Source: Chloranthus sessilifolius
Lineage: Eukaryota > Streptophyta > Magnoliopsida > Chloranthales > Chloranthaceae
DNA: 64,000 nt
Direction of reading: 5' to 3'
NCBI GenBank assembly: GCA_021018995.1
Contig: CM037587.1
Span: 4,838,866 to 4,902,865, forward strand
In this document: positions 1 through 64,000 of the stretch, in pieces
Position numbering within the stretch: position 1 is the first letter of the stretch
How the letters are laid out: each line of letters begins with the position of its first letter
Program-made: the position numbers and the translations under genes
The notes under the pieces: generated by a model
Database searches by the model: none
What the model was told of the DNA's origin: nothing
Seen by the model: the letters and a program-made list of their open reading frames with translations, nothing else

Positions 1-370
1 TATGTGGATTATTGGGTCGAAAAGTGATCATCGTCATATTTAAAAGCGTCAACAGATTGTCTTTTGTGCTGTAACATAAACAAAAAAAAAAAAAAAAAAA
101 AAAACCTCCATGAATCTGCTGATGGAGAGCATTTTTCGCCCCAATAGTTCCCCCGATAGATTTTAAGATTGTGGATCAATGGTTACTTTGAGATGCCACA
201 TGATAGAGATTTAAATCATAAGCTTTGACTGTATTAAACATACTCTCAATTAGTTGATTTATCATAGTCAATCATTAAATTATAAGCTTTGACTATATTG
301 AATCAAATGATCGATATTGCATTTCGTCCCAATCTTTGGTACTAAATATATATTTAGTACCATAGATTGT
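1..370. other. AT-rich intergenic DNA, no gene seen
   Basis: No coding potential is visible. A 23-base poly(A) run lies at 82-104. An imperfect direct repeat of about 30 bp, built around ATAAGCTTTGACTRTATT, occurs near 215-240 and again near 280-302. I recognise no known element here. Confidence 0.6.
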
Positions 371-712
371 TGCAGTGCAATGGATGGTTCCACCGCTCAC
401 ACGGTTGACTGACTTAAATAAGATATTAAAGATAGGTTTTTGTCTTAATCTTGTACACATTAGATCTTGTACACATTAGATCTTTATCAAACGGTCAGAT
501 GTTGATTACACGTGATACACATCGATTTATCACAGTGCACCATGGTAAATCATAATTACGATCACTTTATGGGATGTGTGTCATATGTAATCAACATTTG
601 ACCGCCTGCTGTGTGTAAGATCTAATGTGTGCAAGATTAGGATGAAAAACTATCTCACATCTGATTCAAGGCAATCAACAGTGTGAGCGGTGGAACTCTC
701 GGTTGCACCGCA
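371..712. mobile_element. Foldback MITE, family 1
   Basis: The left arm starting TGCAGTGCAA and containing GGTTCCACCGCTCACAC is matched in inverted orientation by the right arm ending TTGCACCGCA, with GTGTGAGCGGTGGAAC. Pairing continues through most of the 342 bp, including the words ACACATTAGATCTT and GTTGATTACA, so the whole element can fold back on itself. It has no ORF. No target-site duplication could be assigned. Internal words (AATCAGATG, CCTAATCTT, AGATCTT) recur in the foldback elements at 5141-5548 and 10867-11374, so these are probably one non-autonomous DNA transposon family. Confidence 0.75.
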
Positions 713-804
713 AAAATATTTAATTATAAAAATCACTACCCTATTTGTAACCTTTTACTAATTTGGTGCTTAAAAATATCTATGCATATCTCAAGTAGGG
801 CTGT

Positions 805-1130
805 CAGCCGGTTGGATGGACCTGATACTTTACTCGCTTGACTCTGATTTATTTATTGGGTTGGGCACATAAATTTGAGTTGTCTGTTCGGATCAGACAT
901 GAAAATCTGACCCGACCTTCCACTACAAAAAATAAGACTATTAGCGGCAGAGTTTTTTAATAAAAAATTGCCGCTATTAGTCCTGTCGCTACAAAAAACT
1001 GCCGCTATTATTTTTGTAACGATAGTTTTTTGTAGCGACAGGACTAATAGCGGCAGTTTTTTATTAAAAAAAACTGCCGCTAATAGTCTTATTTTTTGTA
1101 GTGTTCGGATCGTGTCGGGTTAGGAGAGAA
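805..1130. mobile_element. Fragment of a GGGTCGGGT-type dispersed repeat, hosting a MITE
   Basis: The sequence begins GGGCTGTCAGCCGGTTGG and carries repeated degenerate words of the type ACCCGAC and GGGTTGGGC, as do the segments at 4515-5090, 10015-10305 and 26871-27215. The CACTA MITE at 921-1103 has inserted into it: CCGACCTTC continues after the MITE as TTCGGATCGTGTCGGG. The right end is missing. The repeat is non-coding and its superfamily is not certain. Confidence 0.5.
921..1103. mobile_element. CACTA-type MITE, TSD TTC
   Basis: The element starts CACTACAAAAAATAAGAC and ends with the inverted copy ATTTTTTGTAGTG. It is flanked by the 3-bp duplication TTC (918-920 and 1104-1106), the duplication length expected for CACTA (CMC/En-Spm) transposons. 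Inside are four copies of the word TAGCGGCAG or its complement, making nested palindromes. It is 183 bp, non-coding, and would need a transposase supplied in trans. Related copies lie at 1482-1586, 7262-7338 and 17467-17560. Confidence 0.9.
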
Positions 1131-1481
1131 CAGAAGCAACTCTCTACCCTCTCTCCATTAAAATAGATAAAATCTGATCTGTAAGAGAACAGTTTTATCA
1201 CTTAAAATAACTCACCACCAGAGCAAATGTGGCGAAGAGTTGTGTTACCAAACATTAAAGTAGTTCCCTGACAAAACCAAAGAGCGAAAGAGCGGCTCTT
1301 TGCCCCGAAATAGCGAATCCAAAGGCTTCTAAAACTATAACAAGATTGGTGAACCTTTAGAGAATGTGTTGTAACTCCTAATTGTGTGTAGTGTTTTTGG
1401 GCTACATATATATGAAAGTATTTTAAAATTCAAAATATCTACTTTAAATTAATAGCAAAATATAATTATAAAGAGAACTTT

Positions 1482-1586
1482 CACTACAAAAAAAATAAGA
1501 CTATTAGCGGCAAGGATATTAGTAGCAATTTTTTTGTTAATAGTGACAGTTTTTGGCTGCCGCTAATAGTCTTATTTTTTTTAGTT
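1482..1586. mobile_element. CACTA-type MITE, diverged short copy
   Basis: It begins CACTACAAAAAAAATAAGAC and ends CTATTATTTTTTTTAG-like sequence (GCCGCTAATAGTCTTATT near the right end), matching the element at 921-1103 with a shorter centre. The last bases read TTAGTT instead of GTAGTG, so the right terminus has mutated and the duplication cannot be read. The surrounding bases 1107-1481 and 1587-1849 show no gene. Confidence 0.75.
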
Positions 1587-1849
1587 AACCTATTATTAAC
1601 TGTAGATCTACAATTGATATAAAATCTAGACCTTTCAAACTTTTTACTTTCTAATAGGAGATCTTTCAATCCCTGTACCGATAGTCACCAAGTCGTGGTT
1701 CGGCAAGGTTAAAATCTGACAAGTTCACGGCAAAATTTGAAGAAAAAAAATAGAAAAATAGAATAAAAAGTATACAAAATTTAGGAAATATTAAATATCA
1801 TGGTTTATTGAAAATATCTTGAATTATTCACAACATTCGCGAATTTTTT

Positions 1850-4376
1850 TGTGACAGCCCGGATTTCGGCACCCCGAAACCCGCGCCATCAGCACGATCA
1901 TCTTGACCGTGCCCCTCAACTATGCACGGAACACTGGTATATCAAGCATAAAATAAATAAGAACAACTTGCGGAATTTAAATCTACATAGAAATACTTCT
2001 CAAAAGACAGTTCTACCCTCATGCCTCTGCATGAAGGGAGAACCGATCCGAACCATCGATGATAACCATCATCATGGATGGTTCGCCCAAAAGAATACTC
2101 TGATATCCATAGACACAAGGTTTAATCAAAAACCAGGCTTGACATACCAAGCCGTACAATCTCCAACTAAAACCCCTCAAAGTCGCACTGAGAGTCCTCT
2201 GAAGAAGTCCTCCGAGGTGGCTCTAACTCTCGCCGGCCGCAAGGTCCGACTCACCGGGTCGGCGTCTCAAGCCTCGGCATTGCTAGTAGTGGACTGCGAC
2301 GATAGTCTATAGGGTGAGCTACATCCTAGCTCAATAATAGGCGAACACAATTGAACATATAAAATATAACTCACATGTATTCTATGATATGCATGCATGA
2401 TGTGTCTATGCATTTATTGATAAAAAACAGTTAAAAACACTTCAATTACTGATAGATTACTCATGTCTTTTAGTTAATCATGAATGATGCTGAGAAGGCC
2501 TAAAGCAAAACTTAAACTTCAACTTAAATAATCCCGAGCAATATAGCATCGAGCCCGACGAGATACCCTTCATCGTCATCTATATATAGCGGTTTTAAAT
2601 GTATTCCACAGAATACTAATAGTACCCAAGCCCCTTTCCTCGGGATTGGTGGCGGGTTTCACATCTCATCAACACCCACAGGGTGTACTTACTATGTCTC
2701 GGATAAGCCTCATGACCGCCTACGGTTTCACCGTATCGGTCACGGATATCCTGCCGTGTCAGTCGTGGATATCCCGCCACGTCGGTGGGGTAACCTATCA
2801 AACCTCAAATAACAAAAATATCGGTGCCTTACATATAGTTATTCACCGTGTAAGTGTGCTATCTTATATCAGTTAGGCCCTATCAAGCATGATTCAATCC
2901 TTGGATACATCCCTGGGATGTATCCATTCACTACATCACACGATGCTCTTTTCTCTTACTTCTTCATCCCCGGGATGGCTCATTTGTTTACTCTTATGAA
3001 TATCACACACACACTTTTCACAATTCTTTAAGCAGTAAAAATATTTGAATGGAAATTTATATCACTACATACATGCTCTTGCAAAATAAGGTACATGTTC
3101 AAGGTGTTCCCTACCTTAGGTCTCTATCGATTTAATGCATCAAGGTCCCACTCGGCTCCTTGTGCCCACTTCCATACGTATCACCTATGATACCATTAAA
3201 CACACTCGAAACGTCACAAAAGATGTAATGAATAAGTCTCAAGACCCCCCTAGAGTCTTGAAGTAAGAATCAAAAGTCCACAAAGTTTACTACAATGATT
3301 AATCGATTCCAAAATCGATTAATCGAAGTAAATATCGATTAATCGAAAACAATTTCGATTAATCAAATTCTCCTTTCGCAAAGTCCATTCTCGTTCGAAT
3401 AATGAAGTTTTCATTCGATTAATCAATCCAATTTCGATTAATCGAAATTCTTCTTTTCAAGAAGCAAATTCACTGCTCCGATTAATCGAATCCAATTTCG
3501 ATTAATCGAAATCCTTCTTTTCGCAAGGTAGACCCACTATTCGAACAGTTGAGTTTCACAAGTTGATTAATCGATTCTAAATCGATTAATCGAAAACCAA
3601 AAATCGATTAATCGAAATCCCATTTCGATTAGTCGATTTTTCCTCAAGTCATTTCCTTTAACCCCTGGGGTCCACTGGAGGTTCTCAGTCGATTAATCGA
3701 TTCCCAAATCGATTAATCGAAATCCAAAGTCGATTAATCGAAATCGGGGTCCTCCGACCCTTCAACTTCCTGGCCAATTTCGATTAATCGAAACCCAATT
3801 TCGATTAATCGAATTGTCGATTCACCCTTTCGATTTCCATACTTTTCTTCTATTTTTCTAAGCCATTATCCTATGATTTAACCCACATTTCTTTGCAACT
3901 TAACCCCTATAATCTATGCATCTTATTTACAAAAATTTTACCTTGAATAGCTCTCAAGTTGATTTCAAATCTAGGGTTGGAAGGCTAGGGTTCCAGCTTT
4001 GGTTTCTAACGGATTCCTTGCGTCAAATCCGGCCTCTTTAATGCTTGAATCCTTCTTCCAATCACCCACAATAACTCCTCTCTTACTCCTCTCTCTTTCT
4101 CTCTCTTCTTTACTTCTCTCAACCACCAAAACATGAAAGTTAGGGTTTTCAACCCTTTTTATCTTATCTCTTTTCTCGGTGTGGAGCACATACACACTCA
4201 TCAGTGTATGCCACTCTACACACTCCTCTATCTCTCCACTCTTCTACATTGGTTCACACATCACATTCGCTCATCTCACCATAAGTTTATCAATAAACTA
4301 TCTCATGGTCAAACCTAGGACCAATCGGGCACGGATCCCAAGGTCCTCGTTTGACGTGCTTTTTCGGGTTATTACA
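1850..4376 (-). mobile_element. Solo LTR of a Tekay/Del-like Ty3-gypsy element, TSD TTTTT
   Basis: On the plus strand it runs from TGTGACAGCCC to GGGTTATTACA and is bounded by TTTTT on both sides (1845-1849 and 4377-4381), the 5-bp duplication of integrase-mediated insertion. Read on the minus strand it starts TGTAATAACCCG. It belongs to the same LTR family as 59111-61452: both contain CGGATATCCCGCCACGTCGG in a duplicated context (2766 and 60000). No internal region is attached, so it is a product of LTR-LTR recombination. The LTR holds a palindrome array at 3296-3815. Short ORFs inside are not credible genes. Confidence 0.85.
3296..3815. repeat. Palindrome array, word TCGATTAATCGA
   Basis: About 17 copies of the perfect 12-base palindrome TCGATTAATCGA, or one-base variants (for example TCGATTAGTCGA near 3625), are spread irregularly over 520 bp. 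Most are followed by AATC or AACC. Spacing is not constant, so this is not a simple tandem satellite. The copies cluster in pairs about 18-20 bp apart. The array lies roughly 560-1080 bp from the 5' end of the minus-strand LTR that contains it. Confidence 0.9.
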
Positions 4377-4514
4377 TTTTTAAACATACATAAAATTTTC
4401 ATAAATTCACGAATAATTCGTAGAACCTTAAAATACAAGTATTATTCACAATTTTTTTAAATATTCGGAGATTTTGGTGACTATGTCTCAATGTTCCCCT
4501 TTGATTCTCAAGGG

Positions 4515-5090
4515 TAAATAGGGTTGCAAATGGTCTGGCTGGTTTGTGTTAAGGGTTAACCCTACGTATTTAAGAGTTAGTCTACAATGGGTCTCCACCC
4601 ATTATGGGTGAACACGACAATCCACACATTTGTGTGGATTTGTGACATGCACATACTTCTAATGCATGAAAGTTGGTGTACGTCATAAGTCATATAGATA
4701 TGTGGACTGCTTTACAACTCATGATGGGTGGACATTCACTGTACACTAACTGATTTTTATTTAAACCCTCAATCCAAACCCAATTCGACTTGTTTATTAA
4801 AACCCCAACCTAAACTCAACCTGACTCAATTAGCAAAAACTTGAGTTCGGTCGGGTTGGCTTGGGCATAATAGGGTAAAATATGAGAGAGGGAGTGAGGT
4901 CAAGTCGGATTAGGCTGGGCTCGGGTCAAGAAACCTCAATCCGAACCCGCCCTTTTAATAAACGGGTCTAAATTTTCATCCTGACCCGACCAAATGGGTC
5001 AAAAATCTGAGCCCAAACCCGACCTTTGGCGGGTCAGGTCACTTCGCTGTTGAGTTGACCCAACCCGTTTGAAACCCTAACAACATATCA
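4515..5090. mobile_element. GGGTCGGGT-type dispersed repeat
   Basis: The segment starts near TAGGGTTGCAAATGG and ends near CCCGTTTGAAACCCTAA, an approximate terminal inversion. Its interior is rich in degenerate ACCCGACC and GGGTCGGGTT words on both strands. It is non-coding and resembles 10015-10305 and 26871-27215. No reliable duplication is visible. The superfamily is inferred only. Confidence 0.5.
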
Positions 5091-5140
5091 GGCTCATCAA
5101 TATTGAAGGATCAATATAAAGAGAACCTAAAATATCTTTT

Positions 5141-5548
5141 CTTAATTTATAGCCCAAGATTCTTCCCTCTCAACCTGCATCACACGCACTTAAACCATTC
5201 ACTGTTTTGAATCAAACAGTGGAGATCGTTTTTCAACCCAATCTTTCACACAATAGATATATCTGGAGATCATGGGCCTACCTCCGAACAACCACATTTT
5301 GATTCCATATGACACACAACCCAACAAGTGAACATGATCATGGGCATAAATCAAACATGATTAATTCTTCGAATGTGTGCCATGTGGAATCAAAATCTGA
5401 TCATTCGATGGTAGGCCCATGATCTCCATATCCATTGTGAGGATGTTTGGAGGTGAAAAACCATCTCCATCGTCTGATTTAAAATATTCTAACAGTTTAA
5501 GCACATAAAATGCAGGTTGAGATGAAGAATCTTGGCTTATAAATGAAG
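5141..5548. mobile_element. Foldback MITE, family 1
   Basis: The left arm (TTATAGCCCAAGATTCTTC, then CTCAACCTGCAT) is matched by the inverted right arm ending ATGCAGGTTGAGATGAAG and AATCTTGGCTTATAAATG. Pairing continues inward through GGAGATCATGGGCCTACC and its complement GGTAGGCCCATGATCTCC. The element is about 408 bp with no ORF. It shares internal words with the element at 10867-11374 (TTGAATCA, GTGGAGATCGTTTT, CACACAATAGAT). The duplication could not be read. Confidence 0.75.
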
Positions 5549-5729
5549 GTACCCTACATTAAACTCTATCATTATTTTGATTGACTATAGTTTAGGCATA
5601 AAAAGGTTTAGGAATGGTTTAGGAATCAGACATATATTTGATTGATTGCTTTATAGGGGTCAAACCAAATAACAACACCAATAATAGCTATAAAAACCTC
5701 GAATCTCTGCTGATTACTTAGATATGCAT
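5549..5729. other. Short intergenic stretch, nothing recognised
   Basis: No gene, repeat or motif was recognised between the foldback element and the hAT-like MITE. Confidence 0.5.
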
Positions 5730-5737
5730 ATTGCAAG

Positions 5738-5993
5738 CAAGGCATAAAAAATCGGCCAATACCGATATGTAACAACGATATGTATCAGTTTTTGGCCAAA
5801 CTGATACAGGCCCATATCGACCGATATGTACAGTACCGGGTTTCAGCCGATACGTCACAGTTTTGACCGAGACTTTTAATTATTTTTTTTTACAAAAATA
5901 AAATAAAAATGACTGATACGTATCGGTATCGGCCGATTTCTATCGGCCTCAGGCAAACTAATAACTGAGACCGATACCGCTTTTGATACCTTG
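5738..5993. mobile_element. hAT-type MITE, TSD ATTGCAAG
   Basis: The 256-bp element begins CAAGGCATAAAAAATCGG and ends with the inverted TTTTGATACCTTG. It is flanked by a perfect 8-bp duplication ATTGCAAG (5730-5737 and 5994-6001), the length typical of hAT transposons. The interior is a string of CGATATG, GATACGTATCGG and GGCCGAT words. The element at 24357-24808 has similar interior words and ends. It is non-coding. Confidence 0.85.
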
Positions 5994-6522
5994 ATTGCAA
6001 GTTGCAATTATTAATGCAGGAAAGCAACATCCTACAAAGAACCCTAAATTCTAAATTATTCCTAACCCTACTTATAGAATTAGGGATTTTAAGCATATAC
6101 ATTCCTATGTTTTGGCATATTTATAAATGCCACCCTCTATTTCACTTATTTATATATAATCCTCTAATTTATAATTTTGTGTTTAAATAACACCTTCAGT
6201 TATAAAAAAAAAAACACCTTGAGTTACTGTTCCGTTACTTGTCATCTCTAAAGAAAAGTGCACTTATTAACTAGATTATTTTTTTTCTCACTTTAAAAAT
6301 ACATTTATGATGTCACTTTACTATTTTAGAGACAACGATTAATGAAAAATTAATTCAAGATATTATTTAAACACAAAACTGCAGATTAAGGGGTTATTCA
6401 TAAATAAGTAAAACAAGGGATAACATTTATAAATATGCCAAAACATAGGAGGGGTATATGCAAAAAACTCATTAAATTATTACAAATTCTAGACCATCCA
6501 AACTTTCCACATTCTATGTACA
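5994..6522. other. AT-rich intergenic DNA, no gene seen
   Basis: No element or gene was recognised. The words TTTATAAATGCC and CCAAAACATAGG near 6120 and 6440 hint at a loose inverted arrangement, but no termini can be defined. Confidence 0.4.
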
Positions 6523-6893
6523 AGGTACTCCGATCCACTCCACTCCAAGGTCAATGTACTCCACTCCAACATCCACATGAGGTCCACGTGGCCACCCAAA
6601 TGTTGTTTTTGTGCATATGAAGCTTCAACGGCTTGTATAGATCAATTTAAAAAAAAATATTTAATTCAAAACTGAGTTTTAAAATTAAAAGCCAAATTTT
6701 GACGGTGATTCTAGGGTCTAGATTTTACGACCCAAAAAGTACGTGGTGGAGATGTTGTTTTAAAATTTTCTTTTTTAAAATTAATTTAGACAATGCTACC
6801 TTACTCCACGTGACACCCAAAATATGCTTTAACTGTCACGTGGACTTCCATGTAAATGTTGGAGTACGATAAGGGTACTCCAACTGGAGTATC
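6523..6893. mobile_element. Foldback MITE, family 2 (GGTACTCC ends)
   Basis: The left part carries GGTACTCC and repeated CCACTCCA. The right part carries GGGTACTCCAACTGGAGTATC, giving an approximate terminal inversion. Internal inverted words include GTCCACGTGG and TCACGTGGAC. The centre (CCAAATTTTGACGGTGATTC) matches 12528-12815, so there are two copies of one non-coding family. No duplication was defined. Confidence 0.6.
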
Positions 6894-7261
6894 TTCCCGG
6901 CTCCCTAAAAAAAAATTCCCTCAATTTCTTCACTATTTTGACTGCTTATTTTTAAAGCTATGGGTGATGAAATTTTGATTAAAGATCTAAAGCAAGATCT
7001 TTCCAATTTGTATTAAGTCAAAATTAGACAAGTCTCCCCAAGCCAAGGAGTGCTCAAAACAAACTAGATAATGATAAACTACGAGTTCATTATCTTGTTG
7101 GTTTTGAGCACTCCTAGGCTTGAGAGACCGGTTCAATTTTGACCTAACACACATTCCACTTTGATTTAACTCAAATTTGAAGTCAAAGTGTAGCTTCGAA
7201 ATCTAAAAGCTCAAAATCAATTTTGAAATGTATGATATCTAGCTATAAAGATAATTACTGA

Positions 7262-7338
7262 CACTACAAAAAATAAGACTAATAGCGGCAGTTTTTTATT
7301 AAAAAAATCTGCCGCTAATAGTCTTATTTTTTGTAGTG
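7262..7338. mobile_element. CACTA-type MITE, minimal 77-bp copy
   Basis: It starts CACTACAAAAAATAAGAC and ends TTATTTTTTGTAGTG. The arms are nearly perfect inverted repeats (CTAATAGCGGCAG against CTGCCGCTAATAG) separated by about 17 bases. The flanks are TGA and TGC, a two-of-three match to a 3-bp duplication. It is the shortest member of the family seen at 921, 1482 and 17467. Confidence 0.85.
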
Positions 7339-7983
7339 TGCTCAAATCAGTTGAGTTTCCTATGTCGTCGAAGCCTCGGTATCCTAAATCGTAACGGCTT
7401 CCATTGCGATACATATCGTATTGAGGTTTTCCGATATGATTTAGTATCAGAAGATAAAGCTTGATAAGGATCCATTAGTTTAGATCAGTTTTTTCGAAGA
7501 TTTCAATCCAAGGTCATATCAGATAGGAATAGAGAGAATTTCCATAGCTAAATATCTTGTGGCAGTTACACTGTTAAACCGAACGATTGTACATTGGTTG
7601 CACGTATCTTCGGTTTGATTCATCGACATATGGATCAAATCGGAAACGCCAAACGAGCGCTACCCGTTCGATCATTGTAGATCATATGTTGATGGGGATG
7701 CATTTGTTGCCATTAGAAGAGGCCATTATGGCTTATCGTCCTACAACAAGCTGTCGTTGAGCCTTCACTTGGCTGTTGGATCTTGATGTTTCACACAACT
7801 TTAGATAGATACAAAATCAGTTAATAACTGGTCACCTTCAGAGGTGGTTTTCAATCATTTTTGGATCGTAGCAAATGAAACAACTGTATATGGTTTTGTT
7901 GTAGTCCACAAATGGTCAAAACAAGGTATGGACCAAAGCCAAAGCAATTAACAAAGGCATATCCTCACCAATCACATGGATAA

Positions 7984-8028
<45 letters not shown>

Positions 8029-9028
8029 GTTGGGGAGAATATGCTCGGGCGTTCATGATGACCTGTGTACAGGGGGCAGATCACATGCCATGTGGCATGT
8101 GGCATGATCAACCCAAAATAAATCTCGTTTTGGGTTGATCAGTCATGGAAAATGTGAGTAAAAAAATAAATATTTTTTTTGACTTTTTTTGTCCTTTATT
8201 TGATGGGTCAAAGATAAAGTAACGCTCCAAAACTTTGGTTTATTGATTTTTCTCAATTTTGACCATATTTTTAACGATGGAAAAGTCATAAAATAAATTT
8301 TATTTTGATTCAATGAGATCTAATCAACCTTACCTAAGTTACTGTGGCACCCAATCCTCGTGATAATTGTGGCTAACTGATGGTGCAGAACTCTATACAA
8401 GAATAGAGCCAAGCCCTACATGTGGTAATGAGAACTATTTGATGGTGATATCTTTGTCCCTTAACATGGTGCGCACCATATATGAAAGCAAACTCTATAC
8501 AAGAATAGCTCCAAGGCTAACATGTGGTAATGAGACTTCCTTTTGCAACAATCTTAGTGCTATTGCCCCTAGATGTCCTTTTGCATATATTTTCAAGCCC
8601 AATTAGGTAACACTTTTTCCAAAAAGCACTTTTAAGGTGTTTTAAAGAGATGTATTACATACTTCTTAAATATTGCTACTCAAAAGGATCTATTATATGT
8701 TGGCGCTTCCCTCTGGTGAAATATTCCTCCCACCGAACATATTTCTCTTCGAAAGTGTTTTTTAAAATAGGATTGCCAAACAAGCCGTCGACATATATGT
8801 CAGCGCATTTTCATGCATCCAATGTCAAAAACCCAATTTGAAATATGAATCATTTCCTTTTTTCTTTTATGTTTTATTTTCCTAACCACTTTAATTTTGA
8901 AGAAAACAATCTGAAAAGGTTAAAAGCCTAATCTAGACATATAAAATTATTATATCCCTAAAACTTTTGAACATGATCTTTTTTCATTTATTATCTTTTA
9001 ATATTTATTTTTATAACAGTAGCTTTAG
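7339..9028. other. Intergenic DNA with small repeats, no gene seen
   Basis: It contains a (TA)n tract at about 7988-8024 and a perfect hairpin at 8105-8141: TGATCAACCCAAAA, a nine-base loop, then TTTTGGGTTGATCA. A roughly 45-bp direct repeat has copies starting at 8389 and 8490. No coding signal is convincing. The 79-codon ORF over 8367-8606 merely spans the direct repeat. Confidence 0.5.
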
Positions 9029-9036
9029 GTTAAAAG

Positions 9037-9324
9037 CATAGCGACAAATTTCGTTTTTGGTAATTTTTTAGTGGGGGACCTTTCGGTGCATTTTAGATTA
9101 GTTTCGATACCTTTCGGAAAAAATTCGGGAAAGTTTCAGGGATTAAAAATAAAAAAATATACATTTAATATATTTTTTAAAAAATTATTACAATATATAC
9201 TAAATTATTAACATTAAAAAAAAAAAAAAAAGCATAAAAATAAAATACTGAAATTTCACCAATATATACCGAAATTTTCATTTGATCTCCTTTTTGGCGA
9301 ATTTCAGTGAAATTTGTCACTATG
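9037..9324. mobile_element. hAT-type MITE, TSD GTTAAAAG
   Basis: The element starts CATAGCGACAAATTTC and ends GAAATTTGTCACTATG, a 16-base terminal inverted repeat with one mismatch. It is flanked by the 8-bp duplication GTTAAAAG (9029-9036 and 9325-9332); the duplication could be read as 9 bp if one terminal base is dropped, which would fit Mutator-like elements instead. It is 288 bp, AT-rich and non-coding. Confidence 0.85.
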
Positions 9325-9332
9325 GTTAAAAG

Positions 9333-10593
9333 TTCCAACGAAATTTATCTTCTCTTAGTTCTATAATTTCTATAATTCTACGTGGAATGATGGGTTATGA
9401 GAGCCAATTATAGAGATTTTCACAAGAATCACCAAATTTACGCCACGCCACGATGACATCCTTTTCCATCAAGTGCTCCATATGACACTATATGATGAGA
9501 TGATCATGATCTAAAGATCTATGGTGTCAAAGAATGGAGTGAAGATGTTCTTTCAAAACAATCTTTGGCCCACTGAATCTTTATATTAGGTACTTTGAAT
9601 TACACGACATACTAGATAAAACCATGTGCCACTTGTCCATAATCAGTGACCCATTCCCATACTTGATTTGATCAATTAGGTTATATAAGCTCTTCTTTTG
9701 ATGACCATCACTTATACCACATTTAATATTAAAATTATGTATGCCAAAGCATTGGACTCATCTTATCATAGTAGTTTAACATAGAGCATTTATCATATTT
9801 ATTAAATAATCCATATTAAAAAACTTTGATTAGACCCAATAGACTGATTTATGTGGTTTTTGGGCTATGACCATCGGTGTGAAACACTTTAAAGTGATCA
9901 AGTATGTAAGTCAAATCACATGGCCTACATGGGTGATTGTCATGACATTATATATGTAAAGCGATCATCCAAGTGGTCACTTTGTACGTAGGCCCTTCAA
10001 TTGGTCATTGGCATATGCTTGACCTGACCTAATGGTGCATCCCAACCCGATCCGATCTGATGCCTGACCAAAAAATCTGACTCAACCAGGTTAAAAACCC
10101 CTTATTTTCCTTCATCATACATACAAAAAATGACCCGACCTGACTTGATTTTTGCCGGAACTGACCTGATCTTTTAGTCCACCAACCAGAGTAAAAGGTC
10201 GGATCGGATACGACTTAAAGGGTCAAGTTTATGTGCCTGGCTCAATAAAAAGCTCGAGTCAGCTGGGAGATCGGGTGTCGGGTCAATCCCACCCGTTGAA
10301 AGCCTTATCTCTGTGTATTTTTATGTACAAACCCCACAGTATAAAAATCTCCACCCTATAAAGTGGGAAAGTTGGAAAGTTCGAATTGAAGTCATCTCCA
10401 ATCTCTAAGAAGAAAAAAGGGTTATCTTTTTAACTTTTTGAGTTGATGAGAGAGCATATTGGCTCAACATGAGTGGATACTTTTCTCCTTTCTTGTAGCC
10501 ATCATTGAGTAATTTATTTCTTTCCAATCATATCATTTGTAGATGAATGAATGCATTTATTTCATTTAAAAATTCGGATTTCGTTTAGGTTTC
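9333..10593. other. Intergenic DNA with a GGGTCGGGT-type repeat
   Basis: The part 10015-10305 has the degenerate ACCCGACC / GGGTCGGAT words of the family at 4515-5090 and 26871-27215, and ends CCCACCCGTTGAAAGCC. The rest is AT-rich without a recognisable gene. Confidence 0.45.
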
Positions 10594-10866
10594 GATTGGT
10601 GGGGACCGAAACTGAAATTTTAAACCAACATTTCGGCCGAAATCTTTAAATCCATACCATTTATACCGAAAATTTGGGATTTCGTTTCGGTTTCAGTGGG
10701 GACCAAAACCAAAATATTTCGATCAAAATTTAGATTCAACATAGTATAAAGAAATTAAACACATTGGCAACATAATAGAAAAACACTTATATTAATTTAT
10801 GAGAATATTTTTAAAAGGTAGATTTATTAATACCCATGGAAGCTTGGAGGACACCCACGCTAAGCT

Positions 10867-11374
10867 CCATTGAATGCTTTAAATCAGATGATGGAGATTG
10901 TTTTGGCCCTAATCTTCCACACAACAGATCTTGAGAACATGGATGTAAGATACCACTATCTTAGACGGTGAGTTTTTTTATTTCAGGTGGCTTATATATA
11001 AAAAATGGCCCTAAAATCACCTTTGAGCATGATGTGTGCCATGTGATTTTAGGGCCATTTTTTTGGAATCTTTGACACTTAGAATAAAAAATTAACTGTA
11101 TGATAATAGCTCATGGTCTCAAGCAATGATCAAAATTTCAATTTCGGGCATGACCAAAACCGAAAATTTGGACCTAAATTTTGGCCGAAAACCAATAATT
11201 TGGCCGAAATTTTGAGTTCCATACAAAATATGACCGAAATTTCGATCCAAATTATCGTTTAAGTGAGGACCGAAACCGATAATTTGGACCGAAATTTCGG
11301 TCATTTCGGCCAAAATTTTGATCCGTGGTCTCAAGATCCATTGAGTGGAATATTGGGGATAAAGCTGTCAATGG
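10867..11374. mobile_element. Foldback MITE, family 1, with nested hAT MITE (copy A)
   Basis: The arms CTTGAGAACATGG and TCATGGTCTCAAG pair, as do ATGGCCCTAAAATCAC and GTGATTTTAGGGCCAT around a 24-base centre. Outer arms CCATTGAATGCTTTA and AAAGCTGTCAATGG also pair once the nested element at 11124-11327 is ignored. The left half matches the 5141-5548 element. Confidence 0.7.
11124..11327. mobile_element. hAT-type MITE nested in copy A, TSD GTCTCAAG
   Basis: The 204-bp element begins CAATGATCAAAATTTC and ends AAAATTTTGATCCGTG. It is bounded by the perfect 8-bp duplication GTCTCAAG (11116-11123 and 11328-11335). The interior is made of ACCGAAATTTCGG words. It lies within the right arm of the foldback element. 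The equivalent insertion is at 16852-17055. Confidence 0.9.
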
Positions 11375-11599
11375 TTTTTGTAGGTGTTAATAAAGCTATA
11401 CTTTTCTAAACCCTCCTCCCTTTAAAGTGTGATTCATGTAGGGAGAACCTGGTTAGCGAGTGGCAGATACAATGCACTCCCTAGTTTTTAGATAAAGGAC
11501 ATTTCAATCATATTAATAAAAAATAGACCATTTTATTTATTATATTTGACTATTTTGACGGGGAAGATTGATCCATGCACAACGTTGGTGTGCAAACGG

Positions 11600-11601
<2 letters not shown>

Positions 11602-11668
<67 letters not shown>
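11602..11668. repeat. (TA)n microsatellite, 67 bp
   Basis: This is an uninterrupted TA dinucleotide tract. The same site in copy B (17334-17353) is only about 20 bp, a clear length difference between the duplicates. Confidence 0.95.
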
Positions 11669-11671
<3 letters not shown>

Positions 11672-11734
11672 AGCCGGTTAAGTCCTCCAATGGAGGACGG
11701 TGACCATCCTCCAAGATATATATGGAGCTTCACG

Positions 11735-11738
<4 letters not shown>

Positions 11739-11783
<45 letters not shown>
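11739..11783. repeat. (GA)n microsatellite, 45 bp
   Basis: This is an uninterrupted GA tract in copy A. In copy B the corresponding tract is split by a CACTA MITE at 17467-17560. Confidence 0.95.
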
Positions 11784-11786
<3 letters not shown>

Positions 11787-12527
11787 AATTAGACTTGAGA
11801 GAAAAAAGGGGGTGCTTAATTGCTTTATATATTTACAAAAATAAAGAAAGTTTTTTAAAGGAAAAAGCAAGGATGCGTTTGGCTTAGTTCCCCTCCAAAA
11901 AGCAGGTCTTTGGCTCTGGTGGGGAGTAGTTTTAAGTGCAGCTTGTTCAGTTGTTCTTAAGTGAAGTCCAAAGTGTGCTAGCATCTATTTCCTTCTGCAC
12001 AAATCTGAAAAGCTCTCGAGCCAGTGGGCTCATCACAGGGAAGACCCCATCGACAAATCCGGATCAATATTTCCATCCCCGCCCCCTAAGAGAACCACCT
12101 ATGTATAGATGATGATTTAAACAAAAATCAGCAATGTTGCAGCTAGATACTGACAGAGAGTTATTACTTATTATATAAAATATAGCCGATAACACCATAA
12201 TGGTTAAGCCTAATGGATATGCACAGGTGTGCAACCAAACAATCCAAAAGATATAAATAATGCTCTCTTCGGAGCACTCAAAAAATTATGAAATTATAAT
12301 AAATGGTCGTCAATCCAACATGAGAAAAATGACTTTCTATTGATCATGAAGCTAAGCCCAATGATCAAATAAGCTAGCCAACTCGGTTCATCTTTTGCTG
12401 ACCCAACACAAAAAATTTCGAATTTTTTACCTAAGCCTTAAAATTCACATTGGAAACACATGTAGGTGAGACACCTTTTATACCCATTATCAAATGTGAT
12501 GCAACACACACACACACACAAATATGG

Positions 12528-12815
12528 AAAACAGGGCATACTCCCCTGAAGTACACAAAATAGGTACTCCAAGGTCATGTGAAGCTCCAGCACTTTAAAA
12601 TAAATAATTAAAAAAAATAAAACTGAAATTTTAAATCGAAGGTCAAATTTTGAGTGATTCAACAGTCCAAATTTTAAGCCTCAAAAAATACGCACTGAGA
12701 AGTTGTTTTACTCAATATTATTTTTTTATTTTCAGCAATGATCCGAACAATGCAACCTGGATTCATGTGGACCTTGGAGGGTGAAGGTACTCCATTGAAA
12801 TACCTTCCTGAGATC
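12528..12815. mobile_element. Foldback MITE, family 2, second copy
   Basis: It shares GGTACTCCAAGGTCA, GGTCAAATTTTGAGTGATTC and AGTTGTTTTA with 6523-6893 in the same order, and ends GGTACTCCATTGAAATACC. It is non-coding and diverged. No duplication was assigned. Confidence 0.55.
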
Positions 12816-12853
12816 TTGCATATATATATATATATAGATGAAACAGAACATTT

Positions 12854-13198
12854 TTAATAACGGAAGGAATATTTTGGCATAGTGAAACATGGGAAGAAAG
12901 TATTACCCTTTTTCCTGGACAGCTTTTTGGCATCAAACCTTCTCATTATCCTATGTTTATAAAGAAAAACACCCTCAGGATTGTCCTTCTCAACGGTCTC
13001 ACGGGATCTCTTGGCACCCACTCTAAAAATGTTCTCACAACCACAACGAACACCTCTGCACCTTGCTTTTATCAATTGACAATATAATGTGGATCCAATC
13101 ATCAACCTACAAAAACTGCCAATAAAGCTAACAATATGATTGATCACTGTCCATATAATTTCCAAATTATGAGCTGACACCTCAAGTTTACATTCCAT
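12854..13198 (-). other. Unidentified 114-codon ORF, possibly a captured exon
   Basis: The ORF starts MECKLEVSAH and has a basic second half (GAKRSRETVEKDNPEG, then KKLSRKKG). The composition looks more protein-like than the other short ORFs nearby, and the segment around KRSRETVEKDNPEGVFLYKH has no low-complexity bias. I do not recognise the family and see no clear promoter or splice sites. It could be chance or a gene fragment carried by a DNA transposon. Confidence 0.2.
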
Positions 13199-15635
13199 AG
13201 TAAGGGCCTACCTCCTATTTTCTATATAGGAATAGTGCATTATAAGTACTTCATTTCTCAATATTTGTGCATAGGAGATTGTAATTCTGTGTTAATCAAC
13301 TAAGAATGTGTAGTCTTTTCAATTTTTTCTATGATGGGAGTATTAGCTTCAAGTCCCTTGATGGTGGGTAGATCTACCATGTTTTAGTTGTCCTCCAGGA
13401 GATCAACAATTCGTGAGAAAAACTGAAGAAGCTATTTATCCTAAGAGCATTTCTTAAAAGGTCAAATATTTGACATAAACTTTCGATGGAGGAATCCTAC
13501 TATTGTCTCCATCTTTGGTTTGAGAATGTGACATTACATACATGATAGATTACTCGTGAAAAATGAAATTTGATACAAAACACATGGTAGCTTGATAGTT
13601 GCAACATATATTTGTGGATTGAAAATCGAGTCAGATATATCTCTTGTAGCTGTAAAACAAACAAGAATAGCCATATCCAAAGAAAAGGATGGACTACTAT
13701 AAAAATTTGAACACAATAATATATTTTTGTGCCTTGTGTCACATATAATTTCATCTAAGTCGTCTAATTTGAAGGCTATGATGTAAAAATCTTTGGTGCC
13801 AAACATTAGCACAAAACACACTCTCTATCATTTAATACATAAAGAAACATGTTATTCTTGCATGGGCAAGTATCAGAAGAGACTCAGTCAACTAAGGAAG
13901 TGGAGAATATGCAAAGAGTATAAACACATTAAAATCCACATCATATGCTCTGGATCTGAGATTAGTGGGACCTCGATGGATTGACTTGGGAAATTATAAG
14001 CACATTAAAATCCAAAGAGTATCAACAGATTGGGTTCACGCTGTTATTACTTACAAAAACTATGAGATGCAACATGATTTTCAGTCTATCAGAAATCTGC
14101 ATTAGCTTCCTATTGGTTTGAGGTGAGTGTAAAGCTGTAAATTGATCAGGCAGCCAACGGCCTGCCTGTGTCCGAGCTAAAGAATTAGGTCTTTCTGGGC
14201 CTGAAATCCAAGCCTGGTTGACATACGAACTGGACTCTGGCTTGGGTGGGTGGTAAACCATTTTCTGTTATGCCCAACCAAAGGCCCATCAGAGGACATT
14301 CAAACAGAAAGCAAGGCTTCATTTCTTGCCCCAAACAATATATGCTCCAGGCTTGGGTCAAGTTTTTAGGCCCTAGTAAATCAGATCTGTTTACGGCTTG
14401 GACCAAGCTAGTATAGTCCAACCATTCCACTCACCAGCTGCTCTCCAAAGTTGATGTATATGACTATTTTAATTACAGGTCTGATTATACTAGCTGGAGA
14501 GTATAACCATATGCTCAGTTTCTAGCTTATTATAATTATCCTAATTTTATAGTATACTGGGTGGTCAGTATAATTTTTTACCATTGTTTTAACTTTGTAG
14601 TGCATTTTCAAAATTTTACTACACTTGCTTTATAAAGAAAAATAATGCTAATGGTACAAGAGTGTAAGATGGATCATATATCAATCATTGAACACCATCA
14701 CTCAATTGGCACATCAAAGGCCATCGATTCATTAAGTAGTTTGATGCCTTAGTCTAATAAATCAACTAGACCTATGAGACTCGGATTGAGTAATATTCTA
14801 AGATCACCAAGCTCAATACAGTGAACAGCCACACCAAAAAAAGATAAAAAACTAGTCAACGGACCATTAAAAACTTGCATCTTTCAACTCATAATCTCTT
14901 CAAACACAGCAACCACTGTGATTGAACGAATTTACAGTGAGTCAGGGATAAATGATCGCTAAACTCGATTGACTCAAGGATATGGAAAGAAGGCAGTCCA
15001 CTACTCTAAGCAATCCAAACAAGTTCATCAACAAACGAAAATTTTCTTGATTCATCCAGTAAATGATCTAACCACAATCCACAGGAGAGACAAGCAAATC
15101 CATCACCAGCATGAACTTTGCAAAATACAGGAAGTAAAAACAAAAAATAAATCCAATTTTAATAAATACTGAATAACCAGGACTCAGAACTGTACAATAA
15201 AATTTATCGTAGATAAAAAAATAGAGATAGAAAAATTTTAAACGCAGATTAACGAGTAAGAATAAAAAGTTACCTTGCGAATTATAACTTGAACTAAAAT
15301 TAACATCGATTTAGATTGGGCGGTCAGTATCGTCCAATGACCATGCTTGTTTCGGTTCTGTGATCATGTTTACCACGCGTAATATGGATCATTCAAGCAC
15401 TATCCAACTAATACTAGCTCAGCTCAAAATGCAAAATAAAAAAATAAAAAACAAATTATGATCGTCGGATTCAGAGACGACCACAGAGGGATAATAGATC
15501 TATAATTTATCTAAATCCCAAATAAAAAAACAAATGAATAAGTACCTCTGCGTCGAAGAAGGAGGTGCACAGTTGTCGGAGAACTTTCAGGCTATCGAAG
15601 AAGGATCTGTAAGTGTCTAGATTCTAGAAGACTTT

Positions 15636-15812
15636 GAATCTGGAGAGTTAGGGTGTCAGGAGGAGGGAGATGACCTGAATATGGAGAGTTAGGGTTTGAG
15701 GAGGAGCGAGAAGACCTGAATATGAAGAGTTAGGGTTTGAGGAGCGAGATGACCTGAATCTGAAGAGTTAGGGTTTGAGGAGGGAGATGACCTGAATCTA
15801 GAGAGTTAGGGT
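15636..15812. repeat. Tandem repeat, period 41/38 bp, 4.5 copies
   Basis: Units begin GAATCTGGAGAGTTAGGG or close variants and end GGGAGATGACCT. The first two units are 41 bp and the next two 38 bp, differing by one GAG triplet. A fifth unit is partial. Downstream, 15835-16050 holds looser repeats of GATCAGCTGAGAAGATCA and GAACGGAGATTGAG. Such subterminal repeats are common near CACTA element ends. Confidence 0.85.
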
Positions 15813-16334
15813 ATACTTTTTTGAGCTAATCTGAATCTGATCAGCTGGGAAGGTGATCTGAACGGAGATTGAGAAATGCGATGCTTGAGGATCGAGAGAT
15901 GCAAGCGTTGATCAGCTGAGAAGATCATCTGAACGGAGATTGAGAAAAGGGATGTTTAATGGGAAGGAAGATGGGCTGAGAAGATCACCTGAAGCGTAAG
16001 AAGATCACCGGAAGATGGGAAGGATCGGCTGAGAAGATCATCTGAAGCATTGATCGACGAGAGCCCTTCTAAATGAAATAGGTATTTGAACTGAGATTTA
16101 TTTTTGAGTTGCAACTATAGGCCTAATGGATTATATTTTCTGGCAGGATCGTGGAAACAACTATAGGCCCGATAGATTGCACGTGATATCATCACGTGAT
16201 GAGAGGATTAGGTATTAAACCACTATTTTAACTTAGAAAACTACTGTTTTAGAGAGTGGAATATTACACCACTATTTTATGCAGTGATTTATTTTATACT
16301 GCTAGAGTGGTTTTTCCCTCATTTTGACGTAGTG
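15813..16334. mobile_element. Right end of a probable CACTA element
   Basis: The last bases read CCCTCATTTTGACGTAGTG, whose complement CACTACGTCAAAATGAGGG is a CACTA-type terminus. Just inside are subterminal motifs in both orientations: CCACTATTTTA at 16220, CTACTGTTTTA at 16241, ACCACTATTTTA at 16268, and AGTGG words. Repeated CAGCTGAGAAGATCATCTGA segments lie further in. The next three bases outside are GAT. The matching left terminus was not found, so the extent and type remain inferred. Confidence 0.5.
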
Positions 16335-16851
16335 GATTGGTGGGGACCGAAACGGAAATTTCGGCCGAAATCTTTAAATCCATACCTTTAATATAAAAAA
16401 TTTGGGATTTCGTTTCGGTTTTGGTGGGGGCCGAAACCGAAACATTTCGATCATAATTTAGGTTCAACATAGTATAAAGAAATTAAACACATTGGCAACA
16501 TAGTAGAAAAACAGTTATATTAATTTATGAGAATATTTTTAAAAGGTAGATTTATTAACACCCACGGAAGCTTGGAGGACACCCACGCTAAGCTCCATTG
16601 AATGCTTTGAATCAGATGATGGAGATTGTTTTGACCCTAATCTTCCACACAACAGATCTTGAGAACATGGATGTATGATACTACTATCTTAGACGGTGAG
16701 TTTTTTTATTTTAGGTGGCTTATATATAAAAAAGGGCCCTAAAATCACCTTTGAGCATGATGTGTGCCATGTGATTTTAGGGCCACTTTTTTGGAGTCTT
16801 TGACACTTAGAATAAAAAATTGACCGTATGATAATAGCTCATGGTCTCAAG

Positions 16852-17055
16852 CAAGGATCAAAATTTCGGTTTCGGGCATGACTGAAACCGAAAATTTGGA
16901 CCAAAATTTCGGCCGAAAACAGATAATTTAGCCGAAATTTTGAGTTCCATACAAAATATGACCGAAATTTCGATCCAAATTATCGTTTCAGTGAGGACCG
17001 AAACCGATAATTTGGACCGAAATTTCGGTCATTTCGGCCAAAATTTTGATCCGTG
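16852..17055. mobile_element. hAT-type MITE nested in copy B, TSD GTCTCAAG
   Basis: It has the same 204-bp length and position as the copy-A element, starting CAAGGATCAAAATTTCGG and ending AAAATTTTGATCCGTG. GTCTCAAG lies on both sides (16844-16851 and 17056-17063). In this copy the left terminus better matches the consensus CAAGGATC than copy A (CAATGATC). Confidence 0.9.
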
Positions 17056-17419
17056 GTCTCAAGATCCATTGAGTGAAATATTGGGGATAAAGCTGTCAAT
17101 GGTTTTTATAGGTGTTAATAAAGCTATACTTTTCTAAACCCTCCTCCCTTTAAAGTGTGATTCATGTAGGGAGAACCTGGTTAGCGAGTGGCAGATACAA
17201 TGCACTCCCTAATTTTAATTTAGATAAAGGATATTTCAATCATATTAATAAAAAATAGACCATTTTATTCATTAGATTTGACTATTTTGATGGAGGAAGA
17301 TTGATCCATGCACAACGTTTGTGTGCAAATGGTAATATATATATATATATATAGGGAGCCGGTTAAGTCCTCCAATGGAGGACGGTGACCATCCTCCAAG
17401 ATACATATGGAGCTCCACG

Positions 17420-17466
<47 letters not shown>

Positions 17467-17467
<1 letters not shown>

Positions 17468-17558
17468 ACTACAAAAAATAAGACTATCTGCTATTAGTCC
17501 TGCCGCTACCAAAAATTGCCTTAACAGCAAGTGCCCCTAAAACACCTTATTTTTGTAG

Positions 17559-17560
<2 letters not shown>
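17467..17560. mobile_element. CACTA-type MITE inserted in a GA microsatellite, TSD GAG
   Basis: The 94-bp element begins CACTACAAAAAATAAGAC and ends CCTTATTTTTGTAGTG, flanked by GAG (17464-17466 and 17561-17563). GA tracts lie on both sides (17422-17466 and 17561-17602). The empty site is preserved in copy A at 11739-11783, which shows that the insertion followed the duplication. The interior is more diverged than in the element at 921-1103. Confidence 0.9.
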
Positions 17561-17605
<45 letters not shown>

Positions 17606-17765
17606 GAGAGGAAAAAAGGGGTGCTTAATTGCTTTATATATTTACAAAAATAAAGTTTTTTAAAGGAAAAAGTAAGGCTGCGTTTGGCTTAGTTCCTCTC
17701 CAAAAAGCAGGTCTTTGGCTCTGCTGGGGAGTAGTTTTAAGTGCAGCTTGTTCAGTTGTTCTTAA

Positions 17766-18407
17766 TACCAGCTCCCAGCCCCATTTGCAATGGCACTTAG
17801 CCACTTTAAGTGAAAAAAGGAGCTCTCTTCTAGAGCAGATAAAACTGCTCTGACGGAGAACTGGAGGCCGTTGCCCAAAGAGACACTAATACTTTGGCCC
17901 CTGGTCTAACCTCCCCCGTCTCTTTATATATATAATTAAACTTTTTCAAAATCTTGCCTAAACTTTTCTAATATCTCATAAGCCCTTTTTTCGTATTTTT
18001 AAAGTTCTTTTTAGCTTTTTTTTCTTTTTTCTGATGATTATGTAGGAGATGTATTAAAACTAAAAGAGGAAATACAAGAAAAATAGCCGAGTTCTAATCA
18101 CAAATTCATGGTATGACCGAGTTCTAGTCACAAATTGAGAAGCAGGTGTTCGTTCGTGCATTTCAACCCATATGCCCTTTTTTCATATACATATATACCC
18201 GACTAAGTTCACAGTCATGTGCAACACCCGTAAGTCGGGATAAATCCTTGGGTGTTAATTAACCTTTTTATTTTCTTCCATCCACTTTCCTTTCAATTCG
18301 GTGTGTAAGCATCCCTGTTGGTGGGTCCATTTATTAAAGGAAAAATTATAAACATGACAGATTTGTGGATGAAAAAGTGCATGCGGCTTACGTGGGCCAC
18401 ATGGGAT
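17766..18407. other. Intergenic DNA, no gene seen
   Basis: No gene or known element was recognised. The first part continues the right portion of copy B (GGAGCTCTCTTCTAGAGC, an imperfect palindrome). Confidence 0.45.
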
Positions 18408-18584
18408 TGGCTTGTAACGACCCTAAAAATTTAAAACTGAATTTGTGGTATTAGATTCATTTTGCACAGAGCGTGGTGTTAGTGCTCCATACCGGAACCT
18501 ATCCTAGTTGAAAAAGTACACATTTTGATTTTTCAAAAAGATTTTATATTTAAAATTATCCTTATTTGACACAAGTTGTGTGGT

Positions 18585-18640
18585 GGCCTAGTGGTTGAAA
18601 GACTTTGGTTATAAACAAGAAGTCTAAGGATCAAATCTTA
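18585..18640 (+). repeat. tRNA-like (pol III box) segment inside the LTR
   Basis: TGGCCTAGTGGTTGAAAG resembles a tRNA A box, and GGATCAAATCTT downstream resembles a B box. The same pair is in the sister LTR at about 43455-43510. This suggests a tRNA-derived SINE remnant absorbed into the LTR before the two copies diverged, although chance resemblance is possible. No cloverleaf is apparent. Confidence 0.35.
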
Positions 18641-18730
18641 CTACGTGAGTTTAAACCTCTATTTTAAACCTTGAAATAAAAGCCTATACACCCTTATTTA
18701 GTGCGACCGCTTAACACCGAATTAATGCCC

Positions 18731-18746
18731 ATATATTATAAATAAG
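18731..18746 (+). promoter_or_regulatory. Probable LTR TATA box
   Basis: ATATATTATAAATAAG is conserved in the sister LTR at about 43603-43618, about 318 bp from each LTR start. It is followed by a leader with AACCCTA and CCATCTTCTTCT. This is consistent with a pol II retrotransposon promoter. Confidence 0.5.
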
Positions 18747-19105
18747 AAAGCTACGGAGAACCCTAAACCATTATTATAAGAATTCTTCTTAAAAACCCTA
18801 GCCGTCACTCCATCTTCTTCTATAGCCACCTTTTTCTAAAAACACCCTAATCTCTTTTAAATCTCTTGTGTGTTCTTCCACAAGACCTAATCTCTTTTAA
18901 ATCTCTTGTGTGTTCTTCCACAAGAACCACTATAGTATTTTTCTATCGTCAAATCGAGGTGAAGAAATGTAATCGTGAATGCCCATCGTGTGGACGCCGA
19001 TCTCTATCGCCCTAACCGCCATCGATTCGCCAAGCACGCTTCAAGAGGTGGGTGCCCCTCGATCGATCTTAAAATATTCAACTTTTTATTTTAATAATAA
19101 TAAGA

Positions 19106-19155
<50 letters not shown>

Positions 19156-19327
19156 AATATCTATTTATCTTATTTAGGTATTCAAAAGTTATATATATAT
19201 ATACATGTATTTCGGTGTGTATAATAGCATAAATCCTATACATGGACATATAATAGTTGCCCTTAATATATATAGATATATAATGAATATATATAGGGTT
19301 TTGTATTGCTTATATAGGTGTTTACAG

Positions 19328-19368
<41 letters not shown>

Positions 19369-21909
19369 CTTCTTCTCCACAATTTCGTCAGTGAAGATAA
19401 GATATATTTTGATCGCCCAACTAAACCAATGCCGGTGATAATTGTAGTTGGGCACTTTGAAGAATTTTACCGATTTGAATATTTTGGTGCAACCATCCTT
19501 CTAAAGACCATTGATTTCAAATGAATAGATTCAAGGTTGGACCCGATGGCCCAACCTAAAATATAACGAGATGGACCATCTCCACAAATTGAAATCCTCG
19601 AGACATCTAATGGTTCGTAACTGAGAATTTGGCCCACAAATCAAGAAAATTAAAGGCTATTTAGATATGTCGTGAACATGAAGGATTTGACCCTTAGATT
19701 TGAGACCTTAGAGGTCAAAATAAATTGGGCCCAACGACCTAATACCTTAGAATCATTTTTCTTAAATATCTGATGGTTCAGATCTGTTCAATCTGATCGC
19801 CACATGGTAGGTACACTAAGTGTGCACTTGACTGCTAGATCTTGTAAAACGTTGACTGGAAGATCTAGTGTGCTAGAGATCGAATCGGGATCGGGACAAA
19901 AGAATCAACCTTAGGTAAAATTTTATTGTCTAACCATCAAATGGTTCAGATTAGAGGATAAATGACTCAAAGTTCGTGCCTTCTTATTTTAGCCTTAGGT
20001 GCCACATGGAATAATACATGGGTTACCTTTGACCCTTAATTTTTGAGAATTAAGGCGCAAGTGGCCCACAGGACCAACTTCAAAATGATCTCAATAGTAA
20101 CTCAAGGTAATCTAATGGATCAGAAAGTGTCACTAAAATTTCTAGGACGCGCTTTGAGGCTCACAAATTGGAAAATTTAGTGAGGGATATTAACCCTTAT
20201 ATAACTAGGCTAAGTGGATCATTTGACTGCCACATTGACCCACTCTTAGGTCAAATTAGTAAAAGGTGTCGATACAGAGACTGCACAAATATTAGGAAAC
20301 TTTAAAAATAGAAGGCCCGATCAGTAATCTGACGGCCCATAGAAGGTTTCTCCAAAAATTTTGTATGAAATATCTGTTCTTTTCAAATATTAATTATTAT
20401 TTTATATTCACAAGTATGTAAGATGTATGAAATAGTTTCTTTTGGCCAAGTTAGTCCTTTCATCATATGGCATGCACCACATAGAAAAATCACGATAGGG
20501 CATACGCACAATTAAAAAGAAATAAGCTATGTCACACGACTTTTAAGCCTTCGTCGTGGTGGGATTCCGTCAGTCACGTGGAACTTGGAATGTAGGCATC
20601 CATGTATGCGGATGCAACACCTCTATGGGAGTATATAGCCCACGAAGTATATCCAGGTTACTACGGAACCCGTCCCTTGGGAAGCGTGATTTTGTGAATC
20701 TTATCGCACCGTGGCTCACTTTAAATTAGTTTTAAGCAAATGATAAGGAATTATATGTAAGATAAGGTAAGATACGAATACGGATAAGTTACGTTGTGAA
20801 GGCCAGCAAAATACGAACTAAGTTTCTACACGTACATGTCTTGCGTACACCGCAAGATCTAACGTCTGCGATCAAGACGGGTCTTAAGGACAATATGATA
20901 CGACAGTGTCCCGAATGTAAGGGGACACTGATTTAAATGCATGCAACCACATCGGGCTGGATGATGGTATACGATATGATATGGAGGTTAGGTGGTTATC
21001 TACACGTGGACCTCGCGTGATAGGCTCGGCGGCCCCGCACAGTCGATCGAAAATAAGGTAAGATGTGAAGTACGTTGTGTGGCGTATGGAGCAATATTAA
21101 GTCTTAAGATATGCCCCATAGGAAAAGTCGACAAAGCGTGCATACAAAAGGAGATCGAACTTGATGCATCATATATATTTCATGTTATGTCGTCTTTTCA
21201 TTTTATGTTACTTCTTTTTCTTTTTATGCTATATTTTTCAGTTTTGTTATGATGGATATGAGATCTTAGATGTTTTTTGTAATTATTTATGGTTGTTGAT
21301 TTATTTCAAAATGTATCGCAACTCAAGCGATTGCACACACGATCACCTGAGTATTTTATGGTGGATCGATCAGGTGCCCTCTTTACGTGATCGAGTAAAC
21401 TCACCCCTCCCCAAAACTAATGATTCGGTGAGAACTCGATTTTTCATCATCGAGGATGGGGATGTCATTTCTGATCGGCTCAAGAGCGTGAAGACGTCGG
21501 CTACCATCTGGACGAGGGAATAGATCCGGCGGATTACTTTGAGCATTGAGAGATTTTTAGTCATAGTTTTATTATTTTCAGGGGAGATTTGTTATTAGAT
21601 ACTTTTATTTTTCAGCACCAATTATGGGTTTGCGTTGGGACTGTTTTATTCCACGTAAAACCTCTGCTTGCTTTCAATTATAGATGCATGGTTAGGATTT
21701 ATCACTTAATTAACGTCATCTACGTTTTCCGCTGTTGTTTGCTTGAATAATTTATTTTTAAATGATGCTATTAAATGCCTTGATCCATATGCTAAATCGG
21801 TATAAGAATTATGTGTATGTCCGCTTATCGCCTTAACAAGCGTGTGGTGTCATAACACGAAATTCTAGGCCCTTGAGGTCGGGTAAGGATTCTGGGTCGT
21901 GACATGGCT

Positions 21910-23314
21910 GCACCGACTTACATTACTTACGCCCTACAGCACTTACAGTCAATTGTATCACGCCACATCAACCGTTTACACTTTGTCCACATAAAATCTG
22001 TTCCTGGCCTTAGTAAAGATTAAATGAGATCATAACTCGTATAACAACGTAAAATGACTCATTGATTATAACCACCAAGTCGGGTTTTGGAATAATTGAG
22101 AAAGCATCAATATGGGCTAAATGCTGACTCCACCTATGTAAAATAAAACCGCTTAGTCTTGGAGAGGCATTATGAGAGCATAAGTATAACACATAAGCCG
22201 TATATAATCTAAATTATTTACAAACACTTTTTTGTGCGTGTGGCCCTATGGTTTTCATGAAGTCGACCAGTGGATGCAAAATAGATGATGATTAGATCAA
22301 TATTGTCCAAAGATTTTATAAAAATAGATATTTATCGTGTGATTAAAAGTTATCACATGCTATAAATATGAATGGTTAACATAATTTTGGAAAGACTCGT
22401 GGTTATAAGAGAGGCTTTTATAATGCAAGGTTAGGGACATAGATAGAGCCGTAGATGGTCGGGTTGGGCATTTGCAAAATGAGGCCTGGCACTATGCGTT
22501 TGGACACAATGATAATCCCTACATGGACACCATTTGGGCATCATGTGGTAGTAGGATTGGGTGCCACAACAAATTAGCTAGATAGGATCGATCAACTGCC
22601 ACAGAAAGCATTTGGGAATGATCTGATACTTATCCACCATTAAAAATGTGGTCAAAGGGGCCAAAATTCAATGCACCAGAGTTGTGAGGTGTTATGTGAA
22701 GTGGACATTGTCCTCCAGCCTATTGGAGCTAATCATAGTGGCTAAATTTTCCAACTTCTCAAAAAAGTGAAAAGTAAAATGCGATTTATTCATAAAACAG
22801 ATATTTTAATCGCTATTTTTGAACAAAAATGCGCTTTTAAAAGAATTGCAAAATTTTTGTAGTTTAATTACTATTAATTCACGATTTTTTTAATACATCA
22901 TGACTTTTTTCTTTTATTTTCTGATTATTTGCTAAATTCTTCACATTTAGAGCCATGACCGATCTATATTTAGGCCACATGTCACATTTTTGTAACAATC
23001 TAAGTAATCAAAGTAGTTGCTCATAAATTAATTTAAATTGAGCCAGAAAACACTCTAATGGGGATGATTCTGCTTAATTTTCTTATGATAGATAATAAAA
23101 TGCACTGATTGGATAATTCAAATTTAGATGTATGCGGCTGGAGCGGTGGTTTGATGTAGTCGGTTATCTAATGTTACCTCATATTTTGTAAGTTTGGTAA
23201 TACGACTCTAAAACAAGCTTTCCTAACATGGATAATAATAGAAAGTTTACGGTTTCCAGCCGACTCCACGCATTATCGAGGTCATTCTATTATCCAAAGG
23301 CCAACAGAAGCTCT
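21910..23314. other. Intergenic DNA upstream of the peptide gene
   Basis: No element was recognised. It is AT-rich with no ORF of note. It appears to be lower-copy sequence than its surroundings, judged only from the absence of similarity to the rest of the window. Confidence 0.4.
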
Positions 23315-23324
23315 CTTATATACA
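23315..23324 (+). promoter_or_regulatory. Candidate TATA box of the cysteine-rich peptide gene
   Basis: CTTATATACA lies about 165 bp upstream of the ATG at 23485. Transcription starting some 30 bp downstream would give a leader of about 140 bases containing the GAA tract. An ATG at 23326 opens a 19-codon ORF, but it probably lies upstream of the start site. Confidence 0.45.
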
Positions 23325-23369
23325 AATGGTGTTTCCTTCTCCCTCAGTGGGTAAGAAGAATCAAAAAGT

Positions 23370-23445
23370 GGCTAGTCGGGTTTAGCTTGTAGCTTGGGAG
23401 TTTGACCGTATCGCAACCTTCAGATCGTGGGTTCAATCTCTGCCT
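23370..23445 (+). repeat. tRNA-like segment in the leader (possible SINE remnant)
   Basis: GTTTAGCTTGTAGCTTGGG followed by ATCGTGGGTTCAATCTC resembles spaced A and B boxes of a tRNA-derived SINE, and a GAA microsatellite follows, as often seen at SINE tails. It would form most of the leader of the gene at 23485. No target duplication was found, so this is tentative. Confidence 0.35.
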
Positions 23446-23460
23446 TATCCATACATAAAA

Positions 23461-23484
23461 GAAGAAGAAGAAGAAGAAGAAGAA
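23461..23484 (+). repeat. (GAA)8 microsatellite directly before the start codon
   Basis: Eight GAA units end immediately at the ATG at 23485. They probably lie in the 5' untranslated region. Slippage here would alter leader length but not the reading frame. Confidence 0.9.
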
Positions 23485-23691
23485 ATGGCTCGGGATCATG
23501 TTTATGCAACATTCTTGATTTGCATGTTAGTGGTGTTGGCTTTTGTGGGATCGGCCCAAGGCATTTGCTATTCCGGTTGTGTGGAACAATGCATGGGAAT
23601 CGAGTTATCGACGTGGCCCAGTTGCAAGTACCAGTGTGACAAGGCTTGTCGTTCGATCGGCCATCCAGGAGATCCATATGGAGGACAATAA
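23485..23691 (+). CDS. Small secreted cysteine-rich peptide, 68 aa
   Basis: The ORF encodes a typical signal peptide: a charged start (MARDH), a hydrophobic core around residues 8-22 (FLICMLVVLAFVG) and a likely cleavage after AQG at residue 26. The mature part, about 42 residues, has six cysteines spaced C-x3-C-x3-C-x10-C-x3-C-x3-C. The paired Cx3C motifs recall plant alpha-hairpinin and thionin-like defence peptides, which fold as two disulfide-linked helices. The extra cysteine on each side suggests a third disulfide. The tail GHPGDPYGGQ is glycine-rich. I chose the ATG at 23485 because it opens the signal peptide and follows a leader with a TATA box. No intron is needed. It is not inside a recognised element. 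The function is inferred and no close family was identified. Confidence 0.7.
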   Translation: MARDHVYATFLICMLVVLAFVGSAQGICYSGCVEQCMGIELSTWPSCKYQCDKACRSIGHPGDPYGGQ

Positions 23692-24356
23692 TACAAATCT
23701 GGCCATCCAATCAAAGAACATGAACATCTTCATCACTAGCTGCTCAAAACATTCTTCCTTCTGAGTTCTTGTACATATCTTTCTTTGTGAGCTTTGTACA
23801 TTTTTAGCTTATCTTATAATTATTGTATACGGATGGTGGTCTTTTTTAATATTCTAAATATTCACAAATGTTTATATATATATATATATATTTTTTGAAA
23901 GGGAATATTTATATAATATATATATGCACGTTTGAACACATCCTTAGCTAGGCCTGCATCCAAACCAGTTGGGTGCCATGTGGCATCCAACCGGAAGATC
24001 AAGTACCCTTCATGATTAGTATCCATCTCCACAGGAATCAGTCCAACGTAATCTACGAAACCCTATGCGTAAAAACAGAAAAGGTTATTTTTTCCATTGC
24101 CCTATTTTAGGTCCAAAGGGCATTGCTATGATTTTTGACCTAAATAATTTCTTTTAGTCACTATGCTTTCATCAAAAAGTCCCTCTGGATGAAAATTAGG
24201 CCACCTCTGCACCCAAAAACAAAACCACATCAAACCATTAAAAACAATAAAAATAATTATAATTAAAACTACAATAATAGCACCATTAAGATCGAAGAAC
24301 GTGGCTTCCATTTCACATCATATGGTCTGATACAAACCTACATACCGAGATGTTAT
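23692..24356. other. 3' flank of the peptide gene and intergenic DNA
   Basis: The first 150 bases are probably 3' untranslated region (TTTGTACATTTTTAG, then CTTATAATTATTG), but no canonical AATAAA is evident. A short TA tract lies at about 23873-23890. No further gene was seen. Confidence 0.4.
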
Positions 24357-24808
24357 GATCAAGGATTTAGAATGGATACATACCGAGCATATTGGTTGGG
24401 TCCAACCCAATACTTATCAGATATGTTGGATAAGTATCGGCCAAACTGGCCGATATGTAAGTATTTTTTTTTAGTGTTAAAAAATATATAAAGAAAATTT
24501 TGCCCAAAGGACATTTCGGTATTATGTCTGGTTACCAATACATATCGTTTTTTAGGCTCAACGATACGATAAATATGGTTTTTATCGGGCACTCCTGAAA
24601 TAGTCAAATTATCGTCCGATACGGATAAATTATCGCCCGTATTGGATGATAATTTAAAATTATCATCAGATGATTTAGTCGTCTAATTTTTTGAGATTTT
24701 CTGAAAAAAAAAATATATCAAAACGATACATTCAATATATCGGTGCTATACGTATTATCCTGAAGGTCAAGACGATACGTATCGGAAATCCGATTTTTTG
24801 ATCCATGA
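24357..24808. mobile_element. hAT-like non-autonomous element, CGATACG-rich
   Basis: It begins CAAGGATTTAG and ends TTTTTTGATCCATG, matching the termini of the hAT MITEs at 11124 and 5738. The interior repeats GATACG, TATCGGCC and TTATCGTCCGATACGG. No matching 8-bp duplication is visible, so one end may be shifted or mutated. Confidence 0.55.
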
Positions 24809-26093
24809 TAATATCGTATCTGGGTAGGCCTAGCCCAATCCATATCGGCCTATAATGGTTAGGATACCCGCTCCTATAGCGAGATCTCATGAGTTAAATT
24901 CTTTAAATGTATCAGAGCCATGTTGGTGCATCTAATTCTGTCTAAAAGCAGCTTCAAATTTGAGCAAAAAATTCTGCTCTTTCCAAAAAGCCTCATCTCT
25001 ACTCAAAATTCTCTGGTTTTTTTACTACTTCAAACTGGTACTCAGAAAAATAAATAAAAACTCCACTACTACCCTTAGGTAATAATTTGAAATCAGTAAA
25101 TGATTTAAAGTTTAAATTTTAAAATAAGTAAAACAACCTTAATGCACAATTTATACAATTAACCAAGATATCATAACTATCTTTTATATTTTCTGTAAAA
25201 TTTGTAAAAATTTCACTTAGTTCAACTCTGAGAGGTATGTGTGAAGAATTTCTACTTATTATTATTATTATTATTATAAATTATAAATTTTAAATTTATC
25301 TTTGGAGAATTTTTACACTAAGAGATTTTAAATTCTCGACAGCCCATAAAAAAAAATATTAAATTAAAATTTGGCACAAATCTCGAGCTGTTTTTAGGTG
25401 ATTTCAAATGCAAGAAGAGAGTTCACTTTATTTACATTAAAAATAAATAAATAAAATAAAATAAATTAAAAAATTACGGAAACCAAACAAGAACACAAAC
25501 CGGATTGTGTGCTTTTTGAGTAAAGGGTGATCAAAAGCTGGTTGATGAGCCAGATGAACACAGTCTATTATATCTCCATTGGGCTCTGTCTATTAAATAA
25601 ATAAAAATTATTGCTTAAGTAATGATGTAGTTAAATTCAATAAATCCATCCCCCAAAATTAAAAAAATAACAATTAAGAAAAATAATCCAGACTCAATAA
25701 TTTAAAATTAGATAGCCATAAAAATTACAAAAAGTAAAAGATTAGAACTCCTGGAAATTAAATAAAAATACCCATATCATATTTTTTTAAAAAGTAGAAA
25801 ATACAAAGAGGATTGAAGAATTAGAGAACAACACTAAAAATAATTGGAAAAAAAATACCAACAACTCAAAGAATGATAACCCATTAAATATAAAACAATG
25901 AAAAATGAAAATAGAAATAATAAATCTGTTAAAAAAGCTACAGTAAAAGAAAATTAAAGTAGTGAACTTGCAAAAGACTGAAAAAAAAAAACATAAAATG
26001 ACTAATTATAAAAAATGATTAACTCCCCAGAAAAAAAAAAAACCCAATTCAAAATAAGGGCAATTAAACCAAAAGAAATGAAAAAAAAAAAAC
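24809..26093. other. AT-rich DNA, no gene seen
   Basis: It is very AT-rich with many A runs and a (TTA)n tract at 25256-25277. It may be the first intron of the minus-strand neprosin-like gene whose exon ends at 26094, but no second exon was found. Confidence 0.4.
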
Positions 26094-26244
26094 CTTAATG
26101 CTCTTCACAGCGGGCTTATTCAGCTTCTTCAAGTATTTTTGAACATCTAACTGTTGTTCAGTAACGGGCCTCCCATTGGCGCACGTTAGAAGAAATTACC
26201 AGAAAGACGAAACTCCTCATCACCCTGCTAACCTGCGCCACCAT
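26094..26244 (-). pseudogene. Orphan first exon of a neprosin (DUF239)-like gene
   Basis: Read on the minus strand, the segment GRPVTEQQLDVQKYLKKLNK followed by PAVKSIK matches my memory of the N-terminal activation region of plant neprosin/DUF239 secreted glutamic proteases (the family pattern LNKPAVKSI before GDIIDCV). It ends at AAG|GT, a possible splice donor at 26093-26092. An upstream ATG at 26244 opens a hydrophobic leader (MRSFVFLVISS), but its frame is one base off the conserved part, so a single-base deletion near 26180 probably broke it. No further exons were found to the left. Confidence 0.5.
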
Positions 26245-26870
26245 GGTTGACGATAAGTATTCCCAATACTCACTAATCTCCTCTTTTAGAGCTGAATTCT
26301 TCAGGCGTCACCATGTGCGCTCTTTAACTCCTACACCTCTTATCGTACGCCTCCCTCAATAATTTGAAGAAGGTGAAAACAACCAAGCTTTGAGAGTAAC
26401 CACCCACGCACATGATCTCATCATAATCTGGTGCGTTCATATGTCATCAGACCGCCCAAAATGCATGAACCGAATCTTAGAATTTTTATGTGGCTATGAC
26501 ATGATCAAGCATCCTAGCCGTTCAAATGGTTGGACAAACACAACTCAGTCTACAAATCACAAAGAAACGACAACCAAAGGACATATGGCCATATGGGCTT
26601 GGTCCCATGTAGACACATATTAGACAGCTATTAAAGTATTTTTTTAAATAATTAAATATATATAGCTTAGAATTATTTTTGGAATTACGTCTATCCGATT
26701 CATATATAAAATTATTTTTCGAATTATATATATCCGATACATATAGGCCGATATTTATACCCATACCGGTTTGGGGAATCATATTGGGCCAAGCCTAACC
26801 CAACACAAATGGGCCGATTTAACATTTTTTTATAACAGGATATCCGGACTAAGTCTGAGATACTGCAATG
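26245..26870. other. Intergenic DNA, no gene seen
   Basis: This could include the promoter or leader of the orphan neprosin-like exon, but no TATA box stands out. The stretch 26690-26810 has TATATATCCGATACATAT-like words recalling the CGATACG elements. Confidence 0.4.
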
Positions 26871-27215
26871 GGGCTGTCAATGGGTAGGATAGGGTTAAAA
26901 TTTTAGTTGCTCAACAAGAAATCTACATATGCCAGACCTGCCCTGGTAGGATGGGGCACCTGATCCGACCCGATAGTGCACTCAAGCCAACCCAAAACCC
27001 AACCCGATAAAAACCCCTATTTTATAATTTTTTAAGAATAAAATATCAGATCAGGTTGGGTCAACTCGACTGGAAAAACACCTGTCCTGACATGACAAAA
27101 GCTCTTGGTTGACTCGACACAATCTGACTCGAACATTGGGCCGGATGTCTCATGCCCCACACGGCCCGACAAACCAATTTTATGCACCCGGCCGACCCAT
27201 TGACAGCTCAGCCCT
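26871..27215. mobile_element. GGGTCGGGT-type dispersed repeat with terminal inversion
   Basis: It starts GGGCTGTCAATGGGT and ends ACCCATTGACAGCTCAGCCC, a 16-base terminal inverted repeat with a three-base insertion. Between are degenerate CCCGACCCGAT and GTCGGGT words. This is the best-delimited member of the family (also 805-1130, 4515-5090, 10015-10305). It is non-coding, no clean duplication was found, and the superfamily is uncertain. Confidence 0.6.
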
Positions 27216-27643
27216 AGGTGCAACATCCGCACACCACACGTACCAATCAATAAGAACAAATCCTTGTGAGTGGCCAATAAGGGGTGTGATTCGAACTCAA
27301 AACCTTTGCTTCTTGAGGTGTAGTCCCGGCAATAACCCCTTTGGTTTCATAGAGTGTGTGTATGGAAGTGCTCTTTTGAATGGCATGTTCCTTGAGATGT
27401 AATCTTGTAATAGTCTCACATCGGATAGGGAAAAGTCCTAATCCTGGGTCAGAAACAAAATCGGAGCGGGAAGACTTAAGCCCATAATCGAACAATATCA
27501 TGGCATGTGGGTCCAATGGTGATAGATCTTCTACCATTAATGGTTTAATATGGGAGATCTTATGTTGATGTGAAATGGGCTAAAAAATTTGAACTTTTTC
27601 AAAGATTTGAACCATCCGATTTGTACACTCTAATACCAATTAT
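27216..27643 (-). mobile_element. Copia element leader and PBS (truncated)
   Basis: On the minus strand, TTGGTATTAGAGTG (27628-27641) directly follows the LTR end. It resembles the initiator-methionine tRNA binding site TGGTATCAGAGC used by many plant retrotransposons. The bases to the left would be the untranslated leader of an element extending left, but it breaks off at the repeat ending 27215. No coding region is present. Confidence 0.6.
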
Positions 27644-28653
27644 TGTTCTTTAATTTTGATGATTGATTTTAAAGTTCATCAATTGGATGATTCACATCCA
27701 CTTATACTTATGATTCTTTGACTACAACATGTTTTAATGATAGATTGCTACTTGAACAATTTAAATTTGAAATTTCGGTATCCTAGATTTGCATAGCAAT
27801 GATATAGATAATAAATAATAAAAATAAAACAATCACCATTGCACACGACATTTTTATGTGGAAAACCCAAAAGGAAAAATTATGGAACCTATGCCAGATC
27901 CAAAGCAACAAATACACTATGAGTTCACAGGTCATAGAAAGTATCGAATGAATGCAGACACATTAGTTCTATCAAACCTTCCCGAACCACAACGCTAGAT
28001 TCCACTAAGCATTCTCATAGATCCTCGATTTGTCGTCTTCAATCATTGAGTCGCACGATAGTCCACTCGCATTCAGATGAGCCACAACAGTACCTCAGAT
28101 TCCACCAAGGCCACTCGATTCCACGAGCCAACACGCTTGAGACCTCAAACACAATATTCTTCAGAAAGATAAAAGCAGACAGAAGTCTTTGAATCACGAT
28201 GAAGATTTGATAAATAATTTCAATGGCAATAGAGTTCTCCTCTCTTAGAACAGTTGAGCAATTTTGTATAGAGAGATTGAGAAAACAAGGAGTCTCGTAA
28301 GAAGTATTTATATTACTTTTTAAAACCCTAAAAGAAGTAAGAAAGACTCCTTTTTACGGAAGCAATCTCAAGGTTGACCGTCACTTAGGTGATGGTCAAT
28401 CACCAAATCAAAGGTGGTTAATCACGTTTCTATTCGTAGTCAACTATCAAAGTTTTGGTGGTTAACCACGAAACGAAACGTGGTCAACCGTCAAAAAGTA
28501 ATTTTTAGGGAAAGACTCCTTGTAAAAGATAAACACTTGTGAATCAGTGTTATCCAATCATACACCATACGAACCACACGTAATAGGTTAAACTTAGCGA
28601 CGTATGAGAGTAAACTACTAGGTTATTATAGATCGTGATAATCAGATTTAACA
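27644..28653 (-). mobile_element. Sirevirus-like copia LTR, 1010 bp
   Basis: On the minus strand it runs from TGTTAAATCTGATT to TTAAAGAACA. A polypurine tract adjoins its 5' side (right) and a PBS its 3' side (left), so it is simultaneously the 3' LTR of an element to the right and the 5' LTR of one to the left. This is the arrangement expected of tandem elements sharing an LTR after recombination. A TATA box (ATATAAATAC, complement of 28304-28313) lies downstream of a palindrome array at 28371-28490. The plus-strand phrase TTTTTATGTGGAAAACCC is in the downstream half. Confidence 0.75.
28371..28490. repeat. Palindrome array in the copia LTR, word GTGGTTAACCAC
   Basis: The words GGTTGACC, GGTCAATCACC, GTGGTTAATCACG, GTGGTTAACCACG and GTGGTCAACC follow each other over 120 bp. 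All are variants of one palindrome. The array sits about 60 bp upstream of the LTR TATA box on the minus strand. Confidence 0.7.
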
Positions 28654-30039
28654 ATCTCCCCCTTTGTGACCATCTATGACAAAACCTAGTTTACAAGGGT
28701 ATGAAGAAAAAATTACATCAGTCATAAACTAACTCTATACAAATAATCTATATGTTATGCGAAAAATTACAACTCAAAATACTCCCCCTAAACCTATGCC
28801 AAGTTAACCACGAGATGATGTGAACAAAAAAATCTTCAATATATTCAACATGTAATCTAAACCACTAAACGTCGAGTTAGTTCCAATCTAAAATAAATAA
28901 GTAAATCACATCATATCATTGGTTGGTAAAGAACCCTTATTAAAAACAAAAGGCACATATCATTGCTAATTATCAAAACACATGTGCAGCAAAAACATAC
29001 CCACAATCATTCAAAATTCATACTCCCCCTTTTTGTCATAAGGGGACAAAGGACAATTTTTTAAGTCAGAGAAACATAACATACATTGAATCTCAAGTGA
29101 CTAGTAAATAACATGCACTGCACACATATGTCTTCTAAGCAACAAACGCTTATCAATCATACTTATGCAAATTTATAATTTTTGCACATATTTGACAAGA
29201 TGAATGTGATGATGCAATGACCAAGGATAACTATCTCAAACATGAAGAGTGTAAGAAAAAATAAGAGATATAAGGTGAGAAGCTTTTTAACCCAACTACA
29301 TCTTTGAAATATGTAAATCTTCATTAAATAACAAAGGGAAATTTATAAAATTGTATAAACCCAAATACCCAAGTGGACTTCTCGATCATTCTACCCAAGA
29401 GGATGGTGGCTTTCTCACCAGACTTGTGTAGGTAGCTATTTTCGCCTCTTCCTTATAATTTCTGAATTGAGGAGAATAAAACTTTAGAGCTTTTTTTTTT
29501 TTTTTTTTAAATTCCACAAAAAAATTTACTATTAAGTGGAATTTGAGGATGGCGGCTTTCACTCTACAACTGACTCTGTAGCCCTGTTCACCATCCACTT
29601 AGTGATGACTTTCACACGAGTCGTCTGTGTAGTCATTTTTCATTGAAAAAAAATAAGGCTAAAAAAGGTTAATGACATAAGTGACACTCTATATGAATAA
29701 ATAATCATCCAAAGATAGAACTTCACCTTCAAACAATTTATCAACTATATGGTAATGAATTGAAAAGTCACATATGCATGATTTTAAAGGTTAATTGACT
29801 AAGTTACATATATGCACACAATGTGATGAAGAGCACCCATACACTTAAAATTTAATGAATATAAGGAGAAATTTAACATATACAAATGTGCATGCAAGAT
29901 AATAAAATTGAGCATATGATTATAAATATGACATACTCATAAACATTTCTTTTTGAAATCTTTAATATATATATATATATATATATTGTAAAATAAAAAA
30001 TAAGGAGAAACTTATTAAGATACAAAAACAAAGAAGCTC
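28654..30039 (-). mobile_element. Sirevirus-like 3' internal region with several polypurine tracts
   Basis: The complement of AATCTCCCCCTTTGTGACC (28654) reads as a polypurine tract AAAGGGGGAGATT next to the LTR. Further tracts of this kind occur at 28780 (ACTCCCCCTA) and 29020 (CTCCCCCTTTTTGTCAT). Multiplied polypurine tracts are a known hallmark of Sireviruses. The rest is AT-rich and non-coding, with a TA tract near 29963-29984. The pol region expected to the right is absent. Confidence 0.65.
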
Positions 30040-30511
30040 AAATCAAGTTTCTCTTCCTGATCCACTTGAGAGTGTATTTAGGAATTGCAATACCAGTACA
30101 AAAATATTTTCTCTCAACATTCCTTAAATTTGACCTCAAATTATGATATTGAGAAACCTTTATGTACCTACTAGAAATAGGTTTATTGACGTACATATTT
30201 CTCTTTCTGTCATTATGAGCATTTGGATACCTATTTGGAATATATATTTCATGAGATCGATTACTCTCCCTATCTATATAATTCCTTCAAATCGTTGGGG
30301 ATTGATATATGTCCCTTCTCCTAATAGCACAGTTAGAAATAACGTGCCCTTGTCTACCACAATAAAAGCACCTTGGGGCTTTTTTTCCAACAGTTTTAGG
30401 AACATCAAGTATATTCACAATTGGCTTTAGGTTGGTCTTGGACTTAAAGAAAGAAGTACCAATATATTCAAGACCAACTTTATTAGCTCCTGATTTTTCA
30501 ATGCCAAACAA
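30040..30511 (-). pseudogene. Sirevirus-like gag fragment with zinc knuckle
   Basis: On the minus strand 30511-30287 encodes CFYCGRQGHVISNC, a CX2CX4HX4C zinc knuckle that binds RNA in the retrotransposon capsid, after a lysine-rich stretch. After a frame break, sequence continues to about 30040 with KYTLKWIRK, reminiscent of the WxPK segment preceding protease in Sirevirus gag-pol. Protease, integrase and RT are missing between here and the polypurine tract, so a large internal deletion has removed pol. Confidence 0.6.
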
Positions 30512-30558
30512 TTTTTCAAGCTTTTCTTAAGAGAGAAGAAAAATGGGAAAACTTTTCA

Positions 30559-30590
30559 TTGCTTTCCATGTGTCTATAATAACATGGAAA
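30559..30590. repeat. Hairpin GCTTTCCATGT / ACATGGAAAGC
   Basis: An 11-base stem surrounds a short loop. It is flanked by two copies of CAAGCTTTTCTTAAG (about 30520 and 30597). The stem sequence reappears inverted at 33461-33478, next to the right arm of the large inverted repeat. Confidence 0.6.
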
Positions 30591-30719
30591 GCTTTTCAAG
30601 CTTTTCTTAAGAACAGACTCATCCAACAAGATACAGGGCTATTGTAGCAAATTTTGATAAGCAAGAGTTTGTCCAACAGAGAAATTTATCTAGAATCCAA
30701 AATGGGCTATAATAGTAGG

Positions 30720-31662
30720 CCTCTAGATCTGGCTACAGATCTGACAATCCTAAAGAAAGGGAGTTGGGTGTCAAGACTATACTAAATTAATCCTAAAAGA
30801 AGAGAATTAAAATGTAGCCCTATCCTAGAGAAATGGTTCAGTAGAAGATGATGGTGTGTGCCAAAATAGAATATAAAAAGATGGGAAAGTAAGCAGGTTT
30901 AGCTAGAGTTAAATACATCAATGTAACTCAGATTTAGTCTGTCTCTGTAGTAGTCCTTGCTGAGACGCTATCAATAACCTCAACAAGGTAGAAATAACTA
31001 GTTTAACCCATCCCACCTGGGGTGCTCTGAGGGTATACCCTGTCACAAGGTATCCGATAGAGTCCTTCAAATGCCATTAGTCAAAACAGAAGTTGTTGAT
31101 CTGATCCAAAGGAGTGGGCTGATCATTCCCCCAGCCTCTAGACCAAATTCGATCGTGAATACTATTGCAGTACTATGTAATGGTAATGCCAGTGGTACAA
31201 GCTCTCTAGATCTTCACACAGACATGGCTGACATCCATAGGTATTCCAACCCATAAGATCTTAAGTGCTTTGTCAGGCCCGACGATACTTGATGCCCACA
31301 AAAAGGGCCATACAACAGATTGAATAAGGCTTTAAGCTCAGCTGCTCATTGCTATAAAAAGCCTGCAATGACTTAGTCTCAAACTGTAATTACTACAGAG
31401 ATATCAGGTCTAACCTTTGATATCGGTTAGGTAAGACAAAGGGGAACTAGTTATTGTACAAATCTCCTCACAAGGCTTTAGAAGCTCATGTGCAGGGGAG
31501 AAGAATCCTCCTCAAATATGTGGCTAGACACCACCTTAGGGTTATACTCTGTCTACTATAATGGTCACAGGGTACTCCATTGGTCTGTCCATACCCCAAT
31601 GATATGAGAAAGAATATGTAAACTGCTGCAATCACTATGGTCCGCAGGCCTCTGAGCTCCCC
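30720..31662. repeat. Large inverted repeat, left arm
   Basis: The arm starts AGATCTGGCTACAGATCTG and ends GTCCGCAGGCCTCTGAGC. It matches 33506-34443 in inverted orientation over about 940 bp. Shared landmarks in order are GAAGATGATGGTGTGTG, GGTATCCGATAGAGTC, CAGACATGGCTGACATCC, TTTGTCAGGCCCG, GCTCAGCTGCTCATTGC and GTGCAGGGGAGAAGAATCC. Just left of it GGGCTATAATAG parallels the TATA region of the right side. It is non-coding, probably from an LTR-retrotransposon leader. Confidence 0.8.
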
Positions 31663-33505
31663 AAACCCTAGCCTGCTGGAGCTCTCAGCCGACAGAGGAT
31701 GAAAGAAAGATGAAAATAAAAAGCTCTAAGTACAGCTTAAATACTCTCTCAAAATGGCCTTGGCTCCAAAGAGATTAACCCTAATTTTTCTAGCAGACAT
31801 GACATTATTACAACCCTTGAATGCCTTGGGATATGCGCTTCAAAATCTATACCTCGGGAAGTGTGCCCTAGCCTTGTGAAATTCCTAAAAGGTCCTTGAA
31901 GTAAAACTGAGAAGTGGAGAGCCCGTGCTTTGCGGGGTTGATAGTTGCTTTAGTTCACTCGCGCGATTGATTTGCCTTCACAGAGTAGCCTTTGGCTGAT
32001 GGGAAGAGTTCACTCGTGCAGTAAACTTTTAGTGAATCGCGCAGTTGCTTTGCGTCGCAATACTATCGCGGAGATGATTTGGAGAGCCAGGGTGTCTCGC
32101 GCAGTAGAGCTTCAGAAGCTCTCTCTCGCTAAGAGTTGAGTACTGAAAAATATCATTTTTTACCCCTCAACCTAGCCTTTGATGGACCTTTGAGTGTATT
32201 GATAATGTGTTTTTAGTTGTATTTTTATAGAAAATAGGAAATAAGAACTTAATGTTGCAATCCATCTTTTTAAGCCAATAAGAAGGAATTTCATGCTAAG
32301 CTGTGGAGCTGAGTGAAGATCAGAGGATGCACTATGGTGGCTAACACCATGTGTGCCATATTGCAGGCCTAAGTGGACCTTGGAAGTCCAAAATATGAAA
32401 GGTTGGTGGACCCAAGAGAAGGGGCTATTGTAGCAGAAGGTGCATAGCAGCAGAGAGCCATAAAGCTACCTCGCGCAGCTGTCGCGAGGTCCAAACTTGC
32501 AGTAGTATAGTTGGTCGCGTAGTTCTTGCAAGGATGCAGGCTTCAGAAGTCACGTCACGCAGCACTCGCTTACTCCAGAAGCAGTCCCTGCATGCTTCAA
32601 TTCAACCTCACGAGCTCGTCCTCAACTTCTAATCCGCAAGGGCGTGCTGCTTCAATGAGAACTCAACGAGAATTAATTTCAAGCTTCACCAATGAGAATT
32701 AATTTCAAGCATCACCAATGAGAATTAATTTCAAGCTTGACCAATGAGATCTCAGCGAGATGCATACTTGAAGCTATCATCTACGCGAGGCATGAATTCC
32801 AGCGGCCTATTTCAGCACCCAAGGATATTTTGGGTATTTCACACCTTCTAGGGCACGTATCCCAATGTCCCACACTTCCCAAAGAATCTAAGGGCCACAG
32901 ATGGGCCACAAAATCAACTCCAAATCTTCTCAAATCTGATTGGCTAATGCACATTAGGGTTTTAAGGGTTGCCTATATAAGGGACTGTTATCTACATTTG
33001 TAAACTATCCACGGTTAGCCTGTGATCACCTAGGATTAGGGTTTCGAGCCAGGATTAGCCTGGTTCACGTAGGGTTTTAAATCCAGGAATAGCCTGAAAT
33101 CTGAGCCAGGGTTTCCTATGCTCATTTAGGGTTTAGTTTCCTTTTCTTTTTTCTTTTTCCATCTTCTTCTTCCTTAGCACATCAGCAATGCTGGGCTAAG
33201 TTCTATGTAATAGTTAGTTTTTTTTTAGTTTTGTAATAGGTTTTGTGAGCATTAGGATTGTGGATGAGCAGTTGTGTATAGGCTGCAGCCAGGAGACAGT
33301 TCATTGTAAGTTTTACTTTTATCAATGAACTGCTGTTTTAATGCTTAATCAAATCTATAGATCTTATGGTTTCTTTAGATGTCTATAGGATTCATGTTAA
33401 AGGGACCAACCCACTCAGTTTCTAGTAGATCTATTATTGACTATCTGATTTCCCTTGGTTTGATAGACACATGGAAAGCAATACTGGATCTGTAGTGAGA
33501 TCTGG
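31663..33505 (+). mobile_element. LTR-like spacer inside the inverted repeat
   Basis: It contains a strong plus-strand TATA box (CCTATATAAGGG at about 32970), three 26-bp units built on AATGAGAATTAATTTCAAGC (32668-32742), and clusters of CGCGCAG / CTCGCG words (31935-32125 and 32465-32560). The leader after the TATA box repeats GGATTAGCCTG and TTTAGGGTTT. The layout (word array, TATA, leader) resembles the other LTRs here. No TG...CA ends or duplication could be fixed. Confidence 0.5.
32668..32742. repeat. Tandem repeat, 26-bp unit, three copies
   Basis: Units of GAGAATTAATTTCAAGC plus a variable TTCACCAAT-type linker occur three times (the first partial) with one or two substitutions each. 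Confidence 0.85.
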
Positions 33506-34443
33506 AGAGCTCGAAGGCTTGCGGACCATGGTGGTTGCAGTAGTTTACATGTTCTTTCTCAGCCCTCTAGGGTATGGACAAACTAATGAGATACCCTGTG
33601 ACCATTATAGTGGACAGAGTATAACCCTAAGGTTGTGCCCAATCACATATTTGAGGAGAATTCTTCTCCCCTGCACATGAGCTTCTAGAGCTTTGTGAGG
33701 AGGTTTGTACAGTAACTGGCTCCCCTCTGTCTTACCTAACTGATATAAGAGGTTAGACCTGATATCTCTGTAGTAATTACAGTTTGAGGTTGAGTTATTG
33801 CAGGCCTTTTGTAGCAATGAGCAGCTGAGCTTAAAGCTTTATTCAACATGTTGCATGATCCTTTTTGCGGGCATCAGGTACCGCCGGGCCTGACAAAGCA
33901 CTTAGGATCTTATGGGTTGGAACACCTGTGGATGTCAGCCAGGTCTGTGTGCAGATCTAGGGAGCCTGTAGCATTGGCATTACATAGTGTTGCAATAGTA
34001 TTCATGGCTAGAGCTCATCCAGTGGCTGTGGAAATGATCAGTCCACTCCTCTGGGTTAGACTAGTGAATTTCTGGTTTAACTAATGGGATTTGACAGACT
34101 CTATCGGATACCCTGTGACTATTTGAGTGGACAAGGTATAGCCTTAAGAGCGCCCCAAATGGCATGGGTTAAACTGGATACTTATACCTTGTTGAGGCTA
34201 TTAATAGCGCCTCAGCAAGGGCCACTGCAGAGACAGGCTAAATCTGAGTTGCATAATTGATTTTTCACTAGCTGTTTACTTCTTCATATTTTATCTTTAT
34301 TTTACCACACACATCATCATCATTCTTTGTCCCTTTCTTTAGTTGTAGTTTATTCCTATTTTTTTAATTAGTTTTTATTATAGCTTAAGTGACACTTAAA
34401 CACCCTTCCTTTAGGACTGCCAGATCTGTTGATAGATCTGGAG
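33506..34443. repeat. Large inverted repeat, right arm
   Basis: Inverted counterpart of 30720-31662, starting GAGCTCGAAGGCTTGCGGACC and ending CCAGATCTGTTGATAGATCTGG. Read on the minus strand it directly follows a TATA box at 34487-34494, so it is probably the transcribed leader of a minus-strand LTR beginning at 35203. The small plus-strand ORFs within it are chance. Confidence 0.8.
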
Positions 34444-35203
34444 ATTACTGTATGCCCTTGTGGTTCAAACCTAACTCTAGGGTCCTTATTTATAGCTTTA
34501 CAAGGCCCTAGAACATTATACATGGCAAGCAATCTCTAAGATCCTATATATCCTCCAAGGAAGATAAATTTGGAAGGAATCCATGTTGATTTGGAGTTAC
34601 CCAGCCCTTTGGAAGAAAAGCCCAGAGAAGATCTCGGAGTTCGAGCTCATCCACAGCTGTGCGCACCTGAGTTTTCACTCAAAAACTCTGTTGTGATCGG
34701 TCGGAAGTGATGCACTGACCGTTCGACTTTAGACTCCTTTTCCTGGTAGAAGATGATCTGCGAGGCTTCAGCCTTGTTTAATTTTCAGATCGGTTGAGCA
34801 AAATCCAGACCGGTCGAGTAATTCTTCTGAGTTTTATTTGTTTAGTGTATAGCATTTACGATCGGTCGGCTGAGTCCTGACCGGTCTCATCTTTAGTTTT
34901 CTAAAGCTTCCAGCGTCATGACCGGTCGATTTTAGTTCTTTGACTGGTCCATTTTCACTTTGTTTTCTTCCTGTTGGACCCCTCTCTATTGCGTTATTCT
35001 GATCGGTCGAATTTTCATTTTCGATCGGTCTAGTTGACCTTTAGAAGCATTCCTTTCAGTTGCATCTCCTTGGATTTTTTCCGTTTGCTTGGGTTTCTTC
35101 ATAACTTTGCCCTTCTAAAGGTTTTAACATTTAACTTGCCTTTGTACGTGTTGTAGCACAACATGAACTAAAACCGCACATTAGTGGTTACGTGAGGTCT
35201 AAC
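34444..35203 (-). mobile_element. 5' part of a minus-strand LTR with TATA box and palindrome array
   Basis: On the minus strand the sequence starts TGTTAGACCTCACG (at 35203), similar in type to the copia LTR at 28653 (TGTTAAATC). It contains the array described below and then a perfect plant TATA box CTATAAATA (complement of 34487-34495). The downstream LTR end was not defined; it probably runs into the right arm of the inverted repeat. Confidence 0.5.
34700..35035. repeat. Palindrome array, word GACCGGTC / GATCGGTCGA
   Basis: Over 335 bp there are about ten copies of TCGGTCGA, GACCGGTCGA, GACCGGTCTC and GATCGGTCGAATTTTC. They are irregularly spaced and share the core CCGGTC, CGGTCG or its complement. 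The array sits about 200 bp upstream of the minus-strand TATA box at 34487-34495. Confidence 0.8.
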
Positions 35204-35255
35204 AAGGCCATGATTGGGGGGTAATTTATACAACTTTTGAGTCCGATCAACAGTT

Positions 35256-35967
35256 TAGTCATTATTAGGTTTAGAAATTAGGTAATCCGCAATCTAAGAT
35301 TTTCTAGGACTTCTAAGGCCTAGATAGGTGGGAATTAGGTTTTAATGGTGGATGATAGGGTGAGGGTTGGGGTGGCAAAATAGTTATATTTTAAGCTACT
35401 AAGGGTACAAGGGTCCTAAAGAAACAAACCCCGAAGTCCGGGATGGTCCACAAGTCAAACCCCCAAATTAAAAAAACCCATTTTCGGACAAGAGAATTTT
35501 AGGCCTGCATTGGAAAAAACCAATTTGGCATGCATACTATGCACGCATGTGTAAATTTTGCCAAAAATTGCCTATGCGTGCATATTATGCACGCATGTGT
35601 AATTTCCTACACTTTTCTGCAATTTTCATTTCGCCATAACTTTTGATGTACTACTCGGAATTAGGCAATTCTTAGTTTGTTGCAAAGCTGGAAACCTCTA
35701 CTTTGTAATGGTATAGGACTCAACTCATGTAGATATCTATATAAACTTTGGTATTATTCTTTCTTTCCGCTATTTTGGTTGGTTCAAATCAGGTTCTATG
35801 GGTTCGGTTGGGCCTTCTAAGGGTCCAGGAGGGTTTCTATGTGTCCGAGATGAGCTCTAATGGTCCAGGATGGGCTCTAAGGGTTTGAGAATGCTTTCGA
35901 AAGGTTGGTAGTATGACTTTCTTGAAGTATGGGTCAATCGAGCCTTGGGCCAAATTTGGGTGTCTAC
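35256..35967 (-). mobile_element. Truncated TGTAGACACCC-family LTR (5' portion)
   Basis: The complement begins TAGACACCCAAATTTGGCCC at 35967 and follows the LTR at 52739 through landmarks ATCAAAAGTTATG, GGGTTTGACTTGT, ATCATCCACCATTA and CCTAGAAAA. It stops at about 35256, where the homologous LTR continues toward its TATA box, so roughly the 3' half is missing. It abuts an Athila-like LTR fragment at 35968. Its palindrome array (35518-35612) uses a different word from the 52739 copy. Confidence 0.75.
35518..35612. repeat. Palindrome array, word ATGCGTGCATAATATGCACG
   Basis: Two units, GCATGCATACTATGCACGCA and ATGCGTGCATATTATGCACG, each nearly self-complementary, are followed by TGTGTAAATTTTGCC and TGTGTAATTTCC. 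They stand at the same place in the LTR where the 53124-53347 array lies in its sister. Confidence 0.8.
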
Positions 35968-36689
35968 TCATGTGAATCAGAGATGAGCGGCTAAACTGCT
36001 CATTCAAGGAGGAAGCGAACCCTAGATAAGTAAATGATCTCTCCTTAGTTATTTCAATTTTTATTACAATCTTGAATCATAGGGCCATATTGTTGTCATT
36101 GAATATTATTTTCTCGTTGAAATCCATCTATACTCACGAATCTTGTAGATCTGTGAGCGTAGAAGGATTATTCAAAAACCTAGATCAATCTTGTAGATCG
36201 ATCTAGGATGCCCTATAATTGGTTAACATGTTATGAACGTCGATTCTTGATCTGTTATGCTTTGCACACGATTCATGTCATTCTTGAATATATCATAATA
36301 GTTTAGATAATGTATGTATGAGTTTGCGATCATATTGATTTTGTTTTATTTTGCTTGTAGTAAAATAAGGGTAAAAGATTGTTAGTTATGTTTTACCTAA
36401 TTAAGGGGAGGGATTTTATGAATTTAGGGCTAGAGGAATCCTTGAATACTTTCTTCATATTTGTTTTGATTAACGTTTGTACTTTTCGTAGAAAATTGTT
36501 GAGATCTTATTAGTTTGCTTTGAGTAGTTTTTAATTACCATCACAAAAATCCCCGCCTTTGGCAAAAATCTTGACTTAACACTTTTTAGATCAATATAAT
36601 TACTTCCTTCCCTGTGGTTCGACACCTTTGTACTCGCCCTGGTTCATCGGACTTGTGCACTTGCAAGGGTGCTATCTTTAAAACCATCA
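35968..36689 (+). mobile_element. Athila-like 5' LTR, 3' portion only
   Basis: It ends CTTTAAAACCATCA at 36689, immediately before the primer-binding site. It matches the complement of 61955-62680: both have GGATGAGCGGCTAAAC-type sequence, TTCAAGGAGGAAGCGA, TCTTGTAGATCGAT and GTGCACTTGCAAGGGT. The 5' half is missing, replaced by the TGTAGACACCC LTR fragment. Confidence 0.75.
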
Positions 36690-36695
36690 AATTTT

Positions 36696-36713
36696 TGGTG
36701 CCGCTGCCGGGGA
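36696..36713 (+). promoter_or_regulatory. Primer-binding site, tRNA-Asp type
   Basis: TGGTGCCGCTGCCGGGGA lies six bases after the LTR end. It differs in two positions from TGGCGCCGTTGCCGGGGA, the site complementary to tRNA-Asp used by Athila and Tat/Ogre elements. This assigns the element that follows to that lineage. Confidence 0.85.
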
Positions 36714-36863
36714 AGCAGCAGATTTTTATTCATTTTTATGAGTGTTTTGTTTTCTTTCCCTTCTTCTTTTCTTTTTCATAAAAAAAAATAATAATAATAA
36801 GAGAAAATTTTTAATAATTTTTTTTTTTGATTCAGTGCATCCTTGTCACGGTTTGCTCGATGT

Positions 36864-38795
36864 ATGAGCTTTACCCGATCTCATCGACCAGAGTTAAAGC
36901 CTTTGAATCTTAAGATCGAGAAAACGTGTAAAACGAACCATAGAAATCGTAGGAATCAACGTGATAATACTGAAATTATGGCTGATCAAAGACGAGGAGG
37001 AGGTGAAGATGAAAATTTTAATCATCATGGAACAAATGAAAATCACAATGAGGAGCCACCAATTGGCCCAAGAAAACTGGAAGATTGCAATGATCCCAGA
37101 CCTTACGTGGATCATTTACGTATCAACCTCCCACCCATTCTTGGGAATCACTTCGAGTTCAAATCGAGGATGCTCCAAATGTTGCCGATATTCAATGGGT
37201 TGAGCAATGCAAACTTATATGCTCACTTGACCAATTTCATTAGTGTCTGTAAAATGTTTAGAGTGCACAACGTGTTTGATGAAATCGCTAAGTTGAAACT
37301 CTTTCCTTTTCTCCCTTATAGATAAGGCAAAATCCTGATTTCTTTCATTAGATCCAGGGTCCATCGTGAACTGGACTGAGTTTCAACGCGAGTTCCTCAA
37401 GAAGTACTTTCCTGTTAATAAGACCAATGAGTTACGTCAGAAGATTCTGACATTTCCCCAACAACCCAGTGAAACCTTTCATTAATGTTGGGAGAGGTTT
37501 AAAGAATTACTTCGTAGGTGCCCCCATCATCAGATCCCCAGGTGGCAACAAGTCCAGAGCTTCTACAATGGACTTATACCTAAGGAGAGACGCATGGTAG
37601 ATGCATCGTGTGGAGGATCGTACATTGTCAAGGAAGAAAGAGAGATATGGGCTCTATTTGAAAAGTTGAGCCAAAATTCGATGTAGAATGAGTCATTAGG
37701 CAGAGCAACAATCGATGTTTCATTTAAAACTATTATAGTCACTAAAGGAGGACTGCATGAGTTGAATAATTCTTCAAATTTGTCAAGTAAGGTGAACATA
37801 CTTTTACGGAAAATGACCATGTTGTAGGCTGCGTCACAGAGGTCTCAGACCCTAGCTACACCTAACGCATGTTCAGTGTGTCATCATCATGGTCATAGTG
37901 CGAATGAGTGCCATACCACTCAATTCATCCCTGAGGATCCTAATTCTTAGGAACAGGCCAACGTTACACAATCCTATCAAATGAAAGATAGGAATCCATA
38001 CACCAACACTTACAATCTGGGTTGGAGGAACCATCCTAATCTGGGGTAGGGCAAATCCGATCAGGTCGAACCTGCGAATCAACACTACAGATCCAATGCC
38101 CAGAGTGGACCACAAGGGTACCGTCCACAGGAAAATCTCAACTACCGACAACACCAAAATTCTGACTTTCGGCAAGGTAAGAATTCTCATCAAAATGATG
38201 CTCCAAATTCACAAGGTCATGATTTTGTGGACAAGGTGTTCAGCGCTTTACAGGCTCTTCAGTCCCACGGGTAGTCTATAGCCAAGTTGGAGGACTAGAT
38301 TGGTTAATTGGCCAACTCAATAAGTTAGAGCGAAGAAGGAAGACTTCCCAGTCAAACAGTCAACATCCTTCGGAAGCAAGCACCATCAGGCGAAGGCCCA
38401 TCGACTAGTCACCATCTGAAAGTCGTGACTATTTTGAGAAGTGGCCAAACAATTGATAATCGTGTGGGAACCTCATATGACCCCAGGGATTTAGTGAAGG
38501 ATGAAGAACTGGAAAAGGGCAAGGAGAAAGAATCTCCTAAAATTGAATAGACCGAATCAACAAAGGCTTCATCTCTTGAGAATAATCCCCATGTACCAAA
38601 GGCGCCCTATCTTAAATCCCTTCCACCACCGTTGAAGCTGGGAAAAGGGCCATCTAAGTTCGATGATGTCATGGAGACATTCAAGCAAGTGAAGATTAAT
38701 CTTCCCCTGCTAGATGCAATAAATCAAGTTCCTGCTTATGCCAAGTTCTTAAAGGATTTGTGTACACAAAAGGAAATCGCACACCCACATATCTA
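36864..38795 (+). pseudogene. Athila-like gag (capsid), decayed
   Basis: Reading starts MSFTRSHRPELKPLNL and enters the conserved Athila capsid core (ANLYAHLTNFISVC, then LKLFPFLPYR). A frameshift at about 37318 moves it to the next frame, where DKAK continues and GSIVNW, FLKKYFP, WERFKELLRRCPHH and FYNGLIP are recognisable. In that frame stops occur at 37336, 37483 and 37684. A CX2CX4HX4C zinc knuckle (CSVCHHHGHSANEC) lies near 37875-37917. The region ends with LLDAINQVPAYAKFLKDLC, the segment before protease. No functional capsid can be made. Confidence 0.85.
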
Positions 38796-38800
38796 AAAAA

Positions 38801-39210
38801 GTGTTTCTAACTAGTCATGTCAGTTCTATTTTGAAACTTGATGCCCCACCAAAACTTAAGGACCCTAGAGTCCTAATAGTTTCATGCATGATTGGGGGGC
38901 ATACAATTAACAAAACACTTTTAGATTTGGGGGTTAGTGTGAACTTGGTCCCATATTTTGTGTATGAACAATTAGGAGTTGGAGAGTTGCTACCAAATTC
39001 AGTGACGCTTCAGTTGGCAGATAGGTCTGAAAGAAGACCTCGAGGAATCATTGAGGATGTCCTTGTAGGGATCGGCAAATTTTTCTTTCCAGTAGATTTT
39101 GTGGTACTAAATATGGAACCATGATCGAATCCTGAGAATCAAACTCCCATCATCCTAAGACATCCCTTTCTAGCAACTGCTAATGCCTGTATCAACTATC
39201 GAACATGAGT
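38801..39210 (+). pseudogene. Athila-like aspartic protease, decayed
   Basis: LKLDAPPKLKDPR leads into the catalytic segment LLDLGVSVNLVPYFVYEQLG, where the family has DLGASVN: the active-site Asp and Gly remain but Ala is replaced by Val. The sequence continues to MEP, meets a stop at 39122, and then HPFLATANACINYR appears in the same frame. A frameshift near 38795 separates it from gag. It is part of one former gag-pol polyprotein. Confidence 0.8.
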
Positions 39211-40680
39211 TATGGATGTGTCATTCAAAAATATGAAGGTGAGATTAATTGTGTTCAATGTAATGAACCATTTCACAAGTGAGGAAGAAGCAGACTACTT
39301 TTATGTTGATCAAATTGATTAAGAGGTGGTCGATGCTCTTCCCTCCACGTTGTCAAAAGAAGAGTTTAAGTCTACCTTGCTGACTATCTATGAGGGAAAG
39401 GGTGGTTCAGAGCCATCATGTGAGGGATTTAAGACCATATTGACATTACACGACACTCGTCTATGGTAGATGAAGGCTGAACCCTTACCCAGTGTTGAAT
39501 AGCCGCGGTTGAAGCCATCGATTGAGCAACCGCCGACGTTAGAATTGAAGCCCCTATCTGATTCACTTAAATACGCCTTTTTGGGACCAGATGAAATACT
39601 TCGGGTGATCATATCATCGACATTGTCCCATCAGCAAGAAAGTGAATTATTGAAAGTTCTCATGGATCACAGAAGAGAGATTGGTTGGACTCTAACAGAC
39701 TTGAAGGGATTTAATCCTTCAGTCTATATGCATAAAATCCATCTTGGAGACGAGAGTAAGTCGTCTAAAGAGGCTCACGATGACTTAATCCCAATATGAA
39801 GGACATGGTTCTAAAGGACATCATCAAACTACTTGATGTTCGAATCATTTATTTGATCTCCGATAGTGAATGAGTTAGCCCAGTGCAAATTGTTCTGAAG
39901 AATTCGAGAATAACAGTAAGGGAGAATGTTGAAGGAGAATTGATGCCGATTCGCAAAACTAGGAGATGGCGAGTATGCATCGATTACCGTAAATTAAACT
40001 CTGCCACACAAAAATATCATTCCCCCCCCCCCCCCCCCCCCCATCCCATTTATCCGTCAGATTTTGGAGAAGCTGGCTGGCCAAGAATTCTATTATTTTC
40101 TTGATGGGTATTTTGGGAATATTCAAGTACCCTTCTTTCCAACCGATGAGGAGAAAACAACTTTTACCTGTCCTTATGGCACCTTTGCTTATCGCAAGAT
40201 GCCATTTGAATTGTGTAATGTGCCAACGACCTTCCAATGCTACATGTTAGCTATATTTTCCGATATGGTTGACAACTTTATCGAAGTTTTCATGGATGAC
40301 TTCTCAGTTTTTGGGATGACATTCGAAACATATCTTCATCATCTGACACTAGTTTTACAGCATTGCGATGAGTACAATTTGGTCTTGAGTTGGGAAAAGA
40401 GCCACTTTATGCTCCAACAAGGAATCGTCCTTGGCCATATCATTTCAAAAAGAGGAATCGAGGTCGACAAGGCTAAAGTCGATATGATTGGTAACTTACC
40501 GCCCCCGAAATCTGATTGTCAAATACGAACATTTTTAGGGCATGCAGGATTTTACAAATGATTCATAAAGAACTTTAGTAGAGTGGCGAAACCATTGTGT
40601 AATCTGTTGGGAAAAGATGTTCCTTTCCATTTCGATGATGCGTGTATGGAAGCTTTCTTGAAATTGAGAGAACTACTCTT
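39211..40680 (+). pseudogene. Athila-like reverse transcriptase, decayed
   Basis: The linker has YAFLGPDEILRVIISSTLS and HRREIGWTLTDLKGFNPSV. RT starts near 39880 (QIVLKNSRITV) with WRVCIDYRKLN, followed by a 21-base C run in place of the usual FPLPFIDQIL. Palm motifs follow: YYFLDGY, PFELCNVPTTFQ, and the catalytic VFMDDFSVFG (FMDD in place of YVDD, normal for Athila), then LGHIISKRGIEVDKAKVD. A stop at 40559 follows GHAGFYK. Stops and frame changes exclude a working enzyme. Confidence 0.85.
40022..40042 (+). repeat. Poly(C) run of 21 within RT
   Basis: An uninterrupted stretch of 21 cytosines lies between KYH and the codons for QILE-like sequence. The ancestral codons for PLPF could have seeded it. 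Such long C runs are rare in plant DNA and this one is frame-disrupting. Confidence 0.9.
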
Positions 40681-40682
40681 GA

Positions 40683-41110
40683 ATGCTCCGTAATAAAACC
40701 CCCAAGCTACTCACTTCCTTTGAAATCATCTGTGACGCTTTGGATTATGCGATAGGAGTGGTTTTGGGTCAAAGAGCTGATAAATTACCCCACGTAATTT
40801 ACTACACTAGCAAAACATTGATCGAAGCACAATTGAATTATACTACTACTGAAAAGGAATTACTAGCAATGGTATATGTGCTCGACAAGTTCCGCTCGTA
40901 TCTGCTAGGATTAAAGATAGTGGTCTATTCAGATCATTCGGTTATGAAATATATGTTATTGAAAAAGGACACAAAACCAAGGTTGATATGATGGATTCTA
41001 CTTCTATAAGAGTTCAATTTCAAAATCTGTGATGAAAAGGGAGTCGTACATGTAGTCGTTGATCATCTGTCTCGTATCTTACCCGAAGTGCCATCTTGTT
41101 CGGAGCCTAT
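40683..41110 (+). pseudogene. Athila-like RNase H domain, decayed
   Basis: FEIICDALDYAIGVVLGQR carries the first catalytic Asp, TEKELLAMVYVLDKFRSYL the Glu, and SDHSVMKYML the second Asp, so the visible active-site residues are intact. Stops at 40989 and shortly after interrupt the C-terminal part. The end of the domain shows GVVHVVVDHLSRI, typical of the RNase H boundary. Confidence 0.8.
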
Positions 41111-41159
41111 TCGTGATACTTTTCCTGATGAACAACTTTTGGGAATAGAAGTGGCAACA

Positions 41160-42463
41160 AGTAAAACTCCCTAGCATGCTAACATCGTGAATTACCTGGT
41201 TACTGGACAAATTCCTTCACAATTGAACAAGAACGACAAAGATTTGTTCTTCTCCCAAGTGAAGTACAATTTTTGGGAGGAGCATTATTTGTTTAAGTTT
41301 TGCTTCGATCAAGTGATTAAACAATGTGTACCAGAGGAAGAACAATTAAGCATTTTGGATTTCAGCCACTCAGGAGCATGTGGAGGACAATTCAGAGGGT
41401 GTAAGACTGCATTCAAAATCCTTCAAAGCGGATTTTATTGGCCTTCTATTTTTCAGGATGCAATGAAGTATTGCAGAGAGTGTCTACGCTGCCAAAATTT
41501 GGGAAATATTTCAAGACGGGATTTGATGTCAATGCATCCAATCTTAATCATAGAAGTCTTTGATACTTGGGGAATTGATTTCATGGGTCCGTTTCCCCCC
41601 ATCTTTAGGGTTTTTGCATATCCTGATAGCTATTGACTACGTGTCAAAATGGGTTGAGGCAATAACCACCTGGTCTAATGGCCACAAGGTCGCTGCCAAT
41701 TTTCTCAAAGAAACCATTTTTAATCGGTTTGAGATACCACAGGCAATTATAAGTGATGGTGGGTCGCATTTCTGCAATCACTACTTTGCGTCATTAATGA
41801 AGAAACATATTGTCACACACAAAGCTGCCATTCCATACCACCCATAGACAAGTGGCCACGTGGAAGTGTCCAACCGAGAAATTAAGTGAATTCTAGAGAA
41901 GACCATACTACCAGACAGGAAAGATTGGTCTTTACGTTTGTTTGATGCCTTATGGGCGAACAGGACAGAATTCAAAACACCAATCGTATTATCACCCTTC
42001 AGGCTTGTGTTCGGAAAGGCTTGCCACCTTCCGGTTGAATTCGAACACAAAGCGTTCTGGGCAAATTAAGCAATTCAATTTTGACATGCAATTAGCTTGA
42101 TCAAATCGTCGATTACAATTAAGCGAACTAGAGGAGTTGCGCTACGATGCTTATGAAAATGTCAAGCTCTACAAAGAACGATCGAAGAAATTATATGATC
42201 GACTAATTTCTCGAAAGGAATTCCACCCAGGGCAGAAGGTGTGGTTGTTTAATTCAAAACTGAAATCTCACCCAAGAAAGCTGCGGTCACGATGGGAGGG
42301 ACCATTTCAGGTCATCTCCACTTCAGCCCATGGTGTAATTGAAATACTAGATATGAAGGATAACATGGTGCTTAAGGTAAATGGCCAGCGACTAAAACAT
42401 ATGATCGAACCAACAACCGAGTTGTTCGTTCAAGTAATTGACCTTGGTGATCCTCAAAGTTAA
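41160..42463 (+). pseudogene. Athila-like integrase, decayed
   Basis: The HHCC zinc domain is seen as DFSHSGACGGQFRGCKTA, then GFYWPSIFQDAMKYCRECLR, though the first histidine region is altered (SHSGACGG). The DDE core has WGIDFMGPFPP, then after a frameshift at about 41600 IAIDYVSKWVEA, IISDGGSHF and HVEVSNRE. In-frame stops occur at 41845 and 41887. The C-terminal part (42137-42463) keeps the YENVKLYKERSKKLYD, FHPGQKVWLFNSKL and VNGQRLKH motifs of the lineage. Confidence 0.85.
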
Positions 42464-42599
42464 GAGTGAAAAGGGTCGAGTTGACGACAAGTAAACTCAA
42501 TGCTTACAGGCAACCCAGTTTGTTTGTCATTGCATTGTTGAAAAAATTATATATATAGAATAAAGAAAAAAACGTGTGTTTGTAGTGTTTTCCTTTTGG

Positions 42600-43045
42600 A
42601 ATCGATTGATCTAGCGAGAAGCCGATCGATCAACTTCTAGGCAATTTAGGAGTTACATCGATTATGAGCATTTAATGCTCGATCGATTGATTTATGTAAA
42701 TCAATCGATCGAGGTCAATGTTTTTAACATGCATGTGAGTTCTCAGAATTCATTGCTTCTGATCGATCGCATTAATTGCATATGCACACGGGTTTGGACT
42801 AACAATTCTTCTTAACTTTGATTGATCGATTTTTCAAAATCGATCGATCGACCATAATAATTTCTGTCGATTATCCTTTTCCACAGGGGATTAGGATCTC
42901 GTCTTTTCAAATTTTATCTCAAAACGGTGAAGCGATAATTTCGATCGATTGATTGATCGAATCGATTGATAGAATTCGATAGACTCCACCAAACGGTCAC
43001 TTTTTAAAATTGATGGATCAATTATTAAAATCGATCGATCGAGTT
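42600..43045. repeat. Palindrome array, word TCGATCGATCGA
   Basis: Over 445 bp there are at least ten sites such as GATCGATCAAC, GCTCGATCGATTGA, AATCAATCGATCGAGG, TGATCGATCGC, AAATCGATCGATCGACC and AAATCGATCGATCGAG. The array begins about 135 bp after the integrase stop and ends 35 bp before a TATA-like box. The same word recurs after the third ORF at 48538-48800. Confidence 0.85.
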
Positions 43046-43079
43046 TAAACAAGGCAACCGTTGGGTCGCTTGGTTTTTC

Positions 43080-43088
43080 TTATTTAAG
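43080..43088 (+). promoter_or_regulatory. Possible internal promoter before the third ORF
   Basis: TTATTTAAG lies about 90 bp before the ATG at 43179, just after the palindrome array and before a pyrimidine-rich leader (TTCTTCTTCCTCG). Athila-like elements could express the extra ORF from such a site, but there is no direct proof. Confidence 0.3.
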
Positions 43089-44019
43089 AACCACCGTGGT
43101 CCCTTTTGTGTCATTCCTTCTCGATTTTTCTTCTTCCTCGTACTCTTTCTGTCTTTCTCGTCCCGACATTCTCTTTCAATGGCTGATGCTGCAGGTCCTG
43201 CTGAGCCACATCCTCCTGGCCCACATAACATACGGAAGAGAGAACCCTCGGATCAATTACACCATGGACTTTTTCGATCTGTTATTGTAACAACCCGAAT
43301 TTTTGAACTTTCTTTTATTGGTGTTAGATTGTGTTTTATACCTTGCATGGTGTTAGTGCTCTACACCAGAACCTACCCTAGTTGAGAAAATACACATTTT
43401 GATTTTAAAGAGGTATTATATTTAAAATTGTCTTTATTTGACACAAGTTGTGTTGTAGCCTAGTGGTTGAAAGGCTTTGGATATAGATAAGAGGTCTAAG
43501 GATCAAACATTGCTACGTGAGTTTTAAACCTTTATTTTAAACTTTGAATTAAAAGCCTATACACCCTTATTTGGTGCGACCGCTTAACACTGAATTAATG
43601 CCCATATATTATAAATAAGAAAGTTACGGAGAACCCTAAATCATTATTATAAGAATTCTTCTTAAAAACCCTAGCCGTCACTCCATCTTCTTCTCTGGCC
43701 ACCCTTCTTTAAAAACACCCAAATCTCTTTAAATTTCTTGTGTATTCTTCCACAAAGAACACCGTAGTGTTTTTCCGTCAAATCGTGGTGGAAGAAGGTG
43801 GGCGTAATCATGGACGGATCATCGTGTGACGCGATCTCTATCGCCCTAATAATCGTCACGATCATCGGTCACGCTTCAAGAGGGTACCCATCCATCCATC
43901 TCATTCTTCTCGAGATCCGTCGCGTAGATCGCTCGATCGCGATCGACGGACTAAATAAAATAATCTTTATTTCACTCTTTATAATATTATTTTAAAATGA
44001 GTAAAGTGGTTAGCATAAA

Positions 44020-44265
44020 TATGATTGCTTATAATCTAATCTTATTGATTTTGCCCTAGATGTGATTGCTTATAATCTAGTCCTATTTATTTTGCCCTAA
44101 ATGTGATTGCTTATAATCTAATCTTATTGATTTTTCCCTAGATGTGATTGCTTATATTCTAGTCCTATTTATTTTGCCCTAAATGTGATTGCTTATAGTC
44201 TAATTTTATTGATTTTGCCCTAGATGTGATTGCTTGTAATTTAGTCATAATTATTTTCCTAATTG
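44020..44265 (+). repeat. Higher-order tandem repeat, 41-bp units in 82-bp dimers
   Basis: Six units of TGTGATTGCTTATAATCTA plus a tail alternate between two versions: units 1, 3 and 5 have AATCTTATTGATTTTGCC and end TAGA; units 2, 4 and 6 have AGTCCTATTTATTTTGCC and end TAAA in 2 and 4. The alternation shows that the dimer, not the monomer, was amplified. Confidence 0.9.
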
Positions 44266-45008
44266 TTAATGTTATTATTTTTTTATACTTTGTTATTTTA
44301 ACAATTAAAAATAACACAAATGATTAATACTCTATTCCATCATCCTCTAGTAAAAGACATTTTATGGACATTATAAAATCGTGAATCGAGTTCAAACTAA
44401 AATCTACATAACCATGATCTAAACCTATAATTTCTTTAAAATTTTTATAATATTTTATATTTTCTAGAAACTAAGCATTTCTATATATATATAGACCCAT
44501 GACCTATTTTAAACATATTTCCAAGTCCAGCGTTTACAAAAGGTCCCATGTAGTATCTAAGACTTTGTTTTAAGGAAAGAGATATTACATAGATTATTTT
44601 AACATAAGACTCTATACAATAAAAATCAAGAAGTGACTACATTTATATTAGCAAGCAACAATAAATCTTGCGGTTACTTATCAAAACAGAAAAATATATA
44701 CATATATAATTATTTCCCAAGGCTATAATTTTCAAACGATATAAATCATGTAGGCGTGATCAAATTTTAATAAGTAATATTATTATTAATATCATGAGGT
44801 CTCAATTGAGTATTGACTCTAAAACTAGAGAGCCTACCACGGGATCACCTTATAATGCCCAACGATGGAGTTTGAATTTTTTCCCATGGGAGGTAATATA
44901 TATATATATATGGTCGATAGAGAGGATGAGTTAGCACTAAATAAGCAACTTAAGCGTTAGATAACTTCATACTTAGGTTGCCACGTGGGATTCTGATGTT
45001 GGAGGTCT

Positions 45009-45135
45009 GTGACCCATCTTATGTTGGACCGTGACCCATCTGACGTGGATCGTGACCCATCTGATGTTGGACTTTGACCCATTCGATGTTGGACTTTGGC
45101 CCATCTGATTTAGATCAGCCCATCTGATTTCATTT
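45009..45135 (+). repeat. Tandem repeat, about 22-bp unit, six copies
   Basis: Units GTGACCCATCTGATGTTGGA and variants (TTGACCCATTCGATG, TTGGCCCATCTGATT) follow each other inside the solo LTR. Confidence 0.8.
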
Positions 45136-48100
45136 CAAAGGATGGTATTAAATTAATTAAAATATCTTTTACAATATATTATGATATATTTAAAGAGAAA
45201 GTGATTTTAGATAGTAATATAAAATTAATAAATATTATATACTTATATTTTATTATCATATAAAATAAATGTACTTGGTTACTACCTTATTTTAATATTA
45301 TAAAATTATCTTATAAGATATATGAGTAGTAGTATCCCATGTCAGAGCCCAATTAGTTTCCTTTTTATCGATGGATTGATCTATTAAAATCGACCAATTA
45401 ATCATGAGCCAAACGACAACTTACACCTTATTAAATCTGATCTATCGATTTTCATTTTTTTCAATCGATCGATTCTCATCGAATAGACGACTGATTCACC
45501 AAAATTTCACTTTTACGACCAAAAAAAATTTAGTGCACTTGCACTTTGATCGATGGTCGTGATGTACTTAACTTTAAAAATAATAATATTTAATTTGGAC
45601 ATTTAATAATGATAAATAATAATATATAAAGTCTCGCTTTTATCGCTTCAACGACCACCGATAACATAAAGTGTTAGAACTTGATGTCTTTATGAAACCG
45701 AACTCGACCTACGATTATCAAAATCATACTTATAACCATATTCTATAATTATATTGGTGTGGTATGTAAATAAATATAAACATAAATATAACCAAAATCT
45801 AAGTGTAAACCATTACGTATGTGTGATACTTTTGTATTTATAATTTAATCAATTTATACGAGTTAGGATATGTTAGATCATGAGTCGAGAGTGTATGAGA
45901 TCATGCCTATGCTTGGGCGTGGTGATTATTTGAGATGGTATCGGGCGAAATGCAATCAGATTCACATGCCTTACAACTCATGGTGGAATGGGACCCATGA
46001 CGAGTCGGGTGAGTGTGAATTGGTGTAACCTCGTGATACGGTGGCATATACGGCCCGATCACCCGAGTTCAAATATGATAGTATGAGTTATGAGTTAAGT
46101 TATGAGGTTCGACCATAGGCTTTGCACGTGGTGAAGTTTCTTCTACGATCACGTGAAACTTCGGAATATTGGCGTCCGTATGCGGATGCAACGCCTCTAT
46201 GATAGTATGGGCATGTCACAAAGTACATCCATACTACTACGGAACCTTTTCCTTGGGAAGCGTGAATTAGGAAAGTTGCCCCACTATAGTCTAGGATGAA
46301 GTATAAGAGTATGATAAGATATGAGTATGAGATAAGATAAGCTATAATCTGATGCGATAATAAGGCATCATTTGTATAGGCCGACAAAAGATAAAGAACT
46401 TAAGTCTCTGTCGTCGTGCGTTCCTTGCGTAGCCACCGTAAGAACAACGTCTTCAAAAGCGGATCTGGGAGAGATTATGAGTAGGAGTGTGTTATGAGTG
46501 AGTTTGGCCATTATGTCTCCCCATTGGTGGATGGTGGAGTATGAGTATGACACGAGGCGTTATGATATGGTGGTATGATACTATGTTGACCCTCCATGGT
46601 AGCTCGGCGACTGCACGCAGTCGTTTAGGATTTCACGAGTATGTTAGTTACGCTCATGCGATATGACGTATGTGCAAGAATAATAATAAGACATGGTAGG
46701 ATATGTTATGAGATATGGTAAAGATGCGTTGGATATGAGTTAATACAGATCATAGTCTTGCATTTATGATATGAGCTTTATAATATGCATGTGATTTTGT
46801 CATTCTTTTGCTATCTGCTTTGACATATTATATTTATCACTCACAATATGCACCCACAATGCACACGAGTAGTATGGGTGGATTGGTGGTGTATCCCATC
46901 GAGTTCGTGGTGAGTAAACTCATCCCACGATAATCTAACGATTGCGGTGATTACGCTAGTGGAGTGACGTCGGTCATCCGGATCCGGTGACGCGATTTCA
47001 TTGATCCATGAGTGTTGAGTACCAGGAGGGCTACGGTGCTGATTTCGATCCGAGTGCTGGATATTGATCGCTGCAGACTTGGTAGTAGATTGGATCCCTA
47101 TTATTATCATTAATTTTATGATTTCCTTTATCGGATTTGTCTCCAACTTTGAATTATGTTTTATTGGTAGATTTGTTGATTCTATCGCATTTATTCATTA
47201 TTTATGGCTACTTTTATTTTCACCTTTATGTGTTGGCTTTCACGGATTTCGTGGAACCATTATTGCGCGAGAACTCTGATTAGGTGTATGTCCGCTTAGC
47301 ATATCCGAGATATGTGCGGGTCATAACTCGAAATTCTAGGCCCTCGGGATGGGGTAGAATTTCGGGTCGTGACAGTTATTCTTTCGCAATATCCACGAAG
47401 CCGATCGCACTCTAGCGTACATCGATCTGGCTCACCTTCATGCGCTTGCCACGCCGCTGCCAGTCGATGTTGCAGTGTGCATCATTAGGCTTTACTATCA
47501 GAACATGGAGTGGGTGTCGGCATCACGCTCCCCAACCCATCATGATCATTTCCAAATCAAGATCGATAGCTGGATTCATTGGGTCCACACCCAAGAACTG
47601 GCAGAAGCATTTGATTTTCCACGAAGCTGACCCTTTGAGCATCCGATTGGGGCGGCATTAGATGCGGTTCAAGAGGCCATAATCGCATATATGGCTGGGG
47701 GAATATTTGGTTCTGGGCAATCGACGACTCGGTCGGCGTTGCCTAGAGAGTTATTGTTATGGGACACTATTGTCATGTCCAACCTCTGCCCGCAGGGTCA
47801 TCCATCAGAGCAGGCGGGCGAAAGGGCGACGGCGTTGTATGTCGTGCATACAAACACCTGAGTTGAGGTCATGGTATTGATGCACAGGGTCATGAACAGA
47901 TGCCACACAGATATTTCTATGCAGTGGCGTAACCAACATTTTGTGCTTTATTTTCCCCATTGCGTATCTGGAATGTCCAATTTATGATGATGAGGCGATT
48001 GGTACAAAGGAATTTTATAGGTATGGGAAGCATCTTTGGAAAAAGCGCATGAACGCTCTCGCCAAGGCAAGGCGGGATTATCAACAACCTTAAGCACCCG

Positions 48101-48374
48101 CCGCCACTACCGTTGCAACCGACCCTTGCATAGCGTCAACGTGGCGGAGTACGTAGGCCACGTCCTAAGGAGGCCCTCGATTTTAACGCGAAAGCGTCCA
48201 TTGTTTAGTTTGATGCCTGGATGGACAACTTCGATTGGAGGTTGAGGTACCAACAGTCGCTCATTACCCAGATGGCCTAGCAGATGTGGCCACAGCAAGT
48301 CGACGATATGATCGCGCAGGCAATGGAAGCAGTGGATGGGAGTGAAGATGACGATGATGAGCATGTGGCGTAGA

Positions 48375-49026
48375 GTAGTTGAGATTAGATTTTTTTTTTC
48401 TTAGAGGTGTTTTGCTATTGTTCTTTTTATTTTCCTTGATGTAATTCCCATTTTAAAAAATATTCAAATTAAAATTTAGTGTTGCTATTCCAATTCCCTT
48501 AATATTTTAGAGTTTTTTGTGAAGATTTGCTAGTATATAATCGATCGATCAAAGAGATGGTCGATCAATTGATTAAATAGGACTTACTGAGTATTTTGTC
48601 ATAGGTACAAATCGATCGATCGAATTGTCACCCTCGATCGATCGATTATGCATTGTGAATTTTGGTAATTTCTTTCGATTTGGTCACAGACCAAATCGAT
48701 CCATTGAAGTGTCATGCTCGATCGAATGATTATGAACTGTTCGATTTTCAGAAAGTTGGCAACTTTCCACGTTGATAAATCGATCGGTCAACTAGATTGA
48801 TTTTGTCTAACTACACAATTTTCTAGATCCCGAAATTGAATTTTTTTTTCTTTTATTTCCATTTTTATTAATTCTTCTTTTAAATCCTTTCTCTTCTTTT
48901 TAATAGCCCATAGACTTTAGGTTTTCTTAAATCAATTCACTTTTTCTCTTTATTCCATTTCTTTTTCCCCCTAACTCCGAATTAATGGTCGGCATATGAT
49001 TCTACACCCGCGCGGCAAAGAAGCGA
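48375..49026. repeat. Palindrome array after the third ORF, word TCGATCGATCGA
   Basis: The array occupies about 48538-48800: ATCGATCGATCAAAG, AATCGATCGATCGAATTG, CCTCGATCGATCGATTATG, GCTCGATCGAATG and AAATCGATCGGTC. The rest is a T-rich spacer. The word is the same as in the array at 42600-43045, so the third ORF is bracketed by two arrays of one word. Confidence 0.8.
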
Positions 49027-49188
49027 ATGGAAGAACCAGCCAGAAAGAGGGCACGACGTTCTGAACCACCAAAGCCAATTGATCTCTCTAATGTTGAAAT
49101 CATAGATCTCGAGATGTCGTTGCCCCCTCGTTCGCCTTGTCGCCCTGACTCCGCTCCAAGCACATGTCACAAACCTGTTCCCTCTTGA
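49027..49188 (+). pseudogene. Arginine-rich ORF fragment
   Basis: A 53-codon ORF reads MEEPARKRARRSEPPKPIDL and then SNVEIIDLEM, followed by a proline/serine-rich stretch to a stop. The basic cluster resembles a nuclear localisation signal. Upstream codons ACACGCGCGGCAAAG-like (49005-49020) suggest a longer start (RARAAKK), broken by a stop near 48994. It may be the beginning of another Athila/Tat accessory ORF. I do not recognise the family. Confidence 0.35.
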
Positions 49189-49259
49189 GTTGTGGGTAAA
49201 GTTGTTCCCAGCACCAAAGTGCGATGATTTCACAAATGAAGGAGAAAGGAATGCTTAGG

Positions 49260-50521
49260 ATCATTAGGGATATTTTTTATTTAGTTTATGGTTTAGGATT
49301 TACTTTCATGTTTTTGGTTTAGGTAATAAGTATTTCTTTTGTTTTAGGTTTTAGTTTGCTTTGGTTTGATGTTGAGAAACTGAAGTGGTATCAAGGAAAC
49401 CCTTTTAGCCCAACATACCTTCAAATCCTAACCTAACCTATGGCCAAGCTATACCTTGAAGGAAGCCCTCTTTGTAGGTTCACAAGCAGTCATAGTATCT
49501 GTTAAGTTAACATGAGCCTAGTTGTAAGACGACACTGAACCCCATCCAGCCGACTATGACAGAATCGACGTCTACGTCGTGGCTTTTGAAAAAAAATGAT
49601 GATGAAAGAAATAAAAAGAATAATAAAATAAAAATATAAGCTCAAAGCAAGATGGACGTAGTGAAAACCCGAAAGGGCATTACAGGTAAAAACAGCGAGC
49701 TTGTGCGGACCAGGTGAAAATTTGAAAGAGTGCTTAGGGTAAGAGAGCTAAACCCATAGACGTTGTGAAAACCCGAAAGGGCACCATGGGTAAAAAAGGA
49801 GATAAATATTATAAAAAAAAAGAGGAAAAAAAAAGAAAAGAAGAAAGGTTTAAAATGATTGATTGATGTTTGAGGAACCCTTTTGTTACTCTCCCTGTTG
49901 CCCATTGTCCAACTGGGCCACTCATGCTAGTTCGAATCGAGTCCTAACCAGAATTGTCTTTGTGAAACTGCTTTGTTAAACGTATGACCCGAGACAAGGA
50001 GAAATGTTTGACTCAATCCAAAGGGATCAATGTTTTGGCCATGGTAAAATCCGAAAACTCACTCAGGTCCGACTACATGAAAGAGTTTGACTATGCTCAA
50101 AATGGGACCCGTTACTTCGTATCACTGTCAAGGCATAAAAATAAAAAAAAAAAAAAAAAAAAAAGCCAAAAACAAAAATCAAGAAAAATCCAAAAAAAAG
50201 AAAAGAATGTGCATATATTTCTACTCATTTTCAGCATCATATTTCAATCTCAAAAATGAAGAAAAATAACAAAAAATCTCCAAAAATAAAAATCCAAAAA
50301 ATATCTTGAAAATAAAAAAGTGTAGGTAGAAATCTACTTTTTCTTCTGTTATTTATGATGCATTTTCTTTATATGTATAAATAAAAAAGGGACTGATATT
50401 TTCTCGAGAATGTGTAGGAACATCGCACGGCCCAAAGCCTTGAAGTGGGCAACTTCCCAGCGATGGACAAATCAAATAAATCATCTCACCACCGACGTCA
50501 AGTCTAACAAAAAAAATCATA

Positions 50522-50592
<71 letters not shown>

Positions 50593-52738
50593 TATGTTTT
50601 CATGTCTACGCACAACTACGCACTCGCATACTTTCGATGCAGTAAAATGTCAATATTTTACCAGCAACGTAGCTGTGCAAAATTAATGTCCTAGGTCTAA
50701 GGTTCACCTTGGATCCATAGATCCTACTTCAAAGTAGGAGCGATAGTATCAATTTCGGTCAAACAGTCAATGCTTGGATCGGATTAATTCCATCGCTAAA
50801 TCTTCACCCTGATGCTCCATATTTTGGTTTCAGGTGAACTTGAGTGCCTTGTACTTCAAGTTCGTCACGTGATATTTTTGGAGGTGTAGACTCTTAGTCC
50901 TCGTAGTCTGTGCAAGCGCCCTACGGGGTTTGAGGTCCGTATAACTCCGTCTTCGAAATGATCCATTGTTGGATTAATTCCCACCTGTTAGATATGAAAC
51001 TATGTCAGACAACTATGTACAAACATGCATGCAAAAGGGCTAATTTCCTTTATTTTTCTGCAAGCTTAAAACCTATATTGGTGTGGTATCCCTGTAAAGT
51101 GTACGCCATGCGTATGGGTATTCGTATGATGGTCATTTATTGCTGTAAATTGTACCTGGACGGGTTTTGGGTCGGGGCTTCCATTGCCTTTGCTGCTTAT
51201 CGCCCCTAATGGGTGCATGTTTATGTATGGTTGTTCATTTATAACTTCATTGATGACGGAGGTCAAGATTGAGTATCCTTTGGTGGACACCCGATTCTGA
51301 CCCGATCTTTTCAATATCACATGAATTTGAGTACGTTGGCTTCAGTTTCATCGCAAACTATTACGGAGGCACGGGCTCTTGGTATGCATTGTCTGGGCGT
51401 GTGCCCCCTGGGGTTCGAGGTCCAGATAATTTTTGCTTTAAAAAAAAAAAGGGAAAATCATTATGAAAAGAAAAAAGATATATGTGTTTTCGTGTCACAC
51501 GCAGCTGTGTAAAATTGATGTCCTGAGTCTAAGGTTCGCCTCAGATCTTTGGATCCTACGTCAAAGTAGGAGCAACGGTGTCAATCCCGATCAAGCAATC
51601 AATGCTTCGATTAGGTTGATTCAACTGCTAAATCTTTTGAGCTGAGTGCTCTATTTTTTATTCATATGAACTTAAGTGTCTAAAGCTTTGAATTCTCTGT
51701 TGGAAAAGGTCAATCGTTGTTGAGACCAACCTGTTGAGAATGAGATTACGTATCAATCAAACTATGTGCAACCATGCATCCTAAAGGGTTCATTTCCCTT
51801 TTATTTTCTCTAGGCTTAAAACTTGCATGGGCAGTGGTATTCCTGTAAAGTGTACGTCATACGTTTGGGTATCCGTATGATGGTCGTTTGTCCCCATAAA
51901 TTATACCTTGGTGGGTTCGAGTCGGAGCTTCCATCGCCTTTGTTGTTGCTTATTGCCCCTGATGGGTGCATATTTATGCATAGTTAATTGATGTTTATGA
52001 TCATTGTTAGCAGAAACTAGGATTGGATGTCCCTTTTGGTAGACACCCAATAATTGGTTGGATTTGTTTAGTGGTATTTGAAGCTGGATGCCCTGGGTCA
52101 TGTAGATCTGGGGCACATTTTTTAAAATGGCACGTCCTCCTAAAAGCGTTGTGACATCTATTCACTTCGCTAGGGCAGTTATGCTAAATAAACTTTGGGA
52201 TCGATGGATTCGCCTAAAGACTTTGAACCCTGCTTTCAGTAGGGGCGCCCACGAACAGTCAGATGGGGCAACCAAATGCCTCGTAGGATTGGACGTAAAC
52301 TGTGAAGCCTTGCGTATGTTTACTTCACGCCTATCTTTGAATGTGGGTCGATCACCCCTCTTACTTATAAAGCTGTTGTATTCAGAATGAATCTCGAACA
52401 TCAATCACCTTCAAATCATCTCGAGAAGGGAACATTTTTTTTGACTAACGGGCTTTCGCATCTCGAGAAGCAAACATTTTTCCCAGCTATTGAGCTTTCG
52501 CAACTCGTTTCATCTAGATTATGTCTAGTAATGTTGCTAAGCGCTTAAGGACCGATTACCTTGAGAAACGAATGTTTGGCCTGACATACAGGGCTTTCAT
52601 TTTCTCACCATGTTACTCATCTGATGTTTGAAGTCTGTTTTAAATGCAGCGGACCTATCAGTAATGCCTTGGGCCTCTTCGAATGTCTCTTTTCTTTGGC
52701 ATACGATCATTCGTGATCGAATACCAAAGAGGGGCAAC
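49260..52738 (+). mobile_element. Non-coding 3' internal region of a Ty3 element, ending in a PPT
   Basis: It holds two copies of GTGAAAACCCGAAAGGGCA about 106 bp apart (near 49660 and 49766), A-rich runs, a (TA)n tract (50527-50588), two long direct repeats (50671-51335 and 51503-52080), and units of TCTCGAGAAG plus AACATTTTT 42 bp apart (52418 and 52460). The polypurine tract CCAAAGAGGGGCAAC (52724-52738) sits directly before the LTR. Such long repetitive 3' tails are usual in Tat/Athila elements. Whether it belongs to the element with the PBS at 36696 is doubtful because the LTR ends differ. Confidence 0.6.
50671..52080 (+). repeat. Long tandem duplication, period 832 bp
   Basis: Copy 1 starts AGCTGTGCAAAATTAATGTC at 50671, copy 2 AGCTGTGTAAAATTGATGTC at 51503. 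They share GTCTAAGGTTC, CAAAGTAGGAGC, CCTGTAAAGTGTACG, CGTATGATGGTC and CCCCT(A/G)ATGGGTGCAT in order, with perhaps 75-80 percent identity by eye. Confidence 0.8.
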
Positions 52739-54356
52739 TGTAGACACCCAAATTGGGCCCAAGGCTCGATCGAAACACATTTTGAGAGAAGTGTATTTTC
52801 GAGCTTTTGATGGCATATATGGAACTCTTAGGAATCACTCCAAACTTTTATGAATCACCCTAGATCACTTAGGAACTTACCCCGAACCTTTAGAAACCAA
52901 TCCTGACCCTTAGAACCCATCTCAAACCCAAAACCTAACCTTCCAGGGAAATGGATGAAGAATGGTGCATTAAGACTAGCTGAGTTCTTCTACTAATATC
53001 AAATCATATACTATTGGAAAGAGGACTTCTCCAGCTTTCCAACGAGCCAATAATCGCCTCAATCGAAGTTATATATCAAAAGTTATGACCATTTAAAAAT
53101 CGAGCAATTTTGGAGAAATTTTTGCCTGGCGCAACTTATAGTTACAACAGGCTTTTTTTCCCCCAGAATTTGCTTGGCGCAACTTATAGTTACAACAGGC
53201 TTTTTGCCCCTAGAAATGGCCTGGCACAACTAATAGTTGTGCCAGATATAAATAGGTCCCCCTACTCCTCGCGGGCTTGCAGCCTCCAGGAAATCTCACC
53301 CACAATTTTACTATACATTTGCCTGACGCAACCAATAGTTGCGCCAAGCATATGAACAGTAACTATTGGATTTTGTCTCAAAAATTGAGATTAGGGTTTG
53401 ACTTATTGACCATCTTGATCTTTGGGATATATTTTGCTAGTTTTGTTGCACCCTTTTAGTGCCTATTTACAACCCTCAGGTGATTTGAAACACCAACCAA
53501 TCATCCACCATTAGAACTACCTTCACACATTTCCAAGCTCTCAAAATCCTAGAAAACCTTAGATTTGAGATTATCTAATTACTAACCCCATTTAGTACTT
53601 AAGTGGTCTCCTAATCCACCCATTTCCTATAAATAGAGCCCCCCTCCCCTTGGTTTAAGGGTTGAGAATTTCTATCTAAGAGAGAAAGAGCTTAAAGTGA
53701 AAAGATCTTTCTTCCTTTGGTGCACACCTCCCATACAAAAACCAGAATTCAAAAACCTCTTCCTACCCTTGCCTTTCATGGAAAGCCACTAGGTTAGGTG
53801 TGTGTGATCCCCTAGCCTCCCTTCTCTACCTCTTAGCTTCAAGCCTTAGGAGTTAGAACCCCATTCTATACCATACAAGTTTTCAAAAGCTCATCAAAGC
53901 AAGCCACGCAAGGCTCCTCTACGGTGCTACAAGGGTCCGAGGGCTCCGGCTCTCTCCTTTCTTCTCCTATCTCTTTTCGGCATTCCCCTACCATCTCATT
54001 TGTATCGTTACGTTGCCAAATTTTTGGTAGGAACGGAGGGGCACAAATAGGGTTTAAGGCCCATTTGGGTAAGAGGGAGCCACTTTCTTTCCTTTTACTT
54101 CATTTTATTTTTGGCCATTAGTAGAGACCGCATTAAGCGGGTTGATCGGGTGCCTAACACCTTTCCGATCGATAATTGAAGCCCCTACCCAAGAGCCTTT
54201 GGTGTGAACCGGATTCAGAGTCATATTTGTTGCACTTCGGTGCTTATAAAAATGATATAGGTATTTCGGGACACCAAAAGCTCCGGGTGGCAACTCTATA
54301 TTTTTTGCAAGCGAGCGCATTGTCGCGACGGGACCGTCACGGATCCCACTGTTGCA
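52739..54356 (+). mobile_element. TGTAGACACCC-family 3' LTR, 1618 bp
   Basis: It begins TGTAGACACCCAAATTGGG after a polypurine tract and ends GGATCCCACTGTTGCA. A TATA box CTATAAATAG lies at 53627-53636, followed by a leader (GGGTTGAGAATTTC). The palindrome array at 53124-53347 lies between the start and the TATA box. The 5' part of a sister LTR is at 35256-35967 (minus). The LTR is followed by a partial copy of itself. Confidence 0.8.
53124..53347. repeat. Palindrome array, word GGCGCAACTAATAGTTG(CGCC)
   Basis: Units CCTGGCGCAACTTATAGTTA, TTGGCGCAACTTATAGTTA, TGGCACAACTAATAGTTGTG and TGACGCAACCAATAGTTGCG recur with spacers of 40-100 bp. Each centres on an inverted GCAACTA/TAGTTGC. One further unit (TGGCGCAACTAATAGTTGTG) begins the truncated copy at 54360. 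Confidence 0.85.
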
Positions 54357-55402
54357 CAATTTGCCTGGCGCAACTAATAGTTGTGTCAGGCATATGAATA
54401 GTAACTATGGTTTTTTACCTTAAAATTCGTGATTGGGGTTTGACTTGTTGACCACCTGGACCTTTGGGGTATATTTTGATAGTTCTGTTGCACCCATTCA
54501 CTACCTATTTGCAACCCATTAAGTGGCTTAAGGCCTTACCCTATCATCCACCATTAGAGGACCTTCTGACACATTTTAAGGCTCTAAAAACCCTATGAAA
54601 CCTTAGATGTTAGATTACCTAATCCCTAATCTTGATTAGCACCTAAACACCCTCCAAATCCACCCATTTTCTATAAATAGAGCCCCCCACCATTTGATTT
54701 AGGGGTTGAGAATTTTTACCTAAGAGAGAAAAAGCTTAAAGTGAGAAATCTTTCTCCCTTTGGTGCACCATTACTCATACAAATTCTAGAATTCTAAAAC
54801 CTCATTTCTAGTCTTACCTTTCATAAAAAGCCTCTAGTTTAGGTGTGTGATATCATTTACCTTCCCTCTCTACCTCTTAGCTAGCAAGCCTTAGAGGTTA
54901 AGACCCCTTTTACCATCATACAAGCCTTCAAAAGCTTATCAAACCGAGCCAACGCAAGGCTCCTCAACGGTGCAACAAGAGCCCGAGATCTTCAGCTCTC
55001 CCCTCTATTCCTCTACCTTCTCGGTCATTCCTCCATCCTCCCATTTGTGCCATTATGCCGTCGAATTTTCGGTAGGAATGGAGGCGCACAAATAGGATTT
55101 AAGAACCATTTGGGTAAGAGGAAGCCATTTTATTTTCTTTTACATTATTTTTATTTTAGCCTTTAGTAGAGACTGCGTTAAGCGAGTTGATTGGGTGCCT
55201 AACACCTTCCCAATCGATAACCGAAGCCCCTTCCCAAGAACTTTTGGTGTGGACCGGATTCAGAGTTATATTTGTGGCACTTTGGTGCTTATAAAAATGA
55301 TATAGGTTTTTCGTGACACCAAAAGCTCCGGGTGGCAACTCTATATTTTTTTGCAAGCGATTGTATCGCCACGACGGGATCGTCACAAATCCCACGGTTG
55401 CA
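54357..55402 (+). mobile_element. 5'-truncated tandem copy of the same LTR
   Basis: The sequence restarts inside the palindrome array and then follows 53320-54356 to its end, CCCACGGTTGCA at 55402. It includes a second TATA box (CTATAAATAG, 54671-54680) and the phrase CCGGGTGGCAACTCTATA. It adjoins the broken integrase of the Tekay-like element at 55403. Confidence 0.75.
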
Positions 55403-55902
55403 CACTCGGCGACGTCTCTCTTTAAGCCTCTCCTCCAGAAGCTCTTCTTCAAATCCTAGTACATCTTGGTACTGCCAGGATTAATAACATAAATAGATTT
55501 GTGAGCTTCTTATAAAATGGTGTCCCGAAGCTCAGTACTAGTTGGTACGCATACCCGATCTCGAAATAGAAAGGTCCCGTCTGTCCTAATAGAGAAATTT
55601 GTCTTGCTTCCACTAATTGCATCCTGTCTGATCGCCATAAGCTCATCATCCATCATCTGAAGCTTCTGTATATTCTCAAAGAGTGTAGGACGAATCACAA
55701 GGATCGCCATCAGAGCTCCCGAACCTTTCACGTCAAACCTCATGCTGTATAAAGCTATATCTTCAAGTAATCGCCATCTATGCCCTCTAGTGATGAGGTG
55801 TGACAATAGAGTAGAAGAATTCTGACTCAATACATCTGCAATGACATTTAATTTTCTTGGGTGATACTGGATAGAGCAATCATAGTCCTTCAGGAACTCC
55901 AT
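55403..55902 (-). pseudogene. Tekay/Del-like RNase H end and integrase start
   Basis: On the minus strand EFLKDYDCSIQYHPRKLNVI ends RNase H. Next comes TNFSIRTDGTFLFRDRVCVP, then after a frame break INPGSTKMY and DLKKSFWRRGLKRDVAEC, which start the integrase zinc domain. The coding sequence stops abruptly at 55403 where the LTR end is joined. The DDE core and chromodomain are missing. Confidence 0.8.
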
Positions 55903-55908
55903 CCATGG

Positions 55909-56900
55909 TCACTGCCTCATATTCAAGTCCTTCTGGGTGAATAGGTACTTAAGGCTCTTATGATTGGTGAATATATCAAGCATTTCACTGTAGAGGTAAT
56001 GTCTCCAAATCTTGAGAGCAAAGATGACTGCTGCTAATTCAATGTCATGCGTCGGATAGTTCTTTTCATGGTCCTTTAGTTGCCTTAAACCGTAAGCAAT
56101 GACCCGTTCATTCTGATTAAGCACATAGCCCAATTCCCTGTATGAAGCATCGCTATACACTGTGAAACCTCTACTGCCTGAAGGTATAGCAAGTATTGGC
56201 GTTATAGTCAACCACTTCTTGAGCTCTTGAAAACTCTGCTCACACTGCTCTATCAAATCAAACTGAGCGTTCTTTTTCATAAGTTGTGTAAGCGGACGTA
56301 ATATCTTAGAGAAACCCTCAACAAATCTCCTGTAGTATCCCGCCAGACCAAGGAAACTATAGACCTCTACAGCCGTCTTCGGCTGTTCCCAGTTCACAAT
56401 CGACTCAATCTTTGCTGGATCAATCGTGATGCTAGTCTCAGAGACAACGTGGACTAAGAAATTGACCTGATCAAACCAAAACTCGTAGTTGCTAAGTTTG
56501 GCGTATAGCTGGTGGTCTTTGAGGAGCCACTCGTAAATGCTACACATGTTCCTCTCTTGTTTTCGAATAGATGAGGATGTCATCTATGAAAACCACTACT
56601 TATTTATCAAGGTGTGGTTTGAATACCCGGTTCATCAAGTCCATGAATGATGCTGGCACGTTCGTTAGCCCAAAAGGCATCACTAGAAACTCATAATGAC
56701 CATACCTCGTGCGGAACGCAGTCTTGGAAATGTCTTCCACTTTAATCTTTAGCTGATGGTAGCCTGACCTCAAATCGATCTTTGGAAAGAATCTTGCGCC
56801 TTGCAAAGCCGCATTGACCCATCCTTCTTCTTCATAAATAATACCGGTGCTCCCCAAGGAGAAACACTTTGTCTGATGAAGCCTTTATCTAACAGCTCCT
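55909..56900 (-). pseudogene. Tekay/Del-like reverse transcriptase and RNase H, decayed
   Basis: RT shows [34 protein letters not shown] and [15 protein letters not shown], then a stop (at about 56600) just before the catalytic [12 protein letters not shown]. Upstream, [18 protein letters not shown] jumps straight to [11 protein letters not shown] in another frame: about 30 residues containing IDYRELNK-type sequence are deleted. RNase H keeps YSDAS and [19 protein letters not shown] but has TNHKSLKY where the family has TDHKSLKY, so a catalytic Asp is lost. Confidence 0.85.
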
Positions 56901-57276
56901 AAACCTGTTCCTTTAGTTCTTTTAACTCAACATGCGCCATTCGGTATGAAGCCTTTGACAATAGTTCGGTACCCGACGCTAACTCGATCGCGAACTTGAT
57001 CTCTCAATCAGGTGGTAATCTAGGTAAATCCCTAGGGAAAATATCAGGATATTCACATGCAACCGTGATAAGAGTAATGTCCTTCTCCTCTTTATGATCT
57101 TGTATGTAAGTAAGATATTCGCAGCACCCATTCCTCATCATACGCTCTACTCAGATAGCTGAAATGAATTATGCGATGCTGGATTTGACTTCATAAAATT
57201 GGAAGGATTTTCTCCTTGGACGTCGGAAAGTCACAACCTTTCGAAGACAGTCCACACTCGCATGATATGTAGATAA

Positions 57277-57552
57277 CTAATCCATTCCGAGGATTACATC
57301 AAACCCTTCTATACTCAATATTATCATATTAGTTATCGTCCCGTGATCCTCAATCATCATGAAAACTGATTGGCATACCGTATCGGTGCTCACTGAGCTT
57401 CCCGTAGGAACTGATACAACCAATATGAAATCAAGGAGCTTGAGAATGATGCCCAAATTCTCAGAGAATAGAGGAGTGACAAAAGAGTGAGTAGACTCGG
57501 GGTCTATCAATACTTGTGCTTCTGTTTTACTTATGCTGCCCTGACGACGCAT
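57277..57552 (-). pseudogene. Tekay/Del-like protease, inactive active site
   Basis: The segment VLIDPESTHSFVTP corresponds to the family's VLIDPGSTHSF active site, with the Gly replaced by Glu, which should abolish aspartic protease activity. It ends EGFDVILGMD, the normal C-terminal motif of the domain. 56901-57276 is the degenerate linker to RT (with DIFPRDLPRLPP). Confidence 0.8.
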
Positions 57553-57587
57553 GACTAGGGTACCTTTTATTAATACAATAGACTTAA

Positions 57588-58999
57588 TTAATTATATGAA
57601 ATGAATGTCGTGTTCATGCTTGTCATAATGAACAATTTATAACTCAAATCAATAGAAACTAATACTAGAATTAATATTTGAACTGTAATGATACCTTGGA
57701 TCACGTCATTCGAAGTTTGGGCATCCTGCGTAGTCACGGCATAGGCTCGACCTTGAACAGTAATTCGAGAAGATCTCTGTGTAGAAGTCGAAGTGGTCCT
57801 TCCCTTGTCCTCCTCAGGAGAATCCTTGACCATATGGCCGAGCTTTCCACACCGGAAGCACGCTCCAGTGTTCCTTCTGTAGTCTTCAGTCTTGTGTGGT
57901 TTCTCACACCTTGTACACAAAGGGATCGGAGTAAAAGATGAAGCACGTGAGGATCCTTGAGCTATAGAAGCCCCACTCGCAGTAGAGCCTGATGGCCGGA
58001 AGGATTGCACAGGCGAAGACAATACTAGTCTCTGATATGATGTCAGACCAGAAGAAGCTGTAGGTCTCAAGTACGCCGGTTGAATAGGATATCTCAGTGG
58101 CCTTGTGAACTTGGGTCTCTTGTTTGCCTGCTCATAGGCACTTGTTTGACTCTGACCTGCTCTCTCCTTATTCTGCTGATCCCTCCGCTTGTACATCCTG
58201 TCGATGTCCTCCTCAACTATGAGGGCTTTACTAATCACCTCTGCGTAAGTCTCAAGCTCAAAAGCCGGGATCCTCTCCAGAATGTTTGTCCTTAAGCCCA
58301 TCTAAATTTTTTTGGCCCTCATCGACTCTTTGGCCACATGCTGAGGTGCGAATCGAGATAGTCTATCGAACTCAGCCTCGTATTCTCACACTGTCATCTT
58401 GTTCTGCTCCAGCTTTATAAAATGGACTTCCCACTAGTGCCATACGACCTAGGAAAATATTTATCATTAAATGTTTCTACAAATTCTGCCCAGGTCCATG
58501 GCATATTGGGGTTTTCCAGCTCTCTAATCCTTGATACTGACTTCCACCAGCGGCTAGCCTCCCCATCCAACTTGAAGGTTGCCCAGTGCACCTTCTCAAC
58601 TTCGGTGCATTATAGCACATTGAATATTTTCTCCATTTCGTTCAGCCATCCCTCTACCAATATCGGATCAATCTGGCTCACAAAATTAGGAGGACGCATC
58701 CTCCAAAATTCTATAAACCCGGAGGGTTGATGCTTGGCTGCAATCAGTTCTACTTCCTGAGTAATAGCAATAGTCTACTGAGCCATGGATATTGTCTGTT
58801 GAGCCATATTGGTGACCAATGCCTCCAACACTTGCTCAACTCATCCATCGGTACCTCTTCCAACTCCAACCGGAATCGCATTAGAACCGGAAGCAAAAAC
58901 AACTCCCCTAGATGTACCAACACCTTCGGGAACGTCAGTTAATGGAACCGTCTTAGGTCCGTCTCTTCCTCTTCCTCTACTTTTGAACTGTGAGGCCAT
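57588..58999 (-). pseudogene. Tekay/Del-like gag, decayed
   Basis: The likely start MASQFKSRGRGRDG is at 58999. Capsid motifs FWRMRPPNF, WWKSV and WAEFVETFNDKYFP are recognisable between about 58440 and 58720, followed by stops and frame changes. From 58301 to 57588 one frame is open: ERIPAFELETYAEVISKAL, then a nucleocapsid with CTRCEK and CFRCGKLGHMVKDS, where the last zinc-binding Cys is Ser. No intact capsid can be made. Confidence 0.85.
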
Positions 59000-59096
59000 G
59001 CTGATCAGTCATTATTAAACAACAATAACATTTGATCAGTATTGATTGTAATTACAATCATGCCCATAGTCTATGACATCCGGATCTAGAGCTATG

Positions 59097-59110
59097 ACTC
59101 TGATGCCAAC
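59097..59110 (-). promoter_or_regulatory. Primer-binding site, tRNA-iMet type
   Basis: The minus-strand sequence GTTGGCATCAGAGT follows the LTR end directly. It differs by two bases from the usual TTGGTATCAGAGC site. This fixes the element's orientation and marks 59111-61452 as its 5' LTR. Confidence 0.8.
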
Positions 59111-61452
59111 TGTGACGACCTGACTTTCCCATATTTGAAATACCGGGAAGGCCGGCTCGCCAACCTATCGATAAATCGATAAGCCAGACAGATCAGTCAT
59201 ATACCAGAGTACAAAGGAGCTCCATTTCTATGATCATAACAATACGAACATAATTCTAAGTCTGAACAATGATATGTAAAAGAGATCTCTCATAAATAAG
59301 TCATATCTAAAAAAGAAACTAAGAAGAGCCACCGATGTTGGTCAATCTAACACATAAACAATGGTTCCTAATAATAGTTCCTCAAAATGATATAGGGAAT
59401 TACCAAACATGGCCTCGGGCCCATAATTCAAACAATATCTAACTCAAAATCACAAAAGGAATATACCCAGAACACAAGTCTAAACTAAGGGAAAGAACTC
59501 GTCAGGAGGGATTTTTGGCTCCTTTGGCTCGTAATCCAGATCATTCTCGTAACGAGCCTGACTCTACACCTATGATGTATAGTCGGGGTGAGCTAACATC
59601 TAAGCTCAGCAGAAGAAACTCAATTTATCACATTTTACGAGAGGTTTTCAAGGACTGAAATCGAATCAAATATGATTTTCAAAACAAGTATTCCTTTCCT
59701 AAGTTACAATTCTAAATGAGCAAAGGTAGTGTAATGAATGTGAAATCAAGTAAATCCAATGTTCATAGGGTTTCGAAATCTGATTTATGTATGCTTCTTT
59801 GTTAATTGACTTAAACCTTAACTTAAGGTTCTTCTCATGTTACTATATCAAGAGAGTAGGAATAAAACTGATGGGAATTCCTAACTAACCATCGTCATTC
59901 AACGAATCCATTTTCAGGTAAAATGCAACAAGCCCCTGTGTTATGAGGGTACTTGTGCCATACAGATACTCAATCAAATATGTTCAAAGTCAAACTCACG
60001 GATATCCCGCCACGTCGGTCACGGATATCCCGCTGTGTCGGTTGGGATTCCTTCATGAGAACCATAAATCAAATGCAAATTCTAATACATAATTAAAATG
60101 CAGATTCAAATTCATAATTCAGATGCAGATTTCTGTTCATATATCGGATGCGGGGTTTCACAATTTAGGGTTCACATTCATATCCAAGTGTATTCGAAAT
60201 TCACAGTTCATAGTTCATGCTAATATATTCATGACAGATTTAGATCAAATTTGGAGTCCATGCTATGATAGGAAACAAATGCTGATGTATTCAGAAGACA
60301 AAAACATACCCTTTTGGAAAATGTAAATAAGATTGAGGTTCCCCTACCTTACACTTGGATTTGATCAAAGCTAATCCAAAGGTCCTTACCAACGGCTTTT
60401 CCACACCTAACCTATATTGAATTAACACTTCATGAGTGTTAATGGTGTCAAAAATAACAGACAAAAGTTTTCCCATAACTTTTCCGAAGAAAAATTAAAA
60501 AGCCAGAACCAGGGCAAAATCGAACGTTCGATTCTAAATTTGAACGCTCGATTTCTTATTCGAACGTTCGATTTTTAATTCGAACATTCGATTTCTTCGG
60601 AAATCAAACTTGTAAGAGAAGAGCCAAAATCGATCGTTCGATTCCATTTTCGAACGTTCGAATTTGGATTCGAATGTTCGAATTCTTCAAATTTCTGTTG
60701 TTTTCATTTTTCCTTCACAGCTTAATTTAATCCAACTCTAAACTGTTTTCTATTCTAAATTCACACACATAATCTAGCTTAGTTTAAGTTATAAAAACTA
60801 ACAAGATGAATTTAAGAGCCTACCTCTTGAGGTTGACTTCCGCAGTTTTTGATGATCCAATTACTTAGCACCGGATTGAATCTAATGAAACCTCAAGCCG
60901 ACAGACCCCCAGCTAAGCTCCATATTGGCATATACCTTCAGGCACGTGGATTTGCAGATCACCCGTCCATCATGAACGGTTCACACAAAATCAGACAACA
61001 CTCTCTTAATACCTTTATTCCTATCAGTGACAGATTACAAGGCTTTTCTACGGTCAAGATCGCGAGGTGATCAAAATTTTAAGCAATCAAAGCGAGGAAA
61101 GATATGAAGTTAGCATAAGCTTTAAGGCTTGGTTCTCATGAGAGGAAGAGAAGTGAAACTTCCTCTTCATTCTTCTCTCTTTATAAGGTAAAAGTAAGTT
61201 TAAAAATATCATGATATTTCTTCCGAATTCTATCCACTTGAATTTGGCTTAGGTTCGGTGTTGAGCATGCACACACAAGTCAGTGTACGAGTCACTGGTC
61301 AAGGGCCTACACTAAGTCTAAATCAAATTTCCTTTGACCTATAACATCCTCATAAGTTTATTTGTTCATACCTTTCAAAGTTGTTGTACGACATTTTTGG
61401 GCATGCTTACCGAGGCGAACGTGTTCGGGCTCAAAATTCTCGAGATATTACA
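59111..61452 (-). mobile_element. 5' LTR of the Tekay/Del-like element, 2342 bp
   Basis: On the plus strand it runs from TGTGACGACCTG to CTCGAGATATTACA; on the minus strand it starts TGTAATATCTCG and ends before the PBS. It belongs to the family of the solo LTR at 1850-4376. A minus-strand TATA-like CCTTATAAAG lies at about 61179-61188. The palindrome array at 60520-60682 is downstream of it and so would be transcribed. The tandem CGGATATCCCGC words are at 60000-60040. Confidence 0.85.
60520..60682. repeat. Palindrome array, word TCGAACGTTCGA
   Basis: Seven copies occur: CGAACGTTCG three times, with variants GAACGCTCG, CGAACATTCG, CGATCGTTCG and CGAATGTTCG. Most are followed by ATTT or ATTC. 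The position in the LTR corresponds to the TCGATTAATCGA array of the solo LTR at 1850-4376. Confidence 0.9.
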
Positions 61453-61954
61453 GTCTGCATTCATTCGATACTTTTTGTAACCATTTAACTGATAGTGTAT
61501 TTGTTGCCTTGGATTTGATGTAGATCCTGTAATTTTTTTCCTTTTAAACTTCAACGATAAATTTCATGTGTAGTGGTGATTGATTTGTTTTATATTGTTT
61601 ATTATCAATATCATCGCTAGGCAAATCTTGGATACCAGAATTGCAAACACGATAAAACATCTCCATCGCCTGATTCAAATGAGTCAATGCCTTCTACAAT
61701 TCATGGCCCATATCGGCATAGAGGCATATAAGGGCCATGACCATTGTCTAAGCCAGGTAGGTAACTTTGGTTTTCCCTTCAAGAAGTGTAAATTGACTTA
61801 TACTGATGATGATTTTTTTTTTTTGATTACTTGGGTATCCGGGGCTCTTAGAGCACCCGCTTAATCCCAGGGGCCCATGCGCACCCGAAATTCAGCACAT
61901 GCCGAGTCAGCACAGGATATAAATCCCTAGGGTGGCTTCAAAAGGAGAGGGGAT
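61453..61954 (+). other. Short non-repeat island with one candidate exon
   Basis: This is the only stretch between the two LTRs. Bases 61621-61756 are bounded by a pyrimidine-poor acceptor ending CATCGCTAG and a consensus donor CAG|GTAGGT. The exon reads ILDTRIANTIKHLHRLIQMS, then QCLLQFMAHIGIEAYKGHDH and CLSQ, a regular amphipathic helix-like pattern. I do not recognise the protein. The end (61830-61950) is a GC-richer stretch of unknown nature. Confidence 0.4.
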
Positions 61955-63454
61955 TGATCGGTTTTAAAGTGTACCCTTGCAAGTGCATAAGTTCGATTGT
62001 AGCACGACGAAATTAAGGGTGTCGAACCCACAGGGAAGCGCAAAATTAGATTAATTTTAAAGAGATTTCAAAGACCCAAGGAAGTACCAAGGGTGAGAGA
62101 TTTCATTGTCAAGATTTACCACTACACAATGCAATAATCAAAAGAACTAAATCAAGCTATGCACGGATGAACTATGATTAAGAAATTAACAATGATGAAA
62201 TGATCAAGGAGTTGCTAACCCTAGATTTATAACTTTTCTACAATCAACCACACAATTTCATGTTAAATCATTATACCATCATTTAACTACAAGAAAAACG
62301 AATCGATGAAAATGAAATTATTGATTCGGCATACCCTATCCGAACACTATGACGCATCCAATCACGGCATGCATCATGCGAAAGGCATAGCGTATCTCAA
62401 ATTCAAAATCACAACCGTAAGAATCAACCGCACGGCATCCTATATCGATCTACAAGATCAATCTAGGTGGAATAATTCGTTTATTGTCGCCGATCACACG
62501 GTCGACGGCTATAAACGAGTATTCGATGATAACACAATGAAGCACACACTAAAAGCCGTACGATTCAATAATTATAACAAGAAATTGTAAGCTTAAAAGT
62601 AAGTTAGTTACTCATCTAGGGGTCGCTTCCTCCTTGAACGAGGGGTTTAGCCGCTCATCCTTGATCCACACGCACAATGTAAATCGAAAGCCATCACAAA
62701 AATTGCTCTTTTATTTATCAACCGCTTGATCTTTTTGGAGAAGATCACAACCTTACACAACTTTTTATCTAAATACAAAACTAAAAATAACAAAGAAAAA
62801 ATTGCTAAAGGTCCTAAGAAAATCTACCGAGCAGAAGTCCCCCAGAACCCTAAACACCCTCTTGTTTAAATAGGGCCCCGGGCTAAAATTATTCCATATC
62901 CGAATCAATAGATTGAATTTTGAATTTTGGTGGCTCATTTCCATTCCCAAAATCAATCTATTGAATTTAAGGAATTCAATCGATTGATTTTCGAAAATCA
63001 ATCTATTGAATTCCAAATTCAATCTATTGATTTTGGAAATCAATCTATTGAATTTTGGAAATCAATCTATTGATTTTGGAAATCAATCTATTGATTTTTG
63101 GAAATCAATCTATTGATTTTGGAAATCAATCTATTGATTTTTGGGCAACTTTTTAAACTCAATCGATTGAGTTTCAAATCTCAATCGATTGAAATGGGCA
63201 TGTGACATATTTAACTCTTGAAACTGTGGCTAGACCAATCAGTCTTTTTCACGGATTTCAGTGCTTCCGCTGGCTCCATGGTCCAAAGTTCATATAGTCC
63301 CTTAATTTTATTCACTTAAGCTCTTTCAACATCCCACGGTCCGTAACACCTGAAACCACTAAAACTATATAACAGCCGTTAGAATGCCTTCATCGGATAG
63401 CTAAATGTTAGTATTTAGGGTGCGAAATATAGTCATATTTCGACACAGATCACA
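61955..63454 (-). mobile_element. Athila-like LTR, 1500 bp
   Basis: On the minus strand it starts TGTGATCTGTGTCGAAATAT at 63454 directly after a polypurine-like GTAGGTTTCGGGG and ends TTTTAAAACCGATCA at 61955. It is therefore the 3' LTR of an element lying to the right, outside the window. It matches the 5' LTR fragment at 35968-36689. A TATA-like CCTATTTAAAC (complement of about 62864-62874) follows the palindrome array of 62896-63200. Confidence 0.8.
62896..63200. repeat. Palindrome array, word TCAATCTATTGA / TCAATCGATTGA
   Basis: About fourteen copies occur. The core block repeats GGAAATCAATCTATTGATTT with a period near 21-22 bp at 63040-63140; flanking copies read CAATCGATTGA. The array sits about 25-330 bp upstream of the minus-strand TATA-like box. 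Confidence 0.9.
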
Positions 63455-64000
63455 CCCCGAAACCTACACTTTGCTAGTCCTCGAGCAAAGAGAATGATAA
63501 ATATGTCAAGGCAAATTAAACTAACATCCTAACAAAAATTAAATGCCACTTTCGTAGGGAGCACGATTGCATTTAGCATATGCAATAAGGCTTTAAACCT
63601 CTAGGTGATCCCTAGGGGAGGAGTTGTGTCTCCTGAAGGTTTTCAGTGAAGATACCTACAAACTTAAAAAAAAAACAGTTTTCAAAATCATCGATAGAAG
63701 AGTTTTCAAAAATCGGTTTATATAATATATATACCTTTAAAATAAAAAACCAATAATTATTTCAGCATGCAAAAGTTCATTCTCAAATACCAATGGCATG
63801 ATAATTCCACTGTTGTTTATTCCAATTAACCCAATGCTCTGATTTTTAGACCAATTTTTTTATTTATGACTAGAATGTCGTGTGCACATGTGCCAATGCT
63901 TAAATCATTTCATTGCTAGATTAATCCAAATCAGGAATCATCGGATCCAAAGTTTTGACTCAATCCTCACCTTAGGTATACACTTAAAACAAAATCGCTC
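63455..64000 (-). mobile_element. 3' internal end of an Athila-like element (runs off window)
   Basis: On the minus strand CTTTGCTCGAGGACTAGCAA followed by AGTGTAGGTTTCGGGG resembles the conserved stretch preceding the 3' LTR in Athila-type elements. The remaining bases are non-coding and continue beyond the window. Confidence 0.6.

Follow-up and report, generated by a model that had tools for sequence, protein, structure and literature searches.

The window, a 64,000-nucleotide stretch of Chloranthus sessilifolius DNA, contains real arrays of palindromic words in and around the LTRs of several retrotransposon types, and in seven of these arrays neighbouring palindromes lie predominantly about two helical turns apart. 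The arrays may be cis-regulatory modules built from putative sites of a dimeric DNA-binding protein, paired at that distance, a reading that we consider evenly balanced. Perfect palindromes of at least 12 bp, with dinucleotide repeats left out, number 59 in comparison with means of 21–27 under Markov models of order 1–3, and those of at least 10 bp number 166 in comparison with 82–95. Perfect palindromes occupy 15 of 273 positions of locally repeated 10-mers (complex 10-mers with at least six near-copies within 500 bp), compared with 142 of the 60,225 eligible positions overall. In the seven stretches with 8–12 bp words, site density is 23–39 per kb, compared with 0.2–1.7 per kb across the remainder of the window, with words and mismatch limits of our own choice. 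The initial annotation had listed nine arrays, with eight words, one of them at two places; copies were found at about those positions in all nine stretches, but the one at 35518–35612 consists of two copies only. Overall, its observation was partly confirmed and its interpretation partly supported.

The arrays are hosted by elements of different types. A1 (3295..3816, minus strand; word TCGATTAATCGA, 18 sites, with 12 of 17 neighbour distances at 19–23 bp) lies in an LTR at 2300..4374 (minus strand; 5′ end TGTAATAACCCG at 4374, low bound provisional), which was delimited by sequence reading and which we take to be of a Tekay-like lineage; its sole match to the LTR at 59.1–61.5 kb spans 74 bp (74%). 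The latter (59110..61452, minus strand) is the 5′ LTR of the Tekay-like Ty3 element B, with gag-pol pieces at 55513–58301, and contains A8 (60520..60681, minus strand; word TCGAACGTTCGA, seven sites at spacings of 20, 20, 20, 50, 20 and 20 bp). A2 (28392..28491, minus strand; word GTGGTTAACCAC, five sites at up to four mismatches, step 22 bp) is located in a Sirevirus-like copia LTR at 27648..28654 (minus strand; TGTTAAATCTG...AACA, ends assigned by reading), with GGGGGAG tracts before it (28662, 28788 and 29029) and a tRNA-Met-type PBS after it. A3 (34695..35030, minus strand; word GACCGGTC, 11 sites at up to two mismatches) belongs to an LTR-like unit at 33480..35204 (minus strand; 5′ end TGTTAGACC at 35204, low bound provisional) that cuts a TGTAGACACC-type LTR, truncated to 35205..35967 (minus strand), in which A4 consists of two 23-bp palindromes ATGCGTGCATATTATGCACGCAT 48 bp apart (35526..35596, minus strand). 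The related TGTAGACACC-type LTR at 52742..55404 (plus strand; ends assigned by reading), which has a 1-kb internal tandem duplication, carries A6 (53127..53346, plus strand), four 23-bp palindromes near TGGCGCAACTAATAGTTGCGCCA at spacings of 48, 47 and 102 bp. Element A (36831..42460, plus strand), a Ty3 element presumably of an Athila-like lineage, comprises reverse transcriptase, RNase H and integrase pieces with stops between them and Pfam matches in five of nine pieces. A5 (42602..43042, plus strand; word TCGATCGATCGA, 11 sites) occupies the linker that follows the end of its integrase and precedes a second reading frame, and A5b (48541..48791, plus strand; the same word, seven sites) lies past that frame. 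A9 (62905..63192, minus strand; 12 sites of TCAATCKATTGA type), an evident tandem duplication, is found in an Athila-like LTR at 61956..63450 (minus strand; 3′ end at 61956, 5′ bound provisional) with 65.9% identity over 744 columns to 35971–36690. Ty3-order Pfam domains were detected in element A (A5) and element B (A8); the hosts of A1 and A9 are placed outside Ty1/copia by LTR similarity only.

The assignment of the arrays to LTRs thus applies to several LTR types, but two of the nine stretches (42600–43045 and 48538–48800) belong to the post-integrase part of the Athila-like element. A clear array was present in seven of eight LTRs in which the array region was judged present; because the arrays themselves led us to most of these LTRs, seven of eight is not an unbiased rate. 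In the solo LTR at 43287–47373 the one cluster, near 45.4 kb, is weak. A further palindrome ladder, absent from the initial annotation, occurs in a repeat (10594–11325 and 16335–17060) that showed no LTR features on reading. Rfam and tRNA scans of the window gave no match. A TATA-like box lies 2–300 bp downstream of the array in six of the nine stretches, as had been proposed: the boxes are at 28313 for A2 (~80 bp downstream), 34495 for A3 (200 bp), 35230 for A4, 43080 for A5 (TTATTTAAG), 53246 and 53627 for A6, and 62872 for A9 (33 bp). A box at 35737 was dropped for A4 because the A4 LTR is on the other strand. With our TATA-like pattern there was no match downstream of A8, and the sole match in its LTR is upstream of the array.

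The words are specific to their arrays, in line with the proposed family specificity, but they are not all unrelated, since TCGA arms are common to three of them. TCGANNNNTCGA is common to three words, and 23 of its 25 occurrences in the window fall within four arrays (Markov mean 1.35). TCAATCTATTGA is itself non-palindromic; it accounts for 8 of the 12 sites of its array, more than any other form, and the array has three exact copies of TCAATCGATTGA.

The common spacing is a feature absent from the initial annotation. Across the seven arrays with short words, the centre-to-centre distance between neighbours is 19–23 bp in 43 of 64 cases (null sum ~10), and the mean spacing per array is 20.0–22.0 bp. 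A range of 19–22 bp derived solely from A1 captured 30 of 47 distances in the six remaining arrays (null 5.9). Both ranges were picked after a first view of the site-distance data. In a word-free count of 88 similar palindrome pairs, 29 fell at 19–23 bp, compared with a Markov total mean of 2.3; A1, A8 and A9 supply 25 of the 29, and no such peak was seen outside arrays and named repeats (7 of 48 similar pairs). A4 and A6, with their 23-bp words, are outside the common spacing, at 47–48 bp. Helical phasing of the longer neighbour distances was rejected, as 10.5-bp phasing was absent among them (n = 21, Rayleigh p ~0.5). Periods of 19–23 bp also occur in 5 of the 17 distinct tandem arrays of the window that our own reading sorted as non-palindromic, so the spacing excess is modest: against this background, p is 0.002 for seven of seven arrays and 0.04 for six of eight, with A4 and A6 scored as misses.

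That background and the unphased longer distances are also what short minisatellites without a binder would give, formed by slippage or template switching in reverse transcription that prefers self-complementary words in units of ~21 bp, with the present words as relics decaying by CpG deamination. The tandem duplication of A9 fits this origin, which we regard as possible but somewhat unlikely. Spacer identity (0.35–0.55 in six arrays, 0.71 in A9) exceeds that of shuffled letters in each of the seven arrays, which makes simple duplication at an early date possible, and CpG transitions account for 25 of 41 deviations in A1, A5, A5b and A8, a pattern of methylated, decaying DNA that the minisatellite origin shares. 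However, identity is far higher between words than between spacers across the seven arrays (0.72–0.95 versus 0.35–0.71), palindromes are enriched among locally repeated words and both arms change jointly, in register, between related LTRs. This last change was found in the hosts of A4 and A6, where two palindromes aligned in register with both arms replaced; the array block itself was unalignable by blastn in this pair, and its flanks in the A4 host show 63.6% and 65.9% identity to 52742–53605. The fast turnover proposed earlier is therefore supported by a single pair of related LTRs.

Predicted RNA folding, run on three of the nine stretches, is strong for A1 (z −10.4) and A5 (z −7.0). This is consistent with a proposal made for maize Sireviruses, in which the transcribed palindromes form hairpins that supply host small RNAs or take part in RNA dimerisation. 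In the available parts of PMC10760457 and PMC5311732, a small-RNA excess over palindrome-rich Sirevirus LTR regions is reported. A3, however, folds no better than its shuffles do (z −1.1, with 15 of 100 shuffled versions doing as well), which leaves RNA structure unsupported as a common cause of the arrays, and because A3 nevertheless has the spacing, DNA is favoured over RNA. Hairpins need no fixed centre distance of 19–23 bp, and A5 and the U3 positions may lie upstream of transcription starts. We judge a structured-RNA or small-RNA source to be quite unlikely.

If the arrays are sites for a dimeric protein, each palindrome would be bound by one dimer, and two dimers ~21 bp, or two helical turns, apart would cooperate. 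Copies would be gained through duplication of the ~21 bp unit, and the word would be replaced in concert per lineage while position and spacing were kept. The most likely effect would be transcription control at the nearby promoter in LTRs and control of the second gene after pol in the Athila-like element. Symmetry and constant spacing fit the dimeric-factor sites that the initial annotation had envisaged and suggest paired candidate binding sites for fast-changing proteins. From these features, together with the LTR or linker context and the in-register replacement, we infer a protein binder, cooperativity and regulatory and identity roles. A spacing that stays constant while the words change predicts that a single binding geometry serves many specificities, and it could help to explain how retrotransposon families come to be regulated as separate units. 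A broader version, which we hold to be unlikely, is a single address system across unrelated LTR lineages of one genome, in which related dimeric proteins from element or host would occupy different words in one shared geometry, with a pair of dimers separated by two helical turns. Each family would then have its own factor, and its words would change in concert in the course of a conflict with silencing.

Relatives were sought in other sequence collections. Among viral contigs, neither reverse transcriptase piece had a relative and the A1 word pair was absent; two Sirevirus words taken from the available text of PMC2829016 matched six and two stretches there. Genome contigs yielded 13 related loci. 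Two of these, at 65% identity on plant-like contigs filed under bacteria, had no similar palindrome pairs, and no LTR pair was seen in either locus. The other 11 are distant (28–38%): nine lack a similar palindrome pair, and two have one and five, AT-rich.

Several known systems resemble these arrays. According to the accessible parts of PMC5735166 and PMC10398659, VANC proteins of VANDAL elements bind dense, family-specific arrays of short motifs in noncoding transposon DNA that turn over fast via tandem repeat formation, as here. An anti-silencing identity code of this kind, in which a protein of the element, or a duplicated one of the host, recognises the word of its family and lifts silencing from that family only, would suit the second frame of element A, which lies beside two arrays of one word. 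We think it very unlikely: Pfam searches with six pieces from the second and third frames, at E up to 5, gave no match, with no DNA-binding domain detected, and VANC motifs are non-palindromic and arrayed in one orientation according to PMC5735166, where the string 'palindrom' does not occur, whereas the words here are self-complementary. VANDALs are, moreover, DNA transposons with a known encoded binder. Retand/Tat elements have family-specific tandem repeats between pol and the 3′ LTR, the region of A5 and A5b, and accessory ORFs with possible DNA binding; the available text of PMC11963269 does not describe these repeats as palindromic.

The closest parallel is in Sirevirus (copia) LTRs, for which Bousios et al. 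described element-specific palindromic repeated motifs in many copies upstream of TATA in 2010 (PMC2829016, available in part), contrary to the initial statement that no such system was known. In that text the motifs are Sirevirus-specific among the Ty1/copia elements compared, share a CGG-CCG core in all but one of 13 cases (Tnd-1 being the exception) and recur upstream of the env-like gene in env-bearing Sireviruses. A 2016 Genome Res study, known here through partial text of PMC10760457 and PMC5311732, places Sirevirus palindrome clusters in the regulatory part of the LTR with fast sequence change, as here, and links these copia clusters to small RNAs. The A2 host agrees in its several PPT copies (three of the window's four GGGGGAG matches fall in the 375 bp that precede the LTR) and in its TATA-like box about 80 bp downstream; no Sirevirus pol was found for it, its word lacks the CGG-CCG core and its five sites are fewer than the at least eight copies of Sirevirus arrays, although the LTR may be eroded. 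A2, A3, A6 and A9 resemble the Sirevirus motifs in layout, as does A5 between integrase and the second frame. In contrast, A1, A5, A8 and A9 are hosted outside Ty1/copia, in Ty3-type elements, most words have no CGG-CCG core and the common 19–23 bp spacing goes unmentioned in the available text of PMC2829016. Arrays of this kind also occur in LTRs of the Tekay-like, Athila-like and TGTAGACACC types and, together with the spacing common to the short-word arrays, suggest a pattern that reaches beyond Sireviruses; their presence in Ty3-type LTRs would make palindrome arrays a general part of plant LTR promoters.

Copies of a palindromic word, the short self-complementary motif repeated within an array, were found in all nine stretches for which the initial annotation had proposed them. 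A1 (3295..3816), A2 (28392..28491), A3 (34695..35030), A4 (35526..35596), A8 (60520..60681) and A9 (62905..63192) on the minus strand and A6 (53127..53346) on the plus strand lie in LTRs or LTR-like units, and A5 (42602..43042, +) and A5b (48541..48791, +) belong to element A, an Athila-like Ty3 retrotransposon. Two counts made without naming any word showed a clear excess of palindromes over chance: the window contains 59 perfect palindromes 12 bp or longer, compared with Markov means of 21–27, and perfect palindromes account for 15 of the 273 local 10-mers that are highly repeated, compared with 142 of 60,225 overall. The words are mostly restricted to their own array, but TCGATTAATCGA, TCGATCGATCGA and TCGAACGTTCGA have TCGA arms in common and, at two mismatches, TCGATCGATCGA matches parts of the TCAATCGATTGA array and vice versa. 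Elsewhere, a 90% identical repeat pair (10594-11960 and 16335-17765), in which LTR features were not seen, carries a GACCGAAATTTCGGTC / TTTCGGCCGAAA ladder towards each end of its first 730 bp, with some distances of 19 and 21 bp.

With words and mismatch limits of our choice, 43 of 64 neighbour distances fell at 19–23 bp (null sum ~10): 12/17 in A1, 4/4 in A2, 5/10 in A3, 5/10 in A5, 3/6 in A5b, 5/6 in A8 and 9/11 in A9. A2 was counted with up to four mismatches; at three it has four sites, at distances of 22, 44 and 22. Because the 19–23 range had been picked after viewing the site data, a range of 19–22 was set from A1 alone and applied to the other six arrays, where it captured 30 of 47 distances (null 5.9). 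A word-free count gave 88 similar near-palindrome pairs at most 70 bp apart (Markov total mean 2.3), including 29 at 19–23 bp, 20 at 40–45, 23 at 60–66 and 2 at 12–18; A1, A8 and A9 supplied 25 of the 29, and A3 was undetected by this count. No spacing peak occurred outside the arrays and named repeats (7 of 48 looser pairs at 19–23). Identity was 0.72–0.95 in words versus 0.35–0.55 in spacers (0.71 in A9), and spacer identity exceeded that of shuffled letters in all seven arrays. A common geometry is suggestive, not proven, because the longer distances show no helix phasing, non-palindromic tandem rows also have periods of 19–23 bp (5 of 20, or 5 of 17 once overlapping rows are merged) and the arrays of 23-bp words, A4 and A6, are spaced at 47–48 bp. 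Tested against this non-palindromic background, the spacing gave p values of 0.0009 or 0.002 (7/7 in each), 0.025 (7/9) and 0.043 (6/8). Plain minisatellite growth, the main rival to paired dimer binding sites, seems to us a rather unlikely origin.

The truncated LTR at 35205-35967 (−) aligns with the LTR at 52742 (+) on both array flanks (63.6% over 382 columns and 65.9% over 214 columns), the array block between them being omitted by blastn. A MAFFT alignment matches the two A4 palindromes, in register, to the first and second palindromes of A6. The left arms read GCGTGCATA and GCGCAACTT, the right arms TATGCACGC and TAGTTACAA; in this single LTR pair, then, the two arms differ in mirrored fashion. 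A common LTR position of A1 and A8 is a weakly supported possibility, because their LTRs have only a 74-bp block (74%) in common. Within one LTR, 53317-55404 is a 1-kb tandem duplication (81%), each block of which opens with a palindrome copy and has its own TATA-like box.

The proposed location of the arrays upstream of TATA boxes agrees with TATA-like boxes downstream of A2 (~80 bp), A3 (200 bp), A4 (~300 bp), A5 (38 bp), A6 (2 and ~280 bp) and A9 (33 bp), but the A1 candidate at 3061 is doubtful, A8 has no such box and none was clear after A5b in the stretch tested; in this AT-rich window, single boxes are weak proof of a promoter. The most likely mechanism, to which we give about an even chance, is that paired putative dimer-binding sites would control nearby promoters.

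The window is plant DNA (G+C 0.377) with abundant nested retrotransposons. In element A (36831..42460, +), pieces of reverse transcriptase, RNase H and integrase follow the Ty3 order; five of its nine pieces match Pfam, the last of these with a score under its cut-off. Element B, Tekay-like (gag-pol pieces 55513-58301, 5′ LTR 59110..61452, −), has protease, reverse transcriptase and RNase H pieces, with Pfam matches in 4 of 10 pieces scanned. The names Athila, Tekay and Sirevirus are presumptive, assigned from LTR, PBS and PPT features rather than from a tree. Element B appears to be nested in a Sirevirus-like LTR family fragment (61452-61647 and 27766-27959), because their start points coincide exactly. 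A solo Tekay-like LTR (43287-47373; TGTAACAACC...GTGACA; target duplication GTTAT) is inserted within element A's second reading frame; around 45.4 kb it has a palindrome cluster that is weak and decayed, and at 44016-44278 a non-palindromic 41/82-bp tandem array, which shows that an LTR minisatellite can lack palindromes. Two loci of reverse transcriptase relatives, L001 and L002, are plant-like Athila contigs that are filed under Solirubrobacter sp. CPCC 204708 and Geminicoccus harenae assemblies and probably represent contamination.

Among the papers listed in literature searches, which covered few subscription papers, none evidently describes arrays of palindromic words in plant Ty3 LTRs or a spacing of 21 bp. 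The available part of one study notes no obvious secondary-structure peak in maize Ty3 elements and cites palindromic cis repeats for several other TE families (PMC10760457). The suggestion that no described system has such arrays is contradicted by the palindromic repeated motifs of Sireviruses: the available part of their description tabulates 13 Sireviruses, each with such a motif, and terms it Sirevirus-specific among the copia elements compared (PMC2829016). A5 lies between the integrase and the second frame of element A, and the six pieces scanned from the frames beside it gave no Pfam match; in env-bearing Sireviruses, according to the same partial source, this is where their extra motif copies are located (PMC2829016). 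The arrays are real and represent a broader version of the repeated-motif array known from Sireviruses.
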